Part shown: positions 1 through 64,000 of the stretch, one piece after another
How positions within the stretch are numbered: the first letter of the stretch is position 1
How the letters are laid out: each line of letters starts with the position of its first letter
IMG/VR virus record: IMGVR_UViG_3300033273_000460
Coordinates: 43,771 to 107,770 of that record
From: a virus
Direction: 5' to 3' (one strand)
Length of the DNA: 64,000 nucleotides
Notes under the pieces: model-generated
Told to the model about the DNA's origin: nothing
What the model saw: the letters and a program-made list of their open reading frames with translations, nothing else
Database searches by the model: none
Program-made: the position numbers and the translations under genes

Positions 1-583
1 CAGTTATTGCCTCTTTTGTGATGCGTGTTTGTTCTTTGAGTGTTTCTGCTTTTTCACTGAGCAGTGTTATACCCAACAACTGTTCAATGATAGCACGTTG
101 ATCATTGTTGCCTAAACTTAAAAATGGTTGTGTGTAAGTGTTGAGTGCTACAAGATGCTTGAACATTTCATGTGTCATGCCCAGCATGGTTTCTATAGCG
201 CCTTGCGTTTCTCTGCTGTCGCCTTCTTGTAGCTCGTCATCACCTACTGCATATTTGAGTATGTTTGGTTTGCGTCCACGTTCAATACGATAGTGTACAC
301 CATTGTTTTCAAACTCAACTGTGACCAACATACCTTTGCTGTTGGTTTTGTTGATTAGATTGTCGCGCTTGATGTTTGTTAGTGCATTGCCATACAGTGC
401 GTAACTGAGTGCATTGATGATTGTGGTTTTGCCTGTGCCGTTTCTAGCACCACTGTCATCGCCACCTAAGTCTAAGTTTTCGCCTAACACCAATGTGAGG
501 TCGTTGCGGTTGAAGTCAACTGCTTGTGTAGTGTTACCCACACTCATAAAGTTTTTTACTGTGAGAGTATTGAGTTTAAACAT
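1..583 (-). CDS. 46: gp46-like recombination endonuclease ATPase subunit (N-terminal part)
   Basis: Partial gene running off the left edge; about 194 N-terminal residues are visible. The protein is the SbcC/Rad50-type ATPase that works with gp47 to resect double-strand ends during phage recombination and recombination-dependent replication. It starts MFKLNTLTVKNF, the usual opening of this family, followed by a Walker A motif GARNGTGKTT at residues 45-54. A segment around residues 140-175 (LNTYTQPFLSLGNNDQR) resembles the signature-proximal region of gp46 proteins. The ATG sits six nucleotides after a TAAAAT hexamer and has no ribosome binding site. The gp47 gene lies one gene upstream, so the pair is separated here by an SGNH-like gene. 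The Walker B and coiled-coil parts lie outside the window. Confidence 0.93.
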   Translation of the reverse strand, partial: MFKLNTLTVKNFMSVGNTTQAVDFNRNDLTLVLGENLDLGGDDSGARNGTGKTTIINALSYALYGNALTNIKRDNLINKTNSKGMLVTVEFENNGVHYRIERGRKPNILKYAVGDDELQEGDSRETQGAIETMLGMTHEMFKHLVALNTYTQPFLSLGNNDQRAIIEQLLGITLLSEKAETLKEQTRITKEAIT

Positions 584-589
584 GTGAAT

Positions 590-618
590 ATTTTACTACT
601 TCTTTGTGAATTTGTCTA
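590..618 (-). promoter_or_regulatory. sigma70-like promoter of gp46, predicted leaderless start
   Basis: On the minus strand TAGACA (613-618), a 17-bp spacer and TAAAAT (590-595) match the -35/-10 consensus at 5 of 6 positions each. Exactly six bases (584-589) separate the -10 box from the gp46 ATG, so the expected transcription start is the A of the ATG. Identification is by pattern only. Confidence 0.6.
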
Positions 619-622
619 TAAA

Positions 623-1291
623 TCAACTCGTTTCGTTCCACAACTCTTTTATATGTTTTCCTATTGCTAAATGTTGTTCTTTGTTTGGGTGATTACCGCC
701 GTGTTTACGATTAGCAATCCAGTAATCTGTGAAACCTTTATAATTTTTTTGATTTATTATTTCTTGCTCTAGTGTTTTTAAATTTGCAAACATTTCTTTG
801 ATATTGTTATCGTTAGTATTATGAAACCATGGAAAAAGTATAAGATCTTGTGTGTAAATTTGTTGTTCAACACGATCTTGATTTAGCATCATCCAACGAA
901 TGTTGTTTTGATTAAACCAAGAAATTAATCGTAAGCATCTTAACCAATGTGTTCTTATACTTTCAAGTTGACAAAAATATTTCTTATAATAAGCATTTAC
1001 AAATTTATCATCACTGTGTACACCGTGAAGTCCTCGAGGACCATAGTTTACATATTCTCTAGTATCTGCTTTGTATACACATTTTCTAATAGTGTTAGGC
1101 CATGCAACAATACAAGAATCAAATTTTGCAGTATTATAATAATAAGATTGTAAACTTATTTCTATGTGATCAATACTTTTGCCTGGTTTTGCTAAACTAA
1201 TAACATTTTGGTCAACAACGTAAGGCCATGCATCCTTTGGATTATCTAATCCATCGCCGTGAGTGGTGCTACCGCCGTCAACAACTAACAT
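623..1291 (-). CDS. SGNH/GDSL-hydrolase-like protein
   Basis: A 222-residue protein. The N-terminus (GGSTTHGDGLDNPKDAWPYV) matches the block I opening of phage SGNH hydrolases, with Ser at the nucleophile position in a GxSxTxG-like context. The C-terminus has HPNKEQHLAIGKHI, the usual late D/N-x-x-H block carrying the catalytic His. SGNH enzymes are commonly esterases that act on acetylated sugars; the substrate here is unknown. The ATG overlaps the gp47 stop codon (TAATG), so translation is probably coupled to gp47. Its position between gp47 and gp46 is unusual for this gene pair. Two other SGNH-like proteins occur in the accessory operon. Confidence 0.6.
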   Translation of the reverse strand: MLVVDGGSTTHGDGLDNPKDAWPYVVDQNVISLAKPGKSIDHIEISLQSYYYNTAKFDSCIVAWPNTIRKCVYKADTREYVNYGPRGLHGVHSDDKFVNAYYKKYFCQLESIRTHWLRCLRLISWFNQNNIRWMMLNQDRVEQQIYTQDLILFPWFHNTNDNNIKEMFANLKTLEQEIINQKNYKGFTDYWIANRKHGGNHPNKEQHLAIGKHIKELWNETS

Positions 1292-2304
1292 TATAAGTTC
1301 CTATAGATATCTAGCATGAGATTGTTGTCGTATTGCGCACTATCTAGCTGTGTCAAGTGAGATGTTACAATACTATCAACACTCTCAAAGTTTAGTTCGC
1401 CTTCTACTGCAGTGCTGAGATCTAATTCTGCAGTTTGTGGTATGAGGCTTAGTTCACGCAACCGGTACTGCGGTATAAACTGTTCTTTGATAAAGTTTGC
1501 TTCTTCGTAACTGATGTCTACATCAATTTCTACTCTGCAGTACATGTTTGGTTGTAGCAATACATCTGTGTTTGTAAGTATGTCACCCAGTTTGTACTTG
1601 CGAAACTTAGGTGCATCTGGCCATGCATGATATTCTTCTTTACCTCCCCACTCCATGATCATTACACCACGTTCATCATCGTGTGCATCTGCATAGTTGT
1701 GCGGAAATGCATTGCCAATGTAATTGATGTTTTTGTTTTGCTGACGTTTGTGAAAGTGTCCTGTAAACACACGTTCAGGTGCAACAAAGTCTTCACGTTT
1801 GAGTTCGCCATGGTCTGGCATTTGCACCATTGCATTCATGTAAAAGTGTGGCAACTCAAAATGTCCAAACATGTATTGTGCATCCAGTTTGCTCACACGT
1901 TTGTATTCATCACCCACTAACCATGGCACAACAGCAACATCTTCTACGACCTGCATGTCATTAAAGAAACGTATGTTGTCATACTTTTTCACCCACACAA
2001 TGCTGTTTACATCACGTGTGTCTCTGTAGTGCTCGTCATGATTGCCAGGAATCATCACCACTTGATCAAATCCAGCACTGAGCGTATCAACTGCATTCAC
2101 ACTGTAATTGAGTGTGCTTACATTGACACTGGCTCTGTTGTGATGCCAGTCGCCAAGAAAAACACAAGTTTCGCACTTGTGTTTTTTGCCCATTTCAACA
2201 GCCCATTCAACAAAAGCAAGGCAGTCTTGGTTGTGCTGCCTGCTGTTTGACTTCATGCCAAAGTGAATGTCTGTGAAGAACAGTGCCTTCTTAAACATGC
2301 TCAT
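1291..2304 (-). CDS. 47: gp47-like recombination endonuclease nuclease subunit
   Basis: A 337-residue SbcD/Mre11-type metallophosphoesterase, close to T4 gp47 in length. All the metal-binding motifs are visible in order: FTDIHFG near residue 11, FLGDWHH near residue 50, IPGNHDEH near residue 86, a lone histidine in MFGHFELP near residue 145, and TGHFHKRQ near residue 182. With gp46 it forms the nuclease that resects DNA ends. Two ATGs six bases apart are possible starts (MSM...); the upstream -10 box places the transcript start at the second one (2298). The stop codon overlaps the start of the following SGNH-like gene. Confidence 0.95.
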   Translation of the reverse strand: MSMFKKALFFTDIHFGMKSNSRQHNQDCLAFVEWAVEMGKKHKCETCVFLGDWHHNRASVNVSTLNYSVNAVDTLSAGFDQVVMIPGNHDEHYRDTRDVNSIVWVKKYDNIRFFNDMQVVEDVAVVPWLVGDEYKRVSKLDAQYMFGHFELPHFYMNAMVQMPDHGELKREDFVAPERVFTGHFHKRQQNKNINYIGNAFPHNYADAHDDERGVMIMEWGGKEEYHAWPDAPKFRKYKLGDILTNTDVLLQPNMYCRVEIDVDISYEEANFIKEQFIPQYRLRELSLIPQTAELDLSTAVEGELNFESVDSIVTSHLTQLDSAQYDNNLMLDIYRNL

Positions 2305-2333
2305 ATACTAACACCCTTGATTATAATTGTCAA
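2305..2333 (-). promoter_or_regulatory. sigma70-like promoter of gp47, predicted leaderless start
   Basis: Minus strand: perfect TTGACA (2328-2333), a 17-bp spacer, and TAGTAT (2305-2310) preceded by TG (extended -10). Six bases then separate it from the second in-frame ATG (2296-2298) of gp47. The -35 box directly abuts the gp55-like stop codon. The architecture is the same as at gp46 and at the accessory operon. Confidence 0.65.
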
Positions 2334-3149
2334 TTATTTTCTAGACACACTTTCTCGTGCAGCACTTTCATTGGCTGCCTGGCGTGTGTAACTAGGCATC
2401 ATTCCATTTTGTTCTAGTATGTCATCTCGAATGTTTTGGCCTTTCTTTTCAAGGTTTAACACACGGGTAAAACTGTTAGTGATGGCTGCTGTGTAATAGG
2501 CAAATGGATTTTGACTCTTAGATTCATCAAACTGCAATCCAATTTGACTCAATTGTAACAGTGCAGCACTTTGCATTTCATCATTGTAGGTATATCCACG
2601 CCAGTTGCTTCTGCTGCCATAGCGTTCGCATAACTTGATAAACATTCTAGCCAACTTGTTGGTCATTTGTCCTTGTTCTTTGGAGAAATATCCGTTTTCC
2701 ATACCGCCAATCCAATGGCTTTTACCTACACAAATCAGTTTGTCATTTTCATCAAAACGATAGTGTTGAAACGGCGGAAAGTTGCACTGTGTGTGATGAT
2801 CCGCTACTGTCTTTGGATTCTTCTTGCGTCCTGGTTGTAGAGGAACATGATCAAATGTCATAATACGAAACACTAGGTCTGTTTTTTCTATCTTACGCCA
2901 ATCAACTGCAAATTCTGCTTGTTTGACTTTTTTGTTTTCTAAACAGGCTGCTTCGTATGCTTCTTTTTGCAATCTATCTGCTCTGTTGCGTTTGGCTTGT
3001 GCAACTGTACGAATATTAATCTTGTCTAAACTGGGCAGTATAATGTCAAATTGATGGTCTGTTTCAGATAAAAAACTTGAATAACTGTTTTTACTTTTGT
3101 GAATTTCTAATAGTAAATCTTTGTTATTGAGATACTTTCTAGGTCTCAT
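2334..3149 (-). CDS. 55: gp55-like sigma factor for late transcription
   Basis: A 271-residue protein. The recognisable part is C-terminal: NWRGYTYNDEMQSAALLQL followed by a QNPFAYYTAAITNSFTRVLN block (about residues 180-235). That corresponds to the sigma region 2-like helices of T4 gp55, where cyanophage versions read similarly (KSKNPFAYFT, with a following aromatic/Arg helix). The N-terminal half is longer than in T4 gp55 (185 residues) and I recognise no domain in it. The factor should direct host RNA polymerase to TATAAATA late promoters, several of which occur in this window. The gene lies at the divergence point between minus-strand early-type genes and plus-strand late genes. Confidence 0.8.
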   Translation of the reverse strand: MRPRKYLNNKDLLLEIHKSKNSYSSFLSETDHQFDIILPSLDKINIRTVAQAKRNRADRLQKEAYEAACLENKKVKQAEFAVDWRKIEKTDLVFRIMTFDHVPLQPGRKKNPKTVADHHTQCNFPPFQHYRFDENDKLICVGKSHWIGGMENGYFSKEQGQMTNKLARMFIKLCERYGSRSNWRGYTYNDEMQSAALLQLSQIGLQFDESKSQNPFAYYTAAITNSFTRVLNLEKKGQNIRDDILEQNGMMPSYTRQAANESAARESVSRK

Positions 3150-3180
3150 ATTATAAACGGTCCTTTAATTAACTACGCAC

Positions 3181-3209
3181 ATTATAGCATATATAAATAC
3201 TTATGCAAG
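3181..3209 (-). promoter_or_regulatory. Extended -10 promoter of the gp55-like gene
   Basis: Minus strand: TGCTATAAT gives an extended -10 (TATAAT at 3181-3186) with a weak -35 (CTTGCA, 3204-3209) at 17-bp spacing. The expected start is near 3174, giving a leader of about 25 nt. The spacer of this promoter contains, on the opposite strand, the late promoter of the baseplate genes. Confidence 0.6.
3192..3199 (+). promoter_or_regulatory. Late promoter core TATAAATA before the baseplate genes
   Basis: An exact match to the T4 late consensus TATAAATA, 28 bases before the gp48-like ATG. The start has its own ribosome binding site (AAGGAA). It faces away from the gp55-like gene and lies inside that gene's promoter. 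Confidence 0.8.
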
Positions 3210-3227
3210 AAAAAAATAAGGAAAGTT

Positions 3228-4112
3228 ATGGCCAAGAATCAATTCAGTGCAGCGTCAATTGCAAGCCAAGCAGCCCAGGCAACAACCAATGGTGTTAGTG
3301 GTTTGACTAAAAACTTGCCTAAATCTATAGGCAACTTTAGTCCTAGTTTGCAAAGACTATACCAAAGTCAATTGTTTGGCAAAAACAATGGCAGTGTCAG
3401 CATCACTGATATACTCACAGATGTTGCTGCACAGGTGCTGGTCAATACTTTTGATTTAAAAAACAACAGTCCAAGTGCTGTGAGTGCTCCTTATGCACCA
3501 GATCGTAGAGCAAAGCTCAGTTTAAGTCCGCAAAGTGGTCCTATACTATATAACGATAATGGTATTATTCTTGAACCATTACGAAACACCGGTGGAATGA
3601 TATTTCCATACAATCCAACTATAAACGCATCACACACTGCAGAATATGATGTTCAAAGTCTTGCTCACACAAACTATCAACAGTATAGTTACAATCGTAG
3701 CAGTGCAGATCAACTACAAGTTGTAGGCGACTTCACTGCAGAAACACAAGAAGAAGGACGTTATTTGTTAGCGTGCATTCACTTTCTTAAGAGTGCTACA
3801 AAGATGTTTTATGGTCTTGACGACAACAGAGGCACACCACCTCCGGTGTTGAGATTCAGTGCATATGGTGAACAAATGTATCATAGTCTACCAGTTGTGG
3901 TTACAACCAGCACATTTGACTTTCCTAACAACGTTGATTATATTGCTGTAGAACTGCCAGGTGGCGGTATCACTGATGTTCCTACACAAATGCAATTGAA
4001 TATGTCACTAACTGTGATTCACAGCAGAACACGCACACTTGAATTTAGTTTAAAAGATTATGCTCAAGGCAGATTGATAGGTGATCCGTACGGTAAAGGA
4101 GGATTCATGTAA
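3228..4112 (+). CDS. 48: Baseplate tail-tube cap protein (gp48-like)
   Basis: A 294-residue virion protein opening the late baseplate block. The stretch GGMIFPYNPTI (about residue 124), a DFTAETQEEGRYLLACIHFL segment (about residue 170) and a conserved C-terminal TRTLEFSLKDYAQG are the kind of tube-like fold seen in gp48/gp54/gp19 relatives of marine T4-like phages. In T4, gp48 caps the baseplate hub and nucleates the tail tube. Gene order (next to gp53 and followed by the hub and gp5 genes) favours gp48 over gp54. The late promoter and ribosome binding site lie directly upstream, and the stop TAA is followed by gp53 with ATG overlap. Confidence 0.65.
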   Translation: MAKNQFSAASIASQAAQATTNGVSGLTKNLPKSIGNFSPSLQRLYQSQLFGKNNGSVSITDILTDVAAQVLVNTFDLKNNSPSAVSAPYAPDRRAKLSLSPQSGPILYNDNGIILEPLRNTGGMIFPYNPTINASHTAEYDVQSLAHTNYQQYSYNRSSADQLQVVGDFTAETQEEGRYLLACIHFLKSATKMFYGLDDNRGTPPPVLRFSAYGEQMYHSLPVVVTTSTFDFPNNVDYIAVELPGGGITDVPTQMQLNMSLTVIHSRTRTLEFSLKDYAQGRLIGDPYGKGGFM

Positions 4113-4414
4113 TGGCTGTAACATACTTGATGGATAGTCCATATGCCAACACCGACTTTAAGAGTGACTATTTAGACATCCTGAATGTGAGAAACATACC
4201 TGCAGAAGTTGATGACACTTACCACACACTGACACTTGTTCATCAGTATAGACCAGACTTGTTGGCATTTGACTTGTATGGCAATCAAAACCTTTGGTGG
4301 GTATTTGCCTCACGCAATCCAAACACCATAAAAGATCCAATTTGGGATTTCAGAGAAGGACTACGTTTTTACATTCCTAAAAAGAGCAACGTCGAGCAAG
4401 CATTAGGACTATAA
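4112..4414 (+). CDS. 53: Baseplate wedge subunit gp53
   Basis: A 100-residue protein; marine T4-like gp53 is of similar short length, while T4 gp53 is longer (196 residues). The core LAFDLYGNQNLWWVFASRNPN followed by IKDP and a C-terminal FYIPKKS is typical of the gp53/LysM-like wedge protein, which joins adjacent wedges when the six wedges assemble round the hub. The start codon overlaps the preceding stop (TAATG type) and the next gene starts two bases after its stop, so the three genes are translated as a set. Confidence 0.85.
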   Translation: MAVTYLMDSPYANTDFKSDYLDILNVRNIPAEVDDTYHTLTLVHQYRPDLLAFDLYGNQNLWWVFASRNPNTIKDPIWDFREGLRFYIPKKSNVEQALGL

Positions 4415-4415
4415 C

Positions 4416-7400
4416 ATGGCACCTGTTGGTCTAACAGACAAACAATTCCAGGCATTTGCTGAAGCTGTTCGCCAAAGAGAAAGTGGCGGTAACTACCAAC
4501 TGGTGAGTGAAAATGGCTACGTTGGTGCATACCAATTCAGTGCCGCACAACTTGTTGACAGTGGGTTTATTGATAGAACCAGTTATTCAGAAGCCAGTGC
4601 TAGTAGCACCTACAGCCAATTGGAATTTGTAAACGCACAGTCAAATTGGCTAAGTTCAGGTGGTTTATCTAGTTTTTTAACCAACCCAGGACAACAGGAC
4701 AGTGCTTTTGAAGCACTGAGCAATCGCAACAGGCGACAATTGGTGTCTAGTGGTGTGCTTGATGATACCAGCTCAGGAGCCGACACTGCTGGAATGCTAG
4801 GCGTAGCACATTTGTTAGGACCAAGCCAAGCTGCTAACTGGCGCCTAAATGATGATGCCGCTGTTGATATAGAATTTAGCGACGATGCTGCAATTAGATT
4901 TAGCGAAGCAGCAAGTAGCATTAGTAGTGACGTAGTAGTTACCTCTTCGCAAACTGTTTCCAGAGCAACAAGAACTGAAACTGCTGTATTTGACGATGGG
5001 CCTTTAGAAGTTACAGTAAGGCCCATAGAAGGAATAAATCCTACTCCAGGCAGAGTTGGCACAACAGTAAGAAATGGCCCAGCTGGAGAAGCAATGCCAA
5101 GTGCTCCACCGGCTACAGCAACACCAAGTGCTGCACCTAGAACAGTGGTTGCAACTGATCCTGGAGCAGAGCCTGCACCTGAAGCTGCTGCTCCGCAAGA
5201 AACAACTCAAGAAGTAACAGGCGGTCAAGCAGCATCTGGCAGTCCTCAAAGTTTTACTCAAGATCTTAGCAATGTAAAAATTGATGTAAAACCAAACCCT
5301 CTAAACGATTTTGCAAGTTATACTTACAATCTAAGTTTGTATATGATGGGTGTAAAAGGCTACATAGATCTAATGCGCAGCCCTAGTTCTAGTCCGCTTG
5401 AAGCAGTCAATAACACTACCAAGGTGTTGGTTGCAAGAAGTGGCGGAATGGGTAGACCGTTAAATGAACAATTTGACATAGACTTTTTTATAGATAGTTT
5501 GAGTGTTACTAATGTAGGTTCACCTAATCGCAGTGCAGCAAACACAAATGCTGTAGATATCAAATTTGAAATCTATGAGCCTCGTGGTATTACACTGATT
5601 GAAAGACTAAAAGAAGCCAGCGATTCATTTGGCGAAGATACCAATTATATCAACACTCCATACTTGTTACAGATTGATTTTAAGGGATACGACGACGAAG
5701 GTAAACAAATTAATCAACGCATACTGCCAAGATATATTCCTCTAAAAATTGTAGAGTTGAGTTTTGAAATTACTTCAAGTGGTGCTGCTTATAAATGCAC
5801 TGCAGTGCCTTTTCATCACAATGTGTTTGGCAGTATCAACAACACCATTCCACTAAACGTTCAAGTAAAAGCAACAACAGTTGGAGATATTTTTAGCAGT
5901 AGTACTCAAGCTATCGAAGATGAACAAGTAACAGATGATACAACAGGCGAAACATCAAATGTATCAGTTGTTAAAGGAAAAGCAACCACACTAGCTGCAG
6001 CAATAACTGATTACAACAGAAAAACAACAGAGCCAAAAAGAGAAAACAAAGGCGGTCCTCCGGATCAAGACATCATTACACCTGCTGAAGCAGAATTGTA
6101 TGACGAAGTAGAATTTAACCCTGGCGGAGAAATAGCAAACAGTCTATTAGTAACAGACAAATTTGATGCACTCAACACAGACATGAAAGAAGCAGGCGAT
6201 GCTTTCAGACAGTATGCATCTACAGTCAAAGGCAAAGTTCAACTAGAAGACAATCAAATATTCCGTATCAATGCCGGTACAGGTATTGTTAGTTTGTTAA
6301 ACTTTGTTGTCATAGCCAGTAACTATATGGAACGTAATGTGCTTGAAGAAAATGCAGGATCAGGCAAAGGACAAAACACACCTGTGTATTGGTGGAAGAT
6401 TAAACCCAAATTGATAGACATAAAAGGCTGGGACAAAAAAGCAGGACGTTACAAATACAAAGTGCGTTATGATGTAATTCCTACCACAGTGTTCTACAGT
6501 GACTATCCATGGGCACCAAGAAGCAAACCTGCAGGTGATGGATTCCATAAAAAATATGATTACATTTTCACTGGTATAAACACAGAAGTAATTGGCTTTA
6601 AATTAGATTTCAACACTGCATACTACCAAGCCAATCAGTTTGGCACAGGTGTTCCAGATGGTGAACAGCAAGACGCAAAAACTACTTTCCCAGTTGCAAA
6701 GCAACCTCAGGCAATCAGCACTGAGAGCGAAAACCTAAAAAGTGATACCACAGTAGAAGCAAAACGCAGCAAAGATTTGCTGAGTACCATCATGACAGAA
6801 GGCGCTGACCTAATAGAATTAAAAATGGACATACTTGGTGATCCTGATTACATTCCAACAGGCGATGGCTTTTTCCAAAAAGACGAACTTGCCAACAGAC
6901 TTTACACAAAACCGTACTGGCCCGATGGCACTATTAACTATGATTTGACTATACCACATGTGCAAGTCAATTTTAAGACTCCAACAGAGTATGATGATTT
7001 AACTGGATTGTTAGATCCAACAGTGGATAAAAGATACAGTAGCAGCGAGTTCAGTGGAATTTACAAAGTGATTGAAGTTCGCAGCACTTTCCAAGGCGGT
7101 GCGTTTACACAAAAATTAAATCTTGTGCGTACGAAAACACAACCTGATAAAAATGGTCAAATTGAGCAAAACAGCTACAGTGAAGCATTTAATCCAGGTG
7201 CTGTAGGCAAGAGTGCTAAAAAAGAAATGCCAAAACAGATCACAAAAGTTGATGATGTTTCACAACAGACACAAATTGATCAGACTGATGCGACCACACC
7301 AACACAAGCTCAAAGAATGCAAAACAACTTAGGTGCAAGCAGAACATCAAGAGATCAGTCTGACGATACAGGACCAACTGATAGACAAAGTGCAATAATA

Positions 7401-7469
7401 CAAAGACTTTCACGCCAAAGGTTAACAGATACCAACACTGAAGTTGATCCAACACAGTTCGCAACATAA
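4416..7469 (+). CDS. Baseplate hub protein (gp27-like) with N-terminal lytic transglycosylase-like domain
   Basis: A 1,017-residue protein with at least three parts. Residues 10-150 hold a muralytic-type module: RESGGNYQ with a candidate catalytic Glu22, followed by GYVGAYQF. Residues 180-290 are a low-complexity Ala/Pro/Thr-rich linker. From about residue 295 a large domain follows (FASYTYNLSLYMMG, later IDFKGYDDEGK and IVELSFEITSSGAAYKC), and near residue 885 a GIYKVIEVRSTFQGGAFTQ strand pair recalls the end of hub proteins such as gp27. The position directly before gp5 also suggests a hub role. I infer that the phage puts its cell-wall-cutting domain on the hub ring and not on gp5. The gp27 assignment is moderate; the N-terminal enzyme-like module is clearer. 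Confidence 0.6.
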   Translation: MAPVGLTDKQFQAFAEAVRQRESGGNYQLVSENGYVGAYQFSAAQLVDSGFIDRTSYSEASASSTYSQLEFVNAQSNWLSSGGLSSFLTNPGQQDSAFEALSNRNRRQLVSSGVLDDTSSGADTAGMLGVAHLLGPSQAANWRLNDDAAVDIEFSDDAAIRFSEAASSISSDVVVTSSQTVSRATRTETAVFDDGPLEVTVRPIEGINPTPGRVGTTVRNGPAGEAMPSAPPATATPSAAPRTVVATDPGAEPAPEAAAPQETTQEVTGGQAASGSPQSFTQDLSNVKIDVKPNPLNDFASYTYNLSLYMMGVKGYIDLMRSPSSSPLEAVNNTTKVLVARSGGMGRPLNEQFDIDFFIDSLSVTNVGSPNRSAANTNAVDIKFEIYEPRGITLIERLKEASDSFGEDTNYINTPYLLQIDFKGYDDEGKQINQRILPRYIPLKIVELSFEITSSGAAYKCTAVPFHHNVFGSINNTIPLNVQVKATTVGDIFSSSTQAIEDEQVTDDTTGETSNVSVVKGKATTLAAAITDYNRKTTEPKRENKGGPPDQDIITPAEAELYDEVEFNPGGEIANSLLVTDKFDALNTDMKEAGDAFRQYASTVKGKVQLEDNQIFRINAGTGIVSLLNFVVIASNYMERNVLEENAGSGKGQNTPVYWWKIKPKLIDIKGWDKKAGRYKYKVRYDVIPTTVFYSDYPWAPRSKPAGDGFHKKYDYIFTGINTEVIGFKLDFNTAYYQANQFGTGVPDGEQQDAKTTFPVAKQPQAISTESENLKSDTTVEAKRSKDLLSTIMTEGADLIELKMDILGDPDYIPTGDGFFQKDELANRLYTKPYWPDGTINYDLTIPHVQVNFKTPTEYDDLTGLLDPTVDKRYSSSEFSGIYKVIEVRSTFQGGAFTQKLNLVRTKTQPDKNGQIEQNSYSEAFNPGAVGKSAKKEMPKQITKVDDVSQQTQIDQTDATTPTQAQRMQNNLGASRTSRDQSDDTGPTDRQSAIIQRLSRQRLTDTNTEVDPTQFAT

Positions 7470-7487
7470 AAAAATAGGAAGATATAG

Positions 7488-10196
7488 ATGGCAATCAGTT
7501 CAAGAAATGTAGGGCGCAGAGGAGGAGACAAAGCCTTTGATACCAGTGCTAAACGTGGTGTTATGGAAGAAAAAGGTATTGTCATTGGCATTGTAAAAGA
7601 AAATGCTCATCCTGTGCGCATGGGCAATATCATGGTGTTCATACCTGGCAGAGGTGCTACTGGACGAACACAACAAGGTGATGCCAAAAGCATTGAAGAT
7701 GATCCAGCGCAATGGCGCATGGTGCGTTATGCTACTCCTTGGTATAGTAGAACAGACGCCACTAGTTCAAAAAACACATACCAAGAAGTAAAAAACACAG
7801 CAGGTATAATTTATCCTGCACCCGATATTGGTACCAAAGTGCTGTGCTTTTTTCCAGAAGGCAAAAACGCTGAAGGTTTTTGGTTTGCTTGTGCACCTGA
7901 TCCTTACATGATGCAGAGTTTGCCCGAGCCAACAAGGTCATCTAATTTTACACAAAACGGAGACATAACACCAAGAAACGCAGCACCTTCAGGCGAGTTT
8001 AACGATAAGACTACAGACACACGATCACTCAAAGAATACATCAGTGTCACTCGCAGTTTGCAAAATGATTTTTACACAAATCTTGTAAAACAAGGCATAG
8101 ATGAAAGTTTTAGCAAAGGCATAAGCAACAGTGGTTACATGCGTGACACACCTGCAGAACTTATTGGCATTACCACCAAAGGTCGCAAGATAGATGCCAA
8201 TGGAATAGACATTGCTGCTCGCGAAGATATACAAAGCGCACTCAGAAGTAATGATGAAAAAAAGGGTGTAAGTGGAGATAATTTAAAAATACTCAAAGGT
8301 TTTAGACGTGCCAAAGGACACAGTCTAATACTTGACGATGGTGATCTACAAGGCCAAGATCAACTCATACGACTTCGCAGTGCTAAAGGTGCACAGTTTT
8401 TGATACATGACACAGAAGAGTTTGTGTACATCATCAACCAAAGTGGCAACGCATGGATGAGCATGGACAAGCATGGACAGATTGATGTGTACAGCGAAAG
8501 AAACATCAACTTCCGCAGCACAAATATGAACTTCCATGCTGAAAAAGATATAAAAATGCATGCTGGAAACTTTATTGATCTGGTAAGCGAAAACGAAGTT
8601 AACATTGAAGCAGACCAAGATGTAAGCATGCACAGCACAGGAGCAATGGCTTTTGTTAATGCCAGTGATGCGGTACACATAAATGCTGGCGGTCAATTGA
8701 ACATGGCTGGTGGCACTATCACAAATATCAAAGCTGGTCCTGCAATGAACGTTCAAGCAGGTACTATATTCTTGCAAGGTAATGCTACTGATCCTACTAC
8801 TAAAAGTGCTATTCCAAGTAGTAAGCCAAGTGATACACAACTAGAGGATAACTTTTACACTGCTAACACTGAAATATACACCACAGTTGACAGAGTGCCT
8901 ACACACGAACCTTATCCAAATTTTGATCAAATCACTGAGCCAACATCACGTGGTAACAGACGCGGCAGCGGAGGCAGCGGTGGTGCAGTTGGCAGTATGC
9001 AAGGCTCAGGCTTAGGTGCTGAAACACCTATCAGCAGTGGAATTGAACCAATTCCTGGTGCACTTGGTGGTGTTGAAGATTTCTCTGGTCCTTTAGCAAC
9101 TGCAACAGGTGGACAACTGTCTAGTGCTTTAAGTTCTGATGTAACTAGTCAAATAAGCGACACAGGTGGTATTACTGCTATATCAGGCAGTGCCAGCACA
9201 ATCACTGCAAGTAGTTTTGATATAGGAGGTCTAAGCAAAGCAGTAAATGGTGCAGGCGTTAGCGGCCTAGCAGACATATCAAACACTGTGCCTGGAATAA
9301 CTGGTGTAACAGACTCTGGCGGTCTCGTACAAGATTTTGGAGGCAATTTGCCTGTTGAGTTTCCTATGCCAAATGTGATTACTGGTGTAAGCAGTGTAGA
9401 TAGATTTTCTCCAGAAAGTTTAGCACAAAGCAGCACTCTCAGCAAACTTAACGCAGGCAGTTTGAGCAAAGTTACAGGTGCATTACCAAACAGTGCTAAT
9501 TTTGGACAACTACCAGGATTGGCAAATGTTAAAAACTTTGCTAACAATGGACTAGCAAATTACCCTCGAGGTTTTGATCCTGTTAAAATTTTACAAAGCA
9601 ATCAATTTTCAACAGGTGTTGGAGGAATTGATGCAGACACTCTCAGAGGAATGGCTGCAGCACAAACCAGTTTTGTTGGCAGTGGAGGACTAACAGACTT
9701 TGTTGACAGTTCAACAGGTGCTGTTGGCAAATATGGATTTACAGTAAGCAATCTAAAAGACGCTGGTTTTATCAAACCTAATGCGGTGTTGAACGCACAG
9801 TTACAAGACTCAAGAATGTGGACAGGCTATCAAGGCATTGACAGTTTTAGCACATTTGCCACCAATAGCAGTTTACAGGATTCGTTGTTTGCTGAAGTTA
9901 CACAAAAGAACATGCAAAGTTTAGCAAATTTAGGCACGTTATTTCCTAATGACCCAACAGATGTAATGGCAGGATTAGCCAACGTATCAAACGCAGTAGG
10001 TGTAAAAAATGCAGGCAATCTCAGGTATGCTAGAGATTTACAACCATTTCCTGTAGATGGAACAACCACAGTGTTAAGTTCACAAGATGTACAAGCAAAA
10101 TCAAACCAATTGTTAGCAGAAACTATGAGTGCAGTCAACAGTCCGTTGTTGCAGAATCCTTTACAGCGCAGTCTGTTTAGGGATGTTCAGGTGTAG
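7488..10196 (+). CDS. 5: gp5-like baseplate hub / cell-puncturing protein
   Basis: A 902-residue protein. Residues 25-145 form the gp5 OB-fold domain (VRMGNIMVFIPGRG, then IYPAPDIGTKVLCFFPEG and EGFWFACAPDPYMMQ). Residues 290-430 are the repeated beta-helix needle (AQFLIHDTEEFVYIINQSGN, then short repeats such as DIKMHAGN, EVNIEADQ, VHINAGGQ). Residues 440-700 are Gly/Ser-rich. Residues 720-855 carry a second copy of the muralytic-like module found at the N-terminus of the preceding protein, but the catalytic Glu position reads Gly (VGSGG in place of RESGG), so it is probably inactive. There is no T4-lysozyme domain between the OB fold and the needle. It begins 18 bases after the hub gene, with AGGAAG as ribosome binding site. 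Confidence 0.85.
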   Translation: MAISSRNVGRRGGDKAFDTSAKRGVMEEKGIVIGIVKENAHPVRMGNIMVFIPGRGATGRTQQGDAKSIEDDPAQWRMVRYATPWYSRTDATSSKNTYQEVKNTAGIIYPAPDIGTKVLCFFPEGKNAEGFWFACAPDPYMMQSLPEPTRSSNFTQNGDITPRNAAPSGEFNDKTTDTRSLKEYISVTRSLQNDFYTNLVKQGIDESFSKGISNSGYMRDTPAELIGITTKGRKIDANGIDIAAREDIQSALRSNDEKKGVSGDNLKILKGFRRAKGHSLILDDGDLQGQDQLIRLRSAKGAQFLIHDTEEFVYIINQSGNAWMSMDKHGQIDVYSERNINFRSTNMNFHAEKDIKMHAGNFIDLVSENEVNIEADQDVSMHSTGAMAFVNASDAVHINAGGQLNMAGGTITNIKAGPAMNVQAGTIFLQGNATDPTTKSAIPSSKPSDTQLEDNFYTANTEIYTTVDRVPTHEPYPNFDQITEPTSRGNRRGSGGSGGAVGSMQGSGLGAETPISSGIEPIPGALGGVEDFSGPLATATGGQLSSALSSDVTSQISDTGGITAISGSASTITASSFDIGGLSKAVNGAGVSGLADISNTVPGITGVTDSGGLVQDFGGNLPVEFPMPNVITGVSSVDRFSPESLAQSSTLSKLNAGSLSKVTGALPNSANFGQLPGLANVKNFANNGLANYPRGFDPVKILQSNQFSTGVGGIDADTLRGMAAAQTSFVGSGGLTDFVDSSTGAVGKYGFTVSNLKDAGFIKPNAVLNAQLQDSRMWTGYQGIDSFSTFATNSSLQDSLFAEVTQKNMQSLANLGTLFPNDPTDVMAGLANVSNAVGVKNAGNLRYARDLQPFPVDGTTTVLSSQDVQAKSNQLLAETMSAVNSPLLQNPLQRSLFRDVQV

Positions 10197-10207
10197 GTAA
10201 ATACGTT

Positions 10208-10585
10208 ATGGCTTACTACAGAGGTTACAACACAGTAGATAATATTTTTAGCAGCACAAGATTGACTGAAAGTTCATTGGTGCGCAGAGATATTCTCAAT
10301 CATTTTAACGTCAATCAAGGCGAAGCAGTGATGCGTCCAAACTTTGGTACTATAATTCAAAGTTTAGTTTTTGAACCATTAACACCAGAAACACAAGAAT
10401 TAATTATTACCGAAATAAAACGTGTTGTAAACAGTGATCCGAGAGTTGTAATGGCTGATATGGAGCTGGAAGAATATCAAAGTGGAATTCAAGTTGCCAT
10501 GACATTAAATTATAGAAACACTGATCTTAGTGAACAACTCTTTATTAAATTTGATAGAGATACACAAACTGCAGTGTTTGTATAA
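10208..10585 (+). CDS. 25: Baseplate wedge subunit gp25
   Basis: A 125-residue GPW/gp25-family protein, the usual length. RRDILNHFNVNQGEAVMRPN (residues 27-46) with the following FGTIIQSLVFEPL, and the later NYRNTDLSEQLFIKFDR strand, are diagnostic of this sheath-initiating wedge protein. It starts eleven bases after the gp5 stop and shares that transcript. Confidence 0.93.
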   Translation: MAYYRGYNTVDNIFSSTRLTESSLVRRDILNHFNVNQGEAVMRPNFGTIIQSLVFEPLTPETQELIITEIKRVVNSDPRVVMADMELEEYQSGIQVAMTLNYRNTDLSEQLFIKFDRDTQTAVFV

Positions 10586-10605
10586 TATGCGTAGTTTATA
10601 CATCA

Positions 10606-10613
10606 AATAAATA
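10606..10613 (+). promoter_or_regulatory. Late promoter-like AATAAATA before gp6
   Basis: AATAAATA differs from the late consensus only at position 1 and lies 19 bases before the gp6 ATG, in the 47-base gap after gp25. A ribosome binding site (AGGACG) is positioned correctly. The same octamer occurs before the first tail-fibre gene at almost identical spacing. Confidence 0.55.
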
Positions 10614-10632
10614 ACACAAATAGGACGTAAAC

Positions 10633-13600
10633 ATGGCACACATCACTAGACAATCAAATTTGTTTGCTGCAGAGGATTGGACCAAACTATACGAAAGTTT
10701 CAAGGAAATTGACTTTCAGAGTTATGATTATCAAACAATTCGTAAGAGTTTGATTGACTATTTGCGTACCTATTATCCGGAAGATTTTAACGATTTTATT
10801 GAAAGCAGTGAATATGTTGCACTGATTGATATGATTGCATATCAAGCACAGGCACTGAGTTTTCGCACAGATTTAAACGCTAGAGAAAACTTTTTAGAAA
10901 CTGCTACACGCAGGGACAGTGTGTTACGTCTTGCCAAAATGGTTAACTACAACCCAAAACGCACACAAGTAGCACGTGGATTGATCAAAGTTGTTGGTGT
11001 AGAAACAACTGAAAGCATTTTTGACAGCAATGGCACAGATCTACAAGGCACTACAATATTTTGGGGAGACACAAACAACCCTGATTTCTTAGAGCAATTT
11101 ACAACAGTAATGAATGCTGCTTTGTTTAGGACACAACGTTTTGGTAAACCTGCTGCAACAACCACTGTTGCAGGTGTTACAATTGACGAATATAATATTA
11201 ATATTGTGCCTAGTACAGTTCCTGTTTATGAATTCCAACAAACAATCAATGGCACAAACATGACCTTTGAAGTTGTAAAAGGTACATACAGCGGAACAAA
11301 CTATCTATACGAAGTTGCACCAAAACCAAGCAACAGCACCAATGTGCTTTATCGCAATGATGGTAGAGGTTTTAACAGTGCTGACAGCGGCTTTTTCTTT
11401 TACATCAAACAAGGTCAACTACAAGTAAGTGACTTTACTGTTGAGGATAGTTTGCCAAACAGAATTATTGATGTTGAAGTAAGCAACATTGACAACAACG
11501 ATGTTTATTTGTACAAAGTTGACAGCAATGGATTAGAAACAACACAATGGTCAAAACTACCAAGTGTTAGTGGTACGAATGTTATCTACAACAGTTTGAG
11601 CAACAACACAAAAACAATTTTTAGTATCAACAGTAAAACAAATGATCAAATACAACTGTTGTTTGGTGATGGCGTGTTCACAGATATTCCTGTAGGCGAC
11701 TTCCGCACCTATTACAGAGTTGGCAATGGCTTAACTTACAAAATTGAACCACAGGATATGCAAAACATTGAGATTAACATTCCATACGTTTCGCATGATA
11801 ATCAATTGGAAACACTCACAGTAACATTAAGTTTGCAAAACACAATCAGCAATGGCACTGCAAAAGAAACACTAACCAATATCAAGACCAAAGCACAACA
11901 ACAGTATTACACACAAAACAGAATGGTAACTGGCGAAGATTATCAGATCTTTCCATTTACAAACTTCAATGATATTGTAAAAGCAAAAGCAGTAAACAGA
12001 ACTGCTAGTGGCATCAGCAGGTATCTTGATGTGCGTGATACCACAGGCAAGTACAGTAGCACAAACATCATAGCCAAAGATGGTATCTTGTATCGTAGCG
12101 AAAGCATCAAAAACTTTACATTTGATTTTGTAACAGACAGTGACATTGCTGTAATGATCAGCGGAACACTAGAGCCTATTGTACAAAACACAGAAAGCAA
12201 ACATTTTTACTATAAAAATTATCCTTACATCACTGCTCCTGCAGGTGTTACCTGGAACCAAAGTACAAGAGGTACTGCTAGTGTAACAGGATATTTTAAA
12301 AATGCAAGTAATAATCCACAACCAATTGGAACATTTACAACTTCAAACATGAAGTATGTCAAACAAGGCACTTTGCTCAAGTTTACTCCTCCAAGTGGAT
12401 ATGTTTTTGATGTAAACAACAATCTTGTAGCAACACCAACAACACTACGTGGTACAAAAGAATATGTTTGGGCAAGCATTAGCAGTGTTACTGGAGATGG
12501 TACAAACCAGGGTGTTGGAAATCTTCTAGATGGAACTGGTCCTGTAACACTAAGTGAGGTAATTCCTAGCACTGCAATATTGACCAGTATCATTGCACCA
12601 TGGAACACTGTACTTCCACAAAGTGTGCGCAACCTAATTATTAACAATGTTAACACCTACAAAACATTTGCACTAAGATATGATGTTGACACACAAGAAT
12701 GGACAGAAATCAATGCGCTTGACTTGAGCAGTAGCACAACATTTGATTTAGGAAACGCCGGCGATACATCAGAAAACAATTTAGATGCAAGTTGGATCTA
12801 TAAATTTACCAACGATGGCATCACATACACTGTTCAATATCGTAGCACAGAATATGTTTTTGAAAGTGCGTTAGAGACACGTTTCTATTTTGATCCAGAC
12901 CAAAGCATATTTGATCCTGCAAGTGGTCGTACAATCAAAGACACAATAAACATATTAACAGTTAACAGTCAACCAGATGCAGATACTGCACTAGGGCAAG
13001 GTTACAAATTAAACATTGCTGATAGGTATGTTGAAACAGATGGTTTTGTAATAAGTGAAAAAATTAAAGTTACATTTGCTGATGTAGACAATGACAGTGT
13101 TGCTGACGATCCTGAATTTTTTGACAAAATTGTAGCACCTGATGTAAACAGCACTACTAAAATTGTATACTATAAAAATTACCTAGACATAGAAGGCTAC
13201 AGTAGAGAAGAACCTGTTGCATCAAGCACAATTGAAGCACAGTACACAACACTAAGTGCTATCAATGCTGTGGTGCAAAGTTACGCTGCTGGACAAATCT
13301 TTTATGCCAGCAGTGAACAAAAATTTTACATAACCAGTGTTGACAACGACAATGTTCGCACTGTTGCTCGGACAACAGATTATACTACCAAGGTTGGCAG
13401 AGACAACTTGATATTCCAATACACACACAATGCGCCAAACACCAGACGCATTGATCCAAGTCCAACCAATCTTATAGACATGTATTTGCTTACACGCACT
13501 TACGACCAAGACTATCGGAATTGGGTAAGTGATATCACAGGACGTGTGAGCAAGCCTGCACAGTTAACCACAAGTCAATTGCGAGATAACTACGGAAGTC

Positions 13601-14175
13601 TTGACAATGCTAAAAGTGTTAGTGACAGTTTGATTTTCCATAATGTTAGTTACAGACCATTGTTTGGTAACAAAGCAGATGAAGAACTACAAGCAACATT
13701 TAAAGTAGTGAAAAATAAACAAGCATTTGTAAGTGATAATGAAATTAAAGCCAGTGTTGTACAAGCAATTAATGATTATTTTGCTTTAGAAAACTGGGAT
13801 TTTGGTGATACTTTTTATTTCAGTGAATTGAGTGCATACTTGCATCAAACACTAGCACCAAATGTATTAAGCATTATTATTGTACCAAAGAAAAGTACAA
13901 GTGTATTTGGAAGCCTATACCAAATAACCAGTAACAGGGATGAAATTTTTATCAGCAGTGCAACTGTAAATGATATTGAAATTATTGATACAATAACTGC
14001 TACACAATTGGCAGCAAGTGGTAACGTTGTTAGTAATGCAGCATCAACCATTGCAAGTGAAAGTATTATAAGTGCTACATCAGGTAACACAACAACTGCA
14101 GTGACAACAAGTACAAATAACACAACCAGTACTACAACAAGTGCAAGTTCAAGCAGTGGAGGCTATAGTTACTAA
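10633..14175 (+). CDS. 6: Baseplate wedge subunit gp6
   Basis: A 1,180-residue protein, about twice the length of T4 gp6 (660) as is usual in marine T4-like phages. The first 120 residues are highly typical: TIRKSLIDYLRTYYPEDFND, then YVALIDMIAYQAQALSFRTD and ENFLETATRRDSVLRLAKM. The middle holds beta-rich inserts, and the C-terminal part (about 985-1130) resumes a conserved wedge-like region (FALENWDFGDTFYFSELSAY). The last 50 residues are a Thr/Ser/Asn-rich tail. gp6 forms the iris ring of the baseplate. The stop TAA overlaps the start of the giant virion gene. Confidence 0.92.
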   Translation: MAHITRQSNLFAAEDWTKLYESFKEIDFQSYDYQTIRKSLIDYLRTYYPEDFNDFIESSEYVALIDMIAYQAQALSFRTDLNARENFLETATRRDSVLRLAKMVNYNPKRTQVARGLIKVVGVETTESIFDSNGTDLQGTTIFWGDTNNPDFLEQFTTVMNAALFRTQRFGKPAATTTVAGVTIDEYNINIVPSTVPVYEFQQTINGTNMTFEVVKGTYSGTNYLYEVAPKPSNSTNVLYRNDGRGFNSADSGFFFYIKQGQLQVSDFTVEDSLPNRIIDVEVSNIDNNDVYLYKVDSNGLETTQWSKLPSVSGTNVIYNSLSNNTKTIFSINSKTNDQIQLLFGDGVFTDIPVGDFRTYYRVGNGLTYKIEPQDMQNIEINIPYVSHDNQLETLTVTLSLQNTISNGTAKETLTNIKTKAQQQYYTQNRMVTGEDYQIFPFTNFNDIVKAKAVNRTASGISRYLDVRDTTGKYSSTNIIAKDGILYRSESIKNFTFDFVTDSDIAVMISGTLEPIVQNTESKHFYYKNYPYITAPAGVTWNQSTRGTASVTGYFKNASNNPQPIGTFTTSNMKYVKQGTLLKFTPPSGYVFDVNNNLVATPTTLRGTKEYVWASISSVTGDGTNQGVGNLLDGTGPVTLSEVIPSTAILTSIIAPWNTVLPQSVRNLIINNVNTYKTFALRYDVDTQEWTEINALDLSSSTTFDLGNAGDTSENNLDASWIYKFTNDGITYTVQYRSTEYVFESALETRFYFDPDQSIFDPASGRTIKDTINILTVNSQPDADTALGQGYKLNIADRYVETDGFVISEKIKVTFADVDNDSVADDPEFFDKIVAPDVNSTTKIVYYKNYLDIEGYSREEPVASSTIEAQYTTLSAINAVVQSYAAGQIFYASSEQKFYITSVDNDNVRTVARTTDYTTKVGRDNLIFQYTHNAPNTRRIDPSPTNLIDMYLLTRTYDQDYRNWVSDITGRVSKPAQLTTSQLRDNYGSLDNAKSVSDSLIFHNVSYRPLFGNKADEELQATFKVVKNKQAFVSDNEIKASVVQAINDYFALENWDFGDTFYFSELSAYLHQTLAPNVLSIIIVPKKSTSVFGSLYQITSNRDEIFISSATVNDIEIIDTITATQLAASGNVVSNAASTIASESIISATSGNTTTAVTTSTNNTTSTTTSASSSSGGYSY

Positions 14176-17100
14176 TGGCATTGCGTAAACATTCACAACT
14201 GCTCCCGGGCGTATTTCAAACTTCTCGTAATCAAAAGTTTTTAAATGCTACACTGGACCAATTGAACAGTGAACCAAATAATGTTCGCATCAATCAGTAC
14301 ATTGGACGTTCACCAACTAGAAGTTATGTCAAAGGTGATGGTTATATTACAGAAAGTACTGCTCTTAGGCAAAGCTACCAACTAGAACCAGCAGTTGTAT
14401 ATCGCAACAGTGCTGGTGAGGTAGAAAGTGTTGATGGTATCATTAATGCTGTTAACAGTATAGCATTTAACAATGGCGATACAAATAATTTACACAACTT
14501 GGTAACTCAACAATATTACAACTACGAAGGTTGGGTTGACAATGACAAATTGATCAACTATGGTGAATACTTTTGGTTGCCTAAAGGACCAGATGTTGTT
14601 AATGTAGGCGGCAGTGCCGTTGACCCAGAAAAAGATTTTACAGTAAACCGTAGTGACACAACCCGTATCACAGAATTATACGACAGCAATCCCTATGATA
14701 GTCAACCATTTGCTGAATACTTTGAAGACATCAGCACAGCAACAAGTTATTATACATTTAATAATGATGCAGATCAAAACCAAACAATTTATCTAGCTAG
14801 AGGTGGTGAGTATACCTTCACTGTTGATCAACCAGGATTTCCTTTCTGGATCCAAACTGAAATTGGTATAAGTGGTATTAGCACAAGTCAAAGCAATATC
14901 AGCACAAGAGAAGTTGCTGGTGTTGTAAACAATGGCGAAGACGATGGTGTAATCACATACAGAGTTCCAACAGTAGATGATCAAAATTATTATGTAAATT
15001 TACCTGTAACTGCTAATGTAGACCTAGCAACTGATTTAACATGGAAGCAACTGCACAACCAGCCATTGGCAAATATACTTGCCAATGGCGGCATTGACAC
15101 ACTGACCAGTTTTGATGGTAAAACACTAGTGTTTGCAAATCAAAATCTTAATGAAAGAGAATGGGAAGCTGGTGCACTGTTTGACAGTGTAGGATTTGAT
15201 GACCCTGAGGGTTTTGACCCTACAACTGTTATCAGTATAGCAGATCGTTACAGTGTATACAAAATTAACGTAACTAACATTGCTGGCACAGACTACGTGC
15301 TGCTAACCAAACTTAGCGATATACCTCAATACACCAAAGTAAAAATTAAACAAGGTGTTACCTACGGATCACGTGAACTATACAAAAATGTAGATGGATT
15401 ATTAGAACTTATTCCACCTATCACTGCAGACAATAATGTACTATACTACAGAGATGGTGTAAACGAAAACATGTTTGGACGCATTGTATTGGTAGACATT
15501 GGCAATGCACAAACTATTAATGTCACCAATGACATCATTGGACAAAATGATTATACTGCTCCAAATGGTGTTGTGTTTACAAACGGATTAAAAATTGAAT
15601 TTGACAGTACTGTGTTACCTGAAAGTTATCAGAACAACACCTACTACATTGAAGGTGTAGGACAACGCAGTGGTATTTGTTTGGTTCCAGAAGTTGATCT
15701 TAGCACACCAGAAACATTCACAAACAGCCTCAGCGAACCTTTTGATAGCATAGGATTTGATGCAGGTAATTTTGATGGTACAGAGTTTGCTCCAAGTGAC
15801 CCTGACTACATTGTAATGAACAGGGCATGCCGTGATAACAATGCTTGGAGTCGTTACAACAGATGGTTCCACAAAAGTGTTATTGAAGCAGCAGCAGCAT
15901 ACAATGATTTCACTGTGACTGTTGATTATACTGCAAGAGCAAAACGCCCTATTGTAGAATACCGTGCAGGTCTACAACTGTTTAATCATGGCATTAATGC
16001 AAAACAGCCTGTGAGTATTTTTGATGTTACACAAACAGACGCACTCAGCAATGTAGCAGGAACCACAGGATACTATGCAGATGGTATCAACTTAGATCCA
16101 CAAATGCGTATTGTGTTCAGTGCTGACACTGATGAAAATGTAAGGAAAACAGTCTACAGAGTTGACTTCATTGACCAAGACGGCGATATTACAACAGATA
16201 AAATTATAAACTTGGTACCTGTTGATACCATTACAGAAGATGACTGTTTGGTTGCAAAATTAGGCACTACAAATCAAGGTAAAATGTTCTATTTCAAAAA
16301 TGGTGTATGGAACGAAAGTCAACAAAAGACAGAGTTGTTTCAAGATCCATTGTTTGATATACACAACGGAAGTCATGTTAGTTTAAGTGATACCACTGCA
16401 TATCCTGACAGTTCGTTTGTAGGAACAAAACTATTCAGTTATAAACGCAACAACAACGCTGCCAGTGACAGTGTGTTAGGCTTTGGTTTAAGTTATAAAA
16501 ACTTTAACAACATTGGCGATATTGTTTTTGATAACAACTTTATCTCAGACACATTCACATATACAAAACCAAGCACAGGCAAACAAACAAGTATTATTGT
16601 TAAAAGTGGACATGCTCATTCTTATGATTACAACACAGGTGCTCGCAGACTTGAAAATGGCTGGCGTAGAATCAACGTTGAAAGCAAAGACTTCCAGATT
16701 GTAAGATACGAAGTTGTAGATGAGTTTTACAGTTTTGAAATTGGATGTCAGCCTTACCAAAACAATACCAGCACAAATTTAAAAGTATACATCAACAGCA
16801 AGTTCCTAGAGCCAAGCAAGTATACTGTACTAAGTCAAAACAACAAATACTATGTGGTGCTTGATACTGCAGCACAAGTAGATGATGTTGTAGTAATAAA
16901 AGTATTCAGCAATGACCTTACTTCGTTAGGCTATTTTGAAACACCTGTAAACTTAGAAAACAATGCCAACAACACAGATTTCACTGACCTAACACTAGGA
17001 CAAATGAGAAATCATCACATTGAAATTGGAGAAAATATTCCAACCTTGTCTGGTAGTATACTTGGTGCTAACAACATGAGAGACATCGATGTTGCTCAGT

Positions 17101-20100
17101 ATGCTGGTAAAATACTACAGCACAGTGCAGGTGCAATTATTCCGTTCTATTTGCTTACAAATGAAAAAGCAAACATCATTGATGCTATAAAGTTTAGCAG
17201 CACTGAATACACAAGATTCAAAAATAGATTCATAGACAATCTTGACAAGTTAGATTTAGATCTACTTGATGCAGCTGGCAGTGTTGACAAAATACTAGAG
17301 ACAATGGTAGGCAGTAAAACCAATGCATTTCCTTTTTACTACAGCGACATGGTTGGTTGGGGCAATCAAAAAAGCACATACAATTATACACTAGACAACA
17401 TTCAAGAAAGATTTTATGAGTTTGGCACACAGTTTGACCTAAATGATGTTAGTCAACGCAGTGTCCTAGTTTACCTCACAAACAGCAAAAACCAAAAGCA
17501 ACAACTTGTACACGGTCGTGATTATACCTTTGACACAGAAGTTGCTGGAATTCATCTTGACACTAATTTAACCATAGCAGTTGGAAATGTGTTAACAATT
17601 GTTGAATATACAGACACAGATGGCAGTTTTGTTCCGCCTACTCCAAGTAAACTTGGACTATGGCCAGCAATTGAACCAAGTGTGTACCTTGAACAAAACT
17701 TTGGTTATGAAGATACCGGCACTGGTCCATACAAAGTGTACGGAACACTTGATCCAAACTACACACAACATGGGCAAGGACAATTGGGTTTTGCATACCC
17801 TTTGTATACCACTTATGAAGCAGCACAGGCTGCTGATAGAGCTGCTGGTGGTGATGGCACAGGCATTCATATTCACAAGTTTATAGGTACACCACAACTT
17901 TTCTATATGCCTGCCGCAGCAGGTTTGCCACAGCATGGAGCACAGGATAACTCCACCATTGATTATTATCCAGGTGTGCGTACAATCATTAGAGGGCATG
18001 ATGGTTCACGTTACGTTGGTTTTGGCGATGTACGTGACAGTATCATTTTTGAATACGAAGCTAGAGTATACAACAATATCAAAACTGTTTACAGCAATGA
18101 ATTGTTTGATTGGCAGGAAGTACTAACTGGTTATGCTCGCAGTACTCAAGAAGATAGAAAAATTGAAAATGATATACTGCGTAGCAGTTATGGCACCTGG
18201 GCAGAAAAGAATCGTATAGACATCACTAAAAATGATACATTTAGTGTAGCAAATGCATTTACATGGAACTACTCCCAAAGCCAAAATAAAAATACTGGAG
18301 ATACATGGCCGGGCGGCTGGAGAGGCATATTCAATTGGTTGTATGACACCGAAACTCCACACTTAACTCCATGGGAAATGTTAGGACTATCCTCAAAACC
18401 AAGTTGGTGGGATTATCGTTATGGTGCAGCTCCTTATACAAAAGGTAACACTGTGTTGTGGGAAGACCTACGTGATGGCAAGTTATACAGTGATGCAATC
18501 AGCAGTGAATACACCACGCTGTCAAGATACCAACGTCCAGAGCTGTTAGATTTTATTCCAACAGACGAACAAGGTAATCTTCGTCCTCCTGCAGATTTTG
18601 CCTGCAAAGATTTATCTGTTAGCACTGCAAATGGCACTTGGCGTTTTGGTGACTATTCACCACAAGAAACTGCTTGGAGAACCAGCAGCGAATGGCCATT
18701 CGCTGCACAATTGTTAGGGATACTACGCAAGCCCGCAAAGTATTGTAGTTTGCTATGGGATACAAATTTATTTGAATACAACAGTGCATTTGATCAAATA
18801 CTACAGAAAAACAGGACATACAGACCAAACCTTGCAGACTACTGCTTGCACGGCGTTGCTGACAGCAACGGCACAATAAGTCGCAGAGAAGGTTATAATC
18901 AATTTATTTTCAATCATCTTGTGTACAACAACTTCAGTGCCAGTGATGTTGAAACAAAGGTAAGAAATCTAGAACTAAATCTTTGTTATGCTGTTGGTGG
19001 TTTTACTGACAAAAACCTACTCAAAGTTGTAGCAGAAACAGCAACACCAAACACCAGCAACAACACAATTTTTGTTCCAGATGAAAACTACACTATCTTT
19101 TTAAGCAAAAGCACTCCGCTAGAGCGTGTGGTGTACAGTGGTGTGCGTATTGTTCGTGTTGAGAATGGTTATAAGATCACAGGTTACGACAGTGCCAATC
19201 CGTTTTTTAAAGTTGTTCCTAGTAAAAAATCACAGAACACTAGAACATTCAGTATAGGACCTGACACTGGTTTTAGTGTATATGATGATTATAATCCTTA
19301 TATTGTAAATCTAGCATATGGTACAGTTTTGTCAACCAAGCAGCAGGTGGTAGATTTCCTAAACAGTTTACAAAGATACTATGTAAACAAAGGAATTGTG
19401 TTTGACAACGACAACGGTGACTTTATTCAAGCTGCAAAAGAGTTTGTGTTCTGGAGTCAACAAGGATGGGAAACAGGCAGTGTGTTTACTGTTAGTCCTT
19501 TGTATGATAGAATTAAAATAAATCGTAATTTTACAACAATAGATGATCTAAGTCAAACCATAAGTTTACGTGACGTCAATGGCAAACCTATTGCTAAAAC
19601 AGATTATAAAGTTAGTCGCATAGACAACGAAACTATAGTTTATGTTAACTCAGAAAACACAGTGTTAGCAAGTGCTGTGATAAATCCTATACAGTATGAA
19701 CATGTGTTGGTATTAGACAATGAAACTATTTTTAATGATCTAGTGTATCAACCAAATCTAGGCAACAGACAAGATAGATTAAAATTAATTGGACAAAAGA
19801 CAGGAGACTGGAATGGTACACTGCACGCACCAGGTTATATTGTAAGTGCAGATAGTTTTAATATTTGGTTAGAAAATAAAAGTTACAGCAAAGGGGAATA
19901 TGTAAGTTTCCGCAACAAAGAATATGTAGCCAACCAAGATCATTCAGGAACATCAACTTTTGATTATGACAACTGGGATTTACTACCTAATTATAAATCA
20001 GGTTTGTTAAAAAATATTGCACATCGCAGTTCACAATTTGAAAACTTTTACAACATTGACATACTCAATATTGAAAATGATGTTGATTTAGCAGGCAAAG

Positions 20101-23100
20101 GACTTATTGGTTTCCGTAGTAGAGAATGGTTAGAAAACTTAGGCTTAGATGACGTTAGCCAAGTAAAGTTCTATCAAGGATTGCTCAAGGGCAAAGGTAC
20201 TAGCGATGTTATCAACAAACTTATCAATGCTGACCTTACAAACCTAAATCAAGAAATTGATTTCTACGAAGAGTGGGGCTTTAGAGTTGGCGAGTATGGT
20301 AGTAATGAAAGCAATCAGGTTGTTGAAGTTATAGTAGATGAAAGTAACAGTCTTAACAATCCAATCACAGTTGAATTTTTAGGTGATGGCGAGAGTGTAG
20401 AAAAAGAACAAAATTTAGGCATCACTGCCAGTGACTTGTACAAAACACCAGGAGGCTTTACAAAAGATCTTTGGAAAGTAAGAACTGCTAACACCAAGCA
20501 GACTGATTTGGACCATGTTGGTTATCCACGCTTAGATGATGTTGATTACACAGTTGTAGAAAACTTTACCGACTTAGAACCACAAATACAAGATCTTGGC
20601 AGAGGTGATAAAGTTTGGATCGCTCGCGATGCTGCAACAGCTGGTCAATGGAATGTTTATCGCATTGATGAAACAGAAACAAGTGTTAGTGAGATCAGCT
20701 CAACCAATACAGGATTGTTAAACGTTACACTCGATGGTAATCATGACCTAGCAAAAGACGATTGGATCATTCTAAAAACTGATGAATTTTACGGTGGTAT
20801 CTATCAAGTACAACGTATTCTCAGCAACCGCAGTTTCCAAATTCTAAGTGAGTTTGAACTTCCAGAACCTATAGAAGAAATCAATAGTGTTCCTGTTTAC
20901 AAATTTGTAAGCAATAGATTTACAAACTTAAAAGACTTGAGCAGTTACACACCATTGTATGGTTTCTTCCAAAACGAACTTGTTTGGGTAGACAGTGACG
21001 AAAACAATCGTTGGGCAGCCTACCAAAAGAAATTGCCATGGACACAAAATGATGTCATAACCAGTACAAGCATTGCTGCAGCAGGACACATGGGCGAAAG
21101 TGTTAGCATTGCCAAAGACAGCAACATTGCACTGGTTGGTGCTCCTGATAGTGCAGAAGGCAGAGTCATACACTACAAAGTTGACAGCACCACAAATAGA
21201 TTAACACAAGCAAGTGTTAAAAAAGTTGTTACAAAAACTGTTGTAGATGAATATGGATATAGTGTAGCCAGCGGAGATGTTTGGCACGCAGTTGGTGCTC
21301 CAGCAACCAACACCGGAACTGGTGCAGTATTTCTCTACACTAGAGATAGTAACAACGATCTAACACTATCACAAATACTTGGATATAATGCAAGTGCTGG
21401 AAGATTTGGACACAGTATTGCAATCAGCAACAACGAGCAATACATGGTAATTGGATCGCCTGGGCGATCCAGCAGCACTGGTAGAGTTCATGTATTTGGA
21501 TATAGAAATGTTGATCCAGCTGATGAAGAAACTGTTACAATCACTGGAACAGGCACAGACACATATGCACTAGGATTTAGTCCACTTTCGCAGCACAGCC
21601 TACTGGTAGTTGACGACCAAGGCACCTACTATATTCCAAATATAGACTTTACTACTAGTGGAAGTAACATTGTATTCACAACCAATTTAAATGCTCCGCG
21701 TGTGGTTAGTGCAACACAAAAAAGTCACTGGGCACAAGCTGATTTCATTACCAGTAGCAACAGCACTACCGGAGACCAATTTGGTTACAGTGTAGACATT
21801 GATGCTACAGGACGCACCATTGTGGTAGGTGCACCATATGCAGACCTTGCAGACAGCACTAGCACAGTGTTCACAGATGCAGGAGAAGTTTATGTATACA
21901 ACAACACAGTTGAGGCATTTACAGCAGACGGAACCAGTAAGACATACAACACCACCAACACCATTGATGCTGATGGCGTAACAGTAACAGTTGATGGCAC
22001 TGAGTATGTGAATGTAACTGCTGGCAAACTAGCAGGCGAGACAGAAGCAAGTGCAATCAATCATTACAGTGTAAGTGGTAACAGTATCACTTTCAGTTAC
22101 GCACCTGCTAAAGATGAAATTATTCGTGTGTGGACAGGAACCTACAAAGAGACTCAACGCATTGATCAAAACATCACAGGCGAGTCACTAACTGAAGATG
22201 AAAACTTTGGTTATAGTGTTGCAATTAATACCTATGGAAGTGCTATTGCAATTGGTTGTCCAGGAGAAGATGAAACCAATCCAAACACAGGCAGCGTGTT
22301 TGTGTTTACAGACACAGGTTTACGTTTTGGCACAGTAAACACAGAAACAACACTGCACAGTCTAGATTACTTTGAGAATGAATCATTGTTTATCAATGAC
22401 TTTGAGGTTACTGCAAGTGCAGACGACACAGACATACAACAGTTTATTGCAGACATAACAACTGCAAACATTGCAGGTGTAAGTGCAGCAAACAGAGAAA
22501 CAGCAACACATCAAGCAACAATCTCAACAACCACAACAACACCAAACGAACGTTTGAGAATACGACCCGGCAAAGGTGCACTGTTTGATAAAGTTGCAGT
22601 AACACCATTTGTGTTAACACAAAAAATTAATCATCCTAGTTTGTTTGAAAACGAAAACTTTGGTAAGAAGGTTGCATTTGACAAACACATCAATGCCAAC
22701 GGTGTTAGCACACAGAACCTAGTGGTAAGCAGTGATCGTAGCAGCACACTATTGCCTGTAGGATTTGATAAAATCACAGACACATCAGATCCTGATTACA
22801 ACACATATGCTACCACATTTGACGATGACGGCACACTGTTCATAGACAGAGAAACACAAAGTGGTGCAGCATATGTTTACGAATTTACCAGTGCTCCATA
22901 CGAAAGCATTACAAATTATCCACAGCATCTATTCCAGCAACAGTTAACATCAAGCACAATAGACAAACTAGACGAATTTGGAAGTGCCATTGCAATCAAC
23001 AACAAGCGTGTATTAGTTGGCAGTAGACGAGATGATGAACTAGCAGTTGATGCAGGCAGTGTGTATGAATTCAACACTGACACTGGCATTGGATGGGTAA

Positions 23101-26100
23101 AGAAACGCACACAAGCTGACAAAGTTGACATCAGTTTGTTTAACCGTGTGGTAACATACAACACAGAAGAACAAGAAATTATTACATTCTGTGATTACAT
23201 TGATCCATACAAACTTAAAGTTGCAGGCATAGCACAACAAGAAATAGATTACTTTACAGACTTTGATCCTGCAAAATACAACACATGGAATGACGAACAC
23301 ATAGGTCGTGTGTGGTGGGATCTAAGCACTGCAATGTTTATTGAATATGAACAAGGTGAACTTGATTATCGCACACAGTATTGGGGCAGAATGTTCCCGG
23401 GCACATCACCAGATGTTTACGAATGGGTTGAAAGTGATGTCCCTCCTGCACAATACACAGGCGAAGGCACACCACGTAGCACAACCGCTTACAGTGTTGC
23501 TGAACAGGTTGACAGTGCAACTAATACGTCTCAAACATTTTATTACTTCTGGGTCATTGGAAAGGAAAGTATTCCTAATTTAGAATTTAGATCAACAAGC
23601 ACACAAGCAGTTGCAAGAGCAATTGAAAATCCAATAGGTAACAATATCAAGCATGTTCAATTTATTGCACCTGATGCATTTAATCTTGTTAATATAACTC
23701 CAGACCTAGACAGCAACAAGGTTGCAGTTAGCATCAACTATGACAGAATTGCAAATGACGGCATACTACACAGTGAGTTTGATTTGGTCAGCAAAGGCGA
23801 TCCTTTGCAAGAAATACCGAGCAGAATATGGAATAAAATTGTAGACAGTTGTGCTGGCAAGGACGCAGTAGGCAATGCAGTTCCAACAGCAGGGTTAAGT
23901 GCTGCTGAACGTTATGGTATTAGCATACGCCCAAGACAAACACTGTATCGAAATAGATTCAAAGCAATACAAGTATTTGTTGATTATTGTAATCAGCAAT
24001 TTAGAAATTTTCCTGTAATTAGGCAAGCAAATATTAACAACTTCCTAGCTAAAGATGAAGTGCAGCCAACAAGTGCAAGCGGACTTTGGGACAAAAAAGT
24101 AAACAGTATTGAAGAAAGAGATTACTTAAACACAGCACTATTTGCAACAGGGTACAATGTGTTAGTAACCAGTGACAGTACACAAAACGGTAGATGGAGT
24201 ATCTACCAACTACAAAGTGATGACACTTGGACACGCACACGAACTCAAAGTTATGACACAACTGAACAGTGGAGTTATAAAACTTGGTATGCACCAGGCT
24301 TTAATGAATTTACAGTGCCACTTTACCAAGTTGATCTAGAAGCTGATCTAGAAACACTAACAGATGCCACTGTTGGCGAACTGGCCAAAGTATTGAGCAA
24401 TGACGATGGTAATGAAAGCAGTTTTGAACTGCAAAGTGATGGCACATGGCGTGAAGTAATAATCAGCAACGGCACAGTTGAATTTAAAACTACACTGTAT
24501 ACAGATTACAACAGCGCAAGCACAGATTTTCCTGCAGATGAAATGCGCAACTTGCTAAGTGCGGTAAAAAATGATATATTCATTAACGACAAAGCACTAA
24601 TGATGAACGAACTGTTCTTTAGAATGGTAGAGTACAATCTAGACGAATACGGCATTGTACATCCAGACTGGGTGTTAAAAACTTCATTTATTCGTGTGTC
24701 ACACAAGTTGCGAGATTTAGTACAGTATCCAACTTTCCGCAACGATAACAGTGAATTTGTTGAAACATTCATTAACGAAGTGAAACCATACAAAACAAAA
24801 ATACGAGATTATACAACACGTTTTGCTGGCGATGACAACTTTGCAGGTGACGTAACAGACTTTGATACACATGCATTTTATGACCAAGATCTAACACTGT
24901 TTAGAAAACCCAGCGGTGACTATGCTGGTGACGAAATCCTTAGAACACAAGGACTAAACACACCATGGGGCGAAAATTACACCTATCGTGTTGATGAAAT
25001 TGAAATTTACACTGCTGGCACTGGATATATTGTAGAACCAACAATTACTATCAGTGCACCGGATGTAGAAGGTGGAGTACAAGCCACTGCAGTCGCAATC
25101 ACAAATGGTAGTGCAATCATTGCTGTGAACATGACCAACAAAGGCAGTGGATATACCACAATACCAACATTGACAATAAGTGGAGAAGCAGGAACTGGTC
25201 TAAAACTTATTCCAAGACTTAAGAATGATGCAATAAGAGAATTTGATCTAACATTGAAATTTGATCGTATCACATTCAGTGCTACAGTTAAAGATTGGAC
25301 TGCTAACACTTCATATGATTACTTGGATTTGATTGCATATAAAAATACCAACACAGGCATACAAGAAGTATACCAAGTTGACGTCACTGGTGGGTTCACA
25401 AGTGGTGCAACATTCAGTGCAGAAACTGCAAATGGTACCACTGCTCTTGTGATTTATGCAGACGAAAGTATTGCTAACAACGCAGACAGAATTGCAGCAT
25501 ACTATACACCAACAACAGGAATGATTGGCGATGATTTAAATCTGCTGCAGATAGGTACAGACTACACAGGCACAAGAGTAGCAGGACTAGGATTTGATCA
25601 ATCACCTGGATTTGACAGTGCAAGTTTTGATCGCAGTGGTTTTGATTCCTTTGAAATTGACACAGATGGTCTTGAGGTACTAGCAGGTACCTTGATTGAT
25701 TCAAACATTCGCAGCACATTTACTGACAGTTTACTTGGTACACGACCAGAAGATGTTGATATCAACGGTGGTAAGTTTGTTGATGTATACAACAGTCATG
25801 CACCAGAAGAATTTGTTCCGGGTAGAGTGTTTGATACACTAGACATTGAAGTTTACACAGATCCAAGTGATGACTTTGAGTACGATGGCAATGGATTTAA
25901 CATTGTAACAAGAGCATATGTCAGCGATGGTACCACAAGCACATTTAGTTTTGCAAGCACCAGTTTAGCACAAGACGTTGATAATGTTTACGTTTGGGTT
26001 GGTTCACAACGCCAGTATGATGCAACAGTAAATCATACAGCAAGAACTGTTACACTGAGCACGACACCAAGTGTGGGCGTAGGAATTAACATTTATGGTT

Positions 26101-27713
26101 ATGGATTCACTGGAGAAAAAATAACACACGAGCAAACCTTCACTGGTGATGGTGTAATAAACTATATGGTTCTAGGTGTTAGCCTAGATCAAGTTGCGCA
26201 GGAACTTGTGCTTAAAAATGGTGTCAAGCAGGTTAAGAATACAGATTATGTCATATCAGAAGCAGACAACAGAACCATTATTACCTTTACTTCAACACCT
26301 GCAGTAAACGATCACATACATGCAATTGCAAGTTCTCAAGATACCAGTAGATATGCATTTACAGAAACATACACACAGGCTATTACACTAACAAGTGGTG
26401 TGCAAACATACGACTTGGATAAAACAATTCAGTATGTTTGGCCATACGAAGGTGCAGTGGTTGCAGAAATGGATAATGCTAGACTGCGTCCTACAAATGC
26501 AAAGCACTACACTGGAGACGGAAGCACAGTAACCTATAGCATTCCAACCACTGCCGGCGAAGGAGCAGTTGCAGATGGTGACATACGTGTAAGTGTTATA
26601 TCACCTGATGATAGAAGCACATTGTTCCCAACAGTGAATAAAACTGTAAACATTGACTACACACTGGATCCTAGTGATGGATCAAGTGCAAGAACAATCA
26701 CTTTCTACGATCCACCAAGCACAGGCGATACAATTATTGTTAGTGTGCGCACAGGTGCAGAATATTTGGTTGATGGAACAACTATCACACTAACAAGTGC
26801 AGCACCTAGTTACACAACAGGTGACATATTATATTTGACCAGTTTCTCAAATCACAATCCAATTAGACCACAAACACAAGTGTTCATAGGACTTGGCAGT
26901 GATACAGTGGTTGATGATGAATTTTTTGATGAAAGTGGATTTGATAGCACAGGTTTTGATGAAACATTGATCACAGGTGTTAGCCTCAGCAAGTATTCAC
27001 TGGATCGTGCAGTAACCAAAAATGACTATCTTTGGGTAACACTAGATGGGGTTAAATTGCATCCAGGTGAATATGACATTGATGACAATGGCAGATTAGA
27101 TTTGACAAGTCAAACAGTTACAAGTGCCAGTGAAATTATTGTTACATCATTTACTGAAAATATTATAACACCTACAGTAGGATTTAGAATCTTTAAAGAC
27201 ATGTTGGGTGGCTACAATTACTATAGAATCTGCGACGACGAAAGCACTGTATTAGCACAAGATGTAAGTCCTACTGATACTAAAATTTATGTTCAAGATG
27301 CAAGCAGACTCAGTAACGTAACACGTGACAGCAGAAATCCAGGTGTGGTGTTTATTGGTAACGAACGTGTGACATATTGGGAAAGAAATACTGAAGAAAA
27401 TTATATCACAGGCTTACGACGTTCAACACGTGGTACACGCTACGCACCTATTCACAGAGCGGGTGTTGCTGTTATTGATGCCAGTGAAGACAGCAGAATG
27501 CCTGCAACGGATACACATACCAAAACCTGGTATGATGCAGGCACAGGCACACCAGCAAATGGATTGGGCATACAAGCAAGCACAACAGTAAATGCAAAAT
27601 ACTTAAAAGCATGCACAGCAATACTACAAAATTACACCAAAGAACTAGATAGTCCCAATTATATAGATGATGGTTATGTTGTAGATGGATATGTAGAAGT
27701 ACAGCTGATTTAA
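14175..27713 (+). CDS. Giant virion structural protein with FG-GAP-like repeats (baseplate position)
   Basis: A 4,512-residue protein taking a fifth of the window. It occupies the place of the gp7/gp8/gp10 wedge genes, so a baseplate or fibre-attachment role is likely. The start (LRKHSQLLPGVFQTSRNQKF) recurs in large structural proteins of marine T4-like phages. Residues about 2310-2960 hold at least five FG-GAP-like beta-propeller repeats of the form FGYSVxI..G..IxVGxPxx...GxVxVF. Short GFDSxGFD-type motifs recur near residues 340, 525, 3805 and 4255. A Trp-rich block (GGWRGIFNWLYDTETPHLTP) sits near 1378. FG-GAP propellers occur in integrin-type adhesins, hence possible surface binding. No single T4 homologue can be assigned from sequence alone. 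Confidence 0.75.
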   Translation: MALRKHSQLLPGVFQTSRNQKFLNATLDQLNSEPNNVRINQYIGRSPTRSYVKGDGYITESTALRQSYQLEPAVVYRNSAGEVESVDGIINAVNSIAFNNGDTNNLHNLVTQQYYNYEGWVDNDKLINYGEYFWLPKGPDVVNVGGSAVDPEKDFTVNRSDTTRITELYDSNPYDSQPFAEYFEDISTATSYYTFNNDADQNQTIYLARGGEYTFTVDQPGFPFWIQTEIGISGISTSQSNISTREVAGVVNNGEDDGVITYRVPTVDDQNYYVNLPVTANVDLATDLTWKQLHNQPLANILANGGIDTLTSFDGKTLVFANQNLNEREWEAGALFDSVGFDDPEGFDPTTVISIADRYSVYKINVTNIAGTDYVLLTKLSDIPQYTKVKIKQGVTYGSRELYKNVDGLLELIPPITADNNVLYYRDGVNENMFGRIVLVDIGNAQTINVTNDIIGQNDYTAPNGVVFTNGLKIEFDSTVLPESYQNNTYYIEGVGQRSGICLVPEVDLSTPETFTNSLSEPFDSIGFDAGNFDGTEFAPSDPDYIVMNRACRDNNAWSRYNRWFHKSVIEAAAAYNDFTVTVDYTARAKRPIVEYRAGLQLFNHGINAKQPVSIFDVTQTDALSNVAGTTGYYADGINLDPQMRIVFSADTDENVRKTVYRVDFIDQDGDITTDKIINLVPVDTITEDDCLVAKLGTTNQGKMFYFKNGVWNESQQKTELFQDPLFDIHNGSHVSLSDTTAYPDSSFVGTKLFSYKRNNNAASDSVLGFGLSYKNFNNIGDIVFDNNFISDTFTYTKPSTGKQTSIIVKSGHAHSYDYNTGARRLENGWRRINVESKDFQIVRYEVVDEFYSFEIGCQPYQNNTSTNLKVYINSKFLEPSKYTVLSQNNKYYVVLDTAAQVDDVVVIKVFSNDLTSLGYFETPVNLENNANNTDFTDLTLGQMRNHHIEIGENIPTLSGSILGANNMRDIDVAQYAGKILQHSAGAIIPFYLLTNEKANIIDAIKFSSTEYTRFKNRFIDNLDKLDLDLLDAAGSVDKILETMVGSKTNAFPFYYSDMVGWGNQKSTYNYTLDNIQERFYEFGTQFDLNDVSQRSVLVYLTNSKNQKQQLVHGRDYTFDTEVAGIHLDTNLTIAVGNVLTIVEYTDTDGSFVPPTPSKLGLWPAIEPSVYLEQNFGYEDTGTGPYKVYGTLDPNYTQHGQGQLGFAYPLYTTYEAAQAADRAAGGDGTGIHIHKFIGTPQLFYMPAAAGLPQHGAQDNSTIDYYPGVRTIIRGHDGSRYVGFGDVRDSIIFEYEARVYNNIKTVYSNELFDWQEVLTGYARSTQEDRKIENDILRSSYGTWAEKNRIDITKNDTFSVANAFTWNYSQSQNKNTGDTWPGGWRGIFNWLYDTETPHLTPWEMLGLSSKPSWWDYRYGAAPYTKGNTVLWEDLRDGKLYSDAISSEYTTLSRYQRPELLDFIPTDEQGNLRPPADFACKDLSVSTANGTWRFGDYSPQETAWRTSSEWPFAAQLLGILRKPAKYCSLLWDTNLFEYNSAFDQILQKNRTYRPNLADYCLHGVADSNGTISRREGYNQFIFNHLVYNNFSASDVETKVRNLELNLCYAVGGFTDKNLLKVVAETATPNTSNNTIFVPDENYTIFLSKSTPLERVVYSGVRIVRVENGYKITGYDSANPFFKVVPSKKSQNTRTFSIGPDTGFSVYDDYNPYIVNLAYGTVLSTKQQVVDFLNSLQRYYVNKGIVFDNDNGDFIQAAKEFVFWSQQGWETGSVFTVSPLYDRIKINRNFTTIDDLSQTISLRDVNGKPIAKTDYKVSRIDNETIVYVNSENTVLASAVINPIQYEHVLVLDNETIFNDLVYQPNLGNRQDRLKLIGQKTGDWNGTLHAPGYIVSADSFNIWLENKSYSKGEYVSFRNKEYVANQDHSGTSTFDYDNWDLLPNYKSGLLKNIAHRSSQFENFYNIDILNIENDVDLAGKGLIGFRSREWLENLGLDDVSQVKFYQGLLKGKGTSDVINKLINADLTNLNQEIDFYEEWGFRVGEYGSNESNQVVEVIVDESNSLNNPITVEFLGDGESVEKEQNLGITASDLYKTPGGFTKDLWKVRTANTKQTDLDHVGYPRLDDVDYTVVENFTDLEPQIQDLGRGDKVWIARDAATAGQWNVYRIDETETSVSEISSTNTGLLNVTLDGNHDLAKDDWIILKTDEFYGGIYQVQRILSNRSFQILSEFELPEPIEEINSVPVYKFVSNRFTNLKDLSSYTPLYGFFQNELVWVDSDENNRWAAYQKKLPWTQNDVITSTSIAAAGHMGESVSIAKDSNIALVGAPDSAEGRVIHYKVDSTTNRLTQASVKKVVTKTVVDEYGYSVASGDVWHAVGAPATNTGTGAVFLYTRDSNNDLTLSQILGYNASAGRFGHSIAISNNEQYMVIGSPGRSSSTGRVHVFGYRNVDPADEETVTITGTGTDTYALGFSPLSQHSLLVVDDQGTYYIPNIDFTTSGSNIVFTTNLNAPRVVSATQKSHWAQADFITSSNSTTGDQFGYSVDIDATGRTIVVGAPYADLADSTSTVFTDAGEVYVYNNTVEAFTADGTSKTYNTTNTIDADGVTVTVDGTEYVNVTAGKLAGETEASAINHYSVSGNSITFSYAPAKDEIIRVWTGTYKETQRIDQNITGESLTEDENFGYSVAINTYGSAIAIGCPGEDETNPNTGSVFVFTDTGLRFGTVNTETTLHSLDYFENESLFINDFEVTASADDTDIQQFIADITTANIAGVSAANRETATHQATISTTTTTPNERLRIRPGKGALFDKVAVTPFVLTQKINHPSLFENENFGKKVAFDKHINANGVSTQNLVVSSDRSSTLLPVGFDKITDTSDPDYNTYATTFDDDGTLFIDRETQSGAAYVYEFTSAPYESITNYPQHLFQQQLTSSTIDKLDEFGSAIAINNKRVLVGSRRDDELAVDAGSVYEFNTDTGIGWVKKRTQADKVDISLFNRVVTYNTEEQEIITFCDYIDPYKLKVAGIAQQEIDYFTDFDPAKYNTWNDEHIGRVWWDLSTAMFIEYEQGELDYRTQYWGRMFPGTSPDVYEWVESDVPPAQYTGEGTPRSTTAYSVAEQVDSATNTSQTFYYFWVIGKESIPNLEFRSTSTQAVARAIENPIGNNIKHVQFIAPDAFNLVNITPDLDSNKVAVSINYDRIANDGILHSEFDLVSKGDPLQEIPSRIWNKIVDSCAGKDAVGNAVPTAGLSAAERYGISIRPRQTLYRNRFKAIQVFVDYCNQQFRNFPVIRQANINNFLAKDEVQPTSASGLWDKKVNSIEERDYLNTALFATGYNVLVTSDSTQNGRWSIYQLQSDDTWTRTRTQSYDTTEQWSYKTWYAPGFNEFTVPLYQVDLEADLETLTDATVGELAKVLSNDDGNESSFELQSDGTWREVIISNGTVEFKTTLYTDYNSASTDFPADEMRNLLSAVKNDIFINDKALMMNELFFRMVEYNLDEYGIVHPDWVLKTSFIRVSHKLRDLVQYPTFRNDNSEFVETFINEVKPYKTKIRDYTTRFAGDDNFAGDVTDFDTHAFYDQDLTLFRKPSGDYAGDEILRTQGLNTPWGENYTYRVDEIEIYTAGTGYIVEPTITISAPDVEGGVQATAVAITNGSAIIAVNMTNKGSGYTTIPTLTISGEAGTGLKLIPRLKNDAIREFDLTLKFDRITFSATVKDWTANTSYDYLDLIAYKNTNTGIQEVYQVDVTGGFTSGATFSAETANGTTALVIYADESIANNADRIAAYYTPTTGMIGDDLNLLQIGTDYTGTRVAGLGFDQSPGFDSASFDRSGFDSFEIDTDGLEVLAGTLIDSNIRSTFTDSLLGTRPEDVDINGGKFVDVYNSHAPEEFVPGRVFDTLDIEVYTDPSDDFEYDGNGFNIVTRAYVSDGTTSTFSFASTSLAQDVDNVYVWVGSQRQYDATVNHTARTVTLSTTPSVGVGINIYGYGFTGEKITHEQTFTGDGVINYMVLGVSLDQVAQELVLKNGVKQVKNTDYVISEADNRTIITFTSTPAVNDHIHAIASSQDTSRYAFTETYTQAITLTSGVQTYDLDKTIQYVWPYEGAVVAEMDNARLRPTNAKHYTGDGSTVTYSIPTTAGEGAVADGDIRVSVISPDDRSTLFPTVNKTVNIDYTLDPSDGSSARTITFYDPPSTGDTIIVSVRTGAEYLVDGTTITLTSAAPSYTTGDILYLTSFSNHNPIRPQTQVFIGLGSDTVVDDEFFDESGFDSTGFDETLITGVSLSKYSLDRAVTKNDYLWVTLDGVKLHPGEYDIDDNGRLDLTSQTVTSASEIIVTSFTENIITPTVGFRIFKDMLGGYNYYRICDDESTVLAQDVSPTDTKIYVQDASRLSNVTRDSRNPGVVFIGNERVTYWERNTEENYITGLRRSTRGTRYAPIHRAGVAVIDASEDSRMPATDTHTKTWYDAGTGTPANGLGIQASTTVNAKYLKACTAILQNYTKELDSPNYIDDGYVVDGYVEVQLI

Positions 27714-27716
27714 GGT

Positions 27717-27724
27717 AATAAATA
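27717..27724 (+). promoter_or_regulatory. Late promoter-like AATAAATA before the first tail fibre
   Basis: AATAAATA just after the stop of the giant virion gene and 18 bases before the fibre ATG, matching the arrangement before gp6. Confidence 0.5.
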
Positions 27725-27742
27725 TGTTAGAGGTAGAATATA

Positions 27743-30622
27743 ATGGCAATCATTCTTAGAGCAAGTAAAAGTGTTCCACTTACGTTTACTGAAATGGACG
27801 GAAACTTTAGTGACCTTAATTCTCGTACCACAACACTTGAAGGTGCACATATCAAGAATGTAAATGGTGTTACTGCCAACAGTAGCAATGCTATAACAAT
27901 AGATACAGATGATGTTGGCGAAGGTTCTACCAATCAGTATTTTACAAATGCAAGAGCAAGAAGTGCTATCAGCATCACTGATGCAGGAGGCGACGGAAGT
28001 CTTAGTTACAACAGCAGCACTGGTGTAATAACATACACAGGTCCTAGTGCAGCAGAAGTAAGAGCACACATCAGTGCAACTAGTGCGTCTGGTGTTACTT
28101 ACACAGCCGGCACAGGTGTAATTGCACTTGCTAGTATACCAAACAGTAGTATCACAAACAGCACAATTACAGTTGCAGGTGACAGTGGCAGCACTGCTAT
28201 AGACTTAGGCGATACATTAACAGTAACAGGTGGTAGTGGACTTGAAACCAGTCAAAGCGGCGATACTTTAACAATAGATGTAAGTGCAAATGGTATCAAT
28301 GATACACACATTGATTTTGGTACAGGCGCTAACCAAGTAAGCACTGCTGATCTTCCAGAACAAACTAATTTGTATTACACAGATGTTAGAGCAGATGCAA
28401 GAATTGCTGCAGCTAATCTAACAGATCTTAATGATGTAACCTACAGTTCACCAACCACAAACTATGTGTTGACATGGACTGGTAGTCAATGGGAAGCACT
28501 AGCAGCACCTGGTGCAGCAGGCGGTGAAGTAAACGTAGGTATCAACGTAGGCGGCTACAATGAATTGTTCAAAGAAAAAGCAGGCGTTGAATTGCGTTTC
28601 CGCACAATAGATCATGGTGATAATTTAAGCATCACACAAGGCACAGACACACTTACAATCAACACAGTTGCAGCGCCAGAGTTTGGCAACATCAAAATTG
28701 GCGGCAACACCATTGAAAATATTAGCACAAACAGCAACATTGCATTGGTGCCAAATGGCACAGGTGTTGTAACCACAGACGGTGATCTTCTACCAGCAAG
28801 TGATAGCGCATATGACCTAGGTGCAGTTGGCACTGAATGGGCAAATGCATACATTGATGATGTAACAGCAACAAACTTAACAGGTACGATACAAACAGGT
28901 GCACAGCCAAACATTGTTAGCATTGGTGCACAAACTGCTAACATCAACATGAACAACAACAAGCTCATCAATGTTACAGATCCTACCAGCGCACAAGATG
29001 CAGCAACCAAAGCATATGTTGATTCACAACTGCAAACACAAGACACACTTCAAGAAATTACAGATAATGGTGCAACCACAACAAACACCATCACTGCAAA
29101 TGGCTTTACCACAGATGGATTGACTGTTACAGACAACAACATTCAAACCACAAGAAGCAACGACAACATTGTGATGTTGCCAAATGGCACTGGTGTTGTT
29201 GAAATGCGCAGTGCTGTGGCAATGAGCACAAACAAAATTACAGGTGTAGGTGATCCAACCAGTGCGCAGGATGCAGCAACCAAAGCATACGTTGACGGTG
29301 CATTGTCAAGTGGAACAACAATCTTCACACTGCAAGCAGACAGTGGATCAAATGACACAGTGCTAACAGGTGACACTATTGACTTTGAAGGCACAGCAAA
29401 TGAAATTGAAACAGTTGTAACCAGTAATAAAGTTACTTTTGGATTACCAAATGATGTAACAATTACTAATAACTTAACCATTGGCGGCAACTTTACTGTA
29501 AATGGTACAACCACAACAGTAGACACAACAAACTTAAACGTTACAGACAGTTTGATTAGACTTGCAGTGGGCAATGAATCAAGTGATACACTTGACATTG
29601 GTTTTGTTGGACACTATTATGATGGTGCAAACACATCACACGCTGGTTTGTTCCGTGATGCCAGTGACGGCAAATTCAAAATGTTCAGTGCATATGATGC
29701 TGAACCAACTGCTAACACAATTAATATTGCAGATCCGCTGTTCAGACTTGCAACACTACAGTTAGAAGCACTTGAAATAGGTGCAACAGATGATCCAAGT
29801 TTACACATTCGTGGTTCAAGCATCAGCACAGTAAACACAAACCAAAATCTTACCCTAGACACAGCAGGCAGTGGTGTTATTGAACTTAATAGTATTACAA
29901 ATGTTACAGGTGATGTAACCCTCAAAGCACAAAGTGACCTACGCTTTGCTGATAGTGATAGTAGTAATCATGTTGGTTTCCAAGCACCTGCTACAATAGC
30001 AAGTAATTTAATTTGGACGCTGCCAGATGATGATGCCAGTGTAAGCGGTTATGCACTAGTTAGTAATGGATCAGGTGTATTGAGTTGGGCAGCGGCTGGC
30101 GCAGATGTTTCTGCAGATGCTAGTACAAACACAGATTTCAATGTATACTTTGCAAGCACTACCAGTGGCGTACTTACTGCAGTAAAATATGATACAGCAT
30201 TGCACTACAACCCAAGTACAGAAACACTTACAGCAACAAACTTTGATGGTGTTGCTACCAGCGCACAATATGCTGACTTGGCTGAGATTTACACTCCAGA
30301 TGTGGATTATTCACCAGGCACAGTTGTAACCATAGGCGGTACACAAGAAATAACTGCAGCAAATCACAACACACAATATCTAGCAGGTGTGATATCAACT
30401 GCTCCGGCTTATTTGATGAACAGTAACGCAGATGGACAAGCAGTTGCACTGGTTGGTCGTGTTCCGGTGCTGGTTGTAGGTGCGGTAAATAAAGGACAGG
30501 CTGTTTTTGCAGCAGACGGTGGTGTAGCAAGTACAAATGGACAAGGACCTATTGTGGGTATTGCGCTAGAATCAAGCAGCAACACCGAGGAAAAACTTAT
30601 TGAATGTTTGTTGAAAGTATAG
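27743..30622 (+). CDS. Tail fibre protein with shared C-terminal domain
   Basis: A 959-residue fibre. The N-terminus (LRASKSVPLTFTEMDGNFSD) is a common marine T4-like fibre attachment start. The shaft contains NQYFTNARARSAISITDAGG-type repeats, NLYYTDVRADARI, and two copies of DPTSAQDAATKAYVD (about residues 413 and 504), also visible at DNA level. The last 120 residues (from SAQYADLAEIYTPD) form a domain with GTVVTIGGTQEIT and VISTAPAYLMN that recurs at the end of the second fibre in this window. It resembles fibre-terminal domains related to intramolecular chaperone/Peptidase G2-like folds; that last assignment is tentative. Confidence 0.85.
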   Translation: MAIILRASKSVPLTFTEMDGNFSDLNSRTTTLEGAHIKNVNGVTANSSNAITIDTDDVGEGSTNQYFTNARARSAISITDAGGDGSLSYNSSTGVITYTGPSAAEVRAHISATSASGVTYTAGTGVIALASIPNSSITNSTITVAGDSGSTAIDLGDTLTVTGGSGLETSQSGDTLTIDVSANGINDTHIDFGTGANQVSTADLPEQTNLYYTDVRADARIAAANLTDLNDVTYSSPTTNYVLTWTGSQWEALAAPGAAGGEVNVGINVGGYNELFKEKAGVELRFRTIDHGDNLSITQGTDTLTINTVAAPEFGNIKIGGNTIENISTNSNIALVPNGTGVVTTDGDLLPASDSAYDLGAVGTEWANAYIDDVTATNLTGTIQTGAQPNIVSIGAQTANINMNNNKLINVTDPTSAQDAATKAYVDSQLQTQDTLQEITDNGATTTNTITANGFTTDGLTVTDNNIQTTRSNDNIVMLPNGTGVVEMRSAVAMSTNKITGVGDPTSAQDAATKAYVDGALSSGTTIFTLQADSGSNDTVLTGDTIDFEGTANEIETVVTSNKVTFGLPNDVTITNNLTIGGNFTVNGTTTTVDTTNLNVTDSLIRLAVGNESSDTLDIGFVGHYYDGANTSHAGLFRDASDGKFKMFSAYDAEPTANTINIADPLFRLATLQLEALEIGATDDPSLHIRGSSISTVNTNQNLTLDTAGSGVIELNSITNVTGDVTLKAQSDLRFADSDSSNHVGFQAPATIASNLIWTLPDDDASVSGYALVSNGSGVLSWAAAGADVSADASTNTDFNVYFASTTSGVLTAVKYDTALHYNPSTETLTATNFDGVATSAQYADLAEIYTPDVDYSPGTVVTIGGTQEITAANHNTQYLAGVISTAPAYLMNSNADGQAVALVGRVPVLVVGAVNKGQAVFAADGGVASTNGQGPIVGIALESSSNTEEKLIECLLKV
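28979..29022 (+). repeat. Fibre shaft repeat, copy 1
   Basis: A 44-bp segment coding for DPTSAQDAATKAYVD, nearly identical to the copy at 29252-29295, 273 bases further on. Differences are mainly silent. Such repeats can promote fibre rearrangement. Confidence 0.8.
29252..29295 (+). repeat. Fibre shaft repeat, copy 2
   Basis: Second in-frame copy of the segment at 28979-29022. A more diverged form (DPTANLGVATKQYVD) is present in the other fibre. Confidence 0.8.
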
Positions 30623-30626
30623 TATA

Positions 30627-31286
30627 ATGTCTGAACAGGGTAAAAATATGCAACCAGAAAACAAAAAACCACAAACACCACTAAAAGAAAACAGCGGCGT
30701 TATGATGGAAGGACACATCAGAATCTTTGATCCTGAAACTGGTGAAGACATTGTAAACAAACGCAATGCCATACACTATGAAAATATGAGTGAAGCACTT
30801 GCTCTTAGTGTATCAAACAAAACCACAGGTTTTATTCATGAAATGGCGTTTGGAAATGGCGGTACCAGTGTTGATCCAACAGGCGTTATAACATATTTGC
30901 CAGCAAACAGTAGTGGTGCAAATGCAAGTTTGTACAACCAAACATATTACAAAGTAGTTGACGACAACAGTAGTCTTAACACAGACCCGGGTCGTAACAA
31001 ATTGACAGTTAATCATGTAGCAGGCAACATTTACACAGATATTGTTGTAAGTTGTTTGCTTGATTACGGCGAGCCTAGCGGACAGCAGGCTTTTGATAAC
31101 ACCAGTAATTTCAATGAAACTTATACATTTGACGAGTTGGGATTGAAGAGTTGGGTAGGGACAGTGAACACAGGAAAACTGCTTACACATGTTGTTTTCC
31201 ATCCAGTCCAAAAAAGTTTGAACAGACTTATACAAATTGATTATACAATCAGAATTCAAACACTAACGAATTTAAGTGCAGTATAA
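30627..31286 (+). CDS. Conserved virion structural protein
   Basis: A 219-residue protein. The block GHIRIFDPETGEDIVNKRNA followed by IHYENMSEALALSVSNK, then GFIHEMAFGNGG, is shared with unnamed structural proteins found among the fibre genes of marine T4-like phages. It starts four bases after the first fibre's stop and precedes the second fibre, so a role in fibre attachment or assembly is possible. I do not recognise a domain of known function. Confidence 0.65.
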   Translation: MSEQGKNMQPENKKPQTPLKENSGVMMEGHIRIFDPETGEDIVNKRNAIHYENMSEALALSVSNKTTGFIHEMAFGNGGTSVDPTGVITYLPANSSGANASLYNQTYYKVVDDNSSLNTDPGRNKLTVNHVAGNIYTDIVVSCLLDYGEPSGQQAFDNTSNFNETYTFDELGLKSWVGTVNTGKLLTHVVFHPVQKSLNRLIQIDYTIRIQTLTNLSAV

Positions 31287-31305
31287 TGTATAGTTATATT
31301 TGTGG

Positions 31306-31313
31306 CATAAATA
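31306..31313 (+). promoter_or_regulatory. Late promoter-like CATAAATA before the second fibre
   Basis: CATAAATA lies 26 bases before the ATG of the second fibre in a 53-base gap, with one mismatch to the late consensus. The spacing resembles that before gp48. Confidence 0.6.
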
Positions 31314-31339
31314 ACATAATAATGTGGAGTTAAAGAAAC

Positions 31340-32794
31340 ATGGCATATACAGTAAATAAAACCAACGGTGCTGTATTAGCAACAGTAGCAGATGGTACAA
31401 TTGATACCTCAACTGACCTAGTACTTATAGGTAAAAACTATGCAGGTTATGGTGAGTTCCTAAACGAAAATACTGTTAAACTATTAGAAAATTTTGCTAA
31501 TACCAGCGCACCTAGTTCACCACTAGCAGGTCAATTGTGGTGGGATACAACAAACAGTCTACTTAAAGTTTACAATGGTAGCAGTTTCAAAACAATTAGT
31601 GCAAGCACAGCAAGTGCTAGTGAACCAACCAGTAACGTTACAGGTAACCTTTGGTGGGATACCACAAACGGACAGTTGAAAGTTTACAATGGTAGTAGCT
31701 TTGTTACAATTGGTCCAACTTTCACTGCAGCACAAGGCACATCAGGTGCTATTGTTGAGACTGTTACGGACAGCGGTGCAACAGATCATGTTGTTGTTAA
31801 GTTATATGCAGGCGGCACAGTAGTTGGCACAGTCAGTAAAGATGCTCAATTTACTCCACAAGCAGCTTTATCAGGCTTTGCAACAATCAGCCCAGGTATC
31901 CAAGTTAGCACAACAGTAAGTGGTGCCAAATTCCAAGGTACAGCAACAGATGCAGATGCACTTGGCGGCGTTGCAGCAGCAAACTATTTGCGCAGTAATG
32001 CAAACGACACCACAAGCGGTACATTAGGTGTATTAAATGACACAGGTCTAAGCATTGGTGTTGATCAAGACTTAACAGTAAGTGTAAGCGGAAGCAATGT
32101 ACAAGTTAAAAACGTAACCACAGACGGCGACATCATCTTTAATGTAAATGATGGTGGTAGCGACACAACTGCAATGACAATTGATGGTGCAACATCAAGA
32201 GTCACAGTGGCAGGCGATCCAACAGCAAACCTTGGTGTTGCAACAAAACAATATGTTGACAACTCAATCAGTGCTGGTGGCGCAACAAGTCCACTACTTG
32301 CAGATGGTAGTGTACAAATCCAAGGTGTGCTACGTCCAGATGGTAGTGGTACACGCGACCTAGGCACCAGTGGTGCTCCTTTTGCAACCATTTACGGTGA
32401 ATCAACTTCAGCACAATATGCTGACGTAGCGGAAATGTTTGCACCTGATGTACAGTATGCGCCCGGTACAATTGTAGCACTTGGTGGTGCTGCAGAAATT
32501 ACAGCAGCCAATGATGAACTTGCCGAAGATGTATTTGGTGTTATCAGTACAAAACCAGCATACTTAATGAACAATGCACTAGCAAACGGACAACCAGTTG
32601 CTGTTGCAGGTCGTGTGCCGGTTCGTGTTGTTGGACAGATAAATAAAGGTGATAGACTAGTAAGTGCAGGTAACGGCCTTGCAAGAGCAGCAGCCGTTAG
32701 TGAAGCAAATTCATTTAATGTTATTGGCCGCGCACTTGAATCAAAGACAACTGTAGAAGAAGGCACAGTGGAAGCCTTTGTCACTATTAATTAA
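31340..32794 (+). CDS. Second tail fibre protein
   Basis: A 484-residue protein. Residues 30-130 carry two copies of a GQLWWDTTNSLLKVYNGSSF repeat (second copy GNLWWDTTNGQLKVYNGSSF), common in phage fibres. A DPTANLGVATKQYVD element follows near residue 294. The last 130 residues (from TSAQYADVAEMFAPD) are clearly homologous to the end of the first fibre, with PGTIVALGGAAEIT and VISTKPAYLMN. Two different shafts thus carry the same tip, suggesting a shared trimerisation or maturation function. Ribosome binding site GGAG precedes the ATG. Confidence 0.85.
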   Translation: MAYTVNKTNGAVLATVADGTIDTSTDLVLIGKNYAGYGEFLNENTVKLLENFANTSAPSSPLAGQLWWDTTNSLLKVYNGSSFKTISASTASASEPTSNVTGNLWWDTTNGQLKVYNGSSFVTIGPTFTAAQGTSGAIVETVTDSGATDHVVVKLYAGGTVVGTVSKDAQFTPQAALSGFATISPGIQVSTTVSGAKFQGTATDADALGGVAAANYLRSNANDTTSGTLGVLNDTGLSIGVDQDLTVSVSGSNVQVKNVTTDGDIIFNVNDGGSDTTAMTIDGATSRVTVAGDPTANLGVATKQYVDNSISAGGATSPLLADGSVQIQGVLRPDGSGTRDLGTSGAPFATIYGESTSAQYADVAEMFAPDVQYAPGTIVALGGAAEITAANDELAEDVFGVISTKPAYLMNNALANGQPVAVAGRVPVRVVGQINKGDRLVSAGNGLARAAAVSEANSFNVIGRALESKTTVEEGTVEAFVTIN

Positions 32795-32808
32795 TCGGAG
32801 AATAACAA

Positions 32809-33747
32809 ATGGCATATACATCTGGTGATACCATACTAGACGATCACTACAATGATTTTGCAACAAGCGTTAATGCAATATGGGGCACAGGATCAAGTGT
32901 TCGTGGTTATGGGCAAAGCAGTACAGTAAGTAGTGTCAGTGCTGGTACTACAATTACTGCTACACAATGGTCCACGCTATTAGATAGAATAAGAAGCATC
33001 AGTGATCACCAAGGCAATGATGCCAGTATAACAATTGACACAGTGACAAATCCTAGTGCAGGTAACACAATTAGTGCTTTTACAACACTTAGTACAGATA
33101 TTGGAACAATTGATACCAGTGCTGCAGCCGCAGCAAATGCCGCAGGTTTTGGAACTGCAATCACTGATACAGCAGCTCTTTCTACTTCACTTACAGGAAC
33201 CATTACACAAACTGACACACTTACATTTGCAAGTGCAGATGCAATGCGTTATGGTTTTAATGCAGGTGGTAAAATTGAAGTTAGTTGGAATTTAAGTGGT
33301 GGTACTGCAGATGACAAGTACAACAACTGGGTTGCACTAGCAACTGCATGTGGTACATATCAAATTTTTGCAAACACCAGTGGTAAGTCAGGTGGTAGTG
33401 GATCTCCAAACGTCAACCTTACCGATGAAGGTTTCTATGACATGAGTACTAGTGCAGTAGCATCCTTTAGACAGTATGAAGATACAGCACCTTACACAGC
33501 CAGTTATATCCAACTTAATACTCAACTAAATGCTGCACCTGGCAGTGCTACAGTGATGACACTGACCAGTTATTGGGTTGATGGCGCAGCAGATCAAACC
33601 AGTTACAACAAAAACATCTACAACGTGCTTGATCAGGTTGATGGTACAAAAACAACAACATTCAGTTGGTACCCACCAGCAACCACTTATCTTACAGCAA
33701 CGTGGGGAACACCTACTTGGTCAACCACAGTTAACTCACACGCATAA
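32809..33747 (+). CDS. Conserved virion protein of the fibre region
   Basis: A 312-residue protein starting MAYTSGDTILDDHYNDFATS, a start common to unnamed structural proteins of marine phages, with a helical segment SVNAIWGTGSSVRGYGQSS and a Thr/Ala-rich stretch at about residues 95-140. The C-terminal half is beta-rich and ends with TYLTATWGTPTW. It is translated from a GGAG site 14 bases after the second fibre. It is the last gene before the hairpin/promoter at 33.77 kb, so it closes the late structural block. Confidence 0.65.
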   Translation: MAYTSGDTILDDHYNDFATSVNAIWGTGSSVRGYGQSSTVSSVSAGTTITATQWSTLLDRIRSISDHQGNDASITIDTVTNPSAGNTISAFTTLSTDIGTIDTSAAAAANAAGFGTAITDTAALSTSLTGTITQTDTLTFASADAMRYGFNAGGKIEVSWNLSGGTADDKYNNWVALATACGTYQIFANTSGKSGGSGSPNVNLTDEGFYDMSTSAVASFRQYEDTAPYTASYIQLNTQLNAAPGSATVMTLTSYWVDGAADQTSYNKNIYNVLDQVDGTKTTTFSWYPPATTYLTATWGTPTWSTTVNSHA

Positions 33748-33768
33748 GAGTCAAGCACATAAAATAAA

Positions 33769-33797
33769 TTGACAGGGCCGCAAGGCCCTGTTATAAT
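33769..33797 (+). promoter_or_regulatory. Perfect consensus sigma70 promoter of the accessory operon
   Basis: TTGACA (33769-33774), exactly 17 bp, then TATAAT (33792-33797), with TG one base before the -10 (extended -10). Six bases later is the ATG of the first operon gene, so the transcript is predicted to be leaderless. This is the strongest promoter pattern I found. The spacer is almost entirely a perfect inverted repeat (separate entry). Confidence 0.85.
33772..33791 (+). other. GC-rich perfect hairpin inside the promoter spacer
   Basis: Eight-base stems ACAGGGCC and GGCCCTGT enclose a GCAA loop (GNRA type). It lies 24 bases after the stop codon of the last structural gene. There is no run of T after it, so it is not a textbook intrinsic terminator, but it could protect the 3' end of the late mRNA, act as an operator for a dimeric repressor, or both. 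Confidence 0.75.
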
Positions 33798-33803
33798 GAG
33801 TAC

Positions 33804-34118
33804 ATGGAAAATTTAGAACAATTTGCAAAGCAACGTCTTGACTGGAATCGTCAACGACTAACACTGCACGAATCACAACAGGCAAGATTGACAGTACCAC
33901 ACAATGGTGGACTGTTCACTGTAGACATGACACTGTTGGTGTATTTGCGTACATCAACTGTTGACACTTGCATACTAGTAGACAGTTATGGAAATCCTGT
34001 GCAAGTGGATGTGCAACAACTGCTAGAACTGTGCGAACAGCGTTGGCAGGAAGTTCTCAATGATTGGCACAATCAATATCAAGAACTCAAACGCATAAGA
34101 AAGGTAGAACAATTATGA
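33804..34118 (+). CDS. Hypothetical protein, first gene of the accessory operon
   Basis: A 104-residue protein of unknown function. It is mostly helical and charged (LEQFAKQRLDWNRQRLTLHE at the start, a Trp- and Glu-rich helix at the end), with a short hydrophobic beta stretch FTVDMTLLVYL in the middle. There is no membrane segment or signal peptide. The ATG is the first possible start after the promoter and the next Met is at residue 42, so a leaderless start is likely. The stop overlaps the following ATG (ATGA). Confidence 0.6.
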   Translation: MENLEQFAKQRLDWNRQRLTLHESQQARLTVPHNGGLFTVDMTLLVYLRTSTVDTCILVDSYGNPVQVDVQQLLELCEQRWQEVLNDWHNQYQELKRIRKVEQL

Positions 34119-34294
34119 GTGATGGACCATTTACATCAGAATTTGATATAGATCTAGAAGGTGTGGTAAGACGTGAATTAACTACATATCGTTATGTAGA
34201 CGGTATGATGCGTATGGAAACTGTTACAAGAGTATACACTGGTAATGACTATAACGACAGTAGTGCAAGTATTCCACTACCGGAGATCAAATAA
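34115..34294 (+). CDS. Small hypothetical protein (59 residues)
   Basis: Short acidic protein starting MSDGPFTSEFDIDLEGVVRR. The ATG overlaps the preceding stop (ATGA), which decides the start over an upstream in-frame one, and a ribosome binding site (AAGG) lies upstream. No domain is recognised. Its stop overlaps the next start (TAATG). Confidence 0.6.
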   Translation: MSDGPFTSEFDIDLEGVVRRELTTYRYVDGMMRMETVTRVYTGNDYNDSSASIPLPEIK

Positions 34295-34461
34295 TGGAAC
34301 CAGTAGATCCTAGCAAAAAACATTTTTATATCAGTATGGTAAAAAGTGCTATACGCATTTGTGCTGGCGGAGTCTTGTGCTTTATGGGCAATGATTTCTT
34401 AATTGTTACTGGTGCGCTCATAATTGCAGCAGAAGTATTAGGCATAGCGGAGGAACTGTGA
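34294..34461 (+). CDS. Small membrane protein (55 residues)
   Basis: A 55-residue protein linked by overlapping codons on both sides (TAATG before, GTGA after). After a short charged start (MEPVDPSKKHFYIS) it has two adjacent hydrophobic stretches: residues 19-31 (AIRICAGGVLCFM) and 35-51 (DFLIVTGALIIAAEVLG). This looks like a small inner-membrane hairpin. The function is unknown; a membrane anchor for operon products is possible. Confidence 0.55.
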   Translation: MEPVDPSKKHFYISMVKSAIRICAGGVLCFMGNDFLIVTGALIIAAEVLGIAEEL

Positions 34462-35240
34462 GCAAAGGATGTCTACTGTTAGCAACCAAACATGAGTCAA
34501 TTGATTATATTGGCATGGCCAAACTTGCGGCTGCACTGGTAGAAAAACATCTCAACATACACACTCACATACACATTGGCGAACAAGTAGAAGGCAATGT
34601 GCGATCGTTTCGTTGGGAAGATGGTACTGTAGAAAACGTGCAATGGTATAACAGTGATAGGCCATGTGCATTTGATATTTCTCCTTTTGAGGAAACACTG
34701 CTTGTAGATGTTGATTATCTCACATTTAATAACAGTCTAGCAGGTGTGTTTGGTAGTGACAATGAGTTCTTGTGTTATGACCGTGCTTGGGATGTCACGC
34801 AAACAGGCACACTCAACAACGAAACCTTTATGACACGCAATGGTCTGCCCATGTTGTGGGCAACTGTGATATACTTTCGTAAAACAGAACTAGCACACAA
34901 CATATTTGAAACTATGAAGATGATACAAAATTCATGGGGATACTATAGTAAACTTTATGGATTTATGGGAGGAAAATATCGCAATGATTTTGCTCTTACA
35001 ATAGCACACCAATTAATGAATGGATATACCAACAACACATGCACATTTGATCATGCTCTTGCAACACTGGGTACAGAAGATACAGTGTATGGTGTGCGTG
35101 ACAATCAACTGTTGATACGCTATAGACATGGTGTAGAACAAAATGCACTACGCCTACAAGATACAAATCTACACTGCATGAACAAACGTTGTTTGCAGGA
35201 TGAACAAATACTAGAAGGACTGTGGAAACTTGCAGCCTAA
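34458..35240 (+). CDS. Glycosyltransferase-like protein (GT-A type)
   Basis: A 260-residue protein starting at GTG overlapping the previous stop. FEETLLVDVDYLTFNN (about residues 77-92) holds a D-V-D motif after a hydrophobic strand, as in GT-A glycosyltransferases that bind a nucleotide sugar through a metal. The N-terminal CLLLATKHESIDYIGMAKL resembles the start of the next protein, which is a diverged paralogue. There is no signal or membrane segment, so it probably acts in the cytoplasm. Donor and acceptor are unknown. Confidence 0.55.
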   Translation: MSKGCLLLATKHESIDYIGMAKLAAALVEKHLNIHTHIHIGEQVEGNVRSFRWEDGTVENVQWYNSDRPCAFDISPFEETLLVDVDYLTFNNSLAGVFGSDNEFLCYDRAWDVTQTGTLNNETFMTRNGLPMLWATVIYFRKTELAHNIFETMKMIQNSWGYYSKLYGFMGGKYRNDFALTIAHQLMNGYTNNTCTFDHALATLGTEDTVYGVRDNQLLIRYRHGVEQNALRLQDTNLHCMNKRCLQDEQILEGLWKLAA

Positions 35241-36045
35241 AAACGGACAGGGCTTTTTAACCTTTGCACACAACACACCAGATGTTGATTATGTCAACAT
35301 GGCATATCTGTTGGCATTGAGCATAAAGCGCAGTTGCAGTATCAACAACTTCAGTGTTGTAGTTACAAAAGGCACAATGTTAACAGATGCACAACGTGAT
35401 GTATTTGATCATGTGATAGAAATACCTACCACACCTCTATTCTACAGCGAGTGCCTTGCTTGGAACTTGACACCCTACAAGGAAACATTTAAACTAGAAT
35501 GTGACATGTTGGTTCCGCGCAGCATTGACCATTGGTGGAGTGCATGTAGACTCAGTGATGTAGTGTTAACCACATGTGTTAGAAACTACAAAGGAGAGAT
35601 TAGTGACAACAGGTTTTACAGGCGTTATTTTGATGCCAACAATTTGGTTGATGCTTATAATGGGTGTGTGTATTTTCGTTTCTCACAAGATAGCAAAACG
35701 TTTTTTGATACAGCACAATCTGTTTATCAAAACTGGGATCTATATCGCGACAGGGTGCTGGTTGGTAGTAACTATCCTAGTGCTGACACAGATGTTTGTT
35801 TTGGTGTTACCGCAGCACTTTTGGATATATTTTCCTGTACTCTGCCATTAGACTTTCCAACTTTTACACACATGAAAGGTGCGATAAACGGCTGGAAATC
35901 ACACATGGACTGGCGTGATGCAGTGCAATGGCACATTGATGATGAACACAATTTGTTTGTTGGCGGAGTTGCACAACAGTATCCTTTCCACTACTACCAA
36001 AAAGACTTTTGTACACCTGAATTGATTGCACACTATGAGTTTTAA
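35230..36045 (+). CDS. Glycosyltransferase-like protein, paralogue of the preceding gene
   Basis: A 271-residue protein with a TTG start overlapping the previous gene by 11 bases. FLTFAHNTPDVDYVNMAYLL parallels the opening of its neighbour, and TPYKETFKLECDMLVPRS (about residues 79-96) takes the place of the D-x-D strand, with E-C-D. A later DTDVCFGVTAAL block may be the second acidic motif. Two adjacent paralogues suggest sequential transfer steps or a heteromer. Assignment is by motif only. Confidence 0.5.
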   Translation: MQPKNGQGFLTFAHNTPDVDYVNMAYLLALSIKRSCSINNFSVVVTKGTMLTDAQRDVFDHVIEIPTTPLFYSECLAWNLTPYKETFKLECDMLVPRSIDHWWSACRLSDVVLTTCVRNYKGEISDNRFYRRYFDANNLVDAYNGCVYFRFSQDSKTFFDTAQSVYQNWDLYRDRVLVGSNYPSADTDVCFGVTAALLDIFSCTLPLDFPTFTHMKGAINGWKSHMDWRDAVQWHIDDEHNLFVGGVAQQYPFHYYQKDFCTPELIAHYEF

Positions 36046-36313
36046 CAACAAATACGGACTAGAATTTAGAATAACCTACAACGATGCAGGAGAACTAACC
36101 AGCGACAAAATTACTGCACGACCAGAAGAGGTTTGGGAACAGTCATATATAGTTGTAGAAGAACATTTTAGCAAACGACCTGGTCACAGAGTTGTAGATG
36201 GTTCTCTCGTAGAAATTGATACCAGCATACACATATATCACAAACCTGCACGTGGTATATTGATCAACAACAATCCATATTTTTGCAAAGAGGAAATCAA
36301 TGACGCAAGTTGA
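36035..36313 (+). CDS. Small hypothetical protein (92 residues)
   Basis: Starts MSFNNKYGLEFRITYNDAGE. The ATG at 36035 is preferred over a TTG nine bases earlier. It is beta-rich with several aromatic residues (WEQSYIVVEEHF, HIYHKPARGILINNN). No family is recognised. It overlaps both neighbours by about a dozen bases, so it is part of the coupled operon. Confidence 0.5.
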   Translation: MSFNNKYGLEFRITYNDAGELTSDKITARPEEVWEQSYIVVEEHFSKRPGHRVVDGSLVEIDTSIHIYHKPARGILINNNPYFCKEEINDAS

Positions 36314-37205
36314 TGTAGCAGATCTAGACTGTATATTTCTCACCTATTATGAACCCAAGCGAGAAGAGTTTTGGGCACAGATCAGCAACATGGTGCCGTG
36401 GGCAAAACGTGTTGATGGTGTTAAAGGATCAGATGCAGCACACAAAGCAGCAGCAGATGCCAGCGACACAGAACGTTTTGTGTTAATTGATGGAGACAAT
36501 TTGCCTGAAGAACGTTTCTTCAATTTGGTTCTTGACATACCAGAAAACATGGCAGACTGTGTGTTCCGTTGGAAAGGACGCAATGACATCAACGGATTGA
36601 TGTATGGCAATGGTGGACTAAGTTGTTGGACTAGAGAGTTTGTCAACAACATGCGCACACACGAAAACACAGATGGCACAGATGCTACACTGGTAGAGTT
36701 TTGTTTTGATAACAAATATCTTCCAATGAACAATTGCTACAGCACCAGTTACCCCAACGGTGATGAGTATCATGCATGGCGTGCAGGATTTAGAGAAGGT
36801 GTTAAACTGTGTTTGGACAGAGGTGCAAAACCTCCAGTGGACAACTTTCCGTGGAACCTGCACCATGTCAACAGAGATCACTTGAGCATTTGGCATAACA
36901 TTGGACGTGATGCGGACTATGGCGAACATGCTATCCAAGGTGCACGTTATGGCACATACAAACTTATGTGTACAGAGTGGGATTGGACTGAAACACAAGA
37001 CTTTGATAAACTAAAAAACATCTACGATGAATGGCAGCAAGACAACTGGGATCAAACCATACTAGCAGCACGTCTTGGATTGGAGATACACGAATACACT
37101 GCAGAACAAAGTGCATTCTTTAAACATCACATGCAACGCACCTATCACGAACATGATGCAATGACCACAGAAATTGAGCTGATACGAAAGGCAGAAGGTT
37201 GGTAA
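36300..37205 (+). CDS. Glycosyltransferase-like protein of the AKRVDGV family
   Basis: A 301-residue protein. DCIFLTYYEPKREEFW, VPWAKRVDGVKG (about residues 32-43) and TERFVLIDGDNLPEERFF (about residues 57-74) give a GT-A-like pattern with a D-G-D motif. The same arrangement (CPRAKRIDGVNG, then TEWFLNVFAK) occurs near the C-terminus of the six-repeat protein at 56.6-58.9 kb, so the two share a domain. YHAWRAGFREGVKL here also corresponds to YETWRTAFREAVKL there. Probably cytoplasmic; substrate unknown. Confidence 0.55.
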   Translation: MTQVDVADLDCIFLTYYEPKREEFWAQISNMVPWAKRVDGVKGSDAAHKAAADASDTERFVLIDGDNLPEERFFNLVLDIPENMADCVFRWKGRNDINGLMYGNGGLSCWTREFVNNMRTHENTDGTDATLVEFCFDNKYLPMNNCYSTSYPNGDEYHAWRAGFREGVKLCLDRGAKPPVDNFPWNLHHVNRDHLSIWHNIGRDADYGEHAIQGARYGTYKLMCTEWDWTETQDFDKLKNIYDEWQQDNWDQTILAARLGLEIHEYTAEQSAFFKHHMQRTYHEHDAMTTEIELIRKAEGW

Positions 37206-38113
37206 TTGATTTAACAAAGTACTGTGGTAGTGTTAGACATTGGAATACACACCTACTAGCATTAGAAATTGCACAAAATAAAAATAGATCAATTGAATTT
37301 GATCTAGCACACGAGCATTGGGATGTTGATGTTAATGGAATACACAGTGTAATACAGGACTGTTTTGTTAATTTGAATATCAAACAACCTATAGTATATG
37401 CACATGACCGCAGACGTTCAATCTCTAATTATTACAAATACATGCTAGATTGGAAGTATAATCCTTGTACCAAAATTGGATATGGTCAATTTTTTGGCAG
37501 ACCCACATATGAAAGATTGTATTGTCATCACAAACATCTCAATTGGCGCCATCGTGCGTTAGGTGTTGCAACTTTTCATTTCTGCCCAGATGGTTTAAAT
37601 GCACACAACTGTGATTTTGTAGAATTTCTTTGGGAACAACCCGAAAAATGGGCTAGTCTTAAAAGTTCTGGCTTGCCTTATGCAGATATAGAATGTAAAT
37701 ACGATGAACACGGTGCCCTTGCTAACCACGGTGTTGATCATACCGATTATGATAATTTGAAACAAGCATATAAAAAAATATGTGCAGAAGTTGTGTGTGA
37801 AACTAACACCCAGGGTAAAACTTATTTTATAACCGAAAAAACACTGAGACCAATGCTAAATGGTTGTATACCTTTGATAATATCAAATGCAGGATATGAG
37901 AGCTATCTAAAAAGTTTAGGTTTTGACCTGTTTGATGATGTGTTAGACAAAAGTTATGATAAGAATACAGGTGCAATAAGGATTGAAAAAGTTTATCATG
38001 TTCTCGAAGATATACTTGTAAACAAAGACAAGTTGTGGTTGAAACAGTTATCCAACAGATTACAAAACAATATAGAACGAGCAACAAGTTACATACAGGA
38101 AAATATTGTATGA
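37199..38113 (+). CDS. Glycosyltransferase-like protein with TEKT motif (GT10-like)
   Basis: A 304-residue protein with a TTG start, AT-rich. FITEKTLRPMLNGCIPLIIS (about residues 208-227) followed by YLKSLGFDLFDDVLDKSYD marks it as one of four relatives in this window. The (V/I)(T/S)EKxxxP block resembles the donor-binding motif of GT10 fucosyltransferases. Other members share an upstream RPHR motif, here replaced by DRRRSISNYYKYMLDWK. It overlaps the next gene by ATGA. Confidence 0.55.
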   Translation: MVIDLTKYCGSVRHWNTHLLALEIAQNKNRSIEFDLAHEHWDVDVNGIHSVIQDCFVNLNIKQPIVYAHDRRRSISNYYKYMLDWKYNPCTKIGYGQFFGRPTYERLYCHHKHLNWRHRALGVATFHFCPDGLNAHNCDFVEFLWEQPEKWASLKSSGLPYADIECKYDEHGALANHGVDHTDYDNLKQAYKKICAEVVCETNTQGKTYFITEKTLRPMLNGCIPLIISNAGYESYLKSLGFDLFDDVLDKSYDKNTGAIRIEKVYHVLEDILVNKDKLWLKQLSNRLQNNIERATSYIQENIV

Positions 38114-39069
38114 AGTGTGGAGCATTTGATAGCGGATTGTCAATACATCCAGATGGAAAAGTAAGTCCTTGTTGTGTGTTTGATCACAATTATTTTCAAG
38201 ACTTGCATGAGTTGGATTGGAATGATCCATGGTTAGATTTACGTGACGGCAGAGGTTGCGCCGCTTGCAAATTTAAAGGTAAAACATATCGAGACAGTTT
38301 CGATGATTTCTTAAATGACAGTTATAAAGTTAGACATCTTGACATTAGAAATAACAACTTGTGTAATTTAGAATGCAGTATATGCAACAGCTATTACAGT
38401 AGTAAATGGGCTGAAAGATTAGGCGAGCAAAAATTTATAAGCACAGAATTTAATATAGATTTATCAAGTGTAGTGTCTATATATTTTGCAGGCGGTGAGC
38501 CATTGTTAAATCCTACACATTGGAAAATACTAGACAGTATACCTCATCCAGAAAGAGTGTCTTTGCAATACAGTACCAATGGTTCTGTTACAAGAAAAAT
38601 TCAAAAGTATTGGCCAAAATTTAGAGATGTATTAGTGTGCGCAAGTATGGATGCATATGGTCAGCTTGGTGAATATTTAAGGTATGGAACAGACTGGAAA
38701 AAATTTGAATCTAATCTAGCCATAATGTCAGAGTATGCAACTGTGAAAATTGTACCTACAGTCAGTGTTTTAAACATTTTTCATCTTGAAAGTTTGGTTA
38801 ATTGGAGTAAGTATGAAATAGAATGGAACTGTTTAACAGGTCCAGATTATTTGTGTGTAAGTGTGCTTCCAACAGAATTAAAAAAACAAATACCGTATGT
38901 ACCAGATGGTGTTGATCAACTACAACAACTTTTAGAAATAGATAGTAGTTATTTATTTCCGCATACAATGAGCTTTGTGCTATTACAGGACAAGATAAAA
39001 GGTACAGATGTTTGGAGTTATCTGCCTTTTGAAAAATATGCAATACAGGAGTATATGCAAAAGAAATGA
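38110..39069 (+). CDS. Radical SAM protein with N-terminal SPASM-like cysteines (no. 1)
   Basis: A 319-residue protein, the shortest of six relatives. The SAM-binding 4Fe-4S motif is C85-x3-C89-x2-C92 (LCNLECSIC), followed by FAGGEPLLNP for SAM binding. Before the core lie Cys3, Cys21-22 (GKVSPCC) and Cys50/Cys53 (GCAAC), which match SPASM/twitch-type auxiliary cluster ligands but stand at the N-terminus. ATG 38110 overlaps the preceding stop (ATGA) and removes an unconvincing 25-residue extension. Such enzymes start radical chemistry on peptides or sugars; the substrate is unknown. Confidence 0.8.
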   Translation: MKCGAFDSGLSIHPDGKVSPCCVFDHNYFQDLHELDWNDPWLDLRDGRGCAACKFKGKTYRDSFDDFLNDSYKVRHLDIRNNNLCNLECSICNSYYSSKWAERLGEQKFISTEFNIDLSSVVSIYFAGGEPLLNPTHWKILDSIPHPERVSLQYSTNGSVTRKIQKYWPKFRDVLVCASMDAYGQLGEYLRYGTDWKKFESNLAIMSEYATVKIVPTVSVLNIFHLESLVNWSKYEIEWNCLTGPDYLCVSVLPTELKKQIPYVPDGVDQLQQLLEIDSSYLFPHTMSFVLLQDKIKGTDVWSYLPFEKYAIQEYMQKK

Positions 39070-40427
39070 GTGATTATTACAAAGATGCACAGGTTGCACA
39101 ACAACGGTTAGCAGGCATAAGTGACAGTTTCTGTTTGGCCAAATGGAAACAGGTAAGCCTACATTTGACCACAGGACACACCAACAGTTGTTATCATCCT
39201 CCACTGCATCGTATACCCATAGAACCACTTGCTGACAATCCAAGTGCATTGCACAACACTGAACACAAAAAGCAGAGCCGCCGTGAAATGATGGCAGGTG
39301 TAAAGTGCAGTGATTGTCAATACTGTTGGAACATTGAAGCACAAGGCAACATGAGTGACCGTCACTATCGCAGTGGTGAGCGTTGGGCTATGGAAAGTTT
39401 TGAGGATATTGTAAACAATCCACAGGCAGATGTCAACCCTAGTTATGTTGAAGTTAACTTTAACCATGCATGCAATCTAAAGTGCAGTTATTGCAGTCCA
39501 CAGTTTAGCAGCACATGGGAACAGGAAACAAAAGAACATGGTGCATGGCCTACCAGCACACCACACAATGATCCAAAGCACTTTACAGGTGAACGGCGTC
39601 CTATTCCCAACAGAGAGCACAACCCATACAGAGAAGCATTCTGGCGTTGGTGGCCAGACCTGTATCCAGACCTCAAACACTTTCGCATGACAGGCGGTGA
39701 ACCCTCAATGGATCCCAACACCTATCGTGTGTTTGACTATGTGCTGGAAAATCCAAAAAGTGATCTACACCTAAACACCACCAGTAACTTTAGTGTGGAC
39801 CAACGTGTGTGGGAAAAATACAAAGGCTATGTGCAACGGCTGTGCAAAGGAGAACAAATTGAACACTTTATGCAGTTTGTTAGTTTAGACACATGGGGTG
39901 CCCAAGCAGAATACATACGACATGGACTAGACTTTGAACTAGCGATAAATAGATGTGAAGAGTTTGTTCGCGATGTCCCCTATCGTAGCAGTCTAACGTT
40001 CATTATAACAATGAATAATTTGAGTATACTTTCTCTCAAAAAACTATTAGAATATATTGTACACTTACGCAAAACCTACACAGACACATACCAACGTGTA
40101 TGGTTTGATACTCCACTGTTGTACACTCCAGACTGGCAAAGCATGCAGATACTGCCTATGGAGTTTCAAATAGTAATGCAAGAATGTATACGCTACATGG
40201 AAGACAACTTGCACGACATGCATGGATTCAAGGACTACGAAGTGTTAAAAATGAAGCGTGATTTAGATTGGATGCTACAAGGCACCACAGATGTAGAACG
40301 CAAACGTGGAGACTTCTATAGATTCTTTAGTGAACATGATCGCAGACGCGGCACAAACTTTTTAGAGACATTTCCTGAAATGGAACAGTTTTGGAGACAG
40401 TGTGAATATTTTAGTAACAGGCAGTGA
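39066..40427 (+). CDS. Radical SAM protein with N-terminal auxiliary cysteines (no. 2)
   Basis: A 453-residue protein. The core motif is C136-x3-C140-x2-C143 (ACNLKCSYC), with MTGGEPSMDPN as the SAM-contact GGE. The N-terminal set is C23, C42 (SCYHPP) and C81/C84/C87 (CSDCQYCW). A block HNTEHKKQSRREMMAG precedes the last cysteine group. It is closely related to no. 3 (subfamily with the CxxKW start and CxHPP motif). The ATG overlaps the preceding stop (ATGA). Confidence 0.82.
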   Translation: MSDYYKDAQVAQQRLAGISDSFCLAKWKQVSLHLTTGHTNSCYHPPLHRIPIEPLADNPSALHNTEHKKQSRREMMAGVKCSDCQYCWNIEAQGNMSDRHYRSGERWAMESFEDIVNNPQADVNPSYVEVNFNHACNLKCSYCSPQFSSTWEQETKEHGAWPTSTPHNDPKHFTGERRPIPNREHNPYREAFWRWWPDLYPDLKHFRMTGGEPSMDPNTYRVFDYVLENPKSDLHLNTTSNFSVDQRVWEKYKGYVQRLCKGEQIEHFMQFVSLDTWGAQAEYIRHGLDFELAINRCEEFVRDVPYRSSLTFIITMNNLSILSLKKLLEYIVHLRKTYTDTYQRVWFDTPLLYTPDWQSMQILPMEFQIVMQECIRYMEDNLHDMHGFKDYEVLKMKRDLDWMLQGTTDVERKRGDFYRFFSEHDRRRGTNFLETFPEMEQFWRQCEYFSNRQ

Positions 40428-41220
40428 TGGTTTTCTCGGCAAACACACAGTACAATATTTGCGCAGCAAAGGTCACACTGTAACTGCACATAATACAGAT
40501 GTGTTAGATGGATTACCAGAACACACATATGATGTAGTATTTCATTTTGCTGCTTATGTAGGCGGTCGCAAAGGAATTGAAAATAATACCTGGCTAGTTG
40601 CTAAAAATATTGAAATAGACAGAACTGTTTTTGAATGGGCAGAAACACACTGTGGGAAGATAGTATATCCTAGTAGTTGTGCCGCATATCCTTTGTGGAC
40701 ACAAACAAGCACAGATATTACAATGAAAGAAAATTTGCCATTGGATAGTGTGTATGATATTTATGGTCTAAGCAAAGTAACTGCTGAACGTATGTTAAGG
40801 TACACTAAAATAACAAGTAACATAGTGCGCATTTTTAGCAGTTATGGGCCAGATCAAACATTAGATTATCCTTTGCCTAGCATCATTGCAAGAGCAAAGC
40901 AAGGTGAATGTAGTGTATGGGGTACAGGCACACAGACTAGAGATTGGGTATACATTGATGATGTATTGCGTGTGTTTGAATATTTGCTTACAAATGACGT
41001 AGGTGTATTAAATATTGGCACAGGCGTTGCTACTAGTTTTCACGACTTAGCACAAACTATATATCGTTGTATACACGGAATTACTATACCTGTTAGCGTA
41101 ACCGCATCCGAACCCGAAGGCGCAAGCCATAGATGTGCAGATATTACACTGTTACAGAAACTAGGGTTAGAACCAAATGTTACCTTAGAACAAGGAATAT
41201 ACAGATGCTTAAAACAATAG
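40402..41220 (+). CDS. NAD-dependent sugar epimerase/dehydratase (GDP-fucose synthase-like)
   Basis: A 272-residue extended short-chain dehydrogenase with a GTG start overlapping the previous gene by 26 bases. NILVTGSDGFLG gives the Rossmann GxxGxxG (Gly7, 10, 13). YPSSCAAYP supplies the catalytic Ser/Thr region, and Y121-GLS-K125 is the YxxxK pair. HFAAYVGGRKGI and the ending RCADITLLQKLGLEP match GDP-4-keto-6-deoxymannose epimerase/reductases (Fcl/WcaG), though it is shorter than the roughly 310 residues usual there. It would supply an activated deoxysugar to the glycosyltransferases in the same operon. Confidence 0.8.
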   Translation: MNILVTGSDGFLGKHTVQYLRSKGHTVTAHNTDVLDGLPEHTYDVVFHFAAYVGGRKGIENNTWLVAKNIEIDRTVFEWAETHCGKIVYPSSCAAYPLWTQTSTDITMKENLPLDSVYDIYGLSKVTAERMLRYTKITSNIVRIFSSYGPDQTLDYPLPSIIARAKQGECSVWGTGTQTRDWVYIDDVLRVFEYLLTNDVGVLNIGTGVATSFHDLAQTIYRCIHGITIPVSVTASEPEGASHRCADITLLQKLGLEPNVTLEQGIYRCLKQ

Positions 41221-42200
41221 GATTAACATTTCCTAAATCTAGTCAATGGCATACAGATCAAATTGCACTTATGCAAAGCCTAGGAACACAAATTGAGGAC
41301 AAGTTTCCAGATGCAAATAATGTTTTGATCAACATGACATGGTTTGGGCCACAGTTTGAAAATAATGAATACGATAAGTTTTTAGAGTATGCCAGTACTA
41401 CCCAGATAGATAATCTTTTTTTGCTTGCAAGTGAAGATCCTTGTTTTTTTAATCGAGAGGAAACTTTTAATTTTATTGCACTGAGTGAAGCTGTTAACAG
41501 TTATTTGTTAGGTCACTTTGATAGCGATTACAACTTTAACTTTCATAATCTTGTACTTCCTAAATATTTTTATCCCTATACTGAAGACCAAATCATAATG
41601 AAAGATCCTAAATTTGTTTTTATTTGTTACAACAGAAAGCCTAGGCCTCATAGGACAAAGTTGGTTGATCTATTAGATAGTAGTTATCTAAGTAGCTATG
41701 GTGTTATAACACTAGGAGATAACCGTACACTAGGAGAATCTGTTGACGATATTGGTGTAGAAAACCAATGGTGGCCAGAGGAGTATGGTATACCACATGA
41801 CATACACAGTTTAGGTAGACTAGATGTATGGCAAAATCACTTTTTAACAATAGTCAGTGAAACAGACTATGAAGACATGTTATGGACATTTGTTACCGAA
41901 AAAACTTGGAAACCTATAATAGGATTAAGACCTTTTGTAATCAATGGCCAGACTGCAGTTTATAAATGGTTAACTGATAATGGGTTTCGTACATTCAATA
42001 AGTATTGGAGCCACATTGATTTAGAAACATGCAATATAGATGAAATTCATCCTAATATTTGCAGTGTTATTGAATTTCTCAAGACTCAAGATCTAAAACA
42101 AATGTACATTGACATGTTGCCAGATTTACGTTATAATAAACAACGCTTTTATGAATTCAGTAGCGAGCAAAAACATAAGATGGAGAATTTATTTGGATAA
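41205..42200 (+). CDS. Glycosyltransferase-like protein with RPHR and TEKT motifs
   Basis: A 331-residue protein. FVTEKTWKPIIGLRPFVING (about residues 226-245) and, upstream, FICYNRKPRPHRTKLVDLLD (about residues 137-156) are the two signatures of the four-member family in this window. The latter region may bind the acceptor or phosphates; the former resembles GT10 donor sites. ATG 41205 with AAGGAAT upstream is chosen over an earlier in-frame start that would lie deep inside the epimerase gene. It is AT-rich compared with the radical SAM genes around it. Confidence 0.55.
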   Translation: MLKTIGLTFPKSSQWHTDQIALMQSLGTQIEDKFPDANNVLINMTWFGPQFENNEYDKFLEYASTTQIDNLFLLASEDPCFFNREETFNFIALSEAVNSYLLGHFDSDYNFNFHNLVLPKYFYPYTEDQIIMKDPKFVFICYNRKPRPHRTKLVDLLDSSYLSSYGVITLGDNRTLGESVDDIGVENQWWPEEYGIPHDIHSLGRLDVWQNHFLTIVSETDYEDMLWTFVTEKTWKPIIGLRPFVINGQTAVYKWLTDNGFRTFNKYWSHIDLETCNIDEIHPNICSVIEFLKTQDLKQMYIDMLPDLRYNKQRFYEFSSEQKHKMENLFG

Positions 42201-42855
42201 ATTTTTAATTTATTATGTAGCAGGAAGTGGCGGGCAATTTCTCACAAGTGTTTTTGCTAACCTAGTAGGAATCAATGTACGTCCTATTTTTAGTTTCAGT
42301 GGCAATAGTCATGATTTAGGAAAAGGAGCATGGCAAGGTTATGGTAGAGATATTTGCTTTTGTGGAGATCTCTGGGAATTAAATTACCGACCAGGTGCTA
42401 CAATTTACTACACACATTCTGGTGACATGAAAAAGTTTAAACAAGAAAATCCAGATTTTAAAATTGTATCGATTGATGTAGACGAGGAAGATTATAGAAA
42501 AGTAACAGAGTTGTATGTATGCAAAGCCTGGCCAGACATACTAAGAGATAATGATGGAGAATATGAAAAATGGAAAGGACCAGATTGGCCAGAGTGGGAA
42601 TACAAAGTAATACAAAAAAGTGAGATGGTAAAAAACGAACTTATAGATGCATTTTTACCCGACACATCTAATTGGATGAAAAACTACAACAAAGATGTTG
42701 TGGATGCGAAAATTAACTTTAAATCACTAATAGGAATAAGAGGAAATTTAGCAAAAGAGTGTGGCGAAATAGCTAACCGTCCTGTGAGCCAGACAGTCAT
42801 AAATCTTATTCAAGAATACCAGGACATCAATAGAAAGTTATACTTTGCAAACTGA
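42193..42855 (+). CDS. Hypothetical protein with Gly-rich loop
   Basis: A 220-residue protein beginning at TTG 42193 (MDKFLIYYVAGSGGQFLTSV); GGAG upstream supports this start. The N-terminal beta strand followed by AGSGGQFLTS looks like a P-loop variant of the sulfotransferase/kinase type but lacks the canonical GK(S/T). A later DFKIVSIDVDEEDYRKVTEL could be a strand and acidic motif. No family is firmly recognised. It lies between a glycosyltransferase-like and a radical SAM gene, so a small-group transferase would fit, but this is speculation. Confidence 0.45.
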   Translation: MDKFLIYYVAGSGGQFLTSVFANLVGINVRPIFSFSGNSHDLGKGAWQGYGRDICFCGDLWELNYRPGATIYYTHSGDMKKFKQENPDFKIVSIDVDEEDYRKVTELYVCKAWPDILRDNDGEYEKWKGPDWPEWEYKVIQKSEMVKNELIDAFLPDTSNWMKNYNKDVVDAKINFKSLIGIRGNLAKECGEIANRPVSQTVINLIQEYQDINRKLYFAN

Positions 42856-44164
42856 TCTAATATTCAAACATCAAGTACTTGAGAAATTGAGTCCAAGTTT
42901 CTGTGGTGCCAAATGGTACAACGCTACCATATGGCTTGGCAGCGGTATGACCACAAGTTGCCACCATCCGCCTGCACACTTGGTTGACATAGAACAAGTA
43001 AAACAAAATCCTAAACTGTTACACAACACTCCAGAGAAAAAAGAACAACGACGTCAAATGCAGTGCGGCGAGCGTCCGGGTGGCTGTGAATACTGCTGGA
43101 AACTAGAGGATATGGGTCCTAACTACATCAGCGACAGGGTGTACAAAAGTAAGATATATACTCAAGAGGAATTAAAAGATGCATTCAATACTCCAGCAGA
43201 TCAAGACGTTAATCTCATTACCCTTGAAATTGCCTTTGATAGAACATGTAATTTTGCTTGCAGTTATTGCAATCCCGCTTTTAGTAGCACATGGGTAAAA
43301 GATCTCAAAAACAACGGAAGTTACACAGATCTAGTCAGTGATGGTCGCAACCACTTTACACATACACATGACAGTGCGCAACTGTACAAATTTGGAGAAA
43401 CCAATCCATATGTAGAAGCATTTTTTAAATGGTGGGACAGTGATCTACACCGCACACTGCGTGAACTACGCATAACAGGCGGCGAGCCCATAATGAGTGC
43501 AGAACTGTGGAGACTGTTTGATTGGTTTAAGGACAACGTTGACAAATCACAGACCAAACTTGCTATTAACAGCAACCTAGGAGGCAAGGCAGAATTAATA
43601 GATAGATTGGTAGACTGTAGAAAACACTTGCCAAGTTTAGATGTATATACCAGTATGGAAGCTACAGGCTACAGTGCAGAATACATTCGTGATGGATTAG
43701 ACTTTGAACTATGGTGGAATAATATTCAAAAATTGCATAATGCAGACATTGACACACACTGTATGATGACAATAAATGCATTGTGCTTGCCAACACTGCC
43801 CGACATGATACAAAAAATACTAGATAAAAGAAACGAATTTGGCAAAGACTTTGCTACAATGAGTTATAACATACTACGTTTTCCCAGTTTCCAAAGTTGT
43901 TTGGTACTACCACAACACATCAAAGATGCATGTGTTGCAAGACTACAACAACTTGATTTGACCAACATGCAAGATTGGGAACATGGACAGTTAGACAGAC
44001 TTGTAGAATATTTGCAAGTTGTAGAAACACCACACAGTGAAAGTTTTGAAATGCCAAAACTGCACAATGACTTCAAACGTTTTTACACACAATATGATGT
44101 GCGACGAAATCACACATTTGCAAAGGCTTTTCCAGAACTAGAAGAATGGTACCAAACACTATGA
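42845..44164 (+). CDS. Radical SAM protein with N-terminal auxiliary cysteines (no. 3)
   Basis: A 439-residue protein with a TTG start overlapping the previous gene. The core motif is C135-x3-C139-x2-C142 (TCNFACSYC), then ITGGEPIMSAE. N-terminal cysteines are C20, C39 (SCHHPP), C74 and C81/C84 (GGCEYCW). HNTPEKKEQRRQMQCG corresponds to the same block in no. 2, so the two are paralogues. C-terminal features such as FKRFYTQYDVRRNHTFAKAF also match no. 2 (FYRFFSEHDRRRGTNFLETF). Confidence 0.82.
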   Translation: MQTDLIFKHQVLEKLSPSFCGAKWYNATIWLGSGMTTSCHHPPAHLVDIEQVKQNPKLLHNTPEKKEQRRQMQCGERPGGCEYCWKLEDMGPNYISDRVYKSKIYTQEELKDAFNTPADQDVNLITLEIAFDRTCNFACSYCNPAFSSTWVKDLKNNGSYTDLVSDGRNHFTHTHDSAQLYKFGETNPYVEAFFKWWDSDLHRTLRELRITGGEPIMSAELWRLFDWFKDNVDKSQTKLAINSNLGGKAELIDRLVDCRKHLPSLDVYTSMEATGYSAEYIRDGLDFELWWNNIQKLHNADIDTHCMMTINALCLPTLPDMIQKILDKRNEFGKDFATMSYNILRFPSFQSCLVLPQHIKDACVARLQQLDLTNMQDWEHGQLDRLVEYLQVVETPHSESFEMPKLHNDFKRFYTQYDVRRNHTFAKAFPELEEWYQTL

Positions 44165-45471
44165 GTGAACGCAACGACAAAATGAAAGAATACTACAGGA
44201 AGTATGACTACAACAGTCGTCGTCCTGTACACATAGATTCAGAAGATCTCACAGAAAAACAACGCTACCAATTGATGGAAAGTGATTACTTTTGTTTGAT
44301 TCCTTGGACACACATACACGGCTTTCCAACAGGCGAAGCGTATCCTTGTTGCTTGGGCGAAATGGATCACCCAATTGGAAACATGCGGGAAAATAGTTTA
44401 GAAGAGATCTGGAACGGTCCAGAATATGTTGAGATGCGTGAACGCATGCTTGCTGATAAACCTTGTAAACAATGCACACGCTGTTACGAGCAAGAAAAGA
44501 ATGGCTTCTTTAGTATGCGCAACAGTCACAACAAACACTTTGGACATCATATTGACAAAGTAGACCAAGGTATCAATCCAGACTTTGAAATTGTGTATTG
44601 GGACATACGTTTTAGCAATCAATGTAATTTAAAGTGTCGTAGTTGTGGACCAATGTTCAGCAGTTTATGGTACGACGATCATGTTAAAATGTATGGACAG
44701 AGTCCGGGACACAAACGCATAGAGTATGCAGGGCGCACCAAAACAGACATTTGGGAACAATTAGAACCTCAAATTGACAACATAGAACAGATTTATTTTG
44801 CAGGTGGCGAACCACTTATCATGCAAGAGCACTACAACATAATCAAAGAATTGGTGCGCAGAGAACGTTTTGATGTTAGATTGATTTACAACAGCAACTT
44901 CCAAAAACTTACCTACAAAGATCTAGATGTGCTAGAGTATTGGAAACTGTTTGAAAATGTATCAATTGGTGCAAGTCTAGATGCAATGGGACCACGTGCT
45001 GAACTCATACGCAAAGGCACAAGTTGGGATGAAGTCTTACGCAACAGAGAGCGTATGTTAGAAACCTGTCCTAACGTTGATTTTTATATCTCACCAACCA
45101 TGAGCATAATGAATGTGTTTCATGTGCATGACTTTCACAAAGATTGGGTCAACAGAGGCTTTTTAAAACACAGTGATCTCAATGTAAACATACTGCAATC
45201 ACCAGAATGGTACAGAGCAGATTGTTTGCCACAGCACATGAAAGATGATGCTATTGCACAAATACGTGAACACATGGATTGGCTAGAACCGCATGATACA
45301 GTGCGTCGTGCAATCAATGGATTTAACAGCACAATCACGTTCCTAGAACAAACTGACAACACACAACATCTACCCAAATTTAATGCTATGCGTAGATTGC
45401 TTGATGGTGTGCGTGATGAAGACTTTTACAGTGTGTTACCAGAACTAAAGGAACTTGAAACATATGCATAA
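44161..45471 (+). CDS. Radical SAM protein with classical SPASM signature at the N-terminus (no. 4)
   Basis: A 436-residue protein and the clearest example of the permuted layout. Residues 45-108 read like a SPASM domain: C45-LIPW, GEAYPCC (63-64), IGNMRENSLEEIWNGPEY, then C102/C105/C108. The SAM-cluster motif follows at C155-x3-C159-x2-C162 (QCNLKCRSC), with FAGGEPLIMQEH. SPASM normally follows the radical SAM barrel. The ATG overlaps the previous stop (ATGA). Anaerobic sulfatase-maturase or RiPP-maturase-like chemistry is suggested by family; the actual substrate is unknown. Confidence 0.85.
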   Translation: MSERNDKMKEYYRKYDYNSRRPVHIDSEDLTEKQRYQLMESDYFCLIPWTHIHGFPTGEAYPCCLGEMDHPIGNMRENSLEEIWNGPEYVEMRERMLADKPCKQCTRCYEQEKNGFFSMRNSHNKHFGHHIDKVDQGINPDFEIVYWDIRFSNQCNLKCRSCGPMFSSLWYDDHVKMYGQSPGHKRIEYAGRTKTDIWEQLEPQIDNIEQIYFAGGEPLIMQEHYNIIKELVRRERFDVRLIYNSNFQKLTYKDLDVLEYWKLFENVSIGASLDAMGPRAELIRKGTSWDEVLRNRERMLETCPNVDFYISPTMSIMNVFHVHDFHKDWVNRGFLKHSDLNVNILQSPEWYRADCLPQHMKDDAIAQIREHMDWLEPHDTVRRAINGFNSTITFLEQTDNTQHLPKFNAMRRLLDGVRDEDFYSVLPELKELETYA

Positions 45472-46636
45472 GTGTATACTGCCATGGATCAGCATAGAAA
45501 CAACTCCTACAGGGCGTGTTAGACCTTGTTGTTTGTATACACAAGAGTTGCCTGATATTGATCTAAACACTCACACACTGCAAGATGCATTTGACTCTAA
45601 ACCTATGCGTGACCTGCGTCGCAGTTTTAGACGTGGCGAAAAACCCGCAGGTTGTGAACGTTGTTGGATGGAAGAAGACGCAGGTAAAAAAAGCAAACGT
45701 GAATACATGTTAGAGAAGTTTAAACATGAACCTGTAGACTATACTAATAACAGTGGTACCAGTTTAAAGTTTCTTGATTTAAAATTAGGTAACATTTGCA
45801 ATCTTAAATGCAGAATATGCGGTACTTGGTCAAGCAGCAAATGGGGCCAAGAAGAAATTGACTACTACGAACCTGAGGGCGGAGGTAACATACAAAAACA
45901 ATGGATAAAGCAAGGACAATGGCCTCGTAAAAATCGCACTTTTTGGGAACACATGGATGAACTGTTACCAGACATCAAGTTTTTTGAATTTACTGGTGGT
46001 GAACCATTTTTAATTAAACAGCATTTTGATCTATTACAACGTGCAGTTGATGCTGGTTATGCCAAAGATATTGACATACACTACAACACAAACACCACAA
46101 AGTTTCCTGCTCAGCATGAACTGTGGAAACATTTCAAACATGTACAAATAGCATTCAGTGTAGACAACACAGGCAAACGTTTTGAATACGAACGCTATGG
46201 TGCTAAATGGCGCACAGCAAACACCAATATCAAAAAAATAAACAATCTAAGAGACAGTGGATATCCTATTTCAACACAGTTGTGTTGCACATGGAACCTA
46301 CAAAACATCTACTACATGGAAGAAATATTGACTTGGGCACATACCATGAACTTTGATGATATTCATTTTAATCTCATGCATGACCCTTGGGAATATGCGT
46401 TATCAAATACACCCAAGAGTGCAAAAAGTACGTTGATGCTTTATTTACAAAAGTGCCAAGTGAAATATCCGCAACACTCACAAGACATAGATGCACTTAA
46501 AAAGATTGTGATTGACAGTGTACAAGAAGATGCAGACGGCTTGCACAAGAAAATTCGTCGCACAGATCTATATAGAAATCAAAATTTTGCACAAACGCAC
46601 AGCAAAATGGCCAAGGCAATTGGGTATGAACGCTAA
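45464..46636 (+). CDS. Radical SAM protein with N-terminal SPASM-like domain (no. 5)
   Basis: A 390-residue protein; ATG 45464 overlaps the previous stop and places C4-ILPW at the very start. GRVRPCC (22-23) and GCERCW (64, 67) complete the auxiliary set. The core is C112-x3-C116-x2-C119 (ICNLKCRIC), with FTGGEPFLIKQH. It is closest to no. 4 and no. 6. The third consecutive radical SAM gene in a row, it suggests that two or three different clusters act on one substrate in sequence. Confidence 0.83.
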   Translation: MHKCILPWISIETTPTGRVRPCCLYTQELPDIDLNTHTLQDAFDSKPMRDLRRSFRRGEKPAGCERCWMEEDAGKKSKREYMLEKFKHEPVDYTNNSGTSLKFLDLKLGNICNLKCRICGTWSSSKWGQEEIDYYEPEGGGNIQKQWIKQGQWPRKNRTFWEHMDELLPDIKFFEFTGGEPFLIKQHFDLLQRAVDAGYAKDIDIHYNTNTTKFPAQHELWKHFKHVQIAFSVDNTGKRFEYERYGAKWRTANTNIKKINNLRDSGYPISTQLCCTWNLQNIYYMEEILTWAHTMNFDDIHFNLMHDPWEYALSNTPKSAKSTLMLYLQKCQVKYPQHSQDIDALKKIVIDSVQEDADGLHKKIRRTDLYRNQNFAQTHSKMAKAIGYER

Positions 46637-47603
46637 GCCCACAATACTAGTAAGTGAAAACAAAACAGTCTTTCAGACACCGTTCTTAGAACAAAAATGG
46701 GCACAGTATTTTAATGTTGAGATACTTGATACAAATAAAAATTATGATAAACGCTCAACAGTTGTTGTCAGCGACTGGATAGATGTAAATCAATCTACTA
46801 ATAGTAACGAATGTGTACTTGCAAACACAGGTATAAGGCATGTTATTGATCATTGCTGGGATAGCTGGGATAGTAGTTTAGACAACAGTGCAGATTTTAC
46901 AATTAGACCTAGAGATTTTATCCGAATAAATGAAAGCCTGTGTTATAAAAGTTTAGGTTATGATCAGTGTAAACTAAACAGTAATCCAACTAAAGATTTT
47001 TTATTATTAATGAATCTTGTGCGTCCACATCGAGATAATTTGTTGGATAGTTTAAAAGAATACGTTGAACATAATATTTACAGTTATGTAGGACGTGGAA
47101 TACCTTTACAAAATGCACAGGACATAGAATTTAACTCTAGTACATGGCAAAGATATACTGATCCGCATTGGTATACAGACACACGATTTAGTGTTGTAAG
47201 TGAAAGTATGATATATAATTTAGGAGAGCCAACAGAAAAGAATGATTACCGTTATGATGATGATATAAATGTAAGTGAAAAAACATACAAGCCCATGGCA
47301 TTTAAACATGCATTTGTGGTTCACGGGCAGCCTGGCACACTTGCAAGATGTAAACAGCTAGGTTTTGAAACTTTTGATCATGTCATTGACGAAAGTTACG
47401 ATAATGTTACTGATCATAACAAGAGATTAGAGTTAATAGTAAACCAAATTGAATTGTTGATTGCAGACAAGTCATTGCTAACAGATCCTATAAGTAAACA
47501 AAAAATACAACACAATTTTGAACACTTCTATGATGAAGGTATTGTTACAAATCTTTTTGTAACTCAAATAGTCAATCCACTGTTGGAGTTTATTGAGTCA
47601 TGA
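46626..47603 (+). CDS. Glycosyltransferase-like protein with RPHR and SEKT motifs
   Basis: A 325-residue protein. LLLMNLVRPHRDNLLDSLKE (about residues 136-155) and NVSEKTYKPMAFKHAFVVHG (about residues 218-237), followed by GFETFDHVIDESYD, are the family signatures. ATG 46626 is chosen because the upstream in-frame extension lies wholly within the preceding radical SAM gene. Base composition is visibly more AT-rich than in the preceding gene. Probably a cytoplasmic sugar transferase; donor unknown. Confidence 0.55.
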   Translation: MNAKPTILVSENKTVFQTPFLEQKWAQYFNVEILDTNKNYDKRSTVVVSDWIDVNQSTNSNECVLANTGIRHVIDHCWDSWDSSLDNSADFTIRPRDFIRINESLCYKSLGYDQCKLNSNPTKDFLLLMNLVRPHRDNLLDSLKEYVEHNIYSYVGRGIPLQNAQDIEFNSSTWQRYTDPHWYTDTRFSVVSESMIYNLGEPTEKNDYRYDDDINVSEKTYKPMAFKHAFVVHGQPGTLARCKQLGFETFDHVIDESYDNVTDHNKRLELIVNQIELLIADKSLLTDPISKQKIQHNFEHFYDEGIVTNLFVTQIVNPLLEFIES

Positions 47604-48262
47604 TTGGTGTAATTGGAAATGGCTTAATCAGCGGTTGTATACAAAACAGTATTGGTGTTGACAAGGTATTCACAAGTAAAAATATACACACTATTGGTGA
47701 AAACGAGTATGATGTTGTTTACTGTGCAGCACCAACTAGTAATAGGATTTGGGCAAGCAAAAATCCAGATCTAGATAAAAAAAGTGTACACAGTATTATC
47801 AACGAATGTACACTTGCTAATATCAAAAGATTTGTTCTAGTAAGCACTGGCGATACACAAATAAAGCCATGGACTACTTATGGTCAAAACAGATTAAAAT
47901 TAGAAAATTTTGTTAAACAACACTACAGTGACTATGGCATTATTAGATTACCTTGTTTGATACACAATAGCATTACAAAAAATTTATTATGGGATATAAA
48001 ACACAAGAAATGGCTAGATAAAATAAATCTTAATGTTACCAATCAATGGTTTGATCTCAACAACCTTGAAAATTATCTCAACGTTGAACAAGAATTTAAT
48101 GTATGCAGTGAACCTATTTCAAATAAAAAAATTATTGCACGTTTTGCTCATGAGATATTTGATTTGCTAGATGTATCTAAACCACACGAGTTATATAATT
48201 TAGAACCCTATAGTTTTACAACTGAAGAAATTTTTAGAAGCATAGAGAATTACCTAAAGTGA
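47600..48262 (+). CDS. Reduced NAD(P)-binding epimerase-like protein
   Basis: A 220-residue protein. IGVIGNGLISGCI supplies a Rossmann glycine motif, YDVVYCAAPTSNRIWA resembles the strand-4 region of sugar epimerases, and RFVLVSTGDTQ with the later YGQNRLKLENF occupies the place of the Ser and YxxxK catalytic residues. The Lys is replaced by Arg (Y-GQN-R). The C-terminal substrate domain is short. It may bind a nucleotide sugar without the usual chemistry, or be a reductase of a divergent type. It overlaps both neighbours by four bases. Confidence 0.5.
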   Translation: MIGVIGNGLISGCIQNSIGVDKVFTSKNIHTIGENEYDVVYCAAPTSNRIWASKNPDLDKKSVHSIINECTLANIKRFVLVSTGDTQIKPWTTYGQNRLKLENFVKQHYSDYGIIRLPCLIHNSITKNLLWDIKHKKWLDKINLNVTNQWFDLNNLENYLNVEQEFNVCSEPISNKKIIARFAHEIFDLLDVSKPHELYNLEPYSFTTEEIFRSIENYLK

Positions 48263-48825
48263 TTTATATTTGTGGAGATAGTTTTGCAACATCTGATGTT
48301 GAAAGCAACATCGTACCTTGGCATGAACAATTAGAATGTGTTAATCTCAGTCGTAAGTGTGCTACCAATCTACAAATAAGTCAGCAAGTAGATCATGCAA
48401 TTGCACATGCTAGTTTCGTTATAGTACTGTTTACAACTTGTGTAAGATTTGAATATAACGACGACAGTTATACACTACATAATTTAGACACAAGTAACTT
48501 AACCAACAAGCAAAAGCAGTTGGTAACTGAACATGCTAAACATTTTTTTAATTTAGACTTGGAAATTTATAGAAACAAGTGTATAATAGAAAGTGTATTG
48601 CAACGTTTGGTTGATAGTAATATACCATTTATTTTTGACCAGGGCGGGTTTGAACATACAAAGTTTGGTGCGGTGAACAAATACTTTAGTAAGTATGATC
48701 ATTGTCGTAGTCAATATAACCTATGGGATTATGGCGATAGTAAAACATACAGACCTTATTTTCATATCACAGATCAAACAATACACAACATGATAGCAGA
48801 ATATTACAATGAACAAACCCAATAA
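48259..48825 (+). CDS. SGNH-like hydrolase, divergent
   Basis: A 188-residue protein with a GTG start. IYICGDSFATSDVESNIVPW matches block I of SGNH hydrolases (G-D-S-F). A middle VIVLFTTCVRFEYND is in the place of the Gly/Asn blocks. The late HITDQTIHNMIAEYY has a His with an Asp four residues before it, a variant of the usual DxxH. If active, it would be an esterase, perhaps removing acyl groups from the glycan made by neighbouring genes. Confidence 0.5.
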   Translation: MIYICGDSFATSDVESNIVPWHEQLECVNLSRKCATNLQISQQVDHAIAHASFVIVLFTTCVRFEYNDDSYTLHNLDTSNLTNKQKQLVTEHAKHFFNLDLEIYRNKCIIESVLQRLVDSNIPFIFDQGGFEHTKFGAVNKYFSKYDHCRSQYNLWDYGDSKTYRPYFHITDQTIHNMIAEYYNEQTQ

Positions 48826-50074
48826 CCTGTGTATGGCACCATGGACACACACTTATCTCAGTCCGCAAACAGAACGGCGACTGTGTTGTGCTAGTCGAGA
48901 ACCTGCACAAAACTTCAAGCAGTATATAGACACTGCAGAAGGTACTAATGAATATGTTCCAAGCACACTAGAAGAATGGTGGAACGGTGAACACATACGT
49001 CGCATACGCACACAGATGTTAAATAATCAAGTGCCTCCTGAATGTGTGGTTTGTGATAAAAAACTACTAAACCAAGATGTATACAGAGACTATTTCAATC
49101 ATTTGTTTGCACACAAATGGCCAGAAGTTTTAGAAAGTACAACAGAATCTGGACATACTACAATGCAACCTGTAAGTTGGGACTACCGTTTTAGCAACCT
49201 GTGCAATTTCAAATGTCGTATGTGCGGCCCTATGCTGAGTAGCAGTTGGGAAACAGAGGCACGCAAACAAGGCAAAATAGAACCTTGGATGGAAAAAAGT
49301 GTAAAGAAAAGTATTGATAGTTTTCAAAAAGATACTGTAGAACAAGAGTTTGCTACTGCAGTTGAAGAACACAGAGTAGAAGAAATATATTGGGTTGGTG
49401 GTGAACCATTGATGTATGAACAACATTGGCGTTACATGCAACGTATAATAGAACTGGGAGATGGGCCAGGACTGTATGCACGTTACAACACAAACCTTAG
49501 CAGGATCAACTACAAAGGCATTAACCTCTACAGTGATATACTTGATAAGATCCGTGATTGGCAAATTTGTGCCAGCATAGATGGCACAGGCAGTATAGGA
49601 GAATACATACGCACAGGGCTAAACTACGAAGAATGGCTAGAATATTTTTGTCAAGGAATAAGTCACAGTCGCAACAGACGCATGATGCGTATAGATTTCA
49701 CTCTTACCACCCCCGGACTTTTTGAAGTTATAAATATCTGCAAGTTAGCAAAACAGTTAGATGTTGACATTCTTGCAAAGGTTACATTTGCCTTTACACC
49801 AGACATAGCAATGAGCCCATTGTTTCTGCCTAGAAATTTATTGGAGTCAGTGATTGATGATATATTACCCAACTGTGATAATGGCACGATGCACAACATG
49901 TTAACCACACTGCTAGACAGGCCTACATTTGAAGAGGAATATCCAGATCAATATCAGCAAGCAAGGATCGTAGGAAAAAAGCGCATGGATGCAATGGACA
50001 AATTGCGAGGCGGTATGTGCTTTGCTGACACACTTGATGCACAAACAAGAAAGTGGTGGAATGAAATCAGTTAA
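48809..50074 (+). CDS. Radical SAM protein with N-terminal SPASM-like domain (no. 6)
   Basis: A 421-residue protein. C8-MAPW, RRLCCAS (C26-27) and CVVC (79, 82) form the N-terminal auxiliary set; TLEEWWNGEHIRRIRTQMLN is the SPASM helix also seen in no. 4. The core is C132-x3-C136-x2-C139 (LCNFKCRMC), with WVGGEPLMYEQH. It is separated from the first five by a glycosyltransferase-like, an epimerase-like and an SGNH-like gene, repeating the mix seen earlier in the operon. Confidence 0.83.
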   Translation: MNKPNNLCMAPWTHTYLSPQTERRLCCASREPAQNFKQYIDTAEGTNEYVPSTLEEWWNGEHIRRIRTQMLNNQVPPECVVCDKKLLNQDVYRDYFNHLFAHKWPEVLESTTESGHTTMQPVSWDYRFSNLCNFKCRMCGPMLSSSWETEARKQGKIEPWMEKSVKKSIDSFQKDTVEQEFATAVEEHRVEEIYWVGGEPLMYEQHWRYMQRIIELGDGPGLYARYNTNLSRINYKGINLYSDILDKIRDWQICASIDGTGSIGEYIRTGLNYEEWLEYFCQGISHSRNRRMMRIDFTLTTPGLFEVINICKLAKQLDVDILAKVTFAFTPDIAMSPLFLPRNLLESVIDDILPNCDNGTMHNMLTTLLDRPTFEEEYPDQYQQARIVGKKRMDAMDKLRGGMCFADTLDAQTRKWWNEIS

Positions 50075-51149
50075 AGTTGTATTGAGAAATTATCAAACCA
50101 ATGAAACCTTAGACTACAACATAGTTCCCAATGATACCCAATTGGCCCAAGATTGGATGGCTGCATTAGAAAAAGATATTCTCAAAACAAATTTACACCT
50201 AGAAAAGAACTTTTGTTTTCACGGTTTCCCTTATACACAACGAACTTTGGAATTATTGTGTAGTGAATTAAATCGTCATATCTATAATATCAACACCAGT
50301 GGACTTGGTTACACCATTGAAGAATGGTTTGCTCCGGATGTTGTACGGTTTGGAGATGAATATCCTGTTGGAAACTATACAGACAACATGCGTAATCATG
50401 GCTTAAAAGTTAAACACAGTGTAATGAATCAACTGCACAATCATTTTGAGGTATTACAAGGAACTGTAGAACATCCAAGTGAGTATGCAAAGTTCATGTC
50501 ACCAGAAACTACATACGCAGTAAGACAGTTAAACAATATCTGCCATGAAATGGAAACTCTTGTATTAAGCCAACGCAAACTTGCTTACGACCCACACTGG
50601 GTACGTCCTAGTCAAATCACAACATTTCTACGATGTCCTCGGCATGATCTAACAGATGAACACAGACAAGGATTTATTGACAATGGGTATGACAGAGAAT
50701 TAGGCGGTGTGTACATGCACTGGTGTCAGATTGGTAAGACACTGATGGAAGTGTACAGAGATGAAGGTGCACCAGAACTCACAGATGCAGTGTGCGAGGC
50801 CATAACTCATTTGCAGTATTACAGCGGTGAGTTTGACATAGAATGGGCCAATGATGTAACATACACTAGTAATAATCCGTGGCACCGTGATGAAATAGAT
50901 GGTTTTACAAATTGGTTGTGTGAAAATAACCACGATCCACAGGATCCAAAACTAAGTCTAGGCTATTTAAAATTAGGTAGTGTAGATTTAAAAGGTTCTT
51001 TTGGTAGCGAAAATGGTCAGGACATTTGGCAGCAAATGGGAGATTATCTAGACATTTATCGCATTGAATGTGGAAATACCACAGCAACATACGACTATCA
51101 CTGGAGTGACACAGATCATGAACAACGACAATTGGGCGCACTAACATAA
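50061..51149 (+). CDS. Hypothetical protein of the accessory operon
   Basis: A 362-residue protein starting MKSVKVVLRNYQTNETLDYN. ATG 50061 is preferred over an earlier start inside the radical SAM gene. LAYDPHWVRPSQITTFLRCP near residue 175 and GSVDLKGSFGSENGQDIW near the end are the most distinctive stretches, and there are many Trp and His residues. No domain is recognised. It is followed by a 13-base gap, the only non-overlapping junction in the operon. Confidence 0.5.
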   Translation: MKSVKVVLRNYQTNETLDYNIVPNDTQLAQDWMAALEKDILKTNLHLEKNFCFHGFPYTQRTLELLCSELNRHIYNINTSGLGYTIEEWFAPDVVRFGDEYPVGNYTDNMRNHGLKVKHSVMNQLHNHFEVLQGTVEHPSEYAKFMSPETTYAVRQLNNICHEMETLVLSQRKLAYDPHWVRPSQITTFLRCPRHDLTDEHRQGFIDNGYDRELGGVYMHWCQIGKTLMEVYRDEGAPELTDAVCEAITHLQYYSGEFDIEWANDVTYTSNNPWHRDEIDGFTNWLCENNHDPQDPKLSLGYLKLGSVDLKGSFGSENGQDIWQQMGDYLDIYRIECGNTTATYDYHWSDTDHEQRQLGALT

Positions 51150-51162
51150 ACGAGGATCATTG

Positions 51163-52302
51163 ATGGACATAAGAATAAAAGAAATATTTCGCAAAGAAAG
51201 CAATAGGCAAAACAATACTGTTGAACTTATTGCCAGTGAAAACTTTGCAAGTGCTGATGTAATGGAACTTGTTGGTAGTATTTTTACCAACAAGTATGCC
51301 GAAGGTTATCCGGGCAAACGTTACTACAACGGTTGCGATCATATGGATGAGATCGAGCAACTGGCAATAGATCAACTAAAAGAAATCTACGGTTGTGAGT
51401 TTGCCAACGTTCAACCACACTGCGGTGCTAATGCCAACACTGCCATTTACCTAGCGTTCCTTAAACCAGGCGACCGTATACTTGGCATGGATCTAGCCAG
51501 TGGCGGACATCTAAGTCACGGTGCACCAGTTAACATCAGTGGTAAAGTTTATGAGGCACATCACTATGGTGTGGATGCAGATGGTTGGTTAAACTATGAT
51601 GACATTGAACAGCAGGCAGTAGAACTACAGCCTAAGATTATTGTAGCAGGTGCCAGTGCTTATCCTCGTCACATCAACTTTGCACGTTTTAGAAGTATTG
51701 CAGACAAAGTTGGTGCATACCTGCTGGTTGACATGGCACACTACAGTGGACTGGTTGCTGGCAATGCATATCCTAGTCCTGTTGAACATGCAGACTTTGT
51801 AACAAGCACCACACACAAAACACTGCGTGGACCTAGAGGCGGTTTTATACTGTGGAACAATCCAGACTTCACACGCAAGATTAACAGTGCAATCTTTCCT
51901 GGCACACAAGGCGGTCCACTGATGAATATCATTGCCGCAAAAGCACAGGCATTTATTGAAGCAAACACACCAGAGTTTGCAGATTATGCACGCCGTGTTG
52001 TGGAAAATGCACAAGCAATGTGTGAAGTTTTTGTAACAAATGGATTTAAAGTACAAACAGGTGGTACATGTTCACACATTATTCTAATGGACTTGAGTGA
52101 GTCTAAATACAGTGGGCGTGAGGCTGCAGACTTGTTAGAAGCAAATGGAATCACAGTAAATAAAAATGGGGTACCAAACGATCCACGTAGTTTTGTAGAA
52201 ACCAGTGGTATACGAATTGGCACTGCCGCAGAAACAACTCGAGGTCACGATGACGAATGGTTCAGAGACCTCGCCAGAAGAATTTGTGAGATATTAGCAT
52301 GA
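51163..52302 (+). CDS. glyA: Serine hydroxymethyltransferase
   Basis: A 379-residue PLP enzyme that converts serine and tetrahydrofolate to glycine and methylene-tetrahydrofolate. Family hallmarks are clear: ELIASENFAS (21-30), NKYAEGYPGKRYYNGC (43-58), the Asp of LLVDMAHYSGL (about 190) and the PLP lysine K219 in TSTTHKTLRGPRGG. It is about 40 residues shorter than bacterial GlyA (about 415-420). ATG 51163 has GAGG upstream. Product methylene-THF is the cofactor of ThyX, encoded at 59.9-60.5 kb. Alternatively it could serve the modification pathway. Phage-encoded copies are uncommon. Confidence 0.95.
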   Translation: MDIRIKEIFRKESNRQNNTVELIASENFASADVMELVGSIFTNKYAEGYPGKRYYNGCDHMDEIEQLAIDQLKEIYGCEFANVQPHCGANANTAIYLAFLKPGDRILGMDLASGGHLSHGAPVNISGKVYEAHHYGVDADGWLNYDDIEQQAVELQPKIIVAGASAYPRHINFARFRSIADKVGAYLLVDMAHYSGLVAGNAYPSPVEHADFVTSTTHKTLRGPRGGFILWNNPDFTRKINSAIFPGTQGGPLMNIIAAKAQAFIEANTPEFADYARRVVENAQAMCEVFVTNGFKVQTGGTCSHIILMDLSESKYSGREAADLLEANGITVNKNGVPNDPRSFVETSGIRIGTAAETTRGHDDEWFRDLARRICEILA

Positions 52303-52403
52303 TTACATTTATAAAAAAGATTGTAAACAAAATCAAACTGGAGATAAGATATCGCAAGCGTCTAAAAGAATTGCGCAAGCGTGATCCTTTTATATACAAA
52401 TGA
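52299..52403 (+). CDS. Tiny basic protein (34 residues)
   Basis: Starts MITFIKKIVNKIKLEIRYRK and ends KRDPFIYK. It is strongly basic and probably one amphipathic helix. Both ends overlap the neighbours by four bases (ATGA), which strongly supports that it is translated. Short proteins with a similar basic KRLKELRKRDPFIY ending are familiar in marine T4-like phages, so a real conserved gene is likely. Function unknown; a small leader-type peptide substrate is possible but it has no obvious core residues. Confidence 0.6.
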   Translation: MITFIKKIVNKIKLEIRYRKRLKELRKRDPFIYK

Positions 52404-52642
52404 TAGAAATCAAAATTGGTATATTCAATCTACTCAAAAAGGTCATAGGCGGAAGCAGCCTACAACTTGCAGTTGTTTATACCATTGGACACATACTGAT
52501 TGCAATGACCTGCAATAGAATGATAACTGGTGCAGACTGGGCACTAGCAGGTGCAGATGCACTCATTGAACCAATCATTAATGGTTTCTGGTTTTACATA
52601 CTACACAAAGGCTATAAAGTTTATAGCAGTAAACAAAAATGA
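52400..52642 (+). CDS. Small membrane protein, DUF2061-like
   Basis: An 80-residue protein with two hydrophobic segments (about residues 20-38, LQLAVVYTIGHILIAMT, and 56-72, IEPIINGFWFYILHKGY). The pattern of a polar start, a first helix, an acidic/Gly loop and a second helix ending with aromatic/basic residues resembles DUF2061. Codon overlaps on both sides (ATGA) tie it to the operon. It could anchor a cytoplasmic complex at the membrane. Confidence 0.55.
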   Translation: MIEIKIGIFNLLKKVIGGSSLQLAVVYTIGHILIAMTCNRMITGADWALAGADALIEPIINGFWFYILHKGYKVYSSKQK

Positions 52643-53271
52643 AACTGGTTACGTTTGGTGACAGTTGGCCTGCAGGTGAAGAATTAAATCCAGGAGAAAA
52701 ACCTTTTGGTCAAATCATTGCAGAAATATTAACATTTGATTTTGCAAATTATGCACAGTCTGCTACAAGCATACCTCACATGATAATACAACTTCAACAA
52801 TGTATTAAAGACGATCCTGGCGGTCATCCAATGGCATTGTTTTGTATAACCAGTAGCAGTAGAAGCATGTATTACGACGATGATTATCTGGAAAATATGG
52901 GGTGGCGTGAAATACACATTAGCAACGAAGATACTGCTAGTGAAAGTTATTATCGCAATTTGTATAGTGATCAACTGGCTCATTTTCATGCCAATGTGTA
53001 CCTGCTTGCACTGCAACAAATTTGCCAGAAACACAGTATCAACGATAGATATGTTTTTTGTTGGGAAAATTTTGATTTAATGCCTGGTATTGATACAAGT
53101 AAAATATATCCTCGCACCCTTGCTGACATTATAGGTGTTGGGTTGCCTTTGGGTAGAAAAGATGTATTAATTGACAGCAATCATGAATGTGTTAAACCAA
53201 ACGAAAATCATCCCAATCAAAAAGGACATCAAAAAATTGCTGATGAACTAGCACGATGGATACAAAAATGA
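52639..53271 (+). CDS. SGNH-type esterase
   Basis: A 210-residue protein. KLVTFGDSWPAGEELN (residues 2-17) is a clear block I with Ser nucleophile (GDSW). ALFCITSSSRSMYYDDD corresponds to the block III region. NENHPNQKGHQKIADELARW near the end holds the catalytic His block. The family removes acyl groups from sugars or lipids. Directly before the carbamoyltransferase (ATGA overlap), it may tailor the same product. Confidence 0.7.
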   Translation: MKLVTFGDSWPAGEELNPGEKPFGQIIAEILTFDFANYAQSATSIPHMIIQLQQCIKDDPGGHPMALFCITSSSRSMYYDDDYLENMGWREIHISNEDTASESYYRNLYSDQLAHFHANVYLLALQQICQKHSINDRYVFCWENFDLMPGIDTSKIYPRTLADIIGVGLPLGRKDVLIDSNHECVKPNENHPNQKGHQKIADELARWIQK

Positions 53272-54740
53272 TATTAGGACTTAGTGCTGGATTTCATGAC
53301 GCTGGTGCAACACTTGTAAACACCAACGGCGATATACTGTTTGCAGGTCATGCAGAACGTTACAGCGGCATAAAGAATGATGCTAACCTCAATGATGCAC
53401 TGTTAGAAGATGCATGCAGTTATGGCAAACCTACCAGTATAGCATGGTACGAAAACCATTGGCGTAAACGCACACGACAGATCTACAGTGGCGAATGGCG
53501 CAAAGCACTAGACTTTAGCACAACACCACAAGCACTGTGTTCCAAACACAACTTACAGGCACCTATAACCAGTTATGGTCATCACATGTGCCACGCAGCA
53601 GCAGGATTCCAAACAAGTCCTTTTGAACGGTGTAAAGTACTAGTTGTGGACGCCATTGGCGAATGGGACACTGTTAGTGTTTGGGATGCATGGTATGATG
53701 ATGATGGGTATGCACGTTATAAAAAGATTTGGAGTCAACGTTATCCGCACAGCATAGGACTATACTACAGTGCAGTCACACACTACGTTGGGCTCAAGCC
53801 TATGGAAGATGAATACATACTGATGGGCATGGCAGCATATGGCAAAGGATATCTCACTGCATACCAAGAAAACCTAAAACTGTGGAGTGACGATAGAAAT
53901 ATAAAACTTGTGGACAATTTACACACAGGCATTGACGAAGAATGGTTCAGTGGCACAGGACTCAATGAATATGATATTGCAGCAGGTGCACAAAAAGTTG
54001 TTGAAAAACTGTTAATAGAATTGGTGCAACGTTGGTGCGGTCTCGACGAGAATTTGGTGTTTATGGGAGGTGTTGCACTCAACTGTGTTGCCAACAGCCA
54101 AATAAGATTTTATTGCAACGACCTATGGATCATGCCTAATCCAGGTGATTGTGGTAGCAGTTTGGGTGCTGCAGCACTACAGTACGGCAAAAAACTCAAC
54201 TGGCAAGGTCCTTATTTGGGACATGACATGGGCAACAAGTATCCTACAGATGAACTACTGGGAGAATTACAAACAAATAAAATTGTAGGTGTTGCTACAG
54301 GTCGTGCAGAGTTTGGACCGCGAGCATTGGGCACTAGAAGTTTGTTAGCAGATCCACGTGGCAATGACATCAAAGACCGTGTAAACGAAATAAAACGCAG
54401 ACAAAAGTTTAGACCATTTGCTCCAATGGTGTTAGAAGAACATGCCAGTAGATATTTTGATATGCATAGAGAAATAAATCCATACATGCAAGGCACATAC
54501 AAATGTCTAGCACCAGAACTGTTTCCTGCTATTGTGCATGCAGACAATACCAGCAGAGTACAAACAGTAGGACGTAACGATCATCCAGGCGTGAGAGAAC
54601 TGTTAGAAAAGTGGTATGTACTCACAGATTGCCCTATTTTGTTAAATACTAGTCTGAATATTAAAGGCGAACCTATGGTTAACAACAGAGCAGATGCTGA
54701 TAGGTTTGAACAGCGTTATGGAGTACGAGTGTGTTCATAG
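53268..54740 (+). CDS. Carbamoyltransferase (NodU/CmcH/TobZ family)
   Basis: A 490-residue protein, somewhat shorter than the usual 550-600. MILGLSAGFHDAGATLV opens the Kae1-like domain; HHMCHAAAGF (about residue 103) carries metal-binding His residues, EDEYILMGMAAYGKG and VFMGGVALNC follow, and the C-terminal Sua5-like part has EFGPRALGTRSLLADPR (about residue 345). Family members use carbamoyl phosphate and ATP to carbamoylate a sugar hydroxyl (nodulation factors, tobramycin). It therefore supports a decorated sugar as the operon product. The ATG overlaps the SGNH gene stop (ATGA). Confidence 0.93.
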   Translation: MILGLSAGFHDAGATLVNTNGDILFAGHAERYSGIKNDANLNDALLEDACSYGKPTSIAWYENHWRKRTRQIYSGEWRKALDFSTTPQALCSKHNLQAPITSYGHHMCHAAAGFQTSPFERCKVLVVDAIGEWDTVSVWDAWYDDDGYARYKKIWSQRYPHSIGLYYSAVTHYVGLKPMEDEYILMGMAAYGKGYLTAYQENLKLWSDDRNIKLVDNLHTGIDEEWFSGTGLNEYDIAAGAQKVVEKLLIELVQRWCGLDENLVFMGGVALNCVANSQIRFYCNDLWIMPNPGDCGSSLGAAALQYGKKLNWQGPYLGHDMGNKYPTDELLGELQTNKIVGVATGRAEFGPRALGTRSLLADPRGNDIKDRVNEIKRRQKFRPFAPMVLEEHASRYFDMHREINPYMQGTYKCLAPELFPAIVHADNTSRVQTVGRNDHPGVRELLEKWYVLTDCPILLNTSLNIKGEPMVNNRADADRFEQRYGVRVCS

Positions 54741-55267
54741 ACCAATTACACCCTAGTTTTTATCACATCAAAGATGTGTTCACTGACCAGCAACTTACAG
54801 AATTAAGAAGTTTGTACTGGGACAAACACACATGGCAAGAATTAGCAGACGAATGGGATAACATACGCCATAAAAAAACATTAGATTTTGAGATAGACGG
54901 ATTGGAAGAAATACAAAATTTTATCGAAGACAGATTACAAAAACCAGTATATCCAAATAGTCCTCAATTATGGTTTGATTATCCTGGTTACATAGATCGT
55001 TTACACACAAGTACTGGTCCTAATATACATGTGGCTGCAAAAATATATCTTATTCACAGTTCAAATACACAACAAGGCACCTACTTTATAGATGACGTCA
55101 CTGATCATGAAAAGAGGAGTCTATACCATATTGATTATGTTGTGAATACAGGATATGTAATGTTTGGGCCTACACAATTTAGCCATGGCATGAGGCATCC
55201 TGTAACAGATCATCGTATGAGTCTTTATCAAAGTTATAGGCTCAATTCAATTGCAGCCAACGAGTAG
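54731..55267 (+). CDS. Double-stranded beta-helix protein, 2OG-Fe(II) oxygenase-like
   Basis: A 178-residue protein with a GTG start overlapping the carbamoyltransferase by 10 bases. YIDRLHTSTGPNIHVAAKIYL, GTYFIDD and FGPTQFSHGMRHPVTDHRMSLY follow the strand order of phage 2-oxoglutarate/Fe(II) dioxygenases, with the distal His and Arg in place. The first metal motif is weak: HxT where HxD is expected. It may be a hydroxylase with altered metal binding or a non-catalytic member. Confidence 0.5.
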   Translation: MFIDQLHPSFYHIKDVFTDQQLTELRSLYWDKHTWQELADEWDNIRHKKTLDFEIDGLEEIQNFIEDRLQKPVYPNSPQLWFDYPGYIDRLHTSTGPNIHVAAKIYLIHSSNTQQGTYFIDDVTDHEKRSLYHIDYVVNTGYVMFGPTQFSHGMRHPVTDHRMSLYQSYRLNSIAANE

Positions 55268-55574
55268 TGATGTGCAACTAAAAGACAAAGTAATAGTCGC
55301 ACTTAGAGATGTGTATGATCCTGAAATCAGTATCAACGTGTATGACCTTGGGCTAATATATAACATTGAAGTAACAGGCACACATGTACATGTTCAGCAC
55401 TCACTTACCAGCATGATGTGTCCATTTGCAGATCAAATCTGTGAGGACATTACCAATGCTGTCAAAGGCGTAGATGGTGTAGAAACTGTAGAGCGAGAAT
55501 TGGTTTGGGAGCCGGAGTTTGGTCCAGAAATGGTACCAGAGGATACTAAATTAGCTTTGGGTTGGGATTTTTAA
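55251..55574 (+). CDS. MIP18/SufT-family Fe-S cluster assembly protein
   Basis: A 107-residue DUF59 protein with a TTG start. DPEISINVYDLGLIYNIEV (about residues 24-42), SLTSMMCPFADQI with the conserved Cys-Pro, VDGVETVERELVWEP and a final KLALGWDF match the MIP18/PaaD/SufT family along its whole length. These proteins help insert Fe-S clusters into target enzymes. As last gene of an operon with six radical SAM proteins, each needing one or more clusters, it is a plausible dedicated maturation factor. It converges with the next gene, overlapping it by 24 bases. Confidence 0.88.
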   Translation: MQPTSSDVQLKDKVIVALRDVYDPEISINVYDLGLIYNIEVTGTHVHVQHSLTSMMCPFADQICEDITNAVKGVDGVETVERELVWEPEFGPEMVPEDTKLALGWDF

Positions 55575-56615
55575 TTCAATATCCTTAAACAATTGATTGA
55601 CAATGTTGTCTAGTGTGCGTTGCATATAGAACCATTCATAGTTGTGTTCTAGTGTGCTTCGTATGCTCTTTGTTTTGATCATGCTTTGTATGTTTTCAAG
55701 TGGCTGGTCTGCTAAATCTTTTATCACATCAAATGCTGCACTGTATCTTGCATCATGATCCTCTAAATTGTCATAGTGCTCGCTCCAGTGTGTGCCAAAT
55801 GTTTTGAACCCCATTTGTTTGAGAGTATCCAGTGTTTTACATGTTCCAAACACTATAAAAGGTTGCATGAGCACCATTGGTTTGAATATCTTTTCTGTAA
55901 AAAAGTTTTCGTTTTGATCAAATACTGTTTCCATACAAATGTGTATACCACAAGTGTTTGCAGTTTCAACGTCTACGCTGTGGCTAGCATTGGGATGAGT
56001 TTTATCATCTATTACCAATGGTAAAATTTTTTGTATGTCTTCTCTGCCAGTGATGCTTTCAAAACTTTGTTGTGTAAGCGGATCGTGTGCAGGAAAACTG
56101 TATGCTGCAGTATCAAGTATGTTGTTGTCATAAAAGTCTTGCACCAGTTTACAACGATGAGGCCTATTTTCTGCAAACAATCTGTTGTAACACACAAAAT
56201 GTTTTTCAAGTGTGCGTTCGCTTGGACGCATCAACAGTGGGTGGTTTCTATATCCTCTGTACCAATCTCTTGCTGCAACATAGTGGTGTTGATAGTGTAC
56301 AACACTCCAACCGTATTTTTCAACATAACTGTCTAAGTTTTCGCCGTACTTTTCTGCAGTAATAAGTATTACTGTTGATCCCCAATCATTAAACATTTCA
56401 GCAAAATGATCTAGCCAACGTATTCTTGACCAAATTGGTTCTTGATCGTATAATAATAACACAGTCTTAGGAAATTCATAAGCACTGTCAAACACAGTAT
56501 CTTCTGGATGTTCACTGCCATATGGATAAGGATATACCACAGCAGGTTCTAAATGGTCATACGTGCGTCTAAACCAAGTGCTGATGGTAGGATAAAAGGT
56601 TTCTAAATTATACAT
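55551..56615 (-). CDS. Glycosyltransferase-like protein with RPHR and TEKI motifs, minus strand
   Basis: A 354-residue protein, fourth member of the family in the accessory operon but on the other strand. HFVCYNRLFAENRPHRCKLV (about residues 144-163) and FFTEKIFKPMVLMQPFIVFG (about residues 242-261), then GFKTFGTHWSEHYD, are its signatures. The N-terminal half has VLLLYDQEPIWSRIRW. Its start codon CAT overlaps the ATG of the divergent next gene in the tetranucleotide CATG, so promoters for each must lie in the other's coding region. Confidence 0.6.
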   Translation of the reverse strand: MYNLETFYPTISTWFRRTYDHLEPAVVYPYPYGSEHPEDTVFDSAYEFPKTVLLLYDQEPIWSRIRWLDHFAEMFNDWGSTVILITAEKYGENLDSYVEKYGWSVVHYQHHYVAARDWYRGYRNHPLLMRPSERTLEKHFVCYNRLFAENRPHRCKLVQDFYDNNILDTAAYSFPAHDPLTQQSFESITGREDIQKILPLVIDDKTHPNASHSVDVETANTCGIHICMETVFDQNENFFTEKIFKPMVLMQPFIVFGTCKTLDTLKQMGFKTFGTHWSEHYDNLEDHDARYSAAFDVIKDLADQPLENIQSMIKTKSIRSTLEHNYEWFYMQRTLDNIVNQLFKDIELKIPTQS

Positions 56616-58920
56616 GTTTGATGTTTTCTACACAGGTTCTAAGCCAAATTTGTTTGCTCACGAGCAACCTGCTGATTCAATTGAAGCAGCACGACAGCAA
56701 AGTCGCACTGAATACTGTTGGTATTTATGTGGCCAAAATGACTACACAAATTTTCGCTTTGACATGGTGCCTCCACACTGGGAGCATGATCATGTGTACA
56801 CCTGGCCCAGTCAATGGCAACAAGATGGACAAGTGTATCTAACACCCAAACACAATCCAGGTCCTTTACACTACATGAAAGATCAAATGGTAACTAGATT
56901 GCCATGTGAAGATAACTGGCAAATACCTTTGAACATTGACACTGATGCATTTGATTTTAGTTGGCATCCAAACCCAAGTGAAAATTACATTCATGTTTTT
57001 GGAACACAATGGCAACCAGATGGAGGTCCTGAGTATCACACACCGGGTGCCAATGAAATCAAGTACGAAAGTGTACAAAGATCAACAGCGTTAGAAAATT
57101 TAGATCATTGGCGTGTACCTGACAATGCTGATGTTGATGAGTTTGATTTTAGCTGGCACCCTCGAAAGTCAGACATTTACGTTCATGTTTTTGGTAGTAA
57201 ATGGGCAAGACAGGGAGGCCCTGAATATCACACACCTGGTGCTAATGAAATAAAATATGAAAATGCACAAACTGTAAAAAGTAAAATTACCTGCGACGTT
57301 TTTGTTGTAGACCAGTTTAACAAAAACAACAACAAAAGTTTTGACACAGTAAAGACACAAGATGAAAATGCTCGCAAAATTAGAGGTGTAGGCAACTGGG
57401 CCAGCATTATTAAAAAGGCTTGCGAAAACTCTACCAGTGACTTTGTATGGATAGTCAGCAGTGATTATGACTACACAGACTTTGACTTTGGGTGGTATCC
57501 AGAAACTTGGCAAAGCAACATGATACATGTGTTTGGCAGCAAGTTTCAGAAATGGGCCAATGTGTTCCGTGTGCCGCGTTGGGAGTTTCTACGACTGGCA
57601 CCTTGGTTTGAAGATGTAAAAGACTTTCCAGAACTAAACTTTGTTGAGGATCAAACAGTAGAATTGTTTGACGACAACAGAGAAATTGTGTATGTAGACT
57701 TTGGCAATGGCATAGACTTTGCACCTGATTTGGATCACAAAACCACACGCTTCTTTAGCACTTGGTTAGAAACACTTGGTCGCATATGCGAACGCACTGA
57801 CAGCGAGTACATATGGGTTGCAAGCAGTATTTGTGACTATACAAACTTTGACTTTGGATGGGAACCAGAACCGTGGCAGCAAGACATGCTGCATGTGTTT
57901 GCCAGCAATGATCAAAGAGAAGGTGATACATTTTTGGTGCCTGTACAGCGTTTTAAGCAGCAACAGCAACGTCTAGAACTTCTAGGCTGGTTTGACACTG
58001 TAAACTATGTAGAAGGCATTACTGTACCTGCATACAGCTGGCCTGTTGCAGCAAGTGTACACGCTATAACAACAGTCTATGCTTGGTTACTGCGTAATGG
58101 CACACAGACTGTAGACTATACGCCTAGTTTTTGGAAAAAGCCTGATTTACATGTCTTGAACACAAGCGGAAGTGTATCGTTATGCCCAAGAGACAGTAAA
58201 ACACATTTTAAAGAGCAAATGTATGATTACCCATACATATTGCGTCATAATCGCAAAGATATACCAGAAAAAATACTGGATGTTGTATATGTTTCAAACG
58301 GCGAAAAAAATGCCAATTTAAATTGGGAAAGACTTCAAAAACTGTGCCCACGAGCCAAAAGAATTGATGGTGTTAATGGCAGAGCACAAGCATATAAAGC
58401 ATGTGCAGAAGTAAGCGAGACTGAATGGTTTTTAAATGTGTTTGCTAAATGTTGGGTGCACGATGACTTTGACTTTAACTGGCAACCTGATTATCTGCAA
58501 AGCGACAAGCATTATATTTTTAATGCTCATAACACTGTGACCGGATTAACATATGGACACATGGGAATTATTGCTTATCACAAACGATTGGTTTTAGATT
58601 GTGAAACTTGGGGGTTAGACTTTACACTCAGTATGCCACACACTAGTGTACCTATAACAGCAAGCACTGCTGACTATGCAACCACTCCTTATGAAACTTG
58701 GCGCACTGCATTTCGCGAAGCAGTTAAATTAACGCAACAACAAGATCCACAAAGCCAATACAGATTAAATGCATGGCTTAATGTTGGGAATGGAGAGTTT
58801 GGAGAATGGAGTATGAGCGGTGCTCGTGATGCTGTAGACTTTGTAGCTACAGGACAAGATTTACAATTAAGTTTTGAATGGGCTTGGCTCAAAGAAACTT
58901 TTGACAGCCTCTATAACTAA
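56614..58920 (+). CDS. Six-repeat protein with C-terminal glycosyltransferase-like domain
   Basis: A 768-residue protein. A unit of the type DYTxFDFxWxPExWQxDMxHVFgSkxQ recurs about six times, centred near residues 47, 113, 176, 289, 411 and 618. Copies 2 and 3 also share a HTPGANEIKYE tail and are recent duplications at DNA level. Residues about 565-740 (VVYVSNGEKNANLNW, CPRAKRIDGVNG, YETWRTAFREAVKL) are homologous to the 301-residue protein at 36.3 kb. I infer repeated GT-A-like modules or a repeat-based binding protein. It overlaps the next gene by 54 bases, tail to tail. Confidence 0.65.
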   Translation: MFDVFYTGSKPNLFAHEQPADSIEAARQQSRTEYCWYLCGQNDYTNFRFDMVPPHWEHDHVYTWPSQWQQDGQVYLTPKHNPGPLHYMKDQMVTRLPCEDNWQIPLNIDTDAFDFSWHPNPSENYIHVFGTQWQPDGGPEYHTPGANEIKYESVQRSTALENLDHWRVPDNADVDEFDFSWHPRKSDIYVHVFGSKWARQGGPEYHTPGANEIKYENAQTVKSKITCDVFVVDQFNKNNNKSFDTVKTQDENARKIRGVGNWASIIKKACENSTSDFVWIVSSDYDYTDFDFGWYPETWQSNMIHVFGSKFQKWANVFRVPRWEFLRLAPWFEDVKDFPELNFVEDQTVELFDDNREIVYVDFGNGIDFAPDLDHKTTRFFSTWLETLGRICERTDSEYIWVASSICDYTNFDFGWEPEPWQQDMLHVFASNDQREGDTFLVPVQRFKQQQQRLELLGWFDTVNYVEGITVPAYSWPVAASVHAITTVYAWLLRNGTQTVDYTPSFWKKPDLHVLNTSGSVSLCPRDSKTHFKEQMYDYPYILRHNRKDIPEKILDVVYVSNGEKNANLNWERLQKLCPRAKRIDGVNGRAQAYKACAEVSETEWFLNVFAKCWVHDDFDFNWQPDYLQSDKHYIFNAHNTVTGLTYGHMGIIAYHKRLVLDCETWGLDFTLSMPHTSVPITASTADYATTPYETWRTAFREAVKLTQQQDPQSQYRLNAWLNVGNGEFGEWSMSGARDAVDFVATGQDLQLSFEWAWLKETFDSLYN
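57022..57073 (+). repeat. Intragenic duplication, copy 1
   Basis: Segment coding for GGPEYHTPGANEIKYES, repeated 192 bases later at 57214-57265 with mostly silent changes. It marks a recent tandem duplication of one protein repeat. Confidence 0.75.
57214..57265 (+). repeat. Intragenic duplication, copy 2
   Basis: Second copy of the segment at 57022-57073, coding for GGPEYHTPGANEIKYEN. Confidence 0.75.
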
Positions 58921-59847
58921 TTCAACTTCTAAATCTGTGGTGTAACTGTCACATGGTAATTGTAAAAAGCGTTCACAGTTGCTTTGCGCCTGCGGCATTT
59001 CAAACAATGGCTTTGCATATGCACGTTTTGTTTGAATAAGATTGTTTGTTAAATGTGTTTCTAGTTCTGCACGTTGATCAGTAGCAATAATAAATTTACT
59101 AACCATTCCTGTAACATCTGTGACGATTTCTACATAGTGTCTTAATTCTTCTATGTATTGTTCTGCAATTTCTCTACGGTGTTTGGTCCAATCGTCAAAG
59201 TGGTCTAGTTTTACTAAACACTCTGCACAGTCGCGTTCGCTCATAATGCTGTTACCGCCTGTGTGTTTGTTTACAACACCGTGCCGTCTCAACTGTCTAA
59301 CACTATGTGCAAGGTCTTCGTCGTTGGTAACAACTGCTCCGCCATTGCCAAAGTTTGGTAAACTTTTTGTAGGATCAAAACTATAACTAGCAAATACACC
59401 TTGTAGAGGTAATCCAAAGTGTTGTGCACCATCTTCGTAGATAGGTACTGTGGTATCTAATTCACTATTGTTTCCAAAAAGTCCAACCCAAACAGCACTG
59501 TGTGTTACACTCTTCCATTCTATACAACCTTTTGAATCAACATCACAAGGTATGATGTTTGTACCTGCTCGGGTGCAACTGTTAGGTGTTGCTACAAAAC
59601 TTTGCGCAGGAACACATACACTTTTTTCTCCAGTAGCTTGCAATCCATACATTAGTGCATCACTACCACTGCCCACAACAACGCAGTGACTTGCGCCACT
59701 GCGTTCTGCTAATGCTTCCTCAAAATGTTTTGTAAAATTTCCTAGCATAACTTGACCGCTGTTTAACACAGCCTGTTGCACAGCATCAAGTTTTTGATAG
59801 AGTTCTTTGTTCAATCTGTTGAGATTGGTTAGGTTTATTTTATTCAT
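58867..59847 (-). CDS. DegT/DnrJ/EryC1-type sugar aminotransferase
   Basis: A 326-residue PLP enzyme that aminates keto-sugar nucleotides. The PLP lysine is K161 in SFDPTKSLPNFGNGGAV. IYEDGAQHFG (D139) supplies the pyridine-binding Asp, and VVVGSGSDALMYGLQA the phosphate-binding loop. It is shorter than typical members (about 370 residues), with a trimmed C-terminal part. It points to an amino sugar as a building block and links to the epimerase and transferases upstream. It lies between the repeat protein (54-base tail overlap) and thyX (six bases apart). Confidence 0.92.
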   Translation of the reverse strand: MNKINLTNLNRLNKELYQKLDAVQQAVLNSGQVMLGNFTKHFEEALAERSGASHCVVVGSGSDALMYGLQATGEKSVCVPAQSFVATPNSCTRAGTNIIPCDVDSKGCIEWKSVTHSAVWVGLFGNNSELDTTVPIYEDGAQHFGLPLQGVFASYSFDPTKSLPNFGNGGAVVTNDEDLAHSVRQLRRHGVVNKHTGGNSIMSERDCAECLVKLDHFDDWTKHRREIAEQYIEELRHYVEIVTDVTGMVSKFIIATDQRAELETHLTNNLIQTKRAYAKPLFEMPQAQSNCERFLQLPCDSYTTDLEVELVIEAVKSFFEPSPFKT

Positions 59848-59853
59848 TAATGA

Positions 59854-60507
59854 TTATAGAGATTCTGCTAGTGGAAATATTTCTGCAATCACTTTGGCGC
59901 AAGCATGAGCAATTTCCATGTGCTCTTTTTGGGTGCCGTTAGCACCTCTTAATTCAATGTAGTGTACCCATGAACGAAGTGTGCCGTTCATGTATAGTCT
60001 TGTTTTTGTACAACCTTCGGGTAAAACCGCACGAGCCTGTTCTTTGGCAATGCCATTTTCAATAGCCCATTCATAAACTTCTTGAGCTTTGTCAATAACT
60101 TCTTGTTGCTTGTCTTCCCAATCGTGGATAAGTCCAACATTGTCTGTTTCAATTGAATTTTGTCTGTTGCTTGGATCTTGTAAACGTGCTTCACGTGTGA
60201 CAAATTGATCACCCATAGCAGCAGGATCCGCATAACGCTGACTAAATTCTTGGAAAGCAAAACTTCTGTGTCTAACTATCTGATGTGCAATATCTCTAGT
60301 GGTATCAATTTGTAGACACACATTTACCATTTCCAGTGGTGACCAGTGAGCATGTTTGATAAGGTGCCGTATCAATTTCTCACTGGTTTCGCTGTTCATT
60401 TGATTTGCAGGGTTACTTACTCTAGCACAATACGCAATAAGTTCTTGACAGTTGTCAAGTTTCATATCTGGATTTGCTACACTGTGCGAAATAAGTTTTA
60501 CCTGCAT
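59854..60507 (-). CDS. thyX: Flavin-dependent thymidylate synthase ThyX
   Basis: A 217-residue enzyme making dTMP from dUMP with methylene-THF, FAD and NADPH. The ThyX signature RHRSFAFQEFSQRYA stands at residues 79-93; FVTREAR and EQARAVLPEG (about residue 157) are further conserved blocks, with the Arg of TKTRLYMNG in the active site. ThyX releases THF directly, so no dihydrofolate reductase is needed; the phage glyA could regenerate its cofactor. The start overlaps the preceding stop (TAATG). Confidence 0.97.
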   Translation of the reverse strand: MQVKLISHSVANPDMKLDNCQELIAYCARVSNPANQMNSETSEKLIRHLIKHAHWSPLEMVNVCLQIDTTRDIAHQIVRHRSFAFQEFSQRYADPAAMGDQFVTREARLQDPSNRQNSIETDNVGLIHDWEDKQQEVIDKAQEVYEWAIENGIAKEQARAVLPEGCTKTRLYMNGTLRSWVHYIELRGANGTQKEHMEIAHACAKVIAEIFPLAESL

Positions 60508-61145
60508 TACATCACCACTGCTTTAGACTTTGCAGGCCGCCCACGCTTTTTAGGAGCAACACTTGGATCAAGTTCACTTGCTTCTTCCATAAGCCTTTGC
60601 ACTTCTGCTTCTAGTCCAGTTATTTGTGCTCGCATTTGCTCTGCTTGTGTTACAAGGTTGCGAGCAATGTCTGCATCACTTAGTACACCAGCACCTGATG
60701 CTTGTTGTGCTGCTTGGATACCTGCAGCCTTCTTTTGTGGGTCTGCAAGTCCAGCATTGGCATCAAGATCCGCAAGTTTAGCAGCAGCTTCGCCACCGGT
60801 GTCTAAGTCACGGATGATTTGATTGATCTCACTCAACTGCACACCTGGGTTATTTGGACGTGGAATCATAATCACATCTTGTGTGCGAACTTTCTTCATC
60901 CAGCCTTCTTGGTGGATTGCGTTTAGCAACACACGACCATCTGTTCCTGTTACTCGAGCAAGTGCATCAGCAAGATCTTTTGCATTTTGTCCTGCATCAC
61001 TTTGCAAGCAGTTCATAATATCGTCGTGGAAGTGTGTGGGCAAGTTGTCTGGGTATACCACAAGACACATGTGATCCTCACCTGGCACTTCACGGAAGAC
61101 CACAACAACTCGCTTGTCGTTTTGTCTACCAACATGTTTAATCAT
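60507..61145 (-). CDS. Conserved phage protein with coiled coil and basic tail
   Basis: A 212-residue protein. The N-terminal part is compact (KRVVVVFREVPGEDHMCLVV; later MPTHFHDDIM-like PTHFHDDIMNCLQSD). Residues about 110-190 are Ala/Gln/Glu-rich and likely coiled coil (LVTQAEQMRAQITGLEAEVQ). The end KKRGRPAKSK resembles an AT-hook (RGRP), suggesting DNA contact. Similar proteins are common in marine T4-like phages but without known function. It overlaps both neighbours. Confidence 0.6.
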   Translation of the reverse strand: MIKHVGRQNDKRVVVVFREVPGEDHMCLVVYPDNLPTHFHDDIMNCLQSDAGQNAKDLADALARVTGTDGRVLLNAIHQEGWMKKVRTQDVIMIPRPNNPGVQLSEINQIIRDLDTGGEAAAKLADLDANAGLADPQKKAAGIQAAQQASGAGVLSDADIARNLVTQAEQMRAQITGLEAEVQRLMEEASELDPSVAPKKRGRPAKSKAVVM

Positions 61146-61395
61146 CAGTTTCTCCTTCTGCAGGTGCTTCTTCTTCAGCTTCGGGTTGTGGCACTTCTAC
61201 TGCGCCATTTGCTACCAAGAAGGTCATTAGATTGTTGTACAGCACACCTACAGCTTGCATTTCATTGGCTTTGATAGCACCGCGGCTGCTAACAACTTCA
61301 ATGATGTTGGCCATAAGTTTTAGATCATTTACACCCAATGAAGGTGCAGACACTTCCTGTTGTTCTTCTACAGGTGCTTGGGTGTCTTCGGACAT
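61138..61395 (-). CDS. Small acidic conserved phage protein
   Basis: An 85-residue protein: acidic, disordered ends (EDTQAPVEEQQEV and a Glu-rich tail) around a helical core LGVNDLKLMANIIEVVSSRG followed by IKANEMQAVGVLYNNLMTFL. This core is familiar from small unnamed proteins of T4-like cyanophages. A good ribosome binding site (AAGGAG at 61402-61407) and a consensus promoter precede it. Function unknown. Confidence 0.65.
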   Translation of the reverse strand: MSEDTQAPVEEQQEVSAPSLGVNDLKLMANIIEVVSSRGAIKANEMQAVGVLYNNLMTFLVANGAVEVPQPEAEEEAPAEGETDD

Positions 61396-61424
61396 TCGAA
61401 TCTCCTTGTTAATTGATAAGTTAT

Positions 61425-61454
61425 ATTATACGGTAAATTGTATAGCAGTGTCAA
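61425..61454 (-). promoter_or_regulatory. Consensus sigma70 promoter at the right-end operon
   Basis: Minus strand: perfect TTGACA (61449-61454), an 18-bp spacer and perfect TATAAT (61425-61430). The expected start is near 61418, giving a 23-nt leader with AAGGAG. It drives the 85-residue gene, the coiled-coil gene and probably thyX and the aminotransferase. Confidence 0.78.
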
Positions 61455-61470
61455 TAATAATATGCTATTA

Positions 61471-61854
61471 TTATTTATAAAATCTTTTAGGGTTGGTAAA
61501 TTCTTTTAATTGCTTGGGATCAAACATTGCCCCCTGACCATAACCAATAATACATGCTTCGGTGTATTCATAATTAATTTCAAGCACTGCCCATTGATTA
61601 GTTTGTAGGTTAACAGATAGGTATACATACACAGGTATTGGTTTATCAGTGTTTACACTGTTTGCTGTACCCAATCCACCAAACGCTGTTGACATTTCCA
61701 CTGCTTGCATTTCTGCAAGCACATCATAAACAGGTCCGCACTGAATTGGCTTCATAGACCATTCTTGTTGCTCTGGTTGAGATAATACACTTTTTCCAGT
61801 AAATAAACCGCCTAAAAAGGCTAACCAACATAGTAGGAAAAACCACTTTGGCAT
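61471..61854 (-). CDS. Hypothetical protein with signal-anchor-like N-terminus
   Basis: A 127-residue protein. PKWFFLLCWLAFLGGLFTG (residues 2-20) is a hydrophobic segment after one Lys, consistent with a signal peptide or a single membrane anchor; possible cleavage is near residue 25. The rest (IQCGPVYDVLAEMQAVEM, then VYVYLSVNLQTNQWAVLEI) is beta-rich, with Cys39 and a Cys near residue 99, and would face the periplasm. Function unknown. Preceded by a late promoter core, so probably made late. Confidence 0.6.
   Translation of the reverse strand: MPKWFFLLCWLAFLGGLFTGKSVLSQPEQQEWSMKPIQCGPVYDVLAEMQAVEMSTAFGGLGTANSVNTDKPIPVYVYLSVNLQTNQWAVLEINYEYTEACIIGYGQGAMFDPKQLKEFTNPKRFYK
61472..61479 (-). 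promoter_or_regulatory. Late promoter core TATAAATA overlapping a stop codon
   Basis: Exact TATAAATA on the minus strand, formed by the final codons and stop of the upstream gene (TTT TAT AAA TAA). It would add a late start to the early promoter located 20 bases downstream. Confidence 0.6.
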
Positions 61855-61874
61855 TTGGTTCCCCTTTGCATAGT

Positions 61875-61882
61875 TATTTATG
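61875..61882 (-). promoter_or_regulatory. Late promoter-like CATAAATA overlapping a stop codon
   Basis: CATAAATA on the minus strand includes the TAA stop of the metallopeptidase-like gene (61878-61880) and lies 20 bases before the next ATG. AGGGGA in between serves as ribosome binding site. Confidence 0.55.
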
Positions 61883-63167
61883 CCTTTGCGTCGTAGTAGG
61901 CATGATTGCCAAAGGGTGGAGTTATGTCTTCACTGCCGTGTATGATAAACACAGTGTCGCAGTAGTGTTCATCGCCCCATGAGTCCCATGGTAAGCCATC
62001 TGTAAACATCACAAACCGTTCAGGCATGATGTCATTTTGTTCCATGAACTTCCAGTTGCACATAAAGTCTGTGCCGCCACCACCTTTGATGTCATAGGTG
62101 TCAATGTCGTCAATGTTGGTGTTGTCAAACTCTGCATATGAATAAACATCTGTATCAAAGCACCACAGTCTAACTTTGAAGTCTGTAAACTGTTGCATGA
62201 TACCTTTTACTTCACTGAGCATGTCTCTGCCCATTGCATCACTGATGCTTCCGCTCATGTCCATTGCAATAGCAACATCAATGGTTTGTTCAGGAATCAT
62301 ACCAGGCAGTATGCAGTTTGTTTGTGCTTGTTTGCGGCTACGACGTTGGAAACTGTAGTCGCTTTTAACAGTGCTTTCAATGCTCATGCTCAACAGTTCA
62401 CGCCAGTCCATCTTAGGCTCTGTTAGTTCCTGCACAATGCGTTTGACACCTGCAGGCAAGTTGCCAGCACCAGACTGTTTTGCACTGTTGATAAGACTTT
62501 CCTTGATCTCATCTTTGATCTTTTTGCGCTCTTCTTCGCTGTACTTTGGACGAGACTTTGATTTTAGGTTACCGTTTTCGTCTTCTTCTGGTTCTCCACT
62601 ACCACCACCTTCGTTTTCTTGGTTGTCTAAGTGTTCGTCTACAAGCATTTCTGCAAGTTTATCAATGTCAATCTTTTCTGCATTATCAAACAAGTAGTCA
62701 TACACTTCATCGCTTGACCAACCATCAAACTTGCGATCGTACAGTGCAGGCACAGTTTTGATAAGTTCGCCAATGTTATTGACCACAAGGTCTCTGTTTA
62801 TCACATAGTCTTGTGCAATGTTGCTGAGTGTAGGATTTCTCTTGAGCAGTTTAGTGGCTGCAATATGATCATACACATTGTGTAGCACTTCATGTCCAAA
62901 CAAAAACTCACACTCTTTTTCACGCAGCATGTTGATGAACTTGCTGTTATAGTAGAAGTAACGACCATCTGTTGCTGCTGTAGGGCACCAAGCATCAGCA
63001 TTTACAATAGGCAAACGTGTGGCCATGTTGCCAAAGAATGTTGCTTTGAGTAGTAGTGCAACACGAGCAGTGGTCAATTTCTCGCGAGCCTGTGCATCTT
63101 CTTCTGGCACAGTCTCAAAACCAACTGGAATGTCTACATCTTTGTTGCTTTGCTTTGTAGTAGTCAC
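61878..63167 (-). CDS. Metallopeptidase/VWA-like protein
   Basis: A 429-residue protein with a GTG start (AGGAG upstream). The N-terminal part has a zinc-peptidase motif H92-E-V-L-H96 in FLFGHEVLHNVYDH. A Glu/Lys-rich acidic linker follows (about residues 190-240). The C-terminal part is VWA-like with a MIDAS motif DMSGSIS near residue 302 and GGGGTDF near residue 368. The layout matches the DUF2201-type metallopeptidase plus VWA-like protein common in marine T4-like phages. Its target is unknown; a partner MoxR-type ATPase is often nearby but none is seen in the window. Confidence 0.85.
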   Translation of the reverse strand: MTTTKQSNKDVDIPVGFETVPEEDAQAREKLTTARVALLLKATFFGNMATRLPIVNADAWCPTAATDGRYFYYNSKFINMLREKECEFLFGHEVLHNVYDHIAATKLLKRNPTLSNIAQDYVINRDLVVNNIGELIKTVPALYDRKFDGWSSDEVYDYLFDNAEKIDIDKLAEMLVDEHLDNQENEGGGSGEPEEDENGNLKSKSRPKYSEEERKKIKDEIKESLINSAKQSGAGNLPAGVKRIVQELTEPKMDWRELLSMSIESTVKSDYSFQRRSRKQAQTNCILPGMIPEQTIDVAIAMDMSGSISDAMGRDMLSEVKGIMQQFTDFKVRLWCFDTDVYSYAEFDNTNIDDIDTYDIKGGGGTDFMCNWKFMEQNDIMPERFVMFTDGLPWDSWGDEHYCDTVFIIHGSEDITPPFGNHAYYDAKA

Positions 63168-63193
63168 AGCCGTTACTCCTTACCTACAATACT

Positions 63194-63221
63194 AATATAC
63201 ACTATTCTGTATATGTGTCAA
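63194..63221 (-). promoter_or_regulatory. Sigma70-like promoter of the metallopeptidase/VWA gene
   Basis: Minus strand: perfect TTGACA (63216-63221), a 16-bp spacer and TATATT (63194-63199). The expected start is near 63187, giving a 20-nt leader carrying the ribosome binding site. It overlaps the 3' end of the upstream GIY-YIG-like gene. Confidence 0.6.
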
Positions 63222-63531
63222 CCAATTTAATCTGATTATTGTATGTATTTTCTATTTCCCAATTGATCCAGCTTAGTACTTGTTCATGCGGAACATCTTC
63301 GTTTATCCATTCGTACTTGCCTGTGCCTGTTGCAAACAAATGATTCCAAAATTCACCTTTGATACGATCTTCTAAATCTTCAATGTGGTTTGCAGGACCT
63401 TCGTAAACGCAGTCAAAGCGGACTTCATGTCCGCAATGACCTTCATATTTGCGTTTACGGTTTTCTACACGACTGGTAATTCCAAAACATGTTTTACCAA
63501 TGTGATTGTGCCATATGTACAAGTACCTCAT
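63202..63531 (-). CDS. GIY-YIG-like nuclease domain protein
   Basis: A 109-residue protein. YLYIWHNHIGKTCFGITS followed by R-x-x-x-Y-x-G-H (residues 3-32) follows the GIY-YIG fold, with W in place of the usual second-strand residue. Arg25 and a Glu in IEDLEDRIKGEF (51-61) are candidates for the catalytic pair. No DNA-binding domain is attached, so it is not a typical homing endonuclease. Similar stand-alone proteins occur in marine T4-like phages. The ATG lies two bases before the upstream stop. Confidence 0.6.
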   Translation of the reverse strand: MRYLYIWHNHIGKTCFGITSRVENRKRKYEGHCGHEVRFDCVYEGPANHIEDLEDRIKGEFWNHLFATGTGKYEWINEDVPHEQVLSWINWEIENTYNNQIKLVDTYTE

Positions 63532-63533
63532 GT

Positions 63534-63821
63534 TTAGATACCATTGTACTGGTTGATGTACTTGTCTGGCATAACTGGAAAGTTTTTATTATTAGTATTG
63601 CACCAGTTAAAGAAGTCTATGATTAATACAGCCTGTAAACAGTTGTCGCTCCAACTCTTTGCCAAGTTGTTTGTCTTTTGGAAGTTTTCTAAACGACTCT
63701 TGCAAGTCTTATGAAACTTACCGGGTGAAGCATAAGTTTTTTTGAAAAACTCAATCAGTGCTTCTTGCCACTCACGTGTAATAGTTACTTTTTGTTCTCT
63801 TGCGAGTGCTGTTACTCCCAC
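63534..63821 (-). CDS. Small hypothetical protein (95 residues)
   Basis: A helical, basic protein: REWQEALIEFFKKTYASPGK, then CKSRLENFQKTNNLAKSW. The only start in frame near the front is GTG, directly preceded by an in-frame TGA and without a ribosome binding site. A 16-codon reading frame with a better ribosome binding site (63812-63862) overlaps it in another frame, so the true N-terminus may come from there by frameshift, or the sequence may have an error here. No function recognised. Confidence 0.45.
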   Translation of the reverse strand: MGVTALAREQKVTITREWQEALIEFFKKTYASPGKFHKTCKSRLENFQKTNNLAKSWSDNCLQAVLIIDFFNWCNTNNKNFPVMPDKYINQYNGI

Positions 63822-64000
63822 TCAATAGTTGCGGTGATGTAAAGCATTGATTTATATAGCATTTAATATCCCTTTTCTAACAAGTTTCTAACTATTCCCT
63901 TCGTTTGTGCGTACGAAGGGAACTATTGAAACTCAATAGTATCAATGCGTTAGTGAAAAGGCGATTGAAAGGTTTCTTTCTTAATTTTCCCTACCAATCA
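63822..64000. other. Structured non-coding region with nested inverted repeats
   Basis: This stretch has no gene I can support beyond the possible 16-codon frame. It holds three inverted repeats: TTCCCTTCGT/ACGAAGGGAA (63895-63904/63913-63922, 8-base loop), ACTATTGA/TCAATAGT (63922-63929/63933-63940) and an enclosing GCATTGAT/ATCAATGC (63844-63851/63941-63948). The decamer ACTCAATAGT also occurs at 63820-63829 and 63931-63940 in the same orientation. No T-run follows the stems on either strand. It could be a structured leader RNA or replication/transcription control site. Confidence 0.5.
63849..63856 (-). promoter_or_regulatory. Late promoter-like TATAAATC
   Basis: TATAAATC on the minus strand matches the late consensus at seven of eight positions and lies 27 bases before the GTG of the 95-residue protein, the spacing seen at gp48. 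Confidence 0.4.

Follow-up and report, generated by a model that had tools for sequence, protein, structure and literature searches.

A 28-gene operon of a T4-like marine phage with five orthologous twitch radical SAM enzymes, an O-carbamoyltransferase and a conserved 34-residue protein, possibly for surface-glycan decoration

T4-like marine phages carry a host-recognition cluster in which tail fibres, glycosyltransferases and radical SAM cassettes are found together and for which a change of the cell surface directed against co-infection was proposed, as described in the available part of that study (PMC7029224). The T4-like genome TARA_ERS488813_N000010 contains, according to the accessible part of its report, 12 radical SAM genes together with paaD of the MIP18 type (PMC5332604). 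Radical SAM cassettes in such phages were known; a first, sequence-only reading of the DNA studied here was aware of single phage radical SAM genes, but multiple ones already appear in the accessible parts of these two papers. The remark of that reading that no function is settled for such a set stands. In addition, a phage carbamoyltransferase was found to make 5-carbamoyloxymethylcytosine, while carbamoyltransferases of contigs with unmodified DNA adjoin glycosyltransferases (PMC8670742).

The operon analysed here comprises 28 ORFs, all on the plus strand and ending where the sequence-only reading had placed them, between positions 33804 and 55574 of the window (the whole stretch of 64,000 nucleotides that was analysed). 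As also claimed before, the junctions overlap (26 of 27, many as ATGA, GTGA or TAATG), the sole exception being a gap of 10–13 bp ahead of glyA (51149 to 51160/51163). Junctions of the adjoining virion genes are mostly gapped, by 1–56 bp, and the tight coupling is therefore local to the 28-gene run. The true start of g13 is probably TTG 42193, since TTG 42109 is the -35 box of a perfect promoter inside the operon, and that of g17 is probably 46620. The features are as follows.

33769..33797, +, perfect sigma-70 promoter TTGACA-N17-TATAAT (extended TG), 6 bp before g1 start
33772..33791, no strand, hairpin with 8-bp arms, ACAGGGCC-GCAA-GGCCCTGT, within g1 promoter spacer
33804..34118, +, g1, 104 aa, conserved, function unassigned (phrog_6694; relatives)
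34115..34294, +, g2, 59 aa (no PHROG match)
34294..34461, +, g3, 55 aa, putative membrane protein (from sequence; no PHROG match)
34458..35240, +, g4, conserved, putative GT-A-like (by eye)
35230..36045, +, g5, conserved, putative GT-A-like (by eye)
36035..36313, +, g6, 92 aa, present in two relatives
36300..37205, +, g7, conserved core protein, predicted GT-A-like fold (weak)
37199..38113, +, g8, TEKxxKP-type protein, variable (motif alignment)
38110..39069, +, g9, twitch radical SAM, accessory, divergent
39066..40427, +, g10, core twitch radical SAM
40402..41220, +, g11, NAD-dependent epimerase, accessory
41205..42200, +, g12, TEKxxKP-type protein, accessory (motif alignment)
42109..42137, +, second perfect sigma-70 promoter, within 3' end of g12, ahead of g13
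42193..42855, +, g13, accessory, revised (probable) start, function unassigned
42845..44164, +, g14, core twitch radical SAM
44161..45471, +, g15, core twitch radical SAM, N-terminal region resembling the BtrN twitch domain
45464..46636, +, g16, core twitch radical SAM
46620..47603, +, g17, TEKxxKP-type protein, accessory, revised (probable) start (motif alignment)
47600..48262, +, g18, NAD-binding epimerase-like (weak), accessory
48259..48825, +, g19, putative SGNH-like, accessory (by eye)
48809..50074, +, g20, core twitch radical SAM
50061..51149, +, g21, frequent in the group, no family or fold match
51163..52302, +, g22, SHMT (glyA), absent from the 18 first relatives
52299..52403, +, g23, 34-aa microprotein with C-terminus KRDPFIYK, carbamoyltransferase companion
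52400..52642, +, g24, DUF2061 membrane protein
52639..53271, +, g25, SGNH/DUF6071-like
53268..54740, +, g26, NodU/CmcH/TobZ-type O-carbamoyltransferase, core
54731..55267, +, g27, putative oxygenase-like
55251..55574, +, g28, MIP18/PaaD-type FeS assembly protein
56614..58920, +, h2, immediately past the operon, with relatives in 51 of 80 carbamoyltransferase loci

Perfect sigma-70 promoters number three in the window against 0.10 expected from shuffled sequence. The one before g1 is kept in four relatives (L001-L004) and degenerate in three others (L007/L011/L012), and the arms of the hairpin fused to it change together among relatives. This element stands between the operon and the fibre genes, and T4-like late promoters of the NATAAATA type precede several virion genes. 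Judged from these elements, the operon is probably expressed early in infection, from a host sigma-70 promoter.

All six predicted radical SAM enzymes (g9, g10, g14, g15, g16, g20) were recovered by Pfam, PHROG and NCBIfam, with intact motifs (CxxxCxxC and GGEP in 6/6), and all belong to NCBIfam NF033640, which has an N-terminal twitch domain, scoring 182–400 bits at a curated cut-off of 170 bits. For g15, the cysteines and GGE are invariant in the alignment and profile residues 36–107 align with the BtrN twitch (E 1e-3); the match of g9 to NF033640 begins only at profile position 105. In a tree g10, g14, g15, g16 and g20 each group with their own Bacteriovoracaceae counterpart, which shows that the five core enzymes are an orthologous set, found in tandem in a Bacteriovoracaceae bacterium as well. 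We know of no substrate for any NF033640 enzyme.

Gene-neighbourhood comparison of the relatives, proposed in the sequence-only reading as a check for scattered genes, revealed a conserved ordered set. Its kept members are g1, g4, g5, g7, the five radical SAM genes, usually g21, and g23 and g26, and the order of the five radical SAM genes, the microprotein gene and the carbamoyltransferase gene is maintained down to about 50% protein identity. Genes for epimerase, TEK-type, SGNH-like and oxygenase-like proteins are swapped in and out between the core genes; the presence of g8, g9, g11, g12, g17, g18, g19, g22, g24, g25 and others varies. A DNA-level comparison of one operon part (34458–42450) with 50,697 phage records found no similarity. 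The earlier notion of one pathway of 28 genes thus gives way to a conserved core with swapped cassettes and a second promoter before g13.

What do the remaining genes encode? Profile matches confirm the SHMT g22 and the MIP18 protein g28 (MIP18/FeS_assembly_P), whereas other assignments survive in part. From the proposed pair of epimerases g11 holds, while the NAD_binding_10 match of g18 lies below cut-off; the three presumed TEKxxKP transferases g8, g12 and g17 do align on their motif, but the glycosyltransferase match sought for these GT10-like proteins in Pfam was not obtained, nor any other Pfam family. The two SGNH-like proteins g19 and g25 lack significant Pfam matches, making this assignment weaker than stated, and g25 matches a Streptomyces DUF6071 protein (1e-8). 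Similarly, the three suggested GT-A-like proteins g4, g5 and g7 have no Pfam match; the predicted model of g7 (pLDDT 73) gives weak matches to GT-A/nucleotidyltransferase folds (E 0.05–1). By sequence, neither g7 nor g21 significantly matched a solved structure, and a fold search with g21 was negative as well. Fold or motif evidence for g4, g5, g7 and the TEK proteins as glycosyltransferases is weak.

The carbamoyltransferase was correctly recognised from the start: g26 has Carbam_trans_N and Carbam_trans_C domains with conserved metal and active-site residues, strong matches to the NovN, GdmN and TobZ structures and invariant His/Asp positions. The sequence-only reading passed over the neighbouring g23, a previously undescribed protein missed by annotation. 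It has 34 residues, ends in -KRDPFIYK and is without a family in a Pfam search; tblastn of the peptide against the phage collection gave no match, for which the low-complexity filter may be to blame. Its C-terminus is invariant, with almost solely synonymous changes in the tail codons, while its N-terminus is variable and of modest amphipathicity. A carbamoyltransferase is present in 110 of 120 viral records bearing the microprotein and, reciprocally, the microprotein, always upstream, in 69 of 80 loci picked by the carbamoyltransferase alone, 55 of which contain both it and radical SAM genes. It also adjoins, unannotated, carbamoyltransferase homologues of Mesorhizobium and Streptomyces. More distant carbamoyltransferases of cyanophages and pelagiphages (S-CAM8, HTVC008M; about 28% identity) are not accompanied by a DPFIY-tailed protein, so that the association is a trait of the g26-like clade. 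In a read-through fusion of the two proteins, considered for structure prediction, linkers of 3–4 aa do not allow a fair test.

In Bdellovibrionota, three other loci (L266, L267, L268) combine twitch radical SAM enzymes and a carbamoyltransferase with ABC2-type exporters and/or glycosyltransferases. L266 and L268 have ABC2_membrane and ABC_tran exporters and GT1-group glycosyltransferases, the GT1-group matches of L268 being just below the curated cut-off; L267 has a GT2 and ORFs that look exporter-like by sequence alone. Eleven of the 12 bacterial genomes encoding twitch radical SAM enzymes also possess carbamoyltransferases, in several within about 15 kb; a scan of bacterial genomes with g26 alone gave no match. 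Two radical SAM sets (L155, L157) are without an immediately adjacent glycosyltransferase or exporter, the carbamoyltransferase in the L157 genome lying 13 kb away, and Asp/Asn hydroxylases accompany the radical SAM-rich cluster L262/L263, which would be in keeping with peptide modification.

Of the products proposed in the sequence-only reading, the decorated sugar is best supported, by these bacterial neighbourhoods and by the cluster in the available part of PMC7029224. We estimate a probability of roughly 50% that the operon is an early-expressed system for synthesis and decoration of a surface glycan, located beside the tail-fibre genes in a hypervariable host-recognition cluster. A host sigma-70 promoter would drive early expression, and nucleotide sugars and glycosyltransferases would supply a glycan or glycolipid, on which the radical SAM enzymes, their Fe-S supply supported by g28, could carry out as many as five different radical reactions and which g26 would O-carbamoylate. 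The microprotein, whose role is suggested by genetic linkage, might rest on the membrane with its hydrophobic/basic N-terminus and bind g26 through the invariant -DPFIYK tail, thereby recruiting or activating the enzyme there. The altered surface would hide the receptor of the infected host from competing phages; the operon thus probably masks the host surface and may serve superinfection exclusion. Only tentatively do we propose that a whole clade of carbamoyltransferases in phages and bacteria requires the DPFIYK microprotein, whether as membrane adaptor, activator or carrier, and that, with the five-enzyme twitch radical SAM line, the microprotein makes an undescribed kind of radically modified, carbamoylated surface glycan.

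Alternatively, the virion's own fibres could be the target, the operon decorating tail fibres or virion proteins by glycosylation, carbamoylation and radical modification to tune host recognition or protect the fibres. The operon does start 57 bp downstream of the fibre genes, a place kept in relatives, and g1, g4, g5 and g7 travel together with these genes; however, the sigma-70 promoter and hairpin separate it from them, late-type promoters precede several virion genes and virion-less bacterial relatives use the same enzymes, so that we consider this unlikely. That 14 of the 15 carbamoyltransferase loci lacking a radical SAM gene nearby retain the 34-aa peptide speaks against its being a ribosomal precursor or scaffold whose invariant ..FIYK tail is carbamoylated and modified by radical SAM enzymes, as with the precursors of mycofactocin or PQQ. 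Such a pathway would fit a peptide that is short and conserved, has an invariant C-terminus with a Tyr and lies beside SPASM/twitch-related enzymes, and also two loci (L099, L103) in which a radical SAM gene directly follows this peptide, yet the usual leader/core split is missing and no DPFIY tail was seen in L155/L157. A SPASM/radical SAM RiPP precursor was down-weighted accordingly, and the modified peptide of the sequence-only reading has lost support, since it is the carbamoyltransferase and not the radical SAM enzymes that the conserved small peptide accompanies; we regard such a peptide pathway as improbable.

Just as little credence goes to a mere hot spot gathering unrelated cassettes: free swapping of accessory genes, the SHMT missing from the first relatives and the internal promoter could be so explained, but the ordered core and the 55 of 80 loci with both radical SAM and microprotein genes already largely contradict it. 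Least probable is nucleic-acid modification, with g26 acting like the 5-hydroxymethylcytosine carbamoyltransferase and SHMT giving one-carbon units. Many microprotein–carbamoyltransferase pairs do lie between primase and helicase genes, and the cytosine enzyme belongs to the same superfamily (PMC8670742); against this, g26 is only about 24% identical to it, a search with PF00303 found no thymidylate-synthase-type hydroxymethylase in the 107.8-kb, possibly incomplete record, and the glycosyltransferase neighbourhoods of unmodified contigs point elsewhere. The DNA pathway was down-weighted on these grounds.

Under the preferred surface-glycan reading, scattered phage radical SAM genes become a defined, testable system, made of five orthologous enzymes common to phages and a predatory-bacterial lineage, a carbamoyltransferase and a tiny conserved protein. 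It would assign the NF033640 family its first function, provide many carbamoyltransferases with a partner, offer a hint about DUF5989/SxtK and show one way in which marine phages remodel the surfaces of their hosts.

How does this locus compare with known systems? With the host-recognition cluster of pelagimyophages and cyanomyophages it shares the hypervariable island, tail fibres, glycosyltransferases and radical SAM cassettes, being a variable island with glycan genes in the tail-fibre region of a T4-like phage; the available part of PMC7029224 defines no conserved five-radical SAM set, carbamoyltransferase–microprotein pair or early promoter–hairpin element. Radical SAM genes and paaD are shared with TARA_ERS488813_N000010, where they were read as auxiliary genes for Fe-S clusters; the accessible part of PMC5332604 describes neither an operon nor a glycan or a microprotein. 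The context of the 5-hydroxymethylcytosine carbamoyltransferase differs in its thymidylate-synthase homologue. The O-carbamoyltransferases TobZ, NovN, GdmN and NodU resemble g26 over the whole length with the same invariant His/Asp residues, whereas g26 is linked to a C-terminally invariant microprotein. In carbamoyltransferase-SxtJ-DUF5989 modules of bacteria, too, a small protein with a C-terminal PFIY adjoins the carbamoyltransferase (Planctomyces, L151; Bacteriovoracaceae, L265). DUF5989 (PF19451) had no Pfam match in this phage record, nor did the controls give one; DUF5989 is transmembrane and ends in PFIYTLF or PFIYTVF, whereas g23 is basic and ends in DPFIYK. Finally, the NF033640 model names no reaction for its subfamily, of which five distinct orthologues keep together as a set in the present case.

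The window forms the terminal 64 kb of the IMG/VR virus record (107,770 bp), and its tail sheath, portal, major head and baseplate/fibre families identify the virus as a T4-like myovirus. In the baseplate/fibre region a single ORF encodes 4512 residues (14175-27713). The sequence-only reading had described an operon of 28 plus-strand genes (g1 to g28) with overlapping junctions, and this layout holds, 26 of the 27 junctions between 33804 and 55574 being overlaps. The identities proposed for the SHMT, epimerase, carbamoyltransferase and MIP18/PaaD-type Fe-S protein were confirmed; the glycosyltransferase, SGNH and oxygenase assignments of the remaining genes stay tentative. All six proposed radical SAM proteins (g10, g14, g15, g16, g20 and the accessory g9) exceed the curated cut-off of NCBIfam NF033640, a twitch-domain subfamily whose model gives no reaction, and keep CxxxCxxC and GGEP. 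In a profile built from g15 relatives it is the N-terminal region that aligns with BtrN's twitch domain, which is C-terminal in BtrN; this reverses the usual order.

Eighteen viral relatives retrieved with g15, including near-duplicates (L001/L002, L013-L016), have in common, as far as their contigs extend, the order fibres, g1, g4, g5, g7, g10, g14, g15, g16, g20, (g21), g23, g26, (g27/g28) and h2, the gene just past the operon. Within the more distant type L013-L016 the carbamoyltransferase, several twitch radical SAM genes and the microprotein are found, but their order differs. Because the order is kept, the genes inserted between core genes vary from relative to relative and a search of the eighteen turned up no SHMT, the core set is real and the 28-gene total is an assortment particular to this phage. 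Three contigs binned in Rhodobacteraceae and Rickettsiales MAGs (L160, L164, L166) are phage DNA with the identical fibre-g1-g4-g5-g7-radical SAM layout. A DegT/DnrJ-type aminotransferase near the operon (58867-59847, minus strand), probably sugar-related, also occurs in several relatives.

The core includes a 34-residue microprotein, g23 (MITFIKKIVNKIKLEIRYRKRLKELRKRDPFIYK), which is retained in nearly all relatives and has no Pfam family match and no convincing PHROG match. Its last 20 codons differ between close relatives by 8-9 synonymous and 0 nonsynonymous changes. A DNA pattern for KRDPFIY[KE] found at least 120 loci on viral contigs (L024-L143); in 120 of the 120 matches listed the motif lies at, or at most 2 residues from, the C-terminus of a short ORF. 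Among these, 96 carry a carbamoyltransferase at the same locus, mostly directly downstream, and 14 carry one elsewhere in the record (110/120 in total). Conversely, a DPFIY-tailed short ORF was found in 69 of 80 loci picked by carbamoyltransferase sequence alone, always upstream and on the same strand, a proportion valid for the g26 clade only, as the 80 are the best matches to g26 and share contigs with the 120-locus set. The opposite strand of the carbamoyltransferase loci (956 kb) yielded zero such ORFs. Unannotated g23-like ORFs also lie just 5' of carbamoyltransferase homologues in Mesorhizobium huakuii, where the tail reads ..RRRDPFIYE, and in Streptomyces sp. Mg1, where it reads ..RRTDPFMYK. 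On Mesorhizobium and Streptomyces plasmids (L144, L145) the SGNH-like DUF6071 adjoins the DPFIYE/DPFMYK ORF-carbamoyltransferase pair, and among the viral contigs L024-L143 a frequent setting of the KRDPFIYK microprotein and its carbamoyltransferase is between T4-like primase and helicase genes, in phages that have no radical SAM gene nearby.

Scanning bacterial genomes with the g15 alignment revealed enzymes of this kind in Bdellovibrionota and others. Bacteriovoracaceae UBA6144 (L157) clusters eight twitch radical SAM genes, and in a maximum-likelihood tree one L157 member each is the nearest bacterial relative of the g10, g14, g16 and g20 phage clades (97-100% support), while another falls inside the g15 clade (98/98). 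As each core enzyme has its own L157 counterpart, the five represent old, distinct functions. Other Bdellovibrionia genomes contain up to 20 twitch members, and 11 of 12 such bacterial genomes encode carbamoyltransferases. The reading that the product is a surface glycan rests chiefly on three bacterial loci (L266, L267, L268), in which radical SAM and carbamoyltransferase genes adjoin ABC2-type exporters and/or glycosyltransferases. Against it count L155 and L157, with neither among the immediate neighbours of the radical SAM genes, and the Asp/Asn hydroxylases that accompany more than 12 twitch genes in an about 30-kb cluster of a Bdellovibrionia MAG (L262/L263), which is an unexplored biosynthetic cluster.

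Upstream of the operon lies the following element:

33769-33797, perfect promoter TTGACA-N17-TATAAT, before g1

A second perfect promoter precedes g13, and the window contains 3 compared with 0.10 in its shuffles. At the fibre/operon border, the g1 promoter encloses an 8-bp hairpin in its spacer, whose arms covary in L001, L003 and L004 (GGGCC/GGCCC, GGCGC/GCGCC, GGACC/GGTCC); promoter and hairpin overlap at the equivalent place, with different sequence, in L007, L011 and L012. The composite element is conserved in structure, with compensatory changes, while diverging in sequence. The T4 late-promoter type NATAAATA stands just 5' of several virion genes, although TATAAATA by itself shows no enrichment. 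This difference between the sigma-70-type promoter at the operon and the late type at virion genes suggests that the operon is expressed early by host polymerase. In the early phase of infection the phage would make and decorate a surface glycan, the five core enzymes carrying out radical steps on it and g26, which g23 may hold or activate, its O-carbamoylation; the substrate, the sequence of reactions and the biological role are all inferred.

Among the closest published cases, host-recognition clusters of pelagimyophages contain radical SAM cassettes (PMC7029224) and one T4-like genome has 12 radical SAM genes and paaD (PMC5332604); phage radical SAM islands are therefore already known. The papers searched contain no description of the core as a defined set, of its orthologues in bacteria, of the promoter-hairpin or of the microprotein. 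Also among the closest is a phage carbamoyltransferase modifying 5-hydroxymethylcytosine (PMC8670742), from which g26 differs. The small DUF5989-type proteins beside other carbamoyltransferases end in PFIYTLF or PFIYTVF, a suggestive parallel to the tail of g23.

Follow-up and report, generated by a model that had tools for sequence, protein, structure and literature searches.

The window analysed here, a stretch of 64,000 nucleotides from a T4-like environmental phage (IMG/VR record IMGVR_UViG_3300033273_000460), carried six genes for radical SAM proteins with an N-terminal Twitch domain, all on the plus strand and all at the coordinates given by a sequence-only reading of this DNA. The first of them, p1 (38110..39069), was short (319 amino acids) and was followed by p2 (39066..40427), p3 (42845..44164), p4 (44161..45471), p5 (45464..46636) and p6 (48809..50074), which represent the orthologue groups R2, R3, R4, R5 and R6, respectively. 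The ATG at 45464, noted earlier as the start of p5, was retained instead of the TTG at 45455 with which the program-made list of open reading frames begins this gene. The CxxxCxxC motif that marks the radical SAM superfamily was invariant across all orthologue groups, the radical SAM barrel profile PF04055 matched p3 to p6 above its cut-off, and the AF2 model of p4 matched a radical SAM fold in the PDB. A tree placed p2 and p3, both of the CxHPP type, apart from the remaining four proteins (SH-aLRT 100), bearing out the proposed split into two subfamilies; the second superclade contained p1, p4 and p5 of the PCC superclade or type as well as p6, of the CC type.

All six proteins had four cysteines in the arrangement C1-x17/18-C2 ... 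C3-x2-C4 ahead of the CxxxCxxC motif, in agreement with the earlier claim that SPASM-like cysteines precede the SAM-cluster core. These were C3, C21, C50 and C53 in p1 (38116-38268), C23, C42, C84 and C87 in p2 (39132-39326), C20, C39, C81 and C84 in p3 (42902-43096), C45, C63, C105 and C108 in p4 (44293-44484), C7, C25, C67 and C70 in p5 when numbered from 45455 (45473-45664), and C8, C26, C79 and C82 in p6 (48830-49054). Across the five orthologue groups, with 67-94 distinct rows apiece, the four N-terminal and three SAM-cluster cysteines were present in 98.7-100% of rows, and all four N-terminal ones were found in 78/79 distinct orthologues of R2, 85/85 of R3, 78/78 of R5 and 67/67 of R6. 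The invariant or near-invariant cysteine columns of a 67-row alignment were exactly these four and three, and the pattern occurred in 438 of 449 distinct relatives, against 2.85 expected from shuffled N-termini. A normal C-terminal SPASM was not found, as none of the six had a conserved set of cysteines behind the barrel; the C-terminal cysteines were mostly variable across the orthologue groups, the exceptions being isolated barrel cysteines and C446 in group R2. Some details of the sequence-only reading had to be amended: the C-x2-PW/KW start attributed to every protein did not apply to p1, which opens with C-GAF, p6 carried RLCC in place of the PCC element, and the CxxC(xxC) group held for its CxxC, its third cysteine (CxxCxxC) being restricted to p2 and p4 and not conserved.

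When the six proteins and their relatives were combined in a profile, columns 12-84 aligned to the C-terminal Twitch domain of BtrN (4m7t 183-258, E 2e-8), a radical SAM dehydrogenase of butirosin biosynthesis whose four Twitch cysteines have a spacing identical to that found here (C-x17-C and C-x2-C). The Twitch is C-terminal in BtrN but N-terminal in the six, and this match, with equal cysteine spacing, therefore indicates that the domain order is swapped, supporting the domain permutation suggested earlier. The same profile aligned to SkfB with the barrel and the N-terminus in swapped order, the Twitch part of SkfB scoring just 3.8 bits. The AF2 model of p4 (pLDDT 95.7, pTM 0.92) showed, between the cysteines, a hairpin (52-61) and a short and a longer helix (80-84 and 87-97), then the CxxC and barrel strand 1 at residue 146; the SkfB Twitch has a comparable order of elements and packs beside barrel strand 1 (PMC6231123). 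According to the BtrN alignment and the secondary structure of the p4 model, cysteines flank the hairpin and two further cysteines come after helix 2, as in a Twitch, in a domain that is N-terminal in all six and not in the usual place C-terminal to the barrel. The Pfam SPASM profile PF13186 matched the N-terminus above its cut-off in p4 (residues 45-108, E 4.5e-14) and p5 (E 2.2e-6), below it in p1 and p6, and gave no match in p2 and p3. Because only four cysteines are conserved, with one predicted cluster, a two-cluster SPASM with its seven-cysteine motif was rejected, and the N-terminal domain is, as judged from sequence, a Twitch with a single predicted cluster. Barrel homology was shared with SkfB, CteB and anSME, SPASM/Twitch maturases of peptides or proteins, of which CteB and anSME gave the best PDB fold matches, partial ones with TM by query up to 0.38. 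Unlike the six, this class has a C-terminal SPASM/Twitch, often an N-terminal RRE, and two clusters in the SPASM.

All six proteins exceeded the curated cut-off (170 bits) of the NCBIfam model NF033640 (N_Twi_rSAM), with 182, 319, 299, 400, 327 and 291 bits for p1 to p6, over most of the model; p1 aligned over profile positions 105-392, the last three quarters. NF033640 describes the same layout as that of the six, an N-terminal Twitch and a barrel with no C-terminal SPASM. The earlier statement that Twitch and SPASM domains are known solely C-terminal to the barrel was consequently wrong, and the idea of an unknown architecture was dropped because this layout is already catalogued. NF033640 is one undivided model with no stated function; a literature search found no paper on the family, and no solved structure close to the six, or with the N-Twitch layout, was found. 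Neither the division into two superclades nor the fixed set of five enzymes presented below was described in the searchable literature, and it is this set, rather than the layout, that looks new.

Orthologues of the genes starting at 39066, 42845, 44161, 45464 and 48809 were found together and in the same order in 57/57 of the sampled viral loci that were 18 kb or longer; these loci were selected by the presence of R3 and counted irrespective of relatedness. p1 was outside this set, and its presence varied among related loci. Relatives of p3 were encoded in at least 600 viral stretches. No near-identical cultured phage was found. Upstream, the set was flanked by tail-fibre-like genes (30627, 31340 and 32809; 30627..33747, plus strand), recognised by PHROG tail-fibre/virion matches for 31340 and by synteny, and by three genes conserved in synteny (34458, 35230 and 36300; 34458..37205, plus strand). 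Pelagimyophages, which are T4-like aquatic phages, likewise carry radical SAM genes in their tail-fibre region, within a host-recognition cluster that also has LPS-type genes; the part of the account considered here names neither an N-terminal Twitch nor five orthologues in these radical SAM cassettes (PMC7029224).

Several other genes, all on the plus strand, accompanied the set. A gene for an NAD-dependent sugar epimerase/dehydratase family protein (40402..41220; PF01370, E 2.4e-33) was located between R2 and R3, and a conserved partner, f6 (50061..51149), lay directly 3' of R6 in 48/53 loci with room for it. The AF2 model of f6 (pLDDT 89.1, pTM 0.87) had no fold match in the PDB, and the protein had no profile match. 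A NodU/CmcH-type carbamoyltransferase (53256..54740; PF16861, E 1e-50, and PF02543, E 1e-39) accompanied the set in 34/34 phage loci with room. An iron-sulfur assembly protein of the MIP18/PaaD/SufT type (55251..55574; PF01883, E 1.5e-19), present in 8 sampled loci, is a possible supplier of clusters for the set, and an FNR-type reductase and a PF01883 protein were near the set in some phages. The sugar-related genes that are certain within the window are one epimerase and one carbamoyltransferase. A glycosyltransferase identity for the genes at 34458, 35230, 36300, 37199, 41133 and 46512, suggested by eye, had no support from Pfam, PHROGs or PDB profiles, and this likeness was therefore not counted as evidence.

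The same five groups were present on chromosomes of Bdellovibrionota, a phylum that includes predatory bacteria, and each orthologue clade of the tree contained both phage and Bdellovibrionota members. R3 and R6 co-occurred in 8 genomes, against 0.45 expected when relatedness is ignored, and were unlinked in several. On a contig of 2.66 Mb (L126/L127), a sugar nucleotidyltransferase and a GT2 adjoined the set; locus L131 contained a GT1, an ABC-2 exporter and an ABC ATPase, with a PqqD-type (RRE) protein near R3; and L133 had a carbamoyltransferase near R3, as well as DegT and an ABC-2-like transporter pair. No recognised sugar genes were found near R3 at L128, L130 and L134. The traits of a surface-glycan cluster (glycosyltransferases, sugar-nucleotide enzymes, exporter) were thus partly present at L126/L127, L131 and L133, and also in the cultured vibriophage K566, where four N-Twitch radical SAM genes are interleaved with two GT8 genes. 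Matches in Rickettsiales, Pelagibacter and Betaproteobacteria MAGs (L105, L106 and L109) were rejected as cellular and left out of the cellular count, because tail-fibre genes alongside identified them as phage contigs in bins. One protein of L131 (L131:2715) had a weak PAD_porph match, below the cut-off; the assignment of L049:19915 as an amidinotransferase was dropped, as it had no Pfam support.

The best explanation, to which we give slightly more than an even chance, is that these are permuted Twitch radical SAM enzymes, five of which work as one set in tailoring a surface glycan or its nucleotide-sugar precursor. By sequence, each protein is a radical SAM enzyme with its Twitch ahead of the barrel, and the four cysteines of this domain are predicted to ligate a single auxiliary [4Fe-4S] cluster. 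A 5'-deoxyadenosyl radical, produced at the SAM cluster, would abstract hydrogen from the substrate, and the Twitch cluster may accept the leftover electron, as suggested for BtrN, leading to oxidations or rearrangements. Synteny and co-occurrence suggest that the five enzymes are one co-inherited functional set, probably acting successively on one product. The company of carbamoyltransferases, glycosyltransferases, an ABC-2 exporter and a sugar nucleotidyltransferase suggests an unusual surface glycan or nucleotide-sugar precursor as the likeliest product, and from it we infer that the chemistry of the set would be sugar tailoring. Such a glycan would be encoded in the phage tail-fibre region and also by Bdellovibrionota, and in the phage it would serve to decorate the virion or to change the surface of the host.

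The main rival, which we hold to be unlikely, is that the five enzymes act on one polypeptide, either RiPP-like or a tail-fibre protein of the phage, and mature it by cross-linking or epimerising its residues. Many characterised SPASM/Twitch radical SAM enzymes act on peptides, the barrel profile matches include SkfB and anSME, the set comes after tail-fibre genes, and the PqqD-type protein near R3 at L131 points toward a peptide. However, neither an RRE domain nor a PqqD gene was recognised in the phage loci, open reading frames above 50-60 amino acids included no evident conserved short precursor, the conserved neighbours of 104 and 120 amino acids were unlike leader-core precursors, and the set keeps the company of glycosyltransferases and carbamoyltransferases. 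A role in modifying a nucleotide or DNA base, a hypermodification that would evade restriction, seems improbable: phages use QueE-type radical SAM enzymes and carbamoyltransferases in other pathways and a weak similarity to the QueE profile was seen, but the genes are in the tail-fibre region, away from replication genes, and the same set is found on bacterial chromosomes, beside sugar genes at several loci.

It is very improbable that these are ordinary auxiliary genes acquired at random with no joint function, as might be expected from the hypervariable tail-fibre regions of marine myophages, which differ by radical SAM cassettes (PMC7029224), given the constant order of the five at all 57 R3-selected loci and the co-occurrence of R3 and R6 in bacteria, both counted with kinship ignored. 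The least probable of these alternatives is that there is no auxiliary Fe-S cluster, the N-terminal cysteines being zinc ligands or purely structural. Four cysteines could hold zinc, and the Fe-S cluster here is a prediction from sequence; the profile homology to the BtrN Twitch with its equal spacing, and the SPASM matches above cut-off in p4 and p5, argue for the cluster.

Extending the glycan reading, an abundant uncultivated phage lineage may share with Bdellovibrionota an undescribed pathway leading to a new surface glycan (or peptide): the five N-Twitch radical SAM enzymes would work serially on a single substrate, and in the phages f6, of new fold, would be their partner; we propose this tentatively, as falling somewhat short of an even chance. 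With its permuted layout, this family offers a natural test of the requirements of auxiliary clusters, since an N-terminal Twitch that reaches the same place in space would mean that position relative to the active site matters, and not chain order. Five enzymes in fixed order in phages, shared with Bdellovibrionota chromosomes, would be an unusually large co-inherited radical SAM set and, if indeed co-inherited, a clear lead to new chemistry. Finally, the vibriophages K566 and K567, which carry relatives, are both cultured, so that the system is open to experimental test.

The 107.8-kb virus record that includes the window is that of a T4-like phage, with a gp55-like late sigma factor, an SbcD-like nuclease and baseplate wedge and hub proteins; its structural region also holds a single ORF of 4512 aa (14175-27713). 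At 38110-50074 lie six ORFs for radical SAM proteins (p1 to p6, starting at 38110, 39066, 42845, 44161, 45464 and 48809; orthologue groups R1 to R6). As the sequence-only reading had stated, cysteines precede the SAM-cluster core: all six proteins carry four, C-x17/18-C and then C-x2-C, upstream of CxxxCxxC, and the full pattern recurred in 438 of 449 distinct sequences, versus 2.85 when the N-terminal residues were shuffled. In orthologue alignments built from IMG/VR contigs, the four N-terminal and three SAM-cluster cysteines were kept in 98.7-100% of distinct rows, and a 67-row alignment of all groups had no other invariant or near-invariant cysteine columns.

That reading had taken the N-terminal segment for a permuted SPASM-like domain of unknown layout. 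The Pfam SPASM profile (PF13186) scored above cut-off on this segment of p4 and p5. When a profile of the N-terminal segment only was compared with all PDB chains, the sole match with E < 0.01 was BtrN, in its C-terminal Twitch domain and with identical C-x17-C and C-x2-C spacing; with the full-length profile, the N-terminus aligned with the BtrN C-terminus (E 2e-8) and the barrel with SkfB and others. The AlphaFold2 model of p4 (pLDDT 95.7) placed between the cysteines a hairpin, a short helix and a longer helix leading to CxxC, which is the order of elements in the SkfB Twitch domain (PMC6231123). The permutation therefore stood, as that of a Twitch domain, N-terminal here whereas it is C-terminal in BtrN; a two-cluster SPASM was rejected, because four cysteines fit only a one-cluster Twitch (predicted cluster). 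Since the C-terminal Twitch is reported to fold back beside barrel strand 1 (PMC6231123), its relocation to the N-terminus would probably be easy. The domain order itself is already catalogued and not new, because all six proteins exceeded the cut-off of NCBIfam NF033640, named N_Twi_rSAM. A literature search found no paper on this family. Along most of its length p4 matched BFVD models from uncultured phages, in most cases at TM 0.65-0.9, and PDB fold matches were partial (best TM by query 0.38).

More interesting than the domain order is a conserved five-enzyme set common to phages and Bdellovibrionota. A viral scan with p3 found relatives in at least 600 stretches, and R2-R6 were all present in one order in 57/57 loci around the best ones, a count that is conditional on R3, as loci (>=18 kb) were chosen by p3 similarity, and that ignores kinship between them. 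The presence of p1 was variable. R6 was ahead of R5 in three sampled loci (L105, L106 and L109), and a variant set without R3 and R6 (L019-L022) had several R4-type copies, R2/R5-like members and the carbamoyltransferase upstream. The two proposed subfamilies were recovered as superclades, CxHPP (R2, R3) versus PCC (R1, R4, R5, R6), with SH-aLRT 100; branch lengths showed the groups to be deeply diverged from one another, and every orthologue clade had phage and bacterial members.

The N_Twi_rSAM family is greatly expanded in Bdellovibrionota, where 55/192 genomes encoded members that pass the cut-off, with nine or more in the richest, and R3 relatives (E 1e-60 or better) were found in 81/369. 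Among 399 sampled Pseudomonadota, the sole match at E 1e-40 or better was a phage contig in a MAG, with no cellular match. The Bdellovibrionota sets are chromosomal: in locus L120 all five groups adjoin rplU-rpmA-obgE (genes recognised by sequence), those of L121 and L122 are near other housekeeping genes, and that of L126/L127, with an ambiguous assignment for R5, lies on a 2.66-Mb contig. Close orthologues of R3 (E < 1e-100) and R6 (E < 1e-60) occurred together in 8 genomes versus 0.45 expected (hypergeometric 1.3e-10, phylogeny ignored), in several of them on separate contigs or tens of kilobases apart. Several bacterial chromosomal loci have, adjacent to R3 or close by, a protein of ~300 aa that carries an SDLDL-like motif and resembles a nucleotidyltransferase by eye (L120:15829-16791, L129:3350-4288, L131:9174-10103, L132:5913-6827 and L134:9840-10715); the two copies searched had no Pfam match.

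The company of sugar genes favours a surface glycan as the substrate. Within the window, the neighbours that could be identified with certainty encode an epimerase-family protein, a carbamoyltransferase and an Fe-S assembly protein; bacterial R3 loci have GT1 and GT2 glycosyltransferases, a sugar nucleotidyltransferase, an ABC-2 exporter with its ATPase, DegT and a carbamoyltransferase. In the vibriophage K566 (L135:8977-15713), four N-Twitch radical SAM genes, one annotated as hypothetical, are interleaved with two GT8 genes; being cultured, this phage offers a tractable test system. The glycan reading is less than certain, because L131 has a PqqD-type protein close to R3 and because at three bacterial loci sugar genes were looked for around R3 and none recognised. 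The genes at 34458, 35230, 36300, 37199, 41133 and 46512, glycosyltransferase-like by eye, had no profile support and were dropped as evidence.

With a sugar, or a peptide, as substrate, the SAM cluster would cleave SAM, the deoxyadenosyl radical would abstract a hydrogen from the substrate and the predicted Twitch cluster would take up an electron, by analogy with BtrN, whose Twitch cluster was suggested as electron acceptor (PMC6231123). That five divergent enzymes are kept together suggests successive steps. Electrons and clusters could be provided in some phages by an FNR-type oxidoreductase (L007:17477-18202; near the set in 7 loci) and PF01883 Fe-S assembly proteins (55251-55574 in the window; 8 loci).

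Downstream of the set, the carbamoyltransferase was found in 34/34 loci with room. A serine hydroxymethyltransferase gene (51160-52302; PF00464, E 4e-148), absent from the list of conserved families at related loci, lies between it and f6, a strongly conserved gene directly 3' of R6 (50061-51149) that was present in 48/53 loci with room. The f6 model was confident (pLDDT 89.1, pTM 0.87), with no fold match in PDB and no family match; its invariant residues H126, E130, C161, H162, E163, E165 and D259 suggest a putative metal site.
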